From contig JABHBK010000021.1 in assembly GCA_018673915.1 (NCBI GenBank), forward strand, positions 1 through 36,182: a DNA stretch of 36,182 bases. The letters are read 5' to 3'. Made by a program: the position numbers and the translations under genes. Below are positions 1 through 36,182 of the stretch, one piece after another (within the stretch, counting starts at the first letter, position 1; each line of letters starts with the position of its first letter). The notes beneath the pieces are model-generated. The model was not told the DNA's origin. It searched no databases and saw nothing but the letters and a program-made list of their open reading frames with translations. Source of the DNA: Nitrospina sp. GTDB lineage: Bacteria > Nitrospinota > Nitrospinia > Nitrospinales > VA-1.

Positions 1-85
1 AGCGAGTATCTATAACGCCATGCCTGAAGCTGGCGTTGATGCTCTGATTGATTATATGAAGGATTTTGAAAAGCGTAAGGCCTAA
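1..85 (+). CDS. serC: Phosphoserine aminotransferase, C-terminal fragment (partial)
   Basis: Only the last 27 residues are present; the reading frame starts at base 2 and stops at TAA 83-85. The peptide contains SIYNAMPEAGVDALIDYM, which matches the conserved C-terminus of phosphoserine aminotransferases (RASIYNAMP..GV..L..fM). The enzyme is PLP-dependent and converts 3-phosphohydroxypyruvate to phosphoserine. The next gene, serA, makes that substrate, so the two adjacent genes supply consecutive steps of serine biosynthesis. About 270 bases separate them, and that gap holds a repeat element, so serA may also have its own control. Confidence 0.8.
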   Translation, partial: ASIYNAMPEAGVDALIDYMKDFEKRKA

Positions 86-245
86 GAGTTATATTTTGAT
101 CTATGGCTATTTTATGTTATTTGTCTGATTCGTTACGGTGTTGTTAGAAAAAGTGCGGGTAGTGCTAAATGATATTAAGGAAGAAGGCCTGGATAATGTT
201 TTCAAGCGCCATGATCGGCTGGCGCGGGCCACCCGAGTCGCTGGT

Positions 246-304
246 CCGAGATAACTCTTTGCTAACAGTGCAAAGCTATTGCCAGTCGGCCCCACGCCTA
301 GTGG
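246..304 (+). repeat. Dispersed intergenic repeat, copy A (core CCACGCCTAGTGG)
   Basis: This 59-base element starts CCGAGATAACTCTT and ends TCGGCCCCACGCCTAGTGG. The same two blocks, separated by the same 26 bases, occur on the minus strand at 14212-14270, and the final core recurs at 16310-16322. The core has CCAC/GTGG inverted arms. Here it ends 55 bases before the serA start codon, in the same orientation as serA. Unlike the other two copies it is not followed by a clear TTGACA box. The surrounding gap (86-358) holds no supportable gene. Confidence 0.75.
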
Positions 305-358
305 CTTATTGAGAAGAACCGCCGGTAGTTTCCGGCCATCACATTTTGGAGTTAACGA

Positions 359-1936
359 ATGAAAGTTCTTGTTTCTGACAACCTCTCCGCAACAGGAGTT
401 GAAATTCTTAAAAAAGAATCCGGGCTTGAGGTCGATGTTAAAACCGGTCTCCCCAAGGATGAGTTGATAAAAATCATCCCCGCCTACGATGGTTTAATTG
501 TCCGAAGTGCCACTAAAGTGGTCGCTGAAATTATTGAAGCCGCAGACAATTTGAAAGTAATAGGAAGGGCAGGCATCGGAGTGGACAATATAGACCTGGA
601 TGCAGCAGGCAAAAAGGGTATTATTGTCATGAATGCCCCGGAAGGAAATATTATCACCACTGCCGAACATACCATGGCCCTGTTACTGGCCATGTCGCGA
701 AATATCCCGCAAGCTCGCTCCAGTTTGAAAAATAAAAAATGGGCTCCCAAAGAATTTATGGGTGTAGAGCTATACGAAAAAACCTTGGGCATTATCGGGT
801 TAGGAAGAATTGGCTCAATAGTTTCTGAACGGGCTCGCGCTTTCCAAATGAAGATAATCGTGTATGACCCTTATATCTCTCAGGAGAGAGCCGAAAAATT
901 GGGAGTAGAACTGGTTGAGCTGAAAGACTTACTTGGACGCTCCGATTTTCTGACCCTGCATACTCCAGGATTGGCCGGCAAGCCGCTGCTAGGAAAAAAA
1001 GAGTTCGAGCAAATGAAACCTGGCATTCGCATTGTTAACTGCGCCCGAGGCTCACTGATTGATGACGCAGCTCTGATCGAAGCCGTCGAATCCAAAATAG
1101 TTGCAGGAGCCTCTCTCGATGTTTATCACAAAGAACCATTGGATCTCGATAGCCCTCTCCTGCAAGTAGAAGAAATCATATGTACCCCACATCTGGGAGC
1201 CTCCACAGGAGAGGCACAGGAAAAAGTGGCGACCGCTATTTGTGACCAAATCATAGACTATCTCAAACACGGAAACGTCCGCAACGCGGTCAATGTTCCG
1301 TCCATTGATGCCGAAACCCTGGCCAAAATCAAACCCTATCTTGTTTTGGGAGAAGACCTCGGAAACTTTATTTCCCAGCTAACAGATGGTCCAGTAACCC
1401 GTGTTGAAATTCAATACAACGGCGAAGTTTCTAACATAAATGTAGAGCCTGTAACCATCGCCATTTTAAAAGGACTCTTCAATCGCTCTCTTGAAGGGAT
1501 CAACATGGTAAATGCTCCCTTTGTAGCAAAAGAAAGAGGCATTGAAGTACAGGAATCCAAGAGCAACGAGGTGCACGAATATACCAGCACGGTTCAAGTC
1601 AGTGTCACTTCTAAAAATATTTCACGACAAGTTACCGGTAGTATTTTTGGAAAAGGTGATTCCAGAATCGTGCAATTTGACGATTACCACATGGAAGCTG
1701 TCCTCTCTAAAAATATGATCGTGCTACAAAACATGGATGTCCCCGGCGTTATCGGGAACCTGGGAAATATTCTCGGGAAGAATAACCTGAATATTGCGGG
1801 TTTTCATTTAGGCCGGCAAGCAAAAGAAAGTAAGGCCATCGCTATTATTAATATCGATCCCCCGCCGACAAATGAAACTCTACGAGATTTACGCGACACT
1901 TCCAATATACTTAGCGTTCACAGCGTTACGCTTTAA
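359..1936 (+). CDS. serA: D-3-phosphoglycerate dehydrogenase
   Basis: Catalyses NAD-dependent oxidation of 3-phosphoglycerate to 3-phosphohydroxypyruvate, the first step of serine biosynthesis in the cytoplasm. The 525-residue length fits the long SerA form: a split substrate-binding domain (about 1-95 and 290-320), a Rossmann NAD domain with GLGRIG at 147-152, an intervening domain and a C-terminal ACT domain (about 450-525) that normally senses serine. The catalytic residues are recognisable: Arg230 in NCARGSL, Glu259 in KEP and His278 in TPHLGAST. The start is supported by GGAG seven bases upstream of ATG. It follows serC and ends at a strong terminator. Regulation by serine through the ACT domain is expected from the family, not shown by the sequence. 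Confidence 0.95.
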   Translation: MKVLVSDNLSATGVEILKKESGLEVDVKTGLPKDELIKIIPAYDGLIVRSATKVVAEIIEAADNLKVIGRAGIGVDNIDLDAAGKKGIIVMNAPEGNIITTAEHTMALLLAMSRNIPQARSSLKNKKWAPKEFMGVELYEKTLGIIGLGRIGSIVSERARAFQMKIIVYDPYISQERAEKLGVELVELKDLLGRSDFLTLHTPGLAGKPLLGKKEFEQMKPGIRIVNCARGSLIDDAALIEAVESKIVAGASLDVYHKEPLDLDSPLLQVEEIICTPHLGASTGEAQEKVATAICDQIIDYLKHGNVRNAVNVPSIDAETLAKIKPYLVLGEDLGNFISQLTDGPVTRVEIQYNGEVSNINVEPVTIAILKGLFNRSLEGINMVNAPFVAKERGIEVQESKSNEVHEYTSTVQVSVTSKNISRQVTGSIFGKGDSRIVQFDDYHMEAVLSKNMIVLQNMDVPGVIGNLGNILGKNNLNIAGFHLGRQAKESKAIAIINIDPPPTNETLRDLRDTSNILSVHSVTL

Positions 1937-1957
1937 CAAGTTGGTTTCATAAATAAA

Positions 1958-1997
1958 AAGCGAGGCTCTCATTTTGAGAGCCTCGCTTTAATTTTTT
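1958..1997. terminator. Bidirectional intrinsic terminator between serA and the ppiC-like gene
   Basis: A perfect 14-bp stem (1958-1971 with 1975-1988, GCGAGGCTCTC core, loop TTT) is flanked by A-rich sequence on the left and T-rich sequence on the right. It can therefore terminate the plus-strand serA transcript and the converging minus-strand transcript that ends at 2009. Confidence 0.9.
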
Positions 1998-2008
1998 AAA
2001 CCTTACCG

Positions 2009-2587
2009 TCAACTTTCCTTTTCTTGAGTATCCCCTTCATTGCCAGCCGGTTTCGGTTCAACTTTCTGACCGAAAACCTGGGCAATCACCTCATTGATGA
2101 CATCTACTCCCAGAATGTTGTAAACAGTATTCGCTGATTTAAAATGTGGGCTGGTAAACAGACTCAAAACTTTTTTACTGGTGTAGCCCAGCATCATAAA
2201 TTCATGGGCATAGTTTTCTGCCACCAATCTCAGGGTATCATCATCAGCGTCCTCATCACCTGTCGGAGGACCTGCATCTGGATCAACATCTTCCTGAATT
2301 TCATAAACATAAATCACGTGCCAGCCAAATTCGGTTTTTACCGGGCCCACAACATCTCCTTCTTGAGCAGTAAACGCCGCAACCTCAAAAGGCCGAACCA
2401 TCGCTCCTTTTCCAAACCAACCCAGATCTCCACCACGTTTTTTAGAAGGACATTCGCTAAATTCCTCTGCAAGTTTGGTGAACTCTTCCCCCCCATCAAC
2501 CTTGGCCTTCAATTCATCGGCCAGCTCTTTCGAACCTACCAGAATATGTCGGGCCTGGACTTTTTTAACTTTTCGCTCTTTTGCCAT
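2009..2587 (-). CDS. Parvulin-type peptidyl-prolyl isomerase with C-terminal extension
   Basis: The first ~100 residues form a PpiC/parvulin rotamase domain: ARHILV near the start, FSECPS, GGDLGWFGKGAMV, then EFGWHVI. Such enzymes catalyse cis-trans isomerisation of prolyl bonds. There is no signal peptide (it starts MAKERKVKK), so this one is cytoplasmic, unlike SurA or PrsA. After an acidic Pro/Asp-rich linker (about 107-120) comes a ~50-residue helical segment (AHEFMMLGYTSKKVLSLF..) whose family I cannot name, then a charged tail. It is the last gene before the terminator at 1958 and lies about 90 bases after the SEC-C gene. ATG is preceded by GGAA eight bases upstream. The rotamase call is firm; the client protein is unknown. 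Confidence 0.85.
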   Translation of the reverse strand: MAKERKVKKVQARHILVGSKELADELKAKVDGGEEFTKLAEEFSECPSKKRGGDLGWFGKGAMVRPFEVAAFTAQEGDVVGPVKTEFGWHVIYVYEIQEDVDPDAGPPTGDEDADDDTLRLVAENYAHEFMMLGYTSKKVLSLFTSPHFKSANTVYNILGVDVINEVIAQVFGQKVEPKPAGNEGDTQEKES

Positions 2588-2675
2588 GATTCAATTCCAT
2601 AAATTATATAGTAAGGCTTGCCCATTACCGGGGTTGCCATTTCAATAAATAAACCAATGCTCTCTAAAACTAACT

Positions 2676-3464
2676 TCAGTTTAACTTTAACGCACAACAC
2701 TTCTTATATTTTTTCCCCGATCCGCAAGGACAAGGTTCGTTAGTTTTTATTTTACCTTCCTGTATCTTCACACCTTCCGTACTTCCCAGCAACTCTTTAC
2801 CAATTTTTTTTGATTCCTTATAACGCTTCTTCAACCTGTCATTGAAATCTGGAATAGACTGATTGATGGCAATCAACATGTCTCTATTGGCGGATTCCAA
2901 CTTAGCGTCTTCCTGCTCCCGCAATCGCTCATCCAGAAAATAGGTCGAGGAAAAGATGGGCGCCTGATTGGAGTTATCCAACTCCAGCTTATAAAAAGCA
3001 AGTTTCAAACTGCGATTATCATTGCGAGGATCAATGTCGTACGAATCTTCTGCAAAATATTGTTCATTGCTATAATTAAAATCAAGCATTTCCTTGTTTC
3101 TAGGAATCAATTCAAAATAGTTGTAATAATTTCCCGGCTCAAATTCCAGATAAGAGGTGGGGTTTTTCTCCCCATAGGCTTTTGCCTCCACAACCCTTTG
3201 CTTAAATAAAAGGATCAACTCATCCGGAGCATTTTTGGCAAATTCCTTAGCAATATTGGTTTGCACATCCGTCAATCGGGGGTGGTCGGGAAGAGGGTTA
3301 AACGTTTTATTAAAATTAACCTGGAAGGCAAAAGAGTTTGTCTTGTTATCTTCATCGCGTAGGCGTACCACGACATAGTTATATTCGAAAAAAGGATGGG
3401 TGTGATAAAAGTCCTCAAGAACATACGTATTCCGGTAGTCCTCTTCTTCGAACCGGTAGGTCAT
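2676..3464 (-). CDS. SEC-C motif protein of unknown function
   Basis: A 262-residue protein ending in a clear SEC-C zinc-binding motif, CPCGSGKKYKKCC, like the C-terminal tail of SecA and many stand-alone proteins. The motif binds zinc and often mediates protein contacts. The rest (1-235) is rich in aromatic and acidic residues (YNYFELIPRNKEM, FAEDSYDIDPRND) and matches no family I recognise. There is no signal peptide or membrane segment. It lies downstream of the DUF1566 array on the same strand, separated from it by a rhodanese-like remnant. The ATG has no well-spaced Shine-Dalgarno sequence (AGGAG lies about 15 bases away), and no in-frame upstream start is available. Confidence 0.8.
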   Translation of the reverse strand: MTYRFEEEDYRNTYVLEDFYHTHPFFEYNYVVVRLRDEDNKTNSFAFQVNFNKTFNPLPDHPRLTDVQTNIAKEFAKNAPDELILLFKQRVVEAKAYGEKNPTSYLEFEPGNYYNYFELIPRNKEMLDFNYSNEQYFAEDSYDIDPRNDNRSLKLAFYKLELDNSNQAPIFSSTYFLDERLREQEDAKLESANRDMLIAINQSIPDFNDRLKKRYKESKKIGKELLGSTEGVKIQEGKIKTNEPCPCGSGKKYKKCCALKLN

Positions 3465-3532
3465 TTTCGAGTTTTCACTCTCCTGCTGATTGATAACCCC
3501 ATATTCTTCGATGATATTTCCCTTTCAACTAA

Positions 3533-3609
3533 TTAGTTCAGACCACCTTCATAAACGGCAAAAGGCTTATAACCCATTTCTTTAATTTTTTTTATCAGCG
3601 AGGAAGATT
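3533..3609 (-). pseudogene. Rhodanese-like C-terminal remnant
   Basis: In a frame different from the DUF1566 gene it touches, minus-strand bases 3600-3536 read LIKKIKEMGYKPFAVYEGGL followed by Asn and a TAA stop. This resembles the end of a rhodanese domain (..L...GY..vyvleGGl..W). A TAA lies a few codons upstream in the same frame, so no intact gene is present. It overlaps the last bases of the DUF1566 gene ending at 3595. It could be a decayed rhodanese gene, or chance coding-like sequence in a short gap; the peptide is too short to be sure. Confidence 0.4.
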
Positions 3610-4086
3610 AGAGGGTGAAAAGCCCGGATATTTATTGATTACACCTTTTTCTTTGTCCTGTTTTTCTATATCCCGGACCGCACGGACCGAATCTTTAGTA
3701 ATATCTTCCTTGTGATTTGAGTTCGCGTGTCCATAACGGTAATAAAAGATGGCGGCTGTGGCATGCGGCAACTCATTTGAAGTCCATGAGGTGAAACCAC
3801 CACCCGGCGAGAAAGTTGAGCTTATGAAAATATCCATGCGATCCATATCGCGAATGACATGATCTTCATCATAAAGGCTTTCTGCCTCTTCTAAAGTAGG
3901 CATTCTCCAGTCATCATAACCGGCAAACTTTTCAATTACCAAACTCAATAAATATTCCTTCGCCCTATACCAATTGAGCCACTTACTGGTATCCTGATAA
4001 GAGTCCGACTGTTTCCACATCAGTTTAGTCTCAAGGTCGGAAATAGTTCCATCCCCGTTATCTTTAAATCGGTTTTGCAATTCCAA
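3595..4086 (-). CDS. DUF1566 / Lcl_C domain protein (array member 7)
   Basis: A single DUF1566 domain (about residues 5-140 of 163) with the family hallmarks: DNGDGTISD, LMWKQSDSY, FAGYDDWRMPT, EEAESLYD, GGGFTSWTS and SVRAVRDIE. This family has a C-type-lectin-like fold, known from Legionella collagen-like protein and from many multi-copy bacterial proteins of unclear role. No signal peptide, so probably cytoplasmic. The start appears to be TTG (MELQNRF) with GGGAG eight bases upstream. It is the last DUF1566 gene of the array. Its C-terminal tail after VRD (KQDKEKG..) is longer than in its relatives and overlaps the rhodanese-like remnant. Confidence 0.8.
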   Translation of the reverse strand: MELQNRFKDNGDGTISDLETKLMWKQSDSYQDTSKWLNWYRAKEYLLSLVIEKFAGYDDWRMPTLEEAESLYDEDHVIRDMDRMDIFISSTFSPGGGFTSWTSNELPHATAAIFYYRYGHANSNHKEDITKDSVRAVRDIEKQDKEKGVINKYPGFSPSNLPR

Positions 4087-4121
4087 GTCTTTTTCTCCCG
4101 CTTAAGCGCTGATGTTAACCT

Positions 4122-4574
4122 TTAGTCATCCTTTTCAATATCACGAACCAATCTTGATGATCCTCTCGATACGCGAAAAATATCATCGTACATGGTGACT
4201 CCTTTTCGAAAGCTCAGGCGCACACCTTGTATATTATGCCGCACATCGCTGGTCCAGCAAAGGAACCCGCAACCCGGCTCAAATAAATTAGACAAGTAAA
4301 TCTCTTTGCCCATATTATCCGAGTTTTTTAGTTTTTTATCGAAGAGACTCTTCGCTTCCTCAGTGGTAGGAAGTCTCCAGTTGGAAAAACCAGCAAACTG
4401 CTTACGGTTCAGGCCTTCAGCAAAATCTTTAACCTGACGCTGGGCCATCCATTTTCCTGATAACTGCCAAGTATCTTTCTTAAGCCAAACCAAGCGTTTA
4501 GCGCCGTCAATAATTGTATCGCTGTCCGCTTCCATAAATCGCTCCGCGGCCTGATCCGAGCCTTGCTCACTCAT
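4122..4574 (-). CDS. DUF1566 / Lcl_C domain protein (array member 6)
   Basis: A 150-residue single-domain protein. The N-terminal signature is divergent (DSDTIIDGAKRLVWLKKD instead of DGTISD..LMW) but the rest is typical: FAGFSNWRLPTTEEAKSLFD, FEPGCGFLCWTS and SRLVRDIEKDD. It begins MSEQ, as do other members of the locus. The ATG lies five bases after the TAG stop of the two-domain gene upstream and has no clear Shine-Dalgarno sequence, which suggests translational coupling. No signal peptide. Function unknown; a binding or scaffold role is possible from the lectin-like fold but is not shown. Confidence 0.8.
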   Translation of the reverse strand: MSEQGSDQAAERFMEADSDTIIDGAKRLVWLKKDTWQLSGKWMAQRQVKDFAEGLNRKQFAGFSNWRLPTTEEAKSLFDKKLKNSDNMGKEIYLSNLFEPGCGFLCWTSDVRHNIQGVRLSFRKGVTMYDDIFRVSRGSSRLVRDIEKDD

Positions 4575-4579
4575 GATAG

Positions 4580-5467
4580 CTATTCATCATCTTTGGAGTC
4601 TCGGACTGCGCGAACACCATGACTGCGTAAACCTAATTGATGCCATTTATAGTCGCCATTATAAAAATGGAATCGAATGGCCAATCCTTTATCAGACTTA
4701 TTTAACGTTTTTGTCCAACATGTCAGACCCGCTCCGGCAGGAAAACCTTTCGCTAAAAATATTGTATCCCCATAGTTATCTGTAACAGGATTCGAAACGT
4801 CATAAATTCCCTGCGCTTCCTTCCGGGTGGGCATGCGCCAATCCTGATATCCGGCGAACCGCAACCTATTTAAACCCTGCACATAGGTTTTAGCCTCATC
4901 CCAACTGATCCATTTGTCCAAATCCAAATAGGAGTCGTCCGATTTCCACATCAGGCTGGTCTTGTTATCGCTAATCGTTCCGTCCTTATGGAGAACTATG
5001 CGGACAAAGTCCGGATCCTCCTCTTCTTCCTGAACATTGTCCCGAATCAGGCGCACAGCACTGGGGAAACCATCATTTTCTTTAGCAAGCCAGAATTCAA
5101 AATCGGATCGCAAGTCATACGCCATAGCCGCCTTAGCACCGCGGGTTTGGCTTGTCCAGGTGGTAAACCCACAGCCAGAAGTAAAAACGGGATCGACATG
5201 AATTTCACACCCCTCCACATCCGTATTGCTGGCAGACAAATGGAAAAGGAACTTAACTTCAGAGGAGGAAGGAATACGCCAATTACTATACCCGGCGAAT
5301 TTTTCCTCATTCATTTTACGCGCCAACTCCTGACTTTCGTGCCAAGTGATCAAACGCCCCAGGGTGACCCATGTGTCATTTTTCATCCACATAAGGTTAT
5401 GTTTCAAGTCAGTAACGGTATCGTCTCCGTTATCTACATATTGCGCTTCTAATTTGGTTTCTGTCAT
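4580..5467 (-). CDS. Two-domain DUF1566 / Lcl_C protein (array member 5)
   Basis: This 295-residue protein carries two DUF1566 domains in tandem. The first (about 8-145) has DNGDDTVTD, LMWMKNDTW, FAGYSNWRIPS, SGCGFTTWTS and AVRLIRD. The second (about 155-290) has HKDGTISD, LMWKSDDSY, FAGYQDWRMPT, AGAGLTCWTK and GVRAVRD. The linker is acidic (EEEEDPD). It looks like an internal duplication or a fusion of two neighbouring array genes. It starts MTETK with AAGGT six bases upstream and lies four bases after the previous stop codon, so it is clearly in an operon. No signal peptide. The duplication is certain from the repeats; the function is unknown. Confidence 0.82.
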   Translation of the reverse strand: MTETKLEAQYVDNGDDTVTDLKHNLMWMKNDTWVTLGRLITWHESQELARKMNEEKFAGYSNWRIPSSSEVKFLFHLSASNTDVEGCEIHVDPVFTSGCGFTTWTSQTRGAKAAMAYDLRSDFEFWLAKENDGFPSAVRLIRDNVQEEEEDPDFVRIVLHKDGTISDNKTSLMWKSDDSYLDLDKWISWDEAKTYVQGLNRLRFAGYQDWRMPTRKEAQGIYDVSNPVTDNYGDTIFLAKGFPAGAGLTCWTKTLNKSDKGLAIRFHFYNGDYKWHQLGLRSHGVRAVRDSKDDE

Positions 5468-5471
5468 TACT

Positions 5472-5993
5472 TTACCTTCTTCGTGGGCGGGACTGGTCTT
5501 TTATTACCTTGTCTTTTCGACAGATACGAACGGATCCAAAGCTATACTCTTCAACATATACAATCTTACCCTGGCTATAATCAAACCTTGGCCTGCGAGT
5601 GGAAGTATCTCCGGCAATCCATTCGGCCTTAAAGGCACCCTCAGGGAATACTGGATCAAGGTTCAAGATCACACCTCCCTTGCCCGGGTTTTCACATGAT
5701 TCATCATAAAGTGACGTGACTTCATCTTCATTGGGTAACCGCCAATCATCATAGCCGCCAATTTTTCTCATGTTCTTTTTATCAGAATAGTCAACAGCTT
5801 CATGCCAGTTAAAGAACTTGCCCTTATCCTGCCAGGAATCTTTCTTCAGCCAATAAACCCGTGTTTTACTATCAAAAACAACGTCACGGCCTTTTTCCAC
5901 AAACCTTTTCGGCTTATCATCCTTCTTGGCCAGAGACTGTTCTTTATGTTTGACTGGAGATTTTTCTGTTTCCTGGGGAAGTTCTTCTGTCAT
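5472..5993 (-). CDS. Divergent DUF1566-like protein (array member 4)
   Basis: A 173-residue protein with a Lys/Glu-rich N-terminal tail (MTEELPQETEKS.., about 1-35) before a DUF1566 domain. The early part is recognisable (VVFDSKTRVYWLKKDSW, IGGYDDWRLPNEDEVTSLYD, VILNLDPVFPEG). The later GCGF..WTS segment is degenerate (AFKAEWIAGDTS), and the closing motif is SVRICRKD. It is therefore the most diverged member of the array. ATG is preceded by AGGA four bases away. It lies 51 bases after the UXX-star-like gene and four bases before the two-domain gene. The altered core could mean changed ligand or structure, or early decay. Confidence 0.72.
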   Translation of the reverse strand: MTEELPQETEKSPVKHKEQSLAKKDDKPKRFVEKGRDVVFDSKTRVYWLKKDSWQDKGKFFNWHEAVDYSDKKNMRKIGGYDDWRLPNEDEVTSLYDESCENPGKGGVILNLDPVFPEGAFKAEWIAGDTSTRRPRFDYSQGKIVYVEEYSFGSVRICRKDKVIKDQSRPRRR

Positions 5994-6044
5994 ATTTTCC
6001 TATTTCTCACAATGGCCGACAGAGTCGGCAGGTTGAATACTTTG

Positions 6045-6272
6045 TTATATACTTATCTCGCCAGTATAGCCTATTTGCACACTGTCCTCATCGGCATTGA
6101 CAATGACCGGAACCACATACTTGTCGTCGGTATATTCCAGCAACTTCTTCAGCCCCTGTGGATCTTTATCCACATTTACAAACGCAAAAGACCGGTGCTG
6201 CTTTTTAAAGTCGGCCACGACCTTCTGGGTGTGAGGGCAGTCTTCCTTGCCAAATATCATATAGTTCGCCAT
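6045..6272 (-). CDS. Small thioredoxin-fold protein, UXX-star / glutaredoxin-like (Cys form)
   Basis: A ~75-residue protein matching the pattern of the UXX-star glutaredoxin-like family: KEDCPHT at the N-terminus (Cys12 when started at MANYM), a beta strand FAFVNVDKDP, then VVPVIV with the cis-proline and a final GYTGE. In many family members the first residue of the CPHT motif is selenocysteine; here it is TGC cysteine. It has a single active-site Cys and no partner Cys. The start at 6272 has GGAG four bases upstream; an alternative ATG at 6296 would add MGHSDWSV. It is embedded between DUF1566 genes, so a thiol-redox role in that operon is plausible but unproven. Confidence 0.6.
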   Translation of the reverse strand: MANYMIFGKEDCPHTQKVVADFKKQHRSFAFVNVDKDPQGLKKLLEYTDDKYVVPVIVNADEDSVQIGYTGEISI

Positions 6273-6310
6273 AACACTCCAGTCAGAATGCCCCAATGCA
6301 GAGGCGGGTA

Positions 6311-6922
6311 TTAACGTTCGAATGTTTTAGTATCCTTGCGCCATTCTGGTTCCCATTCGTCTTGAACCACATCACGAGTCACTCGACAATGGGAATATTC
6401 GTTGTCCTTATGCTCCCACACATCATTACCTGTCACATAACTGAATTTTTGCGCATATTGCTGATAGTCCGGTTTTTCTTCATAGGTCCAGGTATTGTGA
6501 CCGCCTCCCGTTTCAAACAAGTCTGAAATATGGATCTCCGCCCCATCCTTGTCGCTATTGGCCTGGGTAAACGAAAAAAGGCTTTTGGACTCTTCAATGC
6601 CAGCCAGCCTCCAGTCATCATAACCGGCGAATTTTTTATCGTTCAGCATTTCACAATAATCGTGGGCCTCAAACCAGGTAATTCCGTATTTGAACTCTTC
6701 GTAGGAATCATCCTTTTTCCACATCAGGTTGGACCGGGTATCACTGATGGTGCCATCGCCATTATCAACGAAATTTGGGAGCTCTTCCTCAACTACAGCA
6801 ACATCTTCCTCTTCTTCGTCGCCCCACTCCTCTTCACCAATCCACTCAGTCTCCGGCTCATCATCAACCAGTTCCGGGTCTACACCTTCATCAAATGTGC
6901 TTGGGTTGTCGTCTTCAGACAT
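6311..6922 (-). CDS. DUF1566 / Lcl_C protein with acidic N-terminal tail (array member 3)
   Basis: The first ~55 residues are strongly acidic (MSEDDNPSTFDEG, then EEEWGDEEEEDV). A complete DUF1566 domain follows: DNGDGTISD, LMWKKDDSY, FAGYDDWRLAGIEESKSLF, FETGGGHNTWTY and CRVTRDV. I chose ATG 6922 because TGAGGAT lies just upstream; the longer reading would start at a TTG inside that ribosome-binding site. No signal peptide. Spacing to the gene before it is about 30 bases, so it is part of the array operon. The acidic tail resembles those on the TPR and NHL proteins further along the locus, a shared feature across unrelated folds. Confidence 0.82.
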   Translation of the reverse strand: MSEDDNPSTFDEGVDPELVDDEPETEWIGEEEWGDEEEEDVAVVEEELPNFVDNGDGTISDTRSNLMWKKDDSYEEFKYGITWFEAHDYCEMLNDKKFAGYDDWRLAGIEESKSLFSFTQANSDKDGAEIHISDLFETGGGHNTWTYEEKPDYQQYAQKFSYVTGNDVWEHKDNEYSHCRVTRDVVQDEWEPEWRKDTKTFER

Positions 6923-6952
6923 TTTTATCCTCAACTTTACAGACCATAATTA

Positions 6953-7393
6953 TCAATCCATGTCCCTTACCATGCGTACCGAAGTACCAGTGGTCGATAC
7001 CGACTGATCCACACAAACTTCTTTCTTAATAGGGAAATAACTTTTCCACGCAAAAGAATCGTAGCGCGTTTCAGAAGTCCACACACAGGTTTCTCCTCCC
7101 GCCTGATAATTGGAAACTCTGCGCGCCGGTTTTTTGGGCAAGTTCAAAAACACTTCCCGATATTCATTTTCATTGCGAAATAAAGAACGCACTTCACTTT
7201 TAGTGGGGAGCCGCCAGTCACCATAACCTAAATATTTTTGTTCATTGCAGGCCTTTACGTAAGCATTGCTTTCGTCCCAGTTGAGCCACTTACCCAATTC
7301 CTGGCGGGAATCTCTCAACACCCACATCACATCATTATCCGGGTCTTCCACTGTGCCATCATCTTTTTTGACCCACTTGGTTTTAGATTCCAC
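6953..7393 (-). CDS. DUF1566 / Lcl_C domain protein (array member 2)
   Basis: A single DUF1566 domain of about 146 residues: KKDDGTVEDPDNDVMWVLRDS, YLGYGDWRLPTKSEVRSLF, ETCVWTS and SVRMVRDMD. The start is a GTG at 7393, or less likely the GTG directly before it at 7396; GAGG lies five bases upstream of 7393. No signal peptide. It is the first gene after a 350-base gap that contains an 18-base operator-like palindrome 57 bases upstream of the start. It may therefore open its own transcription unit running to the SEC-C or prolyl isomerase genes. Function unknown. Confidence 0.78.
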   Translation of the reverse strand: MESKTKWVKKDDGTVEDPDNDVMWVLRDSRQELGKWLNWDESNAYVKACNEQKYLGYGDWRLPTKSEVRSLFRNENEYREVFLNLPKKPARRVSNYQAGGETCVWTSETRYDSFAWKSYFPIKKEVCVDQSVSTTGTSVRMVRDMD

Positions 7394-7396
7394 CAC

Positions 7397-7748
7397 AACC
7401 CAACCTCGTATCTTTCAGCAAAATAAAAAACACTCCATAATTCCCGCCCATTCAACTTCAGTTGAATATTTGCCCACCAAACCAGCGGAAATTGCGGGGC
7501 AAATACCGGCCTAAAAAATGAGGCGCGGAGAAGAGTGTTCCTCTCATGCACTTATGAGAATAAAAAAGCCTGTCACGTTTCTAATAAACTAACACCCAAA
7601 CAAGGGGTTTTCAAGCCAAATCCAAGAATCTCGCACTTCAAAACCCCTGAATTTTCAAAGGAAATCTTTAAATCATAAGGATGAACCTGCAACGAACCAG
7701 ACTCTGGCAAATACTAGTTTGAAAACCTGTTAGCCCAGGGGTTTTGAG
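7397..7748. other. Gene-free 350-base gap in the DUF1566 array
   Basis: No supportable gene lies here. It holds the AGTTGAAT palindrome at 7450-7467, a TCTCAT/ATGAGA inverted repeat near 7551-7568, and three copies of AGGGGTTTT (7603-7611 and 7737-7745 direct, 7640-7648 inverted). The last direct copy forms a stem with AAAACCTG near 7721, just past the stop codon of the gene ending at 7749, and could act as a weak terminator for it. The rest looks like leader and promoter sequence for the gene starting at 7393, although I found no convincing pair of promoter hexamers. Confidence 0.5.
7450..7467. promoter_or_regulatory. Operator-like palindrome upstream of the DUF1566 array
   Basis: ATTCAACTTCAGTTGAAT is a perfect 8-bp inverted repeat with a 2-base centre, the size and symmetry of a dimeric repressor site. 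It lies 57 bases before the GTG start at 7393. No regulator gene is adjacent, so its role is inference. Confidence 0.4.
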
Positions 7749-8243
7749 CTATCGCCAGCCGCCACCTTGAGTAATCATATCCTTGATTTCAGGGACATGA
7801 CCCACCTTGGTTTTTGAGTTATCAAATTCTCCACGCACCAGGCGAGCACTGGAGTTAAGAATATCATCCACTTCTTTATGCCCACCCGTACCGCTGTTAA
7901 ATGAATAACAATAAGCGGTGATTTTACCTCGTGTATTACTGGTCCAAGTGTCGTACCCACAACCCTCGGCAAATACCGGATCAATATGTATGACCATGTC
8001 GTATTTGTCATTTAAGGATTTATCCACATCAAATAGAGAGTGCGCCTCTCTTTTATTGGGAAGCCGCCAATCAGCATGGCCCGCAAAAGACTCTTCATTC
8101 TTTTTGGTCAAGTATTTTACAGCCGCCCTGTAACTGAGGAATTTCAGCAGGTCCAAATAGGAATCATTTCTCATCCACATCAATTGAGTCAGGTTGTCGG
8201 TGATTGTACCGTCTTCATTGTCTACAAATCTGTTTTCGCTCAT
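7749..8243 (-). CDS. DUF1566 / Lcl_C domain protein (array member 1)
   Basis: A 164-residue single-domain protein: MSENRFVDNEDGTITD, LMWMRNDSY, FAGHADWRLPNKREAHSLFD, FAEGCGYDTWTS and SARLVRGEF, then a short Gly-rich tail (MITQGGGWR). It starts directly at the domain without an acidic tail or signal peptide. No clear ribosome-binding site precedes the ATG. It is the most upstream gene of the array on the minus strand. It is separated from the next member by 350 bases, so it may be a single-gene unit. Domain assignment is firm; function unknown. Confidence 0.8.
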   Translation of the reverse strand: MSENRFVDNEDGTITDNLTQLMWMRNDSYLDLLKFLSYRAAVKYLTKKNEESFAGHADWRLPNKREAHSLFDVDKSLNDKYDMVIHIDPVFAEGCGYDTWTSNTRGKITAYCYSFNSGTGGHKEVDDILNSSARLVRGEFDNSKTKVGHVPEIKDMITQGGGWR

Positions 8244-8302
8244 AGCTGTCTATTATAAATTTTTTAAGTCGGTACCCATATTTTATTCTTCCTGCCCCAC
8301 AA

Positions 8303-8341
8303 AAAGCAAAAAAAAAAGCCGGGGGGCAAGCCCCCCGGCTT
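8303..8341 (-). terminator. Strong intrinsic terminator of the secreted-protein gene
   Basis: On the minus strand, just after the stop codon at 8359, an AGCCGGGGGG/CCCCCCGGCT hairpin (8318-8340) is followed by about ten T residues (the A run at 8308-8317 on the plus strand). Confidence 0.92.
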
Positions 8342-8358
8342 AATAAGCAAATCAAAGT

Positions 8359-8868
8359 TTAACGATTAGCTTCACTGGTTCCGCCACCATCAGCGTTACC
8401 ATTCTGGCTGAAGAGACCGCGCTCGGTACCTTCCGGTTGGCCCATACCTGGCTCAACATACGTTCCAGGTCGAACATGGTCCATGTGGTAATCGGTCTGG
8501 TAAGTTTTCTGAGAACCAGGATCCTTTTTCCACTCAACGCGATTAGCATTTTCTACACGATGCGCCTGACAATTAACTGTGATGTCACCAGGGCCTTTAT
8601 TCGTGAAACTCGTTTTCGGCTCCAAAGAATTTGCCAAGAATCCACCAGGCTCAAGAGTTCTGTCGAAATTCTTGTTGTAGGAATATCCCAATTTACCAAT
8701 GTGGATATGTACTGTGGTTCCAGCAGTTTCGCTCAGGTTCTCAAGAACCCAACTGGCATTAACACAAGCCGCTTTGCTACCAGATTTAAGAGTTGAAACG
8801 TTAGCACTAGCAATGGAAACAGTGAATACAAAAAATACCGCCAATAAAGCTACTACAGTCTTTCTCAT
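8359..8868 (-). CDS. Secreted protein of unknown function
   Basis: I do not recognise this gene. The start at 8868 (MRKTVVALLAVFFVF) is supported by GGGGGA five bases upstream; the longer reading begins at a less likely start. Residues 1-23 are a typical Sec signal peptide ending near ASA-N, so the mature ~146-residue protein should be periplasmic. It has two cysteines (AACVNASW and VNCQAH), a HIHIGKLGYS segment and beta-type hydrophobic alternation. The C-terminus is Gly/Asn-rich (QNGNADGGG) and looks unstructured. It is a single-gene unit with a candidate promoter, a ~170-base leader and a strong terminator, so it may be highly expressed. It sits between the DUF1566 array and the LRR/TPR/radical SAM operon. 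Confidence 0.75.
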   Translation of the reverse strand: MRKTVVALLAVFFVFTVSIASANVSTLKSGSKAACVNASWVLENLSETAGTTVHIHIGKLGYSYNKNFDRTLEPGGFLANSLEPKTSFTNKGPGDITVNCQAHRVENANRVEWKKDPGSQKTYQTDYHMDHVRPGTYVEPGMGQPEGTERGLFSQNGNADGGGTSEANR

Positions 8869-9044
8869 GTGCTCCCCCTTTCGAAGCTTAATTAAAGGTA
8901 AAACCTGAACAATGTAAAACTTTATCAATTCATCAACCTCTTCGGTGATTTGTACTAATAGCCTTAAGTTTCTATTCTTTTATCCTGCTACAAAACAATA
9001 GATTTCCCCTAAAAAAACCTTCAAAGTCTGGCTAGGGTGGCCTG

Positions 9045-9073
9045 AAAATATCAAAACCCCCTTAGGAAGTCAA
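9045..9073 (-). promoter_or_regulatory. Candidate sigma-70 promoter for the secreted protein
   Basis: On the minus strand TTGACT (9073-9068) is followed after 17 bases by TATTTT (9050-9045). Transcription would begin near 9038, giving a ~170-base leader before the ATG at 8868. The 335-base gap 8869-9203 holds nothing else I can support. Confidence 0.45.
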
Positions 9074-9203
9074 GCCTTTAATATCCCCCACAAGACCTAA
9101 CGATATGCCCCTTAAATATCAACACCTTAAAAGACAGCAAAATCCCAACTTCAGGGCCATTGAGCTCCTGTTTTTGAGTTAGATGTCGATAAATTTTTGG
9201 CCT

Positions 9204-9599
9204 TTATACTCTGAACTTCAAAGAGGTCAGGTTTAACAAGTCTGTAGAATTTCGCAGACTTTTTTCACCCTGCTCAGAAATATCATTGACCATCAATTGC
9301 AAAACTCGAATATTTGTTAATTGTTTCGAGGAAGCAAGGTAATTGGCCCCTACGTCAGTAATACTGTTTGAAGCTAAATTGAGATTTCTTAAATTGGATA
9401 ACACAGTGGACTCAGCAAGGGCCTTGACTCCCTCATCGCCAATACCGTTCTGCGAAAGATCCATAGATCGAACGTTTTTTAAACTTTCCTGCTTGGCCAA
9501 TTCTTTCGCGCCCACCTCTCTCAAAAACTGGGCCTTCAAGTTCAAAACTTGTCCGTCTTTGCTTAAACGGTCCCTAATCAATTCATCTACATTTGGCAT
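9204..9599 (-). CDS. Leucine-rich-repeat protein, ribonuclease-inhibitor type
   Basis: A 131-residue protein with about four repeats of the RI type, each ~26-28 residues: VRSMDLSQNGIGDEGVKAL, LRNLNLASNSITDVGANYL, IRVLQLMVNDISEQGEKSL and the partial LTSLKFRV. The N-terminal ~35 residues (MPNVDELIRDRLSKDG..) are charged and helical. No signal peptide or membrane segment. LRR arcs normally bind proteins. It is the last gene of a minus-strand run with the acidic TPR protein (22-base gap) and the radical SAM enzyme before it. A protein-binding role in that operon is likely; the partner is unknown. Confidence 0.8.
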   Translation of the reverse strand: MPNVDELIRDRLSKDGQVLNLKAQFLREVGAKELAKQESLKNVRSMDLSQNGIGDEGVKALAESTVLSNLRNLNLASNSITDVGANYLASSKQLTNIRVLQLMVNDISEQGEKSLRNSTDLLNLTSLKFRV

Positions 9600-9620
9600 A
9601 ATACTCTCCGAATCTCAAGT

Positions 9621-10454
9621 CTACCCGGTGCCCGGGATTTCCTTAGCCTCAAACCCGTATTCGTCATAGATGCTGAAGCCTTCCTGAAGCATCTTTTTTC
9701 CATATTTGACCATCAGATTGGCCTGAGTATGATTTGGGTCGATATCGACCGCTTTTTTCAGGTGTTTCAGTCCCTGCTTTATGTCTTGGACTTCACCGCC
9801 GTATTTTTCAATTTGCCGCGCTTTGTCAAATAAGTCCGAGGCCCACTTATAATAGACAGTAGCTATCTGCTGAGGGACATGTTTACTGATATATTCCATA
9901 ATTTCTTCATCCGCCTGCAAAGTCGGAAGATCTTGAAGAGAAGCCTCAAAGGAACGGAGAGGAATGGCATAATCATCATCATTTACTGAGATAATGGTAG
10001 TCCCTGCCCTATGCTGAGAATGCAGACCTACAGAACTTTTCACCACAGTAGATTGAATCCCCGACATCAACTGATGGTAAAAAAGATTACCGATACCAAA
10101 ATGAATAATAGCGCTGAAAGAGCGACTATCATCTAGCAACAAGGCCTGATCAAAAGATTCATGAGCTTCATCTAACTGCCCTAATTCCGCAAGAGCTTCC
10201 CCCAGGTTGTAAAAGTGAACACAGTTGTCAGGATCTTCTTCGATCTGATTTCTGAATTCTTCGACTTGAGCTTCCAGGTCAAACTCGACCTCCTCCGCTT
10301 CATCATCGAACTCATCAACAGACTCTTCAGACTCTTCAGCCTCCTCAGACCCTTCCGCCTCAATCGGGGAAGTATCATTTTCCACTTGTTCTCCGGTGGC
10401 CAGTTCTTCAGAGGTTGGTTCCTCGGTATCCTGTTCTTTTTCGTCTTCGCTCAT
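9621..10454 (-). CDS. Acidic TPR protein
   Basis: The first ~85 residues are almost continuous acid (MSEDEKEQDTEE.., EESEESVDEFDDEAEEVEFD). A clear TPR follows (CVHFYNLGEALAELGQLDEAHESFDQAL), then a less clear helical middle and a second TPR near the end (GLKHLKKAVDIDPNHTQANL). The start at 10454 is chosen because it gives the MSED start shared with neighbours and lies two bases after the TAA of the radical SAM gene, implying translational coupling; a longer reading overlaps that gene. No signal peptide. A scaffold or substrate-presenting role for the coupled radical SAM enzyme is plausible inference. Confidence 0.8.
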   Translation of the reverse strand: MSEDEKEQDTEEPTSEELATGEQVENDTSPIEAEGSEEAEESEESVDEFDDEAEEVEFDLEAQVEEFRNQIEEDPDNCVHFYNLGEALAELGQLDEAHESFDQALLLDDSRSFSAIIHFGIGNLFYHQLMSGIQSTVVKSSVGLHSQHRAGTTIISVNDDDYAIPLRSFEASLQDLPTLQADEEIMEYISKHVPQQIATVYYKWASDLFDKARQIEKYGGEVQDIKQGLKHLKKAVDIDPNHTQANLMVKYGKKMLQEGFSIYDEYGFEAKEIPGTG

Positions 10455-10456
10455 AA

Positions 10457-11476
10457 TTAAACACAGTAAGGGGGAATCCCTTCTTCCACCCATTCTCCTG
10501 CTTTACCATTATTTATATTTTGGTGATTTTTTTGAATGCCCGAAACCATCTTTTTTCGGGACACATCTACCTTTTGCATAATTTCTATTGGCGAATCCAT
10601 CAAGAGATTGCCAAACTTAGGCTGACACTTCAGGTTGCCTACATCACAGCAGGGAGTTATTTCCCCGGTCTGCTGAACGGTAACAATTTCTATCGTGCCA
10701 CGGGGAATGGTGCATTCCAGCAAGTTAAAATCCTTGGGAAAAGGCTGGGCATTCATAGCCCGGTCACCATTTTTGTTCACATAAAACCCCGGAATCATAT
10801 TCAACCCAAACGTGAAATTGTCTGTGCAGATATAATTTTCCGTACCCTCCATATGCTTTAAAAACTCTCCCTCATTACATTCGGGATTTTCAGCTAACAA
10901 GTTTTCAAGCTTTGCGCGATAAGTCTCAAGCAGGGGCATGACGGATTGATATTTCTTTTCCTGCTCGCCAAAAAATGCCATCAAAAGCTCAATCTGGCTC
11001 AATAAATCCGGCACTTTTTCAAAGATCATGTTGACGATCAACTCGTCTTGTAGCCCAAGAATCTCAATCAGCAGAGGCTTTTGTCGTGACTCCCAAACCG
11101 TTGGATACAAAGTGAAGTCCACACGACCAGACAACTTCATAATCTCAACCAACCTAAGCCAACGCTGAGACTTTGCTGAATTAATGTCCAGGTTGGTATG
11201 AATCCGTACGTTGGGTGTTAGTTTTCTGAATATTTTAAATATTTCAACAATATGAGGGTTTTGAGATGGCTCCCCTCCTGTCAGATTAATCTCCCTCTTG
11301 GCCAACTCATGGAATACCTCCATCTGGAGAATTTTATCCACCATGGTTTGAGCCTGCTCCGGCATCAAATGCCAGTCATCTTTGGATATCTGACTTAGCG
11401 GTTCATAGACATGACAGTATTGACATTCATCACGTACATAGCGATTGCAATTGGCTTCGGCAAAAATATTTATCAT
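10457..11476 (-). CDS. Radical SAM enzyme with CX7CX2C motif and C-terminal Cys cluster (paralogue 1)
   Basis: A 339-residue protein whose N-terminus has CNRYVRDECQYC: Cys10, Cys18 and Cys21, spaced CX7CX2C instead of the canonical CX3CX2C. It also has the radical SAM GGE motif (NLTGGEPSQNP) and a TIM-barrel-like middle. The C-terminal part keeps cysteines LLEC, TPCCDVGNLKC and the final PPYC. These are spaced like an auxiliary-cluster (SPASM or twitch type) domain but not a standard one. A paralogue with every one of these cysteines lies at 19143-20162. The gene is coupled to an acidic TPR protein and followed by an LRR protein. A TTGACA box lies upstream at 11514-11509, but its -10 is weak. 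SPASM-type enzymes often modify peptides or proteins; the substrate here is unknown. Confidence 0.82.
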   Translation of the reverse strand: MINIFAEANCNRYVRDECQYCHVYEPLSQISKDDWHLMPEQAQTMVDKILQMEVFHELAKREINLTGGEPSQNPHIVEIFKIFRKLTPNVRIHTNLDINSAKSQRWLRLVEIMKLSGRVDFTLYPTVWESRQKPLLIEILGLQDELIVNMIFEKVPDLLSQIELLMAFFGEQEKKYQSVMPLLETYRAKLENLLAENPECNEGEFLKHMEGTENYICTDNFTFGLNMIPGFYVNKNGDRAMNAQPFPKDFNLLECTIPRGTIEIVTVQQTGEITPCCDVGNLKCQPKFGNLLMDSPIEIMQKVDVSRKKMVSGIQKNHQNINNGKAGEWVEEGIPPYCV

Positions 11477-11556
11477 ATGCCTTCAATATGTAACTCTCTA
11501 CTTTGTATTGTCAATACTCGCCCTGAAAGTTCTCTGCCTATTTCTTGAACTCCAGA

Positions 11557-12207
11557 TTATTTAGAAAGAGCACCCGTCTCTAAACCCGCATTCAAAATAG
11601 ATCGAACCGGCCTGATGGTAGATAAAGAAAGGCCCGGGCCGCCTTTCATGCTGGGGTAGCTTTTGCCCCGGATATAATTAAATCCCCAAGCATACTTTTT
11701 CTTATAACCCTCGCTTGACCAGAAACAACAACTGGAATAACCGAAGATAGGGTCGATATGAATAACATTTTCAGTCCAGTAATATTTCCAGGGAATATCC
11801 TTATCTTCCTCGTAAAGAGACTCTAGTTCTTTGCGGGTCGGCAGACGCCAGTCAGAATGATTGGCATAAGCCTCATTATTAAATTTTTCAATGAAGATTT
11901 GCGCTTCTTCCCAATTTATCCAAACCTTTTTTTCCTGATAAATATCAATTTTCTTCCACATTAACGCTTCCTTCAAGTCTGTAATGGTCCCATCCTTATT
12001 ATCCTGAAATCTGGGATCATTAGAAGGCTCCAACTCCGGTTTTTCCTCAGTCAGCGAAAGAATCTGACCGCCAAAAATTTCATCGGAACTGCTGTTATTA
12101 GAGTTTGCCAGTGCAAAATCTGCTCCACACACTGCCAACACAAAAAAAGCAACCTGAAGGGATTGGATAAACGGGGGGAATAGTCGAATCGTTTTTTCTC
12201 GGATCAT
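11557..12207 (-). CDS. Exported DUF1566 / Lcl_C protein
   Basis: Unlike the array members it has a hydrophobic N-terminal segment (FIQSLQVAFFVLAVCGADFALA, about residues 10-32) consistent with a signal peptide or anchor. I started it at ATG 12207 (MIREKTIRLF). After a Ser/Asn-rich linker and an acidic stretch comes a full DUF1566 domain: DNKDGTITD, LMWKKIDIY, NHSDWRLPTRKELESLY, IDPIFGYSSCCFWSSEG and TIRPVRSI. The SSCC pair is unusual for the set. A small GCGGAG/CTCCGC hairpin lies at 12237-12251, just before the start. It sits between the NHL propeller and the radical SAM gene. It may be the periplasmic counterpart of the cytoplasmic DUF1566 proteins. Confidence 0.8.
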   Translation of the reverse strand: MIREKTIRLFPPFIQSLQVAFFVLAVCGADFALANSNNSSSDEIFGGQILSLTEEKPELEPSNDPRFQDNKDGTITDLKEALMWKKIDIYQEKKVWINWEEAQIFIEKFNNEAYANHSDWRLPTRKELESLYEEDKDIPWKYYWTENVIHIDPIFGYSSCCFWSSEGYKKKYAWGFNYIRGKSYPSMKGGPGLSLSTIRPVRSILNAGLETGALSK

Positions 12208-12336
12208 CAAGAGTTTCCTAAAAGTCTGGTTTTCTAGCGGAGAACCTCCGCGGGTAAATTGCAATAACCTTACCCTGCGGGCAAAGATTCTATCGGCTCA
12301 ACGAGTTCTTACTCTCTGCCCTCGGCAGCTCGCCGA

Positions 12337-13341
12337 CTACTCTTCCTGTGGTGCCCAGTCAGGCTCCCAGGACAGACACATGCCAGATGGATTATAAAAC
12401 TGGCCAGGCTCTTTACCCACAATGCCCCACTTGGAGATAAAATTCATGTCCGGATCAAACTTTTGGATTCTCTGGTTCAAAGTATCGACGACAAAGACAT
12501 ATCCGTAAGGATCTTCAACCACAGAGACCGGGCAGTTAAACTGACCATCACGCTTGCCCAGTTCTCCAACAATGTCTTGAGAGTGTCCTTCTCGGTCAAA
12601 AAACTGGAGCCGGTTCTGACTTTTTTCGGCCACAATGATTGTGCCATCCCTGCGTACAGCAATTCCGGTGGGGAAATTTAACCTTCCCGGCTCAAATCCA
12701 TATTCCCCGAACTTGGACAGAAATTGCCCGTCTTCATTGAAAATTTGGATCCGTTGATTATCGCGGTCGGCCACATAAATATTTCCTTCCCGATCCAACG
12801 CCAGACCAACGGGAAACTTCATAAAACCGTCGAAATTCCCGGCAAACCCAAAACTGAGAATAAACTCACCATCGCTGTCATATCTTTTAACGCAATGGTT
12901 GGAGGTGTCTGCCACAAGGATGGTTCCAGTAGGTTCTGCAACAATTTCCTCGGGCATGTAGAATTTTTCCTGACCCCAGCCCTCGCCCCCGAACTCGAGA
13001 AAGAAATCTCCATCCGGGTCAAACTTTTGAATCCGGTGAGAACCAGAATCCACCACCCAAATATAACCTTCCGAATCCACGGCAACCCCATTGGGCGTTT
13101 TAAATTCTCCGGGAATATATGGAGGGCGGGTACGCCCGGGCACACCAAAACTCATCAACAGATTTCCATTACCATCGAATTTCTGGATCCGGTCATTGCC
13201 GGTATCTGCCACCCAGACATAAAGCTGGCTGTGATCTATCTGGGGGGCCTCTTCAGGAAGGGTTTCTTCAGCACCGGCTACTTGTAAAGCCTGAGATGAA
13301 TCTTCTTCCTCCTCAATATTTTCTGTATTTTTTTCCGTCAA
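12337..13341 (-). CDS. Six-repeat NHL beta-propeller protein with acidic N-terminus
   Basis: Six NHL repeats of 45-50 residues fill residues ~50-325: VWVADTGNDRIQKFD, IWVVDSGSHRIQKFD, ILVADTSNHCVKRYD, IYVADRDNQRIQIFN, IIVAEKSQNRLQFFD and VFVVDTLNQRIQKFD. They should close a six-bladed propeller, a fold used for protein or nucleic-acid binding. The N-terminal ~45 residues are acidic (EEEEDSSQ..). I chose a TTG start at 13341 (reading MTEKNTEN) with GAGG six bases upstream. The upstream extension is Arg/Phe-rich and unlike any neighbour. No signal peptide results from this start. A second, more acidic NHL protein occurs at 20264-21883. Ligand unknown. Confidence 0.83.
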   Translation of the reverse strand: MTEKNTENIEEEEDSSQALQVAGAEETLPEEAPQIDHSQLYVWVADTGNDRIQKFDGNGNLLMSFGVPGRTRPPYIPGEFKTPNGVAVDSEGYIWVVDSGSHRIQKFDPDGDFFLEFGGEGWGQEKFYMPEEIVAEPTGTILVADTSNHCVKRYDSDGEFILSFGFAGNFDGFMKFPVGLALDREGNIYVADRDNQRIQIFNEDGQFLSKFGEYGFEPGRLNFPTGIAVRRDGTIIVAEKSQNRLQFFDREGHSQDIVGELGKRDGQFNCPVSVVEDPYGYVFVVDTLNQRIQKFDPDMNFISKWGIVGKEPGQFYNPSGMCLSWEPDWAPQEE

Positions 13342-13506
13342 GACAAACCTCACTCCCCGAATCAGGGCAAAATTAAGCTCCAAAAAGGAAAGAGCCCTGA
13401 AAGGGGCTCTTCCGCACCACAACTGAATATTGTTCCCGACAACCCTTCAAGGTTGCCTAAAAAACCTGAGTAACGTTTTCTATCTGCATCAATTCATCCA
13501 GAGGAC

Positions 13507-14109
13507 TTATTTTATCAAGAAGCCTTTTACATCCAGAATCTGGTATTCGAAATCACAGGTTTTTTGAAGCTCATCAAGTCTTTCGTTCCAGTTCTTTTTG
13601 AAATTTTCCAGACTTTCAGACTTAGGTTTCTTTTTCATCAGCCCGACTTCTTTATACAACGGCTTCACCATATTCTTGAAAACCAGCTGGATTATATTCC
13701 GAAGGTTAAGAATACATTGTTTGGTCACTTCTTCCCGAGTCACACCATCTACTTTTTCAAGCAGACGCAGGAACGACTGGATCGTGGTGATCTGAACGGT
13801 ATAGCTTTCAGCCAACCTGTGGTCGTATTTCAAACCGCAATCAATGTAGGCTGGCATGAGGTACATACCAACATGGTGATCGAATTTAACAGAAAGGGTA
13901 ATCAGCTTTTGAAGATAATCAACCTCGCGCAAATCTTCATCTTCATCTTCGCCGGCTGCCAATTCCTTGGCGGCTATTTCCTTTTCCTTTTGAAGCTCGA
14001 GTTTAATCTTTTCCAACTCACTCAAATCCGAAAGGTGGTCTATTTCCTTTTCTTCAACCGCATCATCGCCTTCCGGGTTTTCCTTTGTTTCTGTATCCTG
14101 TTCGCTCAA
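13507..14109 (-). CDS. Acidic, helical protein of unknown family
   Basis: I do not recognise this family. With a TTG start at 14109 (reading MSEQDTETKENPEGDD; AAGGAG seven bases upstream) it is 200 residues. It has an acidic N-terminal tail, a Lys/Glu-rich segment likely to be a coiled coil (LSELEKIKLELQKEKEIAA, about 27-45), then a helical domain with a Leu/Ile pattern and three cysteines (YIDCGLKYDH, TKQCILNL, KTCDFEY). No signal peptide or membrane segment. It shares the MSEQ start with a DUF1566 gene and has a promoter beside repeat copy B, so it belongs to the same regulated locus. The longer start (MLGRRLAL..) is less likely because it overlaps the ribosome-binding site. Confidence 0.7.
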   Translation of the reverse strand: MSEQDTETKENPEGDDAVEEKEIDHLSDLSELEKIKLELQKEKEIAAKELAAGEDEDEDLREVDYLQKLITLSVKFDHHVGMYLMPAYIDCGLKYDHRLAESYTVQITTIQSFLRLLEKVDGVTREEVTKQCILNLRNIIQLVFKNMVKPLYKEVGLMKKKPKSESLENFKKNWNERLDELQKTCDFEYQILDVKGFLIK

Positions 14110-14181
14110 CGCAAGTCTCCTTCCTAACAAGGGTAAAACAATAACCTAATATTTTTAAAAGGGTTCTGGGATTTGGAAGTA

Positions 14182-14211
14182 AGTATAATCCTTTTCCCCA
14201 GAAAGTGTCAA
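14182..14211 (-). promoter_or_regulatory. Sigma-70 promoter directly abutting repeat copy B
   Basis: On the minus strand TTGACA (14211-14206) follows the repeat core without a gap; TATACT (14187-14182) follows after 18 bases. Transcription would start near 14175, about 66 bases before the TTG start at 14109. Confidence 0.65.
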
Positions 14212-14270
14212 CCACTAGGCGTGGGGCCGATTAGCAATAATCTTATCGAGTGAACGAAGAGTTATCTCGG
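14212..14270 (-). repeat. Dispersed intergenic repeat, copy B (core CCACGCCTAGTGG)
   Basis: Read on the minus strand this has the same length (59 bases) and the same outer blocks as copy A (CCGAGATAACTCTT and TCGGCCCCACGCCTAGTGG), with a diverged 26-base centre. It points toward the gene starting at 14109. The 336-base gap 14110-14445 between divergent genes contains this repeat, its promoter and a candidate plus-strand promoter. Confidence 0.78.
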
Positions 14271-14312
14271 CTTAATAAGCTCCTGCCATCTGCCTCCCCT
14301 GCTAAGGGGCAG

Positions 14313-14342
14313 TTGACAGGCCCAATCTGTTAAGGTTACTCT
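14313..14342 (+). promoter_or_regulatory. Candidate promoter for the B12-type radical SAM gene
   Basis: TTGACA (14313-14318) is preceded by a CCCCT/AGGGG inverted repeat and followed by GG, as in the promoter at 16324. The best -10 is TACTCT (14337-14342, 18-base spacer), which is a weak match. It would serve the gene starting at 14446. Confidence 0.35.
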
Positions 14343-14445
14343 TTTTCTATAAATATGATTTTATGCAGTTAAAACCGTTTCCACCGGGAGAGAAAGAGGC
14401 TTAATCTCTCTTTTTGAGACATAAAAAGGTTCTCCAGGGAATTTC

Positions 14446-16254
14446 ATGAAAATCGCACTTCTATTTCCGCCACAGTGGTATCCCAGCCAGCCCTATCTGG
14501 CCCTGCCTACTTTAAAAGCCCATCTCGAATCCAAGGGTCATGAAGTAGACCAATTTGATTTTAATATAGAAAGTTATGAGATTTTCCTGTCCCAGGAATA
14601 TTTGAGCCATTGTGTGGAAATCATCCGGGAGCGGCTGTCCCGTCCTGCCTATACGAATGAAGAGCAGGAAGTCAAAGCCGTGTATCGGGATATTTTGTCG
14701 GATAACGCTTTTCTAGACTCCATCTTGAACGAAGTCGAAGATGCTAAAAACGTTCTGCGTGATGAAGAACGATTTTTCCAGTTTGAAACTTATAAAAAAG
14801 CCTACACCACGCTAAAAGTGGCTATGAAGCTCATTTCTTATGCCCATCACCCCAGCCGGTTGGATCTGGACTCCTTTTTCATGATGGGCAACCCGGAAGA
14901 AAACCTTGCCGGAATTCTCTCAGCAACGGCTGACTCGGTCAGGAATCCGTTCATAAAGATGTATGAAGACTACCTGCTTGAAAAAGTAGCCTGGAATGAT
15001 TACGGAGTGGTAGGCATATCCATTATCCATATTGGGCAAGTCATTCCCGGCCTGACTCTCGCACGCCTGTTGCGTAAGCGGTTTGAACATCTGCATATCG
15101 TGATTGGAGGAAGTGTGTTCAATCGCCACGCCGATCTGCTCGATAATAAGCAGGCCTTATTTGAGGAATTTTTTCACAGTGTCATCGTCTCGGAAGGGGA
15201 AAAACCCTTGGAAGAGTTGGTCAGCCATCTCAAGACCGAAAAACCCCTGGCGACTGTTCCCAACCTCATTTATATGGAGGGCGATAAGGTTATTCATAAC
15301 CCCAAAGCAGAGGCTCTTCCTTACGATCAGTTGGTCTGCCCTACGTTTGACCAATTGCCGCTGAATAAATATTTAATGCCTTATCCCGTTTTGCCATACA
15401 TGTCCAGCCGGGGTTGTTATTGGGGGAAATGTACGTTCTGCACCCATAGCTTTATTTATGATTCCTATTACCGCAAAGAAAATGAAACAAGGGTGGCCGA
15501 AGATTTGGATCACCTCTCGCAAAAATATAAAACCAAATACTTCACATTTTCTGATGAAGCCATCTCCCCCAATGCTTTCAATCGCATGTCCAAGGCAATT
15601 TTGAAAAGAGGCGTCGAAATGCGTTCATTGGGAATGCTCAAGTTTGAATCAGGAGATAAAGAGTCCCCGGAACTGTTTGAAGATGTGTACCGCGCGGGAT
15701 TTCTCATGCTATTTTTCGGATTGGAAAGTGCCAACGACCGCATCCTCTCCATCATCGACAAAGGTTGTGATCAAGAAACCGAAAGGAGCGTGCTGAAAAA
15801 CAGTTCCGATGCCGGGATATGGAACCATCTCTACCTGTTTTTCGGATTTCCCACAGAAGAACGCGAGGAAGCGGAAGACACCATCCAATTCACCATAGAA
15901 AACTCGGAAACCGGAACCGGGCATATCCATTCAGTCGGCCAGTCCATCTTCGCTCTGGAAAAAGATTCCGCTATCTACCACAACCCAGCCAAATTCAAAA
16001 TTGACCGGATCATTCATGACCCCGATCGGGATATGGCAATCGTGTTCGATTTTGATATTAAAGCCGGAATGCCTCGGGAAGAAGTAATGGATGTCTACGA
16101 GCACTTCAACACCGTAATCGGAGAAACCTTTCCCTCCCGCAATATCTGGAACTATCTCTCACGTGAACACTTCCTGCTCTACCTCGACCGATTCGGCAAA
16201 GAAGAAATCCTCAATATGTCTCGCCAGCATGATGCTGGACTCAGCAGACAATGA
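14446..16254 (+). CDS. Radical SAM protein with B12-binding-type N-terminus
   Basis: A 602-residue protein. The N-terminus (MKIALLFPPQWYPSQPYLALPTL) and GISIIHIGQ..GLTLARLL..VIGGS follow the layout of cobalamin-binding (B12) domains of class B radical SAM enzymes, though the DxHxxG motif is not evident. The radical SAM domain begins at RGCYWGKCTFC (Cys324, Cys329, Cys332; CX4CX2C). This spacing is familiar from RGCYWGKC-type B12 radical SAM proteins. FSDEAISP and LMLFFGLESANDRILSIIDKG are typical barrel motifs. ATG has AGGGA six bases upstream. It begins a plus-strand group with a TPR protein, a MidA-like methyltransferase and a CX7CX2C radical SAM enzyme. The B12 domain is inferred from position and pattern; the substrate is unknown. 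Confidence 0.82.
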   Translation: MKIALLFPPQWYPSQPYLALPTLKAHLESKGHEVDQFDFNIESYEIFLSQEYLSHCVEIIRERLSRPAYTNEEQEVKAVYRDILSDNAFLDSILNEVEDAKNVLRDEERFFQFETYKKAYTTLKVAMKLISYAHHPSRLDLDSFFMMGNPEENLAGILSATADSVRNPFIKMYEDYLLEKVAWNDYGVVGISIIHIGQVIPGLTLARLLRKRFEHLHIVIGGSVFNRHADLLDNKQALFEEFFHSVIVSEGEKPLEELVSHLKTEKPLATVPNLIYMEGDKVIHNPKAEALPYDQLVCPTFDQLPLNKYLMPYPVLPYMSSRGCYWGKCTFCTHSFIYDSYYRKENETRVAEDLDHLSQKYKTKYFTFSDEAISPNAFNRMSKAILKRGVEMRSLGMLKFESGDKESPELFEDVYRAGFLMLFFGLESANDRILSIIDKGCDQETERSVLKNSSDAGIWNHLYLFFGFPTEEREEAEDTIQFTIENSETGTGHIHSVGQSIFALEKDSAIYHNPAKFKIDRIIHDPDRDMAIVFDFDIKAGMPREEVMDVYEHFNTVIGETFPSRNIWNYLSREHFLLYLDRFGKEEILNMSRQHDAGLSRQ

Positions 16255-16290
16255 CTTAAACAGGCATAAAGAGATTTCGCGGCAAAATGA

Positions 16291-16322
16291 GCTATTGTGC
16301 TCACTGGCGCCACGCCTAGTGG
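16291..16322 (+). repeat. Dispersed intergenic repeat, copy C (partial)
   Basis: GCTATTG followed by GGCGCCACGCCTAGTGG matches the right half of copies A and B; the CCGAGATAACTCTT block is missing. The core at 16310-16322 ends one base before TTGACA of the promoter at 16324 and points toward the TPR gene at 16410. Confidence 0.7.
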
Positions 16323-16323
16323 G

Positions 16324-16352
16324 TTGACAGGTAGGGGGCAATCGCCTAGAAT
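16324..16352 (+). promoter_or_regulatory. Near-consensus sigma-70 promoter of the TPR gene
   Basis: TTGACA (16324-16329), a 17-base spacer and TAGAAT (16347-16352). Predicted start is near 16359, giving a ~50-base leader before ATG 16410. It sits immediately after repeat copy C, so a protein bound to the core would contact RNA polymerase at -35. Confidence 0.75.
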
Positions 16353-16409
16353 TTAATCATCATATACAAGCTGAACAAACTTAATCTCAAACCTTGAGGG
16401 TTATTTCAT

Positions 16410-17519
16410 ATGGGCGAGGCAGGCAAACCAACAGACTGGATCACGATGAAAATCGATCCGGAGATTTTTGAAGAACTGGGAGTCCGCGATCCTGAAGAAA
16501 CCAAGCGGGAGATGGCAATTACCAAGAAGACCCGCCAGGTAAACAAGGAGTTGAAAACCGACCCGGACAACCTGGATCTTAAAATAGAGCTGGCCACCTT
16601 AATGATTGATGGCGCGAATTATGAAGAAGCCGTTAATCAACTCAAGGCCATTCGCAATAAAGCCCCAAAAAATGCCCGCGTACACAAACTGCTGGGCACA
16701 GCATATGTTTTATTCAATCATGAAGAAGAAGGTATGCTCGAATTAAACCGGGCTTGCGAATTGGACCCCACTGATGCGGAAAACTACTTCAACCTGGGTG
16801 GCCTTTATTTGCTCCGTGACATGTACCAAAATGCCATGGAAGCCTTTGAAAAAGTTATTGAGCTGGACCCTTCAGACACAACAGCCTATGCCAACCTGGC
16901 CGCGGCATATGACATGCTCAAACTTTATGACAAGACCATCATCGCACTGAGAAAAGTGTTGATGTTCAACCCGGAAGACAAGGAACTGCGTGCGGCACTT
17001 TCCAACGCGTATTTTAACGCCGAGCGTTATGAAGAAGCCATTGATGCCGCCCAGGTAGTCGTGGAAATTGATGATAAAGACCCGCAAGCCTATTGCAACC
17101 TGGGCAGTTGCTACTCCGTTTGCAATATGATTGACGATGCTATCAGTGCATTCAAAAAAGCCACTGAGCTTGCGCCCGACTATTCGTTGCCTCATACCAA
17201 CCTCGGAACCCTTTATGCCAATATGGGACGGCCAGAAACCGCACTTAAGGAATTCAAGATAGCGGTAGATCTCAATGCTCAAGACGCGGCCGCTTGGATG
17301 AATCTATACAATTGTTATAAAGAAGTCGGGTTGATGGAAGAATCGCAGAACGCTTACAAAAAGTACGAAGCTTTAATCAATGCCCCTGCTCCTGCAGCAA
17401 CGGGGGGAGAAAACCCGGCAAATATCCCAGGTGGGGTTTCCCAAACTGGTGGATATGCTGGAGGGGGAGACATGGAAGGAAACGCACCCGGCATGGAAAC
17501 TCTGACGGATAGCGATTAA
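16410..17519 (+). CDS. TPR-repeat protein
   Basis: A 369-residue protein built from about eight tetratricopeptide repeats between residues ~45 and 330, for example ARVHKLLGTAYVLFNHEEEG, AENYFNLGGLYLLRDMYQNA, TAYANLAAAYDMLKLYDKT, PQAYCNLGSCYSVCNMIDDA and SLPHTNLGTLYANMGRPETA. The N-terminal ~40 residues are charged (KIDPEIFEELGVRDPEE). The C-terminal ~45 are Gly/Pro-rich and look disordered. No signal peptide, so a cytoplasmic scaffold is likely. It has its own strong promoter and is followed by an intrinsic terminator, so it can be expressed as a single gene even though it lies between radical SAM and methyltransferase genes. Confidence 0.88.
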   Translation: MGEAGKPTDWITMKIDPEIFEELGVRDPEETKREMAITKKTRQVNKELKTDPDNLDLKIELATLMIDGANYEEAVNQLKAIRNKAPKNARVHKLLGTAYVLFNHEEEGMLELNRACELDPTDAENYFNLGGLYLLRDMYQNAMEAFEKVIELDPSDTTAYANLAAAYDMLKLYDKTIIALRKVLMFNPEDKELRAALSNAYFNAERYEEAIDAAQVVVEIDDKDPQAYCNLGSCYSVCNMIDDAISAFKKATELAPDYSLPHTNLGTLYANMGRPETALKEFKIAVDLNAQDAAAWMNLYNCYKEVGLMEESQNAYKKYEALINAPAPAATGGENPANIPGGVSQTGGYAGGGDMEGNAPGMETLTDSD

Positions 17520-17571
17520 CAGGCACAAATTTCATCCAGGCATCCTCTTTTAAAATAACTTTTTATCGAAG

Positions 17572-17605
17572 ACCCCGCCCCCTTGAGGCGGGGTTGCTTA
17601 TTTTT
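17572..17605 (+). terminator. Intrinsic terminator between the TPR and methyltransferase genes
   Basis: ACCCCGCC/GGCGGGGT stem (17572-17579 with 17587-17594, loop CCCTTGA) followed by TGCTTATTTTT. The T tract ends only six bases before the ATG of the next gene. Confidence 0.85.
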
Positions 17606-17610
17606 CCATC

Positions 17611-18999
17611 ATGACTCAACCTCCCCACAATTTAACTGCGCTTGGGGATTTCAAACCATCTAATATCTGGCAGACCCATATCAATTCCATTTTTTACGGA
17701 ATCAAGGGGCCGCTCATCCACAACCATTTTCAAACCTATGTGAGTCTGGACTACCGTCTGGCCCATGCACTCGCGAATGATTTTTATACCCACGCTAAAA
17801 ACCAACAACCAAAAAATGAGACTTGGTATGTGCAGGAATGGGGGGTGGGCAATGGCAATCTGGCCGCCTGTTTTCTCAGCCACCTGCGCGAAATAGATAG
17901 CGAGAATGAGGTTTATCCGTCTGTCCATTACATCCTCTGCGATGAATCCGAAGAAATTCTGAAAGGCGTGCGGGCCAATCCCCGTCTGCAGGAACATGCA
18001 AGCAAATTTTCCACAGTTCGAATTGACGCTGAACATCTAAATTGCTTTCGGCCCAGCTCGGTAGCAAAAATCATCTCCAATGAAATCTGGGACGACCTGG
18101 CGACTAAAGTCCTGCTGAAGCATCAAGGACTTTTTTACGAAGAGTATCTGTGCCCGTTCCTGGATATGGAAGCAATACCTGCCGAAAAAAATATCTTTCT
18201 GGAACAGTTTAATAACAAAGACCTGACCAACCTGGCCCAGCTTCCGCCTTTTCTCGATGCCATTCATTGGGAACGGGATTTCCAAAGAATAAATCTGGAT
18301 GATTGGCCGTTTGCAGAAATTTTGAAAGCCCACGCCGAAGAATTTAAAGATGAAATTCCCATGCCCATCAATGTCGGTGCTTTTAGTACCATCACCAAAG
18401 CAAAAGAACTGCTCGGGCCGGAAAATTTTGGCTACACCAGTTTTGACTACGGCATGAAAACCATGCAGGACCTCAATCAGGAAGGCCGACCCTATTTCAA
18501 TTTGTACGGAGGACAATACACCTTCATGGTGAACTTTCCCTTGCTGGAAAATATGGGTCGCTCTATCGGATTCACAGATATCACTCGAGAATATCAAAAT
18601 CAGTTTGTGCAAAAAGATCTCGGATCCGAAGCTATCAGTTTGGTCGACCTGATGCAGCAACACCCGCGAGTTGCAGAAATGCCGCCCTGGGATAGAGACA
18701 TTCTGATGCTCAGCACGCTCCATGCTCTCAACACCGTTTATCGCAGTCCTTATTCAGGAAAACTGGATTACCCGGCGATGGAAGGAACCCCGAAAAAACA
18801 AAGAAAACAAATCGCGCAACTGTCTAAAAACCTTAGTAGCCGGGGTGTTCCCGATACTGTCGCCTATGTCACTCGCGAAGAAGTTTTAGCCTCCCTAAAA
18901 CCCCTGAGGAAACTGGGCTACCGGGAAAAAGATATCGAAGCCGCCTTTCAATCTCCTCCTCCACCTGTCTCATTCGTTCATATTCAATTCAGCACCTAG
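17611..18999 (+). CDS. MidA/NDUFAF7-like SAM-dependent methyltransferase
   Basis: A 462-residue protein resembling the MidA (DUF185) family. EWGVGNGNLAACFLSHL matches the glycine-rich SAM-binding motif (E.G.GnG.La). YILCDESEEILKGV and FYEEYLC resemble later family positions. Mitochondrial MidA/NDUFAF7 dimethylates an arginine of the complex I subunit NDUFS2. The bacterial members are mostly uncharacterised, so the substrate here is open. No signal peptide. The start ATG has no Shine-Dalgarno sequence and lies six bases after a terminator T tract, so expression probably depends on read-through. It is flanked by a TPR protein and a radical SAM enzyme. Confidence 0.65.
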   Translation: MTQPPHNLTALGDFKPSNIWQTHINSIFYGIKGPLIHNHFQTYVSLDYRLAHALANDFYTHAKNQQPKNETWYVQEWGVGNGNLAACFLSHLREIDSENEVYPSVHYILCDESEEILKGVRANPRLQEHASKFSTVRIDAEHLNCFRPSSVAKIISNEIWDDLATKVLLKHQGLFYEEYLCPFLDMEAIPAEKNIFLEQFNNKDLTNLAQLPPFLDAIHWERDFQRINLDDWPFAEILKAHAEEFKDEIPMPINVGAFSTITKAKELLGPENFGYTSFDYGMKTMQDLNQEGRPYFNLYGGQYTFMVNFPLLENMGRSIGFTDITREYQNQFVQKDLGSEAISLVDLMQQHPRVAEMPPWDRDILMLSTLHALNTVYRSPYSGKLDYPAMEGTPKKQRKQIAQLSKNLSSRGVPDTVAYVTREEVLASLKPLRKLGYREKDIEAAFQSPPPPVSFVHIQFST

Positions 19000-19142
19000 C
19001 AGGTACCCTTTCCTGCAAAGTTGACAATTTCATCTTGCGCACCGAAACTACATTCTGTTTGTCGTGATTTTGCCATTTGCCCCCACGGCGAGTGGCTGAT
19101 AGCATAGAAGTTCAGTTTTAAAAATTTGGAGTTTGTTACACA

Positions 19143-20162
19143 ATGCTCAGTATTTTTGTTGAAACCAGTTGCAACCGCTATAACCGGGACGAGTGCGAAT
19201 TCTGCCATGTGTATGAACCGCTGATGGAGCATCCCGTCTCCGAATGGCATTTGACGGTGCAACAGGCCCAGATGATGGCGGATAAAATCCGCAATGTAGA
19301 CGTACTCAATACTCTGGCTCAACAAGAGATCAACCTGACCGGCGGCGAAGCGTCGCAGAATCCGGATATTGTCGAAATCTGCAAAGTGTTCCAATCCGTT
19401 ACGCCCTATGTTTGTCTGCACACCAACCTCGACATGCTTTCAGAAAAATCCAAACGTTGGCAAAGACTGGTCGAAATCATGCAACGGGGTGGCCGGGTAG
19501 ACATCACGCTATACCCAACCGCATGGGAGAAGTCGCAAAAACTATTCCTCGAAGAAATGTTAAAACTGCAGAACAAACTGATCGTGAATGTGGTGTATGA
19601 AACCCTGCCCGATTTACAAAACCAGATTGACCTGTTGTTAAATTTTTTCAAAGACCGGGGTTCACTCTATGCACATGTGACAAAACTCTTGCAATCCTAT
19701 GCAGAAAAAGTCACGACCCTGATTGCAACCCACCCCCACTGCGATGAAAAAATTTTCACAATGGGTATGGGGGACACCGAGGCCTTCGCCAGCAAACCGG
19801 AATTTATTTTTGGCATCAGCCTGTTGCCCGCTTTCAACATCGATAAAAACGGATTCCGGGCGATGACGTCCCTGCCCTTTCCGCGCGACAAATATTTAAT
19901 TGGTTGTCCAGCTGCAAGGGGTTCGATTGACATCATGACGATTCAGCAAAACGGAGAGATGACACCTTGTTGTGATGTCGGGAACTTGAAATGCCAACCC
20001 AAATTCGGCAATGTTCTTAACGATAGTCCCGAAGAAATTATGGGGAAGATGGAAAGCTCAATGAAAGTACTGGCGTCAGGAGTCCGCAAAAACCATGAAA
20101 ACATCAAGTCCGGAAAAGCGGGTGAACAGGTCGAAGAAGGCATCCCTCCTTATTGTAACTAG
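19143..20162 (+). CDS. Radical SAM enzyme with CX7CX2C motif and C-terminal Cys cluster (paralogue 2)
   Basis: A 339-residue paralogue, of identical length, of the gene at 10457-11476. It conserves CNRYNRDECEFC (Cys10, Cys18, Cys21), NLTGGEASQNP, HTNLDM, LIGC, TPCCDVGNLKCQPKFGN and the C-terminal GIPPYC. The middle (about 150-240) is more diverged than the two ends. The conservation of five C-terminal cysteines suggests a second iron-sulphur cluster or substrate-binding metal site. No signal peptide. GGAG lies 11 bases before the ATG. It follows the MidA-like gene by 143 bases and faces the acidic NHL gene, with a terminator between them. I infer protein or peptide modification; no precursor peptide was found. 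Confidence 0.82.
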   Translation: MLSIFVETSCNRYNRDECEFCHVYEPLMEHPVSEWHLTVQQAQMMADKIRNVDVLNTLAQQEINLTGGEASQNPDIVEICKVFQSVTPYVCLHTNLDMLSEKSKRWQRLVEIMQRGGRVDITLYPTAWEKSQKLFLEEMLKLQNKLIVNVVYETLPDLQNQIDLLLNFFKDRGSLYAHVTKLLQSYAEKVTTLIATHPHCDEKIFTMGMGDTEAFASKPEFIFGISLLPAFNIDKNGFRAMTSLPFPRDKYLIGCPAARGSIDIMTIQQNGEMTPCCDVGNLKCQPKFGNVLNDSPEEIMGKMESSMKVLASGVRKNHENIKSGKAGEQVEEGIPPYCN

Positions 20163-20202
20163 CCCACTCTCATAGAAGGATTAGACAACACCACTTAAAA
20201 AA

Positions 20203-20244
20203 AAATCCCCCCGGTGGCCTTCATAGAAGGGGCCGGGGGGATTT
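20203..20244 (-). terminator. Intrinsic terminator between converging radical SAM and NHL genes
   Basis: AAATCCCCCCGG (20203-20214) pairs with CCGGGGGGATTT (20233-20244). The A run on the left gives a T tract on the minus strand after the NHL gene, and the hairpin may also stop the plus-strand transcript. Confidence 0.85.
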
Positions 20245-20263
20245 GAATTTGCAAGATGATCGG

Positions 20264-21883
20264 TTAAGCCGAGGGCAGTTCTCCCGGGGGAACTTCTTCC
20301 TCTTCTTCTTCGAAGAAATCGTCTTCGTCCTCATCGTCACCGATCAACAGATTTTCGTCATCAACCACAAGCTCTTCGAACTCTTCTTCCTCATCTTCTT
20401 CTTCCTTCTGATAGGGAAGTTCGTCCCAGACCACTACGCGGGAGTTACCCCGGTCGCAGATGAAAAGTTTGAATTTGGGTTGCGGCTCTTCCGGCTCTTG
20501 TTCTTCCCCTTCTGAACCTTCGACCAAAGCCGTTTCATCATCATCGTCATCATCCGGCATCGGTATTCCGCGAAACTCTTCTTCCTCCTCTTCTTCGTCG
20601 ATCAACAACAACCCATAAGGATCGTTGAGTGTGCAATTGGAAGCATCGTCCAAATTCCGGTTGACTTTATTTTCTGTAAAAGTGGCCTGACCCAAAACCA
20701 GATCAGCGGGCTGTCCACTTTCGGTGGGTATTTCTTTCCAATACAAGACACGGTTATTACCGGTATCGGAGACAAACATTCCTGCTTCTCCGACCACTAC
20801 ATCTGTTGGAAAATATAACCCATCTGCGGAAGGCCGGTGGTGCCCATTGCCTCGGTTCGGCTCTCGGTTGAAAAAATCTTTTTGTCCAATCACCACATCA
20901 GCGGCGACCCCACCTGTATCCCGAGGAATTCGATTCCAGATCAATACACGGTTGTTGCCTTGATCTACTACGAAGATGCGTTCGCTCTCCGCATCGAAAT
21001 GCACGCCCGATGGAAAGCTGAGAGTATCCTGACCTACATTATCGAATTCGCCCTGATTAGGCCAGCGATCATCCATACCTTTTTGACCCAGCGAAATATC
21101 TGCATTCCACCCATCACTAAAAGGAATTTTATTCCAGACTAAAACACGGTGGTTGTCTTTATCGGCGACTAATACATGTTTGTCATCACCCGAGTGGATG
21201 CCCATGGGGAAAAATAATGAACCGGAACCGACAAACCCTCGGCGGTTGGCTTCGTTATCATCCAGGTTATCCTGTCCCAGCACCAGCCCAGGGGCTTCGC
21301 CATCTTCTGAGGGAATTCCACTCCATCGCAATACCCGATGGTTTCCACTGTCCACCACATAAAGTTTTCCATCAATAACACACATACCTGCCGGCTGGGA
21401 GAGGGTGTCCTCTTCCGCCTTACTGATGGTGAATCCATCCAGATCTTCGTCTCCCAATCCGGAAGTCATTTCATCCAGAGTGGTGGTAATACCTCTGTTT
21501 TCGAGACAGTCGGCAAAATCTTCCTGACCCAGTACCAGGGATGATGGCTCGCCATTTTCTTCGGGAAACTGCTCCCAAATCAAAACCCGGTGGTTACCTC
21601 TATCAGAAACAAACAGCATGTCCCCAAACTTATCGATAAATTGGGGTTCGCATAATGTGTTATCACCAGGATCATCCGCTCCCCGGTTGGATTGGGACAT
21701 AGAAAAATCCCCCTGACCAAGAACCAAAAAAGCACCGGTTTCGGGTATTACTTCTTCTACAACCTCTTCCACCTCATCCATTTCATCCGATTCATCGACT
21801 TCGTCAAGCAAGACATTCTCATCTTCAGTGACGCTCAACGAATCATCGGCTTCGGTATCTTCCATTTCGTTATCTTCTGACAT
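20264..21883 (-). CDS. Very acidic six-repeat NHL beta-propeller protein
   Basis: A 539-residue protein with six NHL-type repeats of ~60-70 residues. Each carries a (G/D)N(H/N/S)RV..W..(I/L)P core (GNHRVLIW, GNHRVLRW, DNHRVLVW, GNNRVLIW, GNNRVLYW, GNSRVVVW), and most are preceded by a (L/V)(V/I)(L/I)GQ strand. Three acidic zones stand out: the N-terminus (MSEDNEMEDTEADD..), an Asp/Glu insertion between repeats five and six (DEEEEEEEF, DDDDDDE) and the C-terminus. I chose ATG 21883, with GGAG nine bases upstream, over the TTG five codons earlier. No signal peptide. It converges on the radical SAM gene. The acidity suggests binding to basic partners or divalent metal, as inference. Confidence 0.83.
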   Translation of the reverse strand: MSEDNEMEDTEADDSLSVTEDENVLLDEVDESDEMDEVEEVVEEVIPETGAFLVLGQGDFSMSQSNRGADDPGDNTLCEPQFIDKFGDMLFVSDRGNHRVLIWEQFPEENGEPSSLVLGQEDFADCLENRGITTTLDEMTSGLGDEDLDGFTISKAEEDTLSQPAGMCVIDGKLYVVDSGNHRVLRWSGIPSEDGEAPGLVLGQDNLDDNEANRRGFVGSGSLFFPMGIHSGDDKHVLVADKDNHRVLVWNKIPFSDGWNADISLGQKGMDDRWPNQGEFDNVGQDTLSFPSGVHFDAESERIFVVDQGNNRVLIWNRIPRDTGGVAADVVIGQKDFFNREPNRGNGHHRPSADGLYFPTDVVVGEAGMFVSDTGNNRVLYWKEIPTESGQPADLVLGQATFTENKVNRNLDDASNCTLNDPYGLLLIDEEEEEEEFRGIPMPDDDDDDETALVEGSEGEEQEPEEPQPKFKLFICDRGNSRVVVWDELPYQKEEEDEEEEFEELVVDDENLLIGDDEDEDDFFEEEEEEVPPGELPSA

Positions 21884-21963
21884 TAAACAATTCTCCAAAT
21901 ATATTGATTACAAATTTAATCTTAAAATAATTATTTATTGATAAAGGCAGTTACCCTCATCTC

Positions 21964-23544
21964 CTACGGTAAGTCCAGTGCCTTGAGTCTCTGCCACATG
22001 GAAATGACTTTTCGGCCATTCCGATCCTGATGTTTTCCATCCCAAATTGCAAAAGCCACTAAAACAGGATTTTTTCGTATAAATTTTATATCCCATTTAT
22101 TCAAAGATTCCAAGGAGCGAAAAAACACCACACTCCATTTTCCATCTTTCCACACCCCTTTTCCCAACACATTCTGCTTAGTCTGTGGCTGGGGAGTCAA
22201 CGTTCCGAACCCTTCTGCGTTCAATTCCTCAACAGGAACATCCCTGAAAGGATTAAGCGCATCAACGGGGTTGACCTCGCCGCCAAAGATCATGGTATCC
22301 ATATCCATGCCTTTGGTCGCGTATTCCAGCTTTTCCTTCGTTTCAATTTCTGTCTGCCAGTCTGCCCGCCATTGCCAGATATTGACTACTTTTCCGCGGT
22401 TGCCCATGCCAAAGAACGGTTCATTGTGACCGTGCTTATGCAATAACACTTCGCCAAGAGCAAACTGCATGGCAATGGCATCTTTAAAATCCTGATGACG
22501 GCTCGCAGTCCGATCTGGTTGGGAATCTTCCCATTCCAGTCGAAAGGCAATTCCTTCATCATTCACTACAGACTGAAACTGAATCTCATCCACCGGATCC
22601 CGGCGCGCATTAAGAGGAATTGTATGGATGTTTTGAACCGGGATATTTTCCCACAAGGGGTTTCCCGGGTCCATATCGATTTCTTTATCAATGCTGTAGG
22701 TGGTCAGATCAATTTCGTATTGAGCCGGTTTGTATTTCTCTTTGTTTATTCCCGATTCTATAAAGGATGCCAGATCCCACCGTTCCTCATCCGTCAAGTG
22801 ATTATAAGATTTCATCGGGGTGCCATCAATCCCCGTGGTCAGTATCAGGAACAGGTCTTTCTGATCGAATCCAAATTTATAAGTATTAGGATCAGTGAGG
22901 TCATAAATAAAAACCCGGTGGTCCCAAATATCATAGAGCTCATTCGCTATGGGTCCATCGCCCTTTAAATCTGTTCCGTGACACCGGGCGCAACGCATTT
23001 GCTGATAAACTTTTTTACCTCTTTCAATCGATTCCGGCGTGGATGCGGGAACCGATGCAATCGTTATTGGCTCTCTTGGTTTATCGCTTATAAACCTTTT
23101 TGAAAATGTCTTAACATACTCCACCGCACCCCAGATTTCATCTTCTGTCAAGGCTCCTCCCCATGCGGGCATGGAGGTACCGGGAACGCCACGTGAAATG
23201 GTCCGGTAAATGTCCTGATCCAGAGGAATCGATCCAAACGGAGTAGTTCGATATTTAAACACACCCTGACGAAAATCTCTAGGCCAAGGGTAAAGGTAAG
23301 CCATGGCTTTGCCACCGCCATTACCATTTTCACCATGGCAAAACACGCACATATGCTTATAAACCGTAGCGCCTATGCGTAGCAGATCTTTTTCCTTGCC
23401 GGTTTCCGAGTCATGGGCTCTCTCACCGTGGGCATACAAAGGCAAAGCGCTGACCACCCACCCACACAAAACCAGAAAGAAAATCCAGTTTACCTTCTTA
23501 ACGAACCCCCAAGCTGGGGGTTGCAAGCGAATAGAGTTCTTCAT
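21964..23544 (-). CDS. NxrC-like diheme cytochrome c with ethylbenzene-dehydrogenase-type heme-b domain
   Basis: A 526-residue exported protein. The signal segment is WIFFLVLCGWVVSALPLYAHG (20-40). A first cytochrome c domain has CVFCH at 66-70 with a likely axial Met125 (GTSMPAW). A second has CARCH at 185-189 with a likely Met244 (GTPMKSY). The C-terminal ~250 residues resemble the heme-b-binding gamma subunit of ethylbenzene dehydrogenase and related molybdenum enzymes (FRLEWEDSQPD, AIAMQFAL, WQWRADWQ, WKDGKWSVVFFRSL). This fusion is known from nitrite oxidoreductase gamma subunits of nitrite oxidisers. The catalytic nxrA and nxrB genes are not in the window. Its start overlaps the preceding gene by 47 bases. 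Confidence 0.78.
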   Translation of the reverse strand: MKNSIRLQPPAWGFVKKVNWIFFLVLCGWVVSALPLYAHGERAHDSETGKEKDLLRIGATVYKHMCVFCHGENGNGGGKAMAYLYPWPRDFRQGVFKYRTTPFGSIPLDQDIYRTISRGVPGTSMPAWGGALTEDEIWGAVEYVKTFSKRFISDKPREPITIASVPASTPESIERGKKVYQQMRCARCHGTDLKGDGPIANELYDIWDHRVFIYDLTDPNTYKFGFDQKDLFLILTTGIDGTPMKSYNHLTDEERWDLASFIESGINKEKYKPAQYEIDLTTYSIDKEIDMDPGNPLWENIPVQNIHTIPLNARRDPVDEIQFQSVVNDEGIAFRLEWEDSQPDRTASRHQDFKDAIAMQFALGEVLLHKHGHNEPFFGMGNRGKVVNIWQWRADWQTEIETKEKLEYATKGMDMDTMIFGGEVNPVDALNPFRDVPVEELNAEGFGTLTPQPQTKQNVLGKGVWKDGKWSVVFFRSLESLNKWDIKFIRKNPVLVAFAIWDGKHQDRNGRKVISMWQRLKALDLP

Positions 23545-23983
23545 TACCGTTTAACCCGTCTTCCGCAATATCCACCCAGATATCTGTGCAATTGCGTCTC
23601 GGATCAACACCTTTGCAATAAAACAGAGGGTTGCGATTAGCGAAAAACATTACCGGATGCGAAAAATAAACACTCAGGTTATCGAACTTGGCAATTTCGA
23701 TCGCCTGTTCTATCGTTGTCTCTTCTGTCGAGGCCTTCCGAATTACTTTTCGAATGACCATATAATCCAGTTTGTTATCCCGGTCCAGATCATAATAGGT
23801 GGCAATCAAACCGGGCACACTTAATGATTCCCAGCCACGATAAGACGGGTGTTTCCAACCCGGCTCTTTGGGAATACCCAAAGCTGACGACTCCATTTCG
23901 GGCTCATCCATGCCCTGCGCCCAAACATGTGCCGTCCCAAAAACTAATAAAAACAAGACAATGTGCAAAGCCAGCTTTCGCAT
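23498..23983 (-). CDS. Small secreted protein upstream of the NxrC-like cytochrome
   Basis: I do not recognise a named family. The 161-residue protein has a clear signal peptide (MRKLALHIVLFLLVFGTAHVWAQ). The mature part contains IATYYDLDRDNKLDYMVIRKV, which looks like a single EF-hand/dockerin-type calcium loop (DLDRDNKLD), and later ANRNPLFYCKGVDPRRNCTDIWVDI with two cysteines. It overlaps the start of the NxrC-like gene by 47 bases in another frame, implying co-translation. A role beside the cytochrome in the periplasm, for example in assembly or in binding calcium, is inference. ATG at 23983 begins the gene; a consensus ribosome-binding site is not obvious. Confidence 0.75.
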   Translation of the reverse strand: MRKLALHIVLFLLVFGTAHVWAQGMDEPEMESSALGIPKEPGWKHPSYRGWESLSVPGLIATYYDLDRDNKLDYMVIRKVIRKASTEETTIEQAIEIAKFDNLSVYFSHPVMFFANRNPLFYCKGVDPRRNCTDIWVDIAEDGLNGNEELYSLATPSLGVR

Positions 23984-24087
23984 TGAAACCTCTGCTTTCG
24001 TCTAACTCTTTAAGAGCCTCATTACCTTCATTTAGTCAGGTATAAGCTTTTAAACTAACACATTTCGGCACCCAAACAAAGCGTTTG

Positions 24088-24456
24088 CTAGTTGGCAATT
24101 GCGCTGGGCACATCAGGAAAAATTTGGAAAACATCGTGAAGTTTAGCCAATTCAAAAACTTCCTTGGGTGCACCATTCAGTCCGGCTAGAACAAACCGGC
24201 CCTTATCTTTAAGTGTTTGATAGCAATGGATAAATACACTGATGGTTGAACTATCGAGATAGGTAACTTTTTCCAGGTTCAAAATAAACTTATCAAATCC
24301 TCTTTCTCGATATGCATCAATAAGCAGGTTAACATCGTGGGAATTATAAACATCCAACTGTCCAGTCAGATCAATGATGATAATGCCATTTTCATCTCTG
24401 CAATCTATATCAATTTTCCCCATCAACCCCAAAATCTCTTTATGTAATTTTTCCAT
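24088..24456 (-). CDS. STAS-domain protein (anti-sigma factor antagonist type)
   Basis: A 122-residue STAS domain. IIIIDLTGQLDVYNSHDVNLLID, FILNLEKVTYLDSSTISVFIHCYQ and GRFVLAGLNGAPKEVFELAKLHDVFQIF match the SpoIIAA pattern, with the DSS serine that is phosphorylated in anti-sigma antagonists. I started it at ATG 24456 with AAAGG upstream; the longer reading begins at a TTG within that site. No kinase, phosphatase or sigma gene is next to it, so the partner is unknown. It is followed by the secreted protein and the NxrC-like gene after ~100 bases, and preceded by a small membrane protein. Confidence 0.85.
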   Translation of the reverse strand: MEKLHKEILGLMGKIDIDCRDENGIIIIDLTGQLDVYNSHDVNLLIDAYRERGFDKFILNLEKVTYLDSSTISVFIHCYQTLKDKGRFVLAGLNGAPKEVFELAKLHDVFQIFPDVPSAIAN

Positions 24457-24506
24457 AAAAAATAACCTTTCCAACAGATGGAGATTTTATTCCCCAATCA
24501 AATGGA

Positions 24507-24917
24507 TCAAAATTGCTGTTCGAAGCGTTTTGGGTCTGAACTACGAGGCTCGCAGTCATGCCAGTAGCTATCCTTGTTCGGCTCAATCTTTCGAGTTAAC
24601 GGATCAGGTCGAAAAAAAGATGCGACAATTCGCATCGGGGTAAATACAATAAAATACATCAGCCCTAAAATCAGTTTGAAGTTAAAGTTCCCGACCACTT
24701 CTCCAAACTTCATCCAAACCCGGTAAACCGGAGTCAGACGAAGGGGGGCCAATAACCCCAGCGTCAGGAAAAATAGAACCCAGACTCCCAATGCCATTCC
24801 CGCAGTGTGCCAGGCCTTATAAAAGAAAAGGGCTACAAAGCAAGAAAGCACGCCAGCCATCATCAGGCCATACTGTCTCAACTGTTTTTCGGTGGGATCA
24901 ATAGGATGCTTAGCCAC
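24507..24917 (-). CDS. SxtJ-like small membrane protein
   Basis: A 136-residue protein with hydrophobic segments at about 18-34, 40-58 and 78-100. It has conserved-looking features of the SxtJ family: a charged N-terminus with LRQYGLMMAG, APLRLTPVYRVWMKFGEVVG, and a C-terminal FFRPDPLTRKI. SxtJ-like proteins occur beside carbamoyltransferases in surface-polymer loci, but no carbamoyltransferase is present here. The cytoplasmic tail is polar (DSYWHDCEPRS). Family assignment is moderately confident; the function is not known. Confidence 0.65.
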   Translation of the reverse strand: MAKHPIDPTEKQLRQYGLMMAGVLSCFVALFFYKAWHTAGMALGVWVLFFLTLGLLAPLRLTPVYRVWMKFGEVVGNFNFKLILGLMYFIVFTPMRIVASFFRPDPLTRKIEPNKDSYWHDCEPRSSDPKRFEQQF

Positions 24918-25049
24918 AGGCTTTTAACTCCAAAAGGTTACAAGTAAATTGTACGCTGTTGAGGGGGCATTCGTCCACCTGATTAAACCTGAAACTCTTA
25001 TGCTTCACTTCACCCTTAATCAATGAAAGTATTTAAAAAAAGCAAAAAA

Positions 25050-25083
25050 AAAGGGGTAAACCGCTTAAGCGGTTTACCCCTTT
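25050..25083. terminator. Perfect-palindrome terminator after the cytochrome c gene
   Basis: A fully palindromic 34-base hairpin centred on CCGCTTAAGCGG with AAAGGGGT/ACCCCTTT arms. The long A run to its left gives a T tract on the minus strand, just after the cytochrome stop at 25098. Confidence 0.9.
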
Positions 25084-25097
25084 AAATCAAACTATAC

Positions 25098-25532
25098 TTA
25101 TTTTACCCAAGTGCTGCGGATGTATTTCACAACATCCCAAATTTCTTTGTCCTTCAAGGTCTTTTTATGAGCTACCATACCGGTTCCTTTAGAACCATTT
25201 TTGATGATGTGGAACATTTGACCAGCAGAAACCTTTTTCATGGTTGCCGCACAGGCAAAGTTACGAGGAGCAGGTTTCAGGGCTTTCCCTAATTTTCCGC
25301 CACCATCACCTTTGGCGCCATGACACATTTTACAAGCCATCGGCTTGGCTTTCTTCTGGTAAATTGCTTTACCATTTGCTGCATCAGCTTTAGCCGTCAT
25401 ATCTTTTTTAGAAATGCCACCGGGAGCCGCTTTGGTTTTCCGCGGTTGCGGACATTTAGCAGCACCAAATGCAGAACTTACTGCAAACAAGCTGAATACA
25501 ACCATCACACTCAATATCAAAGCCTTTTTCAT
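25098..25532 (-). CDS. Small periplasmic c-type cytochrome
   Basis: A 144-residue single-heme cytochrome c. The signal peptide is MKKALILSVMVVFSLFAVSSAFGA. CKMCH lies at about 67-71, followed by GAKGDGGGKLGKALKPAPRNF, and a likely axial Met in KGTGMVAHKK. The Lys-rich mature protein should be basic, typical of a soluble electron carrier that docks to acidic partners. GAGGAG lies eight bases before the ATG, and a strong terminator follows. In a nitrite oxidiser it could carry electrons from nitrite oxidoreductase toward a terminal oxidase; this is inference from context. It resembles the first heme domain of the NxrC-like protein (CHG..G.GGGK). Confidence 0.88.
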   Translation of the reverse strand: MKKALILSVMVVFSLFAVSSAFGAAKCPQPRKTKAAPGGISKKDMTAKADAANGKAIYQKKAKPMACKMCHGAKGDGGGKLGKALKPAPRNFACAATMKKVSAGQMFHIIKNGSKGTGMVAHKKTLKDKEIWDVVKYIRSTWVK

Positions 25533-26301
25533 CTAACAATCTCCTCTATTATATAGTGAATCAAATCCAAACCTATTTACTCCAACCTTATAATCGGGTC
25601 TAACCTGTTAATTTGACTAGCAAACTTAACTAATGCATCAATCGCAATGGCATTTAAACCTTAATATTCAAAGCTTTAATTTATGCGCAACCGAAATGCC
25701 ATTATAAGATTCGCATTTGAAAAAAGAGCTTCGCATTATAGTGCATTCCAATACCCTGTCAACTGAAAATTCCCGAGTCAAGGGCATAGGAGAAAAATCT
25801 GGATATTCGCCCAAAACCAACCTCTTTCCTCTTGATTTTGGAACAACTGCCAGGAATTTACCTCTCATTTTTTGTACCCAATAAACCCTTGAAAATAAAT
25901 AATATTTTTTAACTTTAGAAGATGAATTCCTCTGTCTAAAGGGTAATTTTTCTTGATAGAATAGGTCGAGTCACGTATATTTAAATTATAGCTGAGACCC
26001 AATGAGAATTTTTCAGGATCCCAGATTTCAAGTATTCTGGAATTTGGCTATAATAAGCGGTCTATTATTGGGGCAATCAGTTTTGAGGGGGCCTCTTCCT
26101 TTCGATAGGCACACAAAGTCTTTATTTTAAAGGACCCCGCAAGTATCTCCAATAAACTACAAACATTCCTCCTGCTTCTCAATTTTGAGAAATAAGGGGA
26201 ATTTTTGTCTTTTGTGGCAGAGGGCTGAAAAAATTAAAATCGTTAAACTAACGAATTTCAGCTAGTTACCAAACTTTATTTATTTAAATGGGAGGTGAAG
26301 G
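25533..26301. other. 769-base intergenic region between divergent genes
   Basis: No supportable coding sequence. The region is AT-rich and separates the divergent cytochrome c and aminomutase genes, so it should hold both promoters. Visible structure: a 10-bp inverted repeat (25646-25703), two direct TTCGCATT copies (near 25710 and 25727), a TTTAGA/TCTAAA inverted repeat near 25916-25940, a CCAGA/TCTGG inverted repeat near 26021-26040 and a strong GGGAGGTGAAGG ribosome-binding site at 26290-26301. I could not fix promoter hexamers with confidence. Confidence 0.6.
25646..25703. repeat. 10-bp inverted repeat in the intergenic region
   Basis: AATGGCATTT (25646-25655) and AAATGCCATT (25694-25703) are perfect inverted copies 38 bases apart. 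They could form a stem in a transcript or be two half-sites for a regulator. Confidence 0.4.
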
Positions 26302-27465
26302 ATGAATGTCTTATTTAAACGCCTCATTCCAGATAAGAAAAAGCCCAAGTATTTAACAAAGCTGGACCAGATTCCTCAACTGTCTGAATCAGAGAAGCAG
26401 GAACTGCAAAAGGTCAACGATAAATTTGTCTTCAGGACTAATGATTATTACCAGTCTTTAATTGACTGGAACGACCCCAATGATCCGATTAAGCGGATCA
26501 TCATGCCAGATATCCAGGAACTCAACGAGTGGGGTGAGCTGGATGCCTCCAACGAAGAAAAATACACCAAAGTTCGTGGCTTGGAGCATAAATACACTTC
26601 CACAGCTTTGCTATTAGTTAACGAGGTCTGTGCTGCCTATTGCCGATTCTGTTTTCGCAAACGCCTGTTCATGAATGAAAATGATGAGGTGACCAAAGAT
26701 ATCTCTGAGGGACTGGAATATATAAAGAATAATACGGAAGTCAATAACGTGTTATTGACCGGGGGCGACCCTCTGGTTATGTCGACCAGTAAGTTGGAAC
26801 CCATTATCAAACAGATTCGTGAAATCGATCATGTACAGATTATTCGTATAGGCACCAAGGTTCCGGCGTTCAATCCATTCAGGATTTTGAACGACCCCTC
26901 ATTGCTGGAAATGTTCAAGACTTACAGCACGGACGAAAAGAAAATTTATATCATGGCTCATTTCAATCATCCGAGGGAGCTCACGCCTGAGGCTATTGAA
27001 GGACTGAACCTGCTGATGGAATCCGGGGTCACACTGGTCAATCAGACACCTTTGGTGAAGGGGGTTAACGATGACCCGGAAGTGCTTGCGGAGTTGTTTT
27101 CCAAGCTTTCTTATATAGGCGTCCCTCCGTATTATGTTTTTCTATGCCGACCCACCTTGGGCAACGAAACCTATTCTGTTCCTGTTGAGGAAGGATACGA
27201 AATTTTTGAAAAATCCCGAACCCTATGCTCGGGTCTGGCCAAGCGTGCGCGCCTAGTCATGTCTCATGAATCTGGAAAAATTGAAGTGCTAGGAATGACC
27301 GAAGACCAGATATTCTTCAAATACCTCCGGGCAGCAGATAAGAATAATGACGCCCGATTCCTATCCTTTTTCAGAAATCCCGATGCCTGCTGGTTTGATG
27401 ATTATCAGGAAGTAGCGGATGAGTTTTCATTGTTTTCCCAGACTGCCAAAACTGAATGTGTCTAA
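26302..27465 (+). CDS. KamA-family radical SAM aminomutase (lysine 2,3-aminomutase-like)
   Basis: A 387-residue member of the lysine 2,3-aminomutase/EpmB family, which uses a [4Fe-4S] cluster, SAM and PLP to move an amino group. The radical SAM motif is canonical: CAAYCRFC (Cys110, Cys114, Cys117), with LLTGGDPLV after it. The usual PLP-lysine motif GGGGK appears as SHESGK (Lys326), so the family member is divergent and its substrate may differ from lysine. FNHPRELTPEAI and NQTPLVKGVNDDPEVL are typical family stretches. GGAGGTGAAGG lies directly before the ATG. No efp gene is next to it. Confidence 0.85.
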   Translation: MNVLFKRLIPDKKKPKYLTKLDQIPQLSESEKQELQKVNDKFVFRTNDYYQSLIDWNDPNDPIKRIIMPDIQELNEWGELDASNEEKYTKVRGLEHKYTSTALLLVNEVCAAYCRFCFRKRLFMNENDEVTKDISEGLEYIKNNTEVNNVLLTGGDPLVMSTSKLEPIIKQIREIDHVQIIRIGTKVPAFNPFRILNDPSLLEMFKTYSTDEKKIYIMAHFNHPRELTPEAIEGLNLLMESGVTLVNQTPLVKGVNDDPEVLAELFSKLSYIGVPPYYVFLCRPTLGNETYSVPVEEGYEIFEKSRTLCSGLAKRARLVMSHESGKIEVLGMTEDQIFFKYLRAADKNNDARFLSFFRNPDACWFDDYQEVADEFSLFSQTAKTECV

Positions 27466-27527
27466 TACGAGAAAACGACAACCTTCCCGCTCAATAAGAA
27501 ACTAAACCCTCTTTCCCATATCCACAA

Positions 27528-29462
27528 ATGGATGCCCTCTTTTTCCTTTTGATTTTTATAGGGTTTCTGAATGTCGGGAGAATTTTCACCAAAAATATCT
27601 GGGACTTGAGTTTTTCCGGTCCTGTCGAAGCATTTGTTTTTTCCACAGCTTTAGGTTCCATCATCACCTCCCTGTTAATAACCGGCCTGGTATTTACCGG
27701 TCAGGTTTCCTCTTTAACGTGTTGGGTGCTACTGGCAATACTGCTCTTATCGGGTATCGGCCTGTGGAAAAGACTATGGCTTGAGAGATTCAAAACTGCA
27801 TTTTCCTCCCCAGTTTTTTTCCCCTTGTCGCCCTTAAAGACCACTGCACAGATCACTTTATCCATTCTTATTCTGTTGGCATTGAGTCTCGCATTGGTCC
27901 CGGCATTTGCCACCGATGCCCTGGTTTACCATCTCGAAGTGCCAAAGGCATATCTTGAGGCAGGAGGCCTGGTTAACCTTCCCAACAATATCTACTCCTA
28001 TTTTCCTCAGCAAATTGAAATGCTTTACCTGTTTGCTTTGGCATTGGGTTCCGATTCCCTGGCACAACTTACGGGCTTGGGAATCGTTTTTCTGCTTTTG
28101 GGGGCGCTTTGGCAGTATTACCTTCAAAATGGTTCCATAGGCTACGCGTGGCTGGTCCCGCTAATTTTTATTTCAACCCCTACTTTCTTCGGGGTAGCTT
28201 CGTCTGCCTATGTAGATCTTCAAGCGACCACCTACGTTTTCCTGGCTTTTTATTCCTGGGAAAATGGATGCACCCGAAAACAGCCCGGCTGGTATTTTTT
28301 AATGGCGTTGTTTAGCGGTGCAGCGGTCGCCGCGAAACTAACAGTGATAATCATTTTACCTCTGGCATTGTTGGGACTGGCAATACATGGTCGGTCCCAC
28401 AAAAATTCCGGGCAGGTCGTGGGTCAATGCCTGATTCTGCTATTGGGTTCTTTGATTCTTCTCCTTCCCTGGCTGGCAAGGAATTATTATTTTACAGGCA
28501 ATCCGGTCGCTCCATTTTTCCTGACATTTTTTGGCGGGGAAAACTTAATGAATTGGGATATCACACGTTCCCAACAACAATTCCAATACTATTCTTCCTT
28601 TGGAATGGGACATGGTATTAAGGATTTTTTGCTCCTCCCCATCAATCTGACTTTTTTTAGTGAGCCGCATTCCCTCAAATTTGATGGCCAGATCGGCATT
28701 CTTTATTTTCTTCTTCTTCCTGCTCTTTTTAGCCTAAACCGTAAGTCTCTGCCCATGGTCGTGGTTTTTTTGGTACTACTTGTTTTCTGGTTTATTCAGA
28801 CTCAATATATCCGTCTGCTTGCACCCGCGTTTGCCTTTCTCTCAATACTACTAGTCAAAGGGATAGAACAGGGCGTTCAACAGCATGAGGCCTCGATTGG
28901 AAAAAAAGAAAAGTATTTTCTTACTTTGCTTTTAGCATTGGGGCTGATGTTCAACACCTCAATAATTTTTAAAGAATGGTTGCGTATCCAACCTCTTCCC
29001 TATCTTTTTAACCAGGAAAACCGTGATCAATTTTTGACACGGCAGATTAGTGCTTACCCCCTATATCAGGATACAAACAAAATGTTGGGGGGAAAAGACA
29101 AAGTATTATTAGTTTATATGAGAAACCTGGGGTATTTGATGGATCGACCGTTTTACAGCGATACATTATTTGAAGCTCACACCTTAATTAAAATCATTGA
29201 TGAAGGAGTTTATGCAGAAGATATCATCATACGCCTCAAAAAATTGGGTATCACCCACATCCTGTTCAACTACCAATTTGTTTTTGGAGAAAGCTCGGCA
29301 TTTTCATTAGGGGAGAGAGCAATTCTGAAAAATTTCCTGATCCGGCACGCTGAACAAATCTCCAGAAAAAACGAGTTTTTCCTTTACCGCTTTATGCTAG
29401 ACTTGAAAGCTGGAAATCCGAATAACACCTCAGGCCTTTTATCCATTCCGCTGGACCACTGA
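27528..29462 (+). CDS. Membrane glycosyltransferase, GT-C type (GT39/ArnT-like)
   Basis: A 644-residue polytopic protein with about a dozen hydrophobic segments. After the third segment, the loop ATDALVYHLEVPKAYLEAGGL..NNIYSYFPQQIEMLY resembles the first periplasmic loop of GT-C glycosyltransferases, which carries the catalytic acid. The last ~150 residues form a soluble domain (HILFNYQFVF..). Such enzymes transfer sugars from polyprenyl-phosphate donors on the outer face of the membrane. It follows the aminomutase by 62 bases and precedes the DJ-1-like gene by 44 bases. The start has a poor ribosome-binding site. Donor and acceptor cannot be deduced. Confidence 0.75.
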   Translation: MDALFFLLIFIGFLNVGRIFTKNIWDLSFSGPVEAFVFSTALGSIITSLLITGLVFTGQVSSLTCWVLLAILLLSGIGLWKRLWLERFKTAFSSPVFFPLSPLKTTAQITLSILILLALSLALVPAFATDALVYHLEVPKAYLEAGGLVNLPNNIYSYFPQQIEMLYLFALALGSDSLAQLTGLGIVFLLLGALWQYYLQNGSIGYAWLVPLIFISTPTFFGVASSAYVDLQATTYVFLAFYSWENGCTRKQPGWYFLMALFSGAAVAAKLTVIIILPLALLGLAIHGRSHKNSGQVVGQCLILLLGSLILLLPWLARNYYFTGNPVAPFFLTFFGGENLMNWDITRSQQQFQYYSSFGMGHGIKDFLLLPINLTFFSEPHSLKFDGQIGILYFLLLPALFSLNRKSLPMVVVFLVLLVFWFIQTQYIRLLAPAFAFLSILLVKGIEQGVQQHEASIGKKEKYFLTLLLALGLMFNTSIIFKEWLRIQPLPYLFNQENRDQFLTRQISAYPLYQDTNKMLGGKDKVLLVYMRNLGYLMDRPFYSDTLFEAHTLIKIIDEGVYAEDIIIRLKKLGITHILFNYQFVFGESSAFSLGERAILKNFLIRHAEQISRKNEFFLYRFMLDLKAGNPNNTSGLLSIPLDH

Positions 29463-29506
29463 AGAACGGATAACAGGCTTTTAGTTTTTAATAAAGGACC
29501 CTTCGT

Positions 29507-30112
29507 ATGGAAGAAAGACTGGCCAATAAAAATATTCTGATCGTCATCCCCAAAGACTATTATATGGAAAGCGAATTCGATCCGATCTTCGAATCCATGA
29601 AAGCAGAGGGAGCCACTATTTTAATCGCTTCCGGGAAAATGAAAGACGCCGTTGGAATGAAGGGGGGAAGTGTCACTCCAGATGTTCTGATTGTTGATGC
29701 AATAGAAGGCATTACCGGCGATAGTTATGTATCCGCCGGCAAAGGAGTACGCCAGATCAAAGGGGTTTTTCATGGAGTCATCGTTATAGGTGGAAATGGA
29801 GCCAGGTCTTATCTCTGGAAAGATAAGCTTCTGCAACTCCTGATTAACGATCGTCACCGCTCCCGTATGGTGGTCGCAGGCATCGGCAATGCCGTCCCCT
29901 GCCTGGGAAATGCGGGCCTCCTGCAAAGCCTGGAGGTTACCACCGAGCCTGGCAACAAAAAAGCCGTGGCAGAACTGGAAAAATCCAAAGCTGTTCTGGT
30001 CGACGAATCCGTAACCGTCATGGACCGTATTTTTACTGTACGAGACGCTAGCGGTGTCCCCGCTTTTCTTGACTTGTTTATCAAAGAAATCGCAAAAACA
30101 TCTGTAAAGTAA
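29507..30112 (+). CDS. DJ-1/PfpI superfamily protein lacking the nucleophilic cysteine
   Basis: A 201-residue protein with the DJ-1/PfpI fold signature: ILIVIPKDYYMESEF near the N-terminus (including the conserved acidic residue), DVLIVDAIEG, VIVIGGNGA and, at the nucleophile elbow, VVAGIGNAVPCLGNAGLL. In active members the elbow reads A.IC.G; here the Cys position is Gly127, and the nearest cysteine is Cys132. So the usual protease-like or glyoxalase chemistry is unlikely unless Cys132 substitutes. AAAGGA lies eight bases before the ATG. No signal peptide. Function is open. Confidence 0.8.
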   Translation: MEERLANKNILIVIPKDYYMESEFDPIFESMKAEGATILIASGKMKDAVGMKGGSVTPDVLIVDAIEGITGDSYVSAGKGVRQIKGVFHGVIVIGGNGARSYLWKDKLLQLLINDRHRSRMVVAGIGNAVPCLGNAGLLQSLEVTTEPGNKKAVAELEKSKAVLVDESVTVMDRIFTVRDASGVPAFLDLFIKEIAKTSVK

Positions 30113-30160
30113 TTCTGCCCCCGTGTGATACCCATTGGGGACATGGCCCTATCCCTCTCC

Positions 30161-30511
30161 TTAAGGCTGTTGCTCTCTTTCTTCCCGAGTTTTGATAATC
30201 TTCAAACGAAGTTTGATCGCATCATTCAAACTTTTGACAATGCCGTCATTGGAATCCGGAAAATGCAATTTCTGATTAAACTCATCCAGTGAGTACGTTT
30301 CAAGCACCTTGGCAAACGCTTCGTCCACAAAAGGACGAGTCATTTTGACTACACCCTCAAAGAGAATCGAAATTTTTTCGTACTTGTCCCAGTTGTCAAT
30401 CATAAGGTTTCTGATCGATTCACCGGAAGGCCCCCCATCTTCTGATATTCTTCCCGCAGGAGTGGAGGTGTCCATTATTTTATAAACATCAATTTTTAAT
30501 TCATCTTCCAT
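30161..30511 (-). CDS. STAS-like DUF4325 protein
   Basis: A 116-residue protein matching the DUF4325 STAS-like pattern: GRISEDGGPSGESIRNLMI, then ISILFEGVVKMTRPFVDEAFAKVL. These domains often accompany histidine-kinase-type ATPases in small regulatory pairs. Here no kinase is adjacent, and the gene lies 13 bases after a cyclophilin gene on the same strand. The usual serine before F in the mtrSFvdE motif appears as Pro (TRPFVDE), which may alter regulation. It is the second STAS-type protein of the window, with the true STAS protein at 24088. The C-terminus is charged (REEREQQP). Confidence 0.75.
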   Translation of the reverse strand: MEDELKIDVYKIMDTSTPAGRISEDGGPSGESIRNLMIDNWDKYEKISILFEGVVKMTRPFVDEAFAKVLETYSLDEFNQKLHFPDSNDGIVKSLNDAIKLRLKIIKTREEREQQP

Positions 30512-30524
30512 ATTTATTCTGCCC

Positions 30525-31031
30525 TCAACGATTTACAATTTTAACAGATATCATTTCTACCCTGTCATTAGGGTTGTCCCCTGAATCACGCGGTACATCG
30601 ACGATCTTGTCGACCACGTCCATTCCCGAAACCACCTTACCAAAAGCGGTGTACTGGTTATCCAGAAAATGCGAATCTTTAACCACAATGAAAAACTGAG
30701 ATCCTGCACTGTTGGGATCCTGTGATCGCGCCATCGAGAGAATTCCTCTATCGTGGGGTGTATCATTAAACTCCGCATTGACCGAGTGGCCTGGACCACC
30801 TGTTCCATGCGTCGAACGATCTTCGCTTTTGGAATTTGGGTCTCCGCCTTGAATCATAAAACCGGGGATTACCCTGTGGAAGGTAGTGCCATCATAAAAA
30901 CCTTTCTTAGCCAGATCTTTTAAATTTTTAACATGCCCTGGTGCTAAATCTTCCAGAAACTCTAACTCTATACTTCCAAGTGTCGTTTCTATTACAGCAA
31001 TCTCATTGCTTTGCGCGTCGGAACCGGTCAT
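30525..31031 (-). CDS. Cyclophilin-type peptidyl-prolyl isomerase, cytoplasmic copy
   Basis: A 168-residue cyclophilin with the active-site motifs FHRVIPGFMIQGGD (Arg and the Phe/Met/Gln core), SMARSQDPNSAGSQFFI and FGKVVSGMDVVDKI. I started it at ATG 31031 with AGGTG upstream; there is no signal peptide in this reading. It is a close tandem duplicate of the gene at 31204-31758. Long stretches are nearly identical at the DNA level, for example around 30895-30945 versus 31574-31624, so the duplication is recent or under conversion. It is followed by the DUF4325 gene after 13 bases. Confidence 0.93.
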   Translation of the reverse strand: MTGSDAQSNEIAVIETTLGSIELEFLEDLAPGHVKNLKDLAKKGFYDGTTFHRVIPGFMIQGGDPNSKSEDRSTHGTGGPGHSVNAEFNDTPHDRGILSMARSQDPNSAGSQFFIVVKDSHFLDNQYTAFGKVVSGMDVVDKIVDVPRDSGDNPNDRVEMISVKIVNR

Positions 31032-31203
31032 CAATACACCTATGAAAAATGGGTATGAGCTACATCTTTATTAATTAAAAAAGAAACAGCCCCCTCACCC
31101 CTGTTATCGTTTTAAAGCGGAAGCATTCAACAATTATCATTTTATAAACAAAATCCGCCGATTTATAAGACTACCTAGCAAAAACTCATCTAAAGGAAAT
31201 ACC

Positions 31204-31758
31204 TTAACGTTTTACAATTTTTACGGACTTCATTACTACCTTTTCCAAAGGGTTGTCTACGGAGTCAGTCTCCTCAAAAACAATCTTGTCGACAACATCC
31301 ATGCCTTTAACCACTTTGCCGAAAACTGTATACTTGTTATCCAGAAAATGAGAATCTTTAACCACTATAAAAAACTGGGAACCGGCACTGTTGGGGTCCG
31401 ATGACCTTGCCATCGAAAGAATTCCTCTATCATGGGGGGTATCATTAAACTCAGCCTTAATCGTGTAGTTTGGCCCGCCCATTCCGTGCATAGAACGGTC
31501 TACATTCTTGGAGTTGGGGTCTCCGCCTTGAATCATGAAACCTTTAATTACCCGGTGAAACGTAGTGCCATCATAAAAACCTTTCTTAGCCAGGTCTTTA
31601 AAATTTTTAACATGCCCTGGTGCCTTGCCTTCAAAAAACTCCAGCTCAATGCTCCCAAACTTTGTCTCAATCACTGCATTTTCACCAGCTTGCGCATTGA
31701 CTCCAGTCATTAGAACAACCATCAAGCATGCAGCAATTCCTTTAACAAAAAAATTCAT
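31204..31758 (-). CDS. Cyclophilin-type peptidyl-prolyl isomerase, exported copy
   Basis: A 184-residue cyclophilin with an N-terminal signal peptide (MNFFVKGIAACLMVVLMTGVNAQA) followed directly by the same catalytic domain as its neighbour: FHRVIKGFMIQGGD, SMARSSDPNSAGSQFFI and FGKVVKGMDVVDKI. It should fold proteins in the periplasm, while the duplicate at 30525 acts in the cytoplasm. GGAGG lies four bases before ATG. The 172-base gap to the second copy shows no clear terminator, so the two may be co-transcribed. It diverges from the transglutaminase gene at 31905. Confidence 0.93.
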   Translation of the reverse strand: MNFFVKGIAACLMVVLMTGVNAQAGENAVIETKFGSIELEFFEGKAPGHVKNFKDLAKKGFYDGTTFHRVIKGFMIQGGDPNSKNVDRSMHGMGGPNYTIKAEFNDTPHDRGILSMARSSDPNSAGSQFFIVVKDSHFLDNKYTVFGKVVKGMDVVDKIVFEETDSVDNPLEKVVMKSVKIVKR

Positions 31759-31904
31759 GAAACCTCCAGAAAAAGGGATAATAACCAGATTTATAGAATT
31801 TGTTTCCCGAATTATCTAAAAACGATTCCGAGAGAGATGGTTCGATCAGGATAATTTTAAGGAGAGCATTTTAACAGGTTGTCGGGAAAGTCTCAATAAT
31901 TGTC

Positions 31905-33962
31905 ATGAACCTTAAATCCGCATTTCTCATTTGCAACACCCTTTTGGCTGGGCTAGCCCTGGCCTGCCTGGTTTTAAGTGAGATATATTCTCCTCTTACA
32001 GGCCTGGTATTCTCCGCAGGCCTTATCCTCTGCTTAGTTCTGGAACAGTCGGAACGCATACCATTGCGTCCCACCTCCCGGATTTTAAATTCCAATTGGG
32101 CTTTCTTACTACTTCCATTTCTATTTTTCGCCTTTAATCTGCCTCTGCTGGAATTGGTAGCGGGGTTTCTTGTTTACCTTTTATTTTCCAGATTCATCTT
32201 TAAATCGGAATTCAACGATTATTTATTCGGTTACCTCATAGCAATTGTCTGCCTGCTGATTGGTGCCATTTTCGAACAAGACCTTGCCTTTGGGGCCATC
32301 TTCCTTGGATTTAACCTGGTCCTAAGCTGGTGCCTGATTCTTTATACCCTGATGTTGGAACGAACCAGAAGTACTAGCCCACCTTCAGATTTTAAAGGAA
32401 AAGGAAAAAGCGAAACATTAGGTTCTGCCTTGATAGGGTGGTCCACAGGGCTGATTATCCTCAGTTTTGCCATGACCGCCTTGATTTTTATTACTTTTCC
32501 CAGGTTCGGACTGGGTTTTATCTCCCTGAACACCTCCTATTCTCCTATAGCCGGGTTTTCAGATACCGTCACCCTGGGAGATGTGGGGAAAATCAAACAG
32601 AACCCAGCAGTAGTTATGCGCGTTGAATACACGCAGGGCGGTGAAATTTATAAGCCTGATTCACAGATTTTATGGCGGGGGGTAGTTCTGGACCATTACA
32701 ACGGTAGAACCTGGACTTCCACCTTGGCAACGGAATTTGAAACCCGTAACCGGCCTGGAACAGGACTAAACCTTTTTCGGGTATCCAATCCTAGAGAGGT
32801 AGTACAACAAAATATTTTTATGGAATCGTTCAATGCCCCCTATCTGTTTACTCACGGAGTTCCACTGTTTATGGATGGCAATTTCATCCATGTCCAGATG
32901 GATAAAAACTTCGTATTCAAAACCAGCGATCCCCGTTCGGGCCCAAGAAAATACACTTTGATTTCAGATATTTCAGATCACGATGTCAGCTATAGCCTCG
33001 ACATGCCTCAAAACGAGCCTTTACTGTTTCCCAGTCGATTTCTCCAACTTCCAGATATCAGCTCTAAAACCCATGATCTGGCCGACCGCCTGACCCAAAA
33101 CGCTCGCACAGACGAAAATCGAGCACAAAAAATTTTGAATCACTTCGCAGATTTCAAGTACACACTGGAAATGGAAAATGATCCGGGTAAAACGGCATTG
33201 GAACATTTTTTATTTCAAAGAAAAGAAGGTCATTGCGAATATTTTGCATCTGCCATGGTAGTCCTGCTTCGATCCGCAGGAGTTCCCGCCCGTCTGGTCA
33301 ACGGTTTTGTCGGGGTTGAGTGGAACGAATGGGGAAACTACCTGATCATCCGCCAGCAACACGCCCACTCGTGGGTGGAAGCCTATATTCCTGGTAAGGG
33401 CTGGACCGTATACGATCCCACTCCACCAGACCCTTCTCTGGTCACGCCCAATACACTCCATCCGCTGGGGAAATCCCTGGACTTCCTAAGAATGAGCTGG
33501 CAGAGGTACGTGGTTCGCTATTCCATACAAGACCAGGTGGAGGTCATACAAATTTTCAGGACCGGAAGCCGTGACCTTATGCGAAAAATTAAAGGCCTGG
33601 CATCGGTGAATTGGGAAACGCTAGTTGAAAAAGCTCAAAAATTCAGCCCGGTTATTCTGGCCCTTGTTCTGGCAACAATATTGCTACTCTTTGTCAAAAA
33701 CCGCTTTGGCGGGTTCACCCTCTCCCCACGCCCACCCCTTTCTGTCATTCTTTATCAGGACATGCTGAATCGGTTGAAAAAATCAGGACTGGTAAAAAAA
33801 TCATCATGGACCGCACGGGAATTTCTGCAATCAACTCTTCCAGAAACAAAACACGACCCGATACGCCGCATCACAGAATTTTATGAAAAACACCGGTTTA
33901 GCAACTCCCCCATTCATCCAGGGCAAGAAAAGGAAATTCGCAGGCTGATTGAATCGCTATGA
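31905..33962 (+). CDS. TgpA-like membrane transglutaminase-fold protein
   Basis: A 685-residue protein with the TgpA layout: five to six hydrophobic segments in residues 1-210, a periplasmic DUF3488/transglutaminase-like domain, one further membrane segment near 580-600 (FSPVILALVLATILLLFV) and a cytoplasmic DUF4129-like tail. The transglutaminase-like Cys-His-Asp triad is visible: Cys444 in EGHCEYFASAMVVLLRSAG, His488 in HAHSWVEAY and Asp504 in YDPTPP. TgpA homologues are usually coded next to a MoxR ATPase and a DUF58 protein; neither is in the window. The start has no strong ribosome-binding site. Confidence 0.87.
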   Translation: MNLKSAFLICNTLLAGLALACLVLSEIYSPLTGLVFSAGLILCLVLEQSERIPLRPTSRILNSNWAFLLLPFLFFAFNLPLLELVAGFLVYLLFSRFIFKSEFNDYLFGYLIAIVCLLIGAIFEQDLAFGAIFLGFNLVLSWCLILYTLMLERTRSTSPPSDFKGKGKSETLGSALIGWSTGLIILSFAMTALIFITFPRFGLGFISLNTSYSPIAGFSDTVTLGDVGKIKQNPAVVMRVEYTQGGEIYKPDSQILWRGVVLDHYNGRTWTSTLATEFETRNRPGTGLNLFRVSNPREVVQQNIFMESFNAPYLFTHGVPLFMDGNFIHVQMDKNFVFKTSDPRSGPRKYTLISDISDHDVSYSLDMPQNEPLLFPSRFLQLPDISSKTHDLADRLTQNARTDENRAQKILNHFADFKYTLEMENDPGKTALEHFLFQRKEGHCEYFASAMVVLLRSAGVPARLVNGFVGVEWNEWGNYLIIRQQHAHSWVEAYIPGKGWTVYDPTPPDPSLVTPNTLHPLGKSLDFLRMSWQRYVVRYSIQDQVEVIQIFRTGSRDLMRKIKGLASVNWETLVEKAQKFSPVILALVLATILLLFVKNRFGGFTLSPRPPLSVILYQDMLNRLKKSGLVKKSSWTAREFLQSTLPETKHDPIRRITEFYEKHRFSNSPIHPGQEKEIRRLIESL

Positions 33963-34075
33963 ATTAAAACTACAGTAAGCCAGAAAAAGCTTTGAAACTT
34001 TCCATCTCCCCTCAGCTTCCTCTATAATCCCCAGAATAATTATTCAACGCAGAATAAAAAACTCAAAATATTTAA

Positions 34076-36058
34076 ATGAAACACGGTCAGCAAAAAAAGA
34101 AAAAGGCTCCTCCTCTGCTCGAAGAGTCGAATAAAACCCTGCAAATTGCCCTCTGCGTTTTTCTGGTGATAGCGACGCTTGCGGTTTACTTGCAAATACA
34201 AAGTCATGAATATCTCATTTATGACGACGCAGAATATGTAACGAAGAACTGGAGGGTGCAATCTGGGTTAACCCTTGAAAGTGTGAAATGGGCCTTCACC
34301 ACGGGACATTTTGCTAACTGGCATCCTGTAACCTGGTTGTCACACATCATCGACTTTGAGTTATATGGACCAAATCCCGCAGGCCACCACCTCGTCAATC
34401 TATCCATCCATATATTGAACACGTTGTTATTGTTTTTAGTTTTAATACGAATGACCGGAGCCATATGGCAAAGCGGTTTTGTCGCAGCATTATTTGCGCT
34501 TCATCCATTCAACGTAGAGTCAGTAGCATGGGTAGCAGAACGCAAAAACGTTCTCAGCACTTTTTTCTGGTTCCTGACTATGTGGAGCTATATCCGCTAT
34601 GTTGAAAAACCGAGTGCCTCAAAATATGGGATGACGGCTGTGTTCCTGACTCTTGGTCTCCTGGCAAAACCCATGCTGGTGACCCTTCCTTTTGTCCTAC
34701 TCATGCTCGATTTCTGGCCTTTGAAGAGAGCAAAGCTTTTGGTAAAAGGTGAAGAAAATCCTGACTCGGGAGTAAAATTTTCCAAGCTGGTCTGGGAAAA
34801 AATTCCTCTTTTAATTATCGTAGTGGGTTCTTGTATCGCAACATTTATTGTCCAAAAAGATGGTGGGGCATTAAGGGGCATGGAGATCCATTCATTATCA
34901 ACGCGTTTTGCCAACGCAATGGTTTCCTATGTAACTTATCTGGAAAAAACGTTTTGGCCTTCGGGGCTTTCAGTGTTTTATCCCCACCCTGGTGACGCCC
35001 TTCCCGCGGGACAAATATTTATTTGCACAGCGCTCCTTCTAGTTATTTCTTTTACTGCGGCGCGATGGATAAAGAAGGCTCCGTACTTTGCTTTCGGCTG
35101 GTTCTGGTTTTTAGGAACTTTGGTACCGGTGATCCAAGTTGTGCAGACAGGGGCACATGCTATGGCAGACCGCTATGCCTATATACCTCTGATTGGAATA
35201 TTCATTATTGTAGCGTGGGGACTGCCTGATCTCCTTGCCAGATGGAACCACAGAGAAAAAGCTCCTGTCCTATTTGCTGGACTACTTATTCCACTTATGA
35301 TTGCCACCTCGATTCAAGTGGGGCTATGGGAAAACGGCATCACGCTTTTTAAGCATGCCATTCGTGTAACAAACAGCAAATATCGTGATATTGCCTCCAC
35401 ACATGCCCTTCTCGCAAATGCTTACCATAGAAAGGGAGAATTAAATCTCGCCATTTCCGAATTCAAGACATCGCTGGAAATCAAACCTGAACATGAGTAT
35501 AGCTTAAATAATCTTGCCGCCACCCTGGCCGAACAAGGAAATCTGGAAGAGGCTCTGCTCTCTGCCCAGAAATTAGCCAGCTATAAACCGAATTACGCCC
35601 CGGGAATAGTAACATTGGCAAATATTCTGGAAGAGTTGGGGAGGCTTAATGAAGCTCAAACCTACTACGAGCGAGTCCTGGAACTGGATTCGAACTCCTT
35701 TGAAAACCATTTAAACCTTGCCAATGCTTTCTACAAGATTGGAAGCATGACAAAGGCTATACTCCATTTTAGAGAATCCATCACCCTGAATCCAAGGCTG
35801 GTGGAAGCGCATTATAATCTGGGCAATGCGCTTGGCCAGCAGGGACAACACCAAGAAGCACAGGCGGCTTTCGAACAAGCCATCAGCCTGGATGAAAAAC
35901 TATCACTGCCGCATTATGGATTGGGAATCATTCACCTTCGCGGGGGAAAGTATTCAAAAGCCATCGAGGCGTTTGAACAAGCCTTAACCTTAAACCCGAA
36001 CTTGGAACAGGCACGTCATTTTCTGGCAGAAGCTCATGACAAGATAGAGAAAAAATAA
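34076..36058 (+). CDS. TMTC-like membrane protein with C-terminal TPR repeats
   Basis: A 660-residue protein. The N-terminal ~400 residues hold about nine to ten hydrophobic segments with GT-C features (YLIYDDAEYVTKN, ANWHPVTWLSHIID, AALFALHPFNVESVAWVAERKNVLS). The C-terminal ~230 residues are six to seven TPRs (for example HEYSLNNLAATLAEQGNLEEAL, VEAHYNLGNALGQQGQHQEAQ, SLPHYGLGIIHLRGGKYSKA). This arrangement resembles eukaryotic TMTC O-mannosyltransferases and is common in deltaproteobacterial and Nitrospinota-type genomes. An Asp-Asp pair in the first loop (YDDAE) fits the GT-C catalytic motif. Sugar-transfer activity is inferred from the fold. Confidence 0.8.
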   Translation: MKHGQQKKKKAPPLLEESNKTLQIALCVFLVIATLAVYLQIQSHEYLIYDDAEYVTKNWRVQSGLTLESVKWAFTTGHFANWHPVTWLSHIIDFELYGPNPAGHHLVNLSIHILNTLLLFLVLIRMTGAIWQSGFVAALFALHPFNVESVAWVAERKNVLSTFFWFLTMWSYIRYVEKPSASKYGMTAVFLTLGLLAKPMLVTLPFVLLMLDFWPLKRAKLLVKGEENPDSGVKFSKLVWEKIPLLIIVVGSCIATFIVQKDGGALRGMEIHSLSTRFANAMVSYVTYLEKTFWPSGLSVFYPHPGDALPAGQIFICTALLLVISFTAARWIKKAPYFAFGWFWFLGTLVPVIQVVQTGAHAMADRYAYIPLIGIFIIVAWGLPDLLARWNHREKAPVLFAGLLIPLMIATSIQVGLWENGITLFKHAIRVTNSKYRDIASTHALLANAYHRKGELNLAISEFKTSLEIKPEHEYSLNNLAATLAEQGNLEEALLSAQKLASYKPNYAPGIVTLANILEELGRLNEAQTYYERVLELDSNSFENHLNLANAFYKIGSMTKAILHFRESITLNPRLVEAHYNLGNALGQQGQHQEAQAAFEQAISLDEKLSLPHYGLGIIHLRGGKYSKAIEAFEQALTLNPNLEQARHFLAEAHDKIEKK

Positions 36059-36069
36059 AAGCAAAGCTG

Positions 36070-36182
36070 CTATTTTACGGATTCAAAAATCTCAGGGTTC
36101 TCTTCCCCAGTAGCGGAGATGAGGCCGAGAGCTCCTTTGTCGATCCGGAAGATACTATGATCCACCAGAAGGTAGTCACCCG
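36070..36182 (-). CDS. nirK: Copper nitrite reductase-like protein, C-terminal fragment (partial)
   Basis: The last 36 residues of a gene that continues beyond the right edge; stop TAG at 36072-36070. The peptide GDYLLVDHSIFRIDKGALG and then GEENPEIF resembles the C-terminus of NirK-type multicopper nitrite reductases (G.Y.LVDHal.R..KGA.G.L.V.G.enpeif). NirK reduces nitrite to nitric oxide in the periplasm and is known from nitrite oxidisers including Nitrospina. Only a short tail is visible, so a different two-domain multicopper oxidase is possible. Confidence 0.65.
   Translation of the reverse strand, partial: GDYLLVDHSIFRIDKGALGLISATGEENPEIFESVK

What the first reader, a model, noticed from the sequence alone, without database searches (positions are those of the whole stretch)
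3595..21883. Putative protein-modification or scaffold locus: three radical SAM enzymes, a MidA-like methyltransferase and a large set of binding domains
Seen: nine DUF1566 domains, two NHL propellers, two TPR proteins, an LRR protein, two CX7CX2C radical SAM paralogues, one B12-type radical SAM and a MidA-like methyltransferase lie within 18 kb. The flanks hold a parvulin and an NxrC-like cytochrome. Known: SPASM-type radical SAM enzymes often modify proteins or peptides, MidA/NDUFAF7 methylates a complex I arginine, and DUF1566 has a C-type-lectin-like fold. Inference: these genes form one system that matures or organises a respiratory complex, or modifies the acidic repeat proteins. I know of no described system with this composition.
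Basis: partly seen in the sequence, partly recalled or inferred. Interest (0 to 1): 0.75.

Follow-up and report, generated by a model that had tools for sequence, protein, structure and literature searches.

The report
Conserved three-part locus of marine nitrite-oxidisers
In one order of marine nitrite-oxidising bacteria, three neighbouring gene groups of unknown function (a large set of binding proteins, a small methylation set and an electron-carrier set) are kept in nearly fixed order, while the two radical enzymes that first drew attention are optional extras that many relatives lack.

Summary
In detail: nine DUF1566 domains in eight genes, two NHL propellers, two TPR proteins, an LRR protein, two CX7CX2C radical SAM paralogues, a B12-type radical SAM and a MidA-like methyltransferase lie where stated, and they recur in relatives. 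But they are not one indivisible system. Maps of 46 stretches from 36 genomes show three separable units: U1 (2009-14130, minus: acU, NHL, nine DUF1566 domains, TPR, LRR, exported protein, SEC-C, parvulin), U2 (14446-18999, plus: B12-rSAM, TPR, MidA) and U3 (20264-23983, minus: acidic NHL, diheme alt-NxrC, exported protein). Markers of U1 and U2 occur in 56 and 57 of 64 genomes of the order and in 0 of 13 others of the phylum. The CX7CX2C radical SAMs are accessory: 39 of 64 order genomes, from an old A/B duplication, probably lost several times. No residue change in the neighbouring proteins could be tied to their absence, and no precursor peptide was found, so modification of the acidic or DUF1566 proteins is unsupported. 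A role of the units in nitrite oxidation is possible, not shown. My literature searches found no description of this locus.

The parts
2009..2587 (-). U1: cytoplasmic parvulin-type prolyl isomerase
   Evidence: PF13616 86.2 bits; next to SEC-C in 5 of 5 mapped genomes where both are seen
2676..3464 (-). U1: SEC-C motif protein
   Evidence: PF02810 37.1 bits; next to D1 in 8 of 8
3595..4086 (-). U1: DUF1566 protein D1
   Evidence: PF07603 66.1 bits; own clade, five rows
4122..4574 (-). U1: DUF1566 protein D2
   Evidence: PF07603 53.1 bits; own clade
4580..5467 (-). U1: two-domain DUF1566 protein D3-D4
   Evidence: PF07603 139.9 bits, two stretches; each domain its own clade
5472..5993 (-). U1: DUF1566 protein D5
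   Evidence: PF07603 54.9 bits; own clade
6311..6934 (-). U1: DUF1566 protein D6 with acidic N-terminus
   Evidence: PF07603 63.3 bits; pI 4.1; own clade
6953..7396 (-). U1: DUF1566 protein D7
   Evidence: PF07603 60.3 bits; own clade
7749..8243 (-). U1: DUF1566 protein D8; C-terminal tail ends in GGGWR in family f1, otherwise in f2 and f4
   Evidence: PF07603 72.2 bits; 33 sequences compared
8359..8928 (-). U1: secU, probable exported protein of unknown family, conserved C-terminal tail
   Evidence: no Pfam hit; signal-like N-terminus read from the sequence; next to D8 in 26 of 26
9204..9599 (-). U1: LRR protein
   Evidence: PF13516 43 bits
9621..10493 (-). U1: TPR1, acidic N-terminus; ORF overlaps the end of rSAM_A
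   Evidence: PF00515 34.3 bits; pI 4.2
10457..11476 (-). accessory rSAM_A, CX7CX2C radical SAM with SPASM/twitch-like C-terminus
11557..12264 (-). U1: DUF1566 protein D9 with signal-like N-terminus
   Evidence: PF07603 71.2 bits; own clade
12337..13422 (-). U1: NHL1 propeller, no signal peptide seen
   Evidence: PF01436 134.1 bits
13507..14130 (-). U1: acU, first gene of the operon, helical protein of no known family
   Evidence: 56 of 64 order genomes, 0 of 13 others; helical model; no family above chance
14446..16254 (+). U2: B12-type radical SAM enzyme (CX4CX2C)
   Evidence: PF04055 44.4 bits, PF02310 26.9 bits; TIGR03975 128.9 bits; ortholog in at least 55 of 64 order genomes
16410..17519 (+). 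U2: TPR2
   Evidence: PF00515 97.8 bits; next to MidA in 30 of 30
17611..18999 (+). U2: MidA-like methyltransferase, the only PF02636 match in the genome held
19143..20162 (+). accessory rSAM_B, CX7CX2C radical SAM with SPASM/twitch-like C-terminus
20264..21898 (-). U3: NHL2 propeller with long acidic runs
   Evidence: PF01436 75.6 bits; pI 4.1; next to NxrC in 20 of 20
21964..23544 (-). U3: diheme c / heme b (EB_dh) cytochrome of the alt_NxrC type
   Evidence: PF09459 99 bits, two cytochrome c stretches; compare alt_NxrC in PMC3578206 (passages)
23498..23983 (-). U3: short protein with signal-like N-terminus, next to NxrC
   Evidence: next to NxrC in 20 of 20; no Pfam hit

Best explanation
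The region holds three neighbouring, separately conserved, order-specific gene units plus two accessory enzymes. Shown: unit membership, orthology, distribution, and absence of the rSAM genes from intact junctions in several lineages. Inferred: repeated loss, and every function. U1 most likely encodes the subunits of one mostly cytoplasmic protein assembly. Its helical acU, NHL propeller, TPR, LRR and nine DUF1566 domains are binding modules, each kept as its own ortholog and so with its own partner, with a prolyl isomerase and a SEC-C protein as folding helpers. U2 most likely is a protein-methylation module: TPR2 presents a protein, the B12 radical SAM methylates an unreactive carbon and the MidA-like enzyme an arginine or similar residue. 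U3 is an electron-transfer branch with an alternative NXR gamma subunit. rSAM_A and rSAM_B are old paralogous SPASM/twitch-like enzymes that add a dispensable modification, probably to a protein or peptide; each can be absent alone or together with the other.
Confidence: 0.45

Rival explanations
1. One system: radical SAM enzymes and MidA modify the acidic/DUF1566/NHL proteins or mature a respiratory complex, with all parts needed.
For: Co-location across genera; rSAM_B, where on a mapped stretch with U2, sits next to MidA; shared order-wide distribution of the core genes.
Against: 23 of 25 order genomes without rSAM keep acU. 12 of 20 testable neighbouring protein sets have no residue that separates rSAM-plus from rSAM-minus genomes. 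In the D8 set the rSAM-plus genomes G032, G036 and G031 share the tail type of their rSAM-less kin. rSAM_A lies on another contig near SelO in two f2 genomes.
Confidence: 0.15
2. Neighbours by slow rearrangement only: three unrelated operons that happen to lie side by side.
For: Flanks stay syntenic 11-16 kb beyond the small cytochrome c in G017, G025 and G046; inserts between U1 and U2 in 5 of 31 and between U2 and U3 in 6 of 24 genomes; far apart in 3 of 31 and 4 of 24.
Against: acU, MidA and the B12-rSAM ortholog share one distribution: most of the order, none outside. That is also what common descent alone would give.
Confidence: 0.33
3. A ribosomal-peptide (RiPP) cluster in which the radical SAM enzymes modify a small precursor.
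For: Several of the best fold matches, and the best family of the B12 enzyme, are RiPP maturases.
Against: Of 96 short intergenic frames none matched more than 6 of 23 relative stretches; matches beyond the genus were few and 12-29 residues long, often on both strands as intergenic DNA would be (top 25 frames shown).
Confidence: 0.04
4. U2 is a complex I assembly module: the MidA-like enzyme methylates the NuoD arginine as NDUFAF7 does.
For: PF02636 match over the cut-off, invariant EWGVGNG and NEIWDD motifs, only such match in the genome. NDUFAF7 role: start of the abstract of PMC3829151 in a search listing.
Against: Absent from 13 of 13 genomes of the phylum outside the order, although I did not check which of these have complex I. 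Nothing else in U2 points to complex I.
Confidence: 0.12

Closest known systems
SPASM/twitch radical SAM enzymes, many of them peptide maturases (PqqE, SkfB, SuiB, EpeE, ChlB)
   Different: No second SPASM cysteine cluster, invariant C-terminal PPYC, no precursor gene found, NCBIfam best hits 26 bits or less against cut-offs of 131 and more
TIGR03975 RiPP maturation B12 radical SAM C-methyltransferase
   Same: Best NCBIfam family of the U2 enzyme, 128.9 bits
   Different: Under the cut-off of 281.85; CX4CX2C motif (read from the sequence); beside TPR and MidA genes, no precursor found; one of five matches in its genome
MidA/NDUFAF7 (PF02636)
   Same: Motif I and the NE..D motif; 25.2 bits, cut-off 23.3
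   Different: Only the first half of the profile matches; sits with a B12 radical SAM; no sequence match in the PDB at E <= 0.1
alt_NxrC of Nitrospina gracilis (PMC3578206)
   Same: Heme b (EB_dh) domain plus two c-type heme stretches
   Different: I could not match the gene to one of the paper's alt_NxrC copies

Membership tests
SPASM/twitch radical SAM (rSAM_A, rSAM_B) | Radical SAM cysteine motif | tested here: met
   CX7CX2C invariant in 16 of 16 sequences
SPASM/twitch radical SAM (rSAM_A, rSAM_B) | Radical SAM barrel fold | tested here: inconclusive
SPASM/twitch radical SAM (rSAM_A, rSAM_B) | Full SPASM cysteine set (CX9-15GX4C then CX2CX5CX3C; pattern recalled) | tested here: not met
   First half present (C255, G271, C276), second half absent: only C277, C284 and C338 follow as invariant. 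Pfam SPASM at its cut-off for rSAM_B, not found for rSAM_A
RiPP system | Short precursor gene near the enzyme | tested here: not met
   None of 96 short intergenic frames of at least 18 codons conserved through the order
TIGR03975 RiPP C-methyltransferase | Curated score cut-off | tested here: not met
   128.9 bits against 281.85
B12-binding radical SAM superfamily | B12-binding plus radical SAM domains | tested here: inconclusive
   PF04055 44.4 bits over its cut-off; PF02310 26.9 bits, below its cut-off of 32.1; weak PDB match to OxsB, E 8.3e-5
MidA/NDUFAF7 | PF02636 above cut-off and SAM-binding motifs | tested here: met
   25.2 of 23.3 bits; EWGVGNG and NEIWDD invariant in 17 sequences
MidA/NDUFAF7 | Symmetric dimethylation of the NuoD/NDUFS2 arginine | not testable with these tools
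   needs mass spectrometry
alternative NXR gamma subunit (alt_NxrC) | EB_dh heme b domain plus c-type heme sites | tested here: met
   two CXXCH read from the sequence
NXR core gamma subunit (NxrC of nxrABC) | Encoded in the nxrABC operon | tested here: not met
   Window contig is C2; the NxrB piece found is on C34; the EB_dh gene after NxrB in G020 is a different, shorter one

The most novel reading that the evidence does not exclude
Probability: 0.1. Interest if true: 0.85.

Novelty: new variant of a known kind. Interest (0 to 1): 0.45.

Why it matters
Nitrospina relatives are the most frequently met marine nitrite oxidisers (PMC3578206, start of abstract). A set of about 18 genes of unknown function kept in nearly fixed order through most of one order, with its marker genes not found in the rest of the phylum, is a clear target for what sets these bacteria apart. 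The CX7CX2C radical SAM pair is a separate small case: a family found, in these searches, almost only in this order, whose natural presence and absence among close relatives offers ready-made controls for finding its substrate.

Tried and rejected
Co-regulation by a shared box: the motif upstream of several genes is part of a dispersed repeat, about 75 nt by eye, with 13 exact core copies in the genome, so I dropped it.

Riboswitch or other RNA: no Rfam hit at gathering threshold.

rSAM footprint in neighbours (a residue present in all rSAM-plus and at most 40% of rSAM-minus genomes): of 21 protein sets, parvulin was too small to test, 12 gave none and 8 gave some (D8, D7, D5, D3D4, D2, D1, SECC, NxrC). 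Only D8 was read in full. Its three positions looked linked at first (14 of 14 rSAM-plus). Within f1 the rSAM-less genomes are mixed: G022 keeps all three, G007 and G024 two, G017 one, G050 and G051 none. Adding genomes, the rSAM-plus G032 and G036 (f2) and G031 (f4) have none of the three, like their rSAM-less kin, and G018 (split rSAM) none (33 sequences). So the pattern follows kinship. The other seven sets, small or split by family, were not read residue by residue; a footprint there is not excluded.

NXR co-occurrence: NxrB found in 24 of 77 genomes, 21 in the order (20 at 95-100% identity, G021 at 65%) and 3 outside. The duplicated, nearly identical operons could not be assembled from reads in N. 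gracilis (PMC3578206, passages), so absence from a draft says little; I draw no conclusion.

acU: TorD-like chaperones do not appear among the listed fold matches, which shows nothing either way; designed bundles score as well as natural ones there. Only one of five acU models was confident. A Foldseek-only search of acU could not be run.

rSAM tree: 40 of the 50 loci plus the two window copies; left out were six partial ones (L149, L150, L155, L156, L159 and the weak L160/L161 pair counted with them as seven) and three full-length ones (L112, L130, L142) that I did not enter.

Full report
What is there. The window is the whole of contig C2 of a 3.15 Mb draft genome; the nearest named relatives of its rSAM proteins are Nitrospina, Nitrospinaceae and Nitrospinota records. 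The order's name, Nitrospinales, is my recall; the tools only say 'same order'. All components named in the finding are present. Nine of the genome's 23 DUF1566 domains lie in this stretch, far more than an even spread would give.

Comparison with relatives. I mapped 46 stretches from 36 of the 64 order genomes that are held (families f1-f4), besides the window; the stretches were chosen around rSAM, B12-rSAM, MidA-side or acU matches. One search counted each junction where both genes, or one gene with 5 kb on both sides, lie on a stretch; rSAM_A, rSAM_B, STAS, SxtJ, PMT1, KamA, PPI1 and PPI2 were not counted as inserts, nor were unlabelled frames under 450 nt. Inside U1 (acU-NHL1-D9-TPR1-LRR-secU-D8-D7-D6-D5-D3D4-D2-D1-SEC-C-parvulin) no pair was far apart; exceptions are G026, where D2 and D3D4 are swapped and no D8 is seen, and one insert in G021. 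Inside U2, TPR2-MidA held in 30 of 30 and B12rSAM-TPR2 in 26 of 30. Inside U3, NHL2-NxrC and NxrC-u23498 held in 20 of 20 each. Between U1 and U2, 23 of 31 were adjacent, 5 had inserts, 3 were far. Between U2 and U3, 14 of 24 were adjacent, 6 had inserts, 4 were far. These numbers favour three units. Cautions: gene order is kept 11-16 kb beyond the small cytochrome c in G017, G025 and G046, with some of the same genes in G010; SerA follows the parvulin in f1, f2 and f4, so the left edge of U1 rests on G050 alone, where NHL2 takes SerA's place. Twenty further stretches (12 more genomes) fit the same picture, with one more break between B12rSAM and TPR2 in G064; they are not in the counts.

Distribution. 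acU: 56 of 64 order genomes, 0 of 13 others, single copy (two matches in G011 and G013 are pieces). MidA: 57 of 64, one of them (G024) a 46-residue piece, and 0 of 13. B12-rSAM ortholog at 62% identity or more: at least 55 of 64, counted by hand from a list that was cut; weaker paralogues are common, including in G041 outside the order. rSAM_A/B: 39 of 64 and 0 of 13, one of the 39 (G030) being only a 43-residue remnant. Of these 39, 33 have acU; the six without are drafts of 61-84% completeness. Of the 25 order genomes without rSAM, 23 have acU.

Tests of the modification idea. If the radical SAMs modified the neighbours, their absence should relax some residue. Of 20 testable protein sets 12 showed none. 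In D8, three tail positions looked linked, but rSAM-carrying genomes of f2 and f4 share the tail of their rSAM-less kin. Seven other sets with some positions were not read further. This is weak evidence against. No conserved precursor frame was found in the gaps.

DUF1566. Each of the nine domains forms its own supported clade (bootstrap 95-100, SH-aLRT 91-100), eight reaching at least two other families and D1, from five rows, reaching f3, on a tree of few columns whose bootstrap had not settled. The 14 domains from elsewhere in the genome fall outside these clades on long branches. So nine distinct domains predate the families; they are not a recent tandem expansion. Papers that contain the term DUF1566 deal, by their titles, mostly with Legionella, Leptospira and diversity-generating retroelements (search listing). 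I did not search this genome for a retroelement.

Literature. Searches gave 2 papers for Nitrospina with 'radical SAM', 1 for Nitrospinota with 'radical SAM', and 0 for Nitrospina with DUF1566, Nitrospina with 'NHL repeat', and DUF1566 with 'radical SAM'; the three listed papers have unrelated titles and were not opened, and the library is partial. PMC3578206 (passages) describes alt_NxrC proteins with c-type hemes, which fits the U3 cytochrome.

Judgement.

Noticed in passing
288-304, 14212-14228, 16306-16322, 19079-19095: Dispersed repeat of about 75 nt ending in CCCCACGCCTAGTGG; 13 exact copies of its 13-nt core in the genome against 0 for the reversed control.
   Followed up: partly
G000:C63:167398-171133 (L108): Tandem pair of B12-rSAM paralogues (48% and 34% identical to the U2 enzyme) near another NHL protein; most order genomes hold three to six matches.
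   Followed up: partly
L051:5393-7037: Phosphonate-type ABC binding protein and ATPase between the small cytochrome c and SxtJ in G020; no such genes among the window's ORFs between 24917 and 25098.
   Followed up: no
L055:9753-13293, L057:8800-11333, L177:301-2447: rSAM_A or its remnant lies near SelO in three f2 genomes.
   Followed up: partly
26302-27465: A fourth radical SAM gene, lysine-2,3-aminomutase-like (name from recall), in the flank.
   Followed up: no
30525-31758: Two neighbouring cyclophilin-like genes that share a 300-nt direct repeat at 77%; only the second was scanned against Pfam.
   Followed up: no
L045:7403-13561: Five-gene insert between acU and B12-rSAM in G005.
   Followed up: no
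L184, L185, L186, L187: In four g7 genomes a gene of 583-593 residues lies between LRR and rSAM_A; the similar-sized gene in L053 (G021) is methyltransferase-like (PF02390).
   Followed up: no
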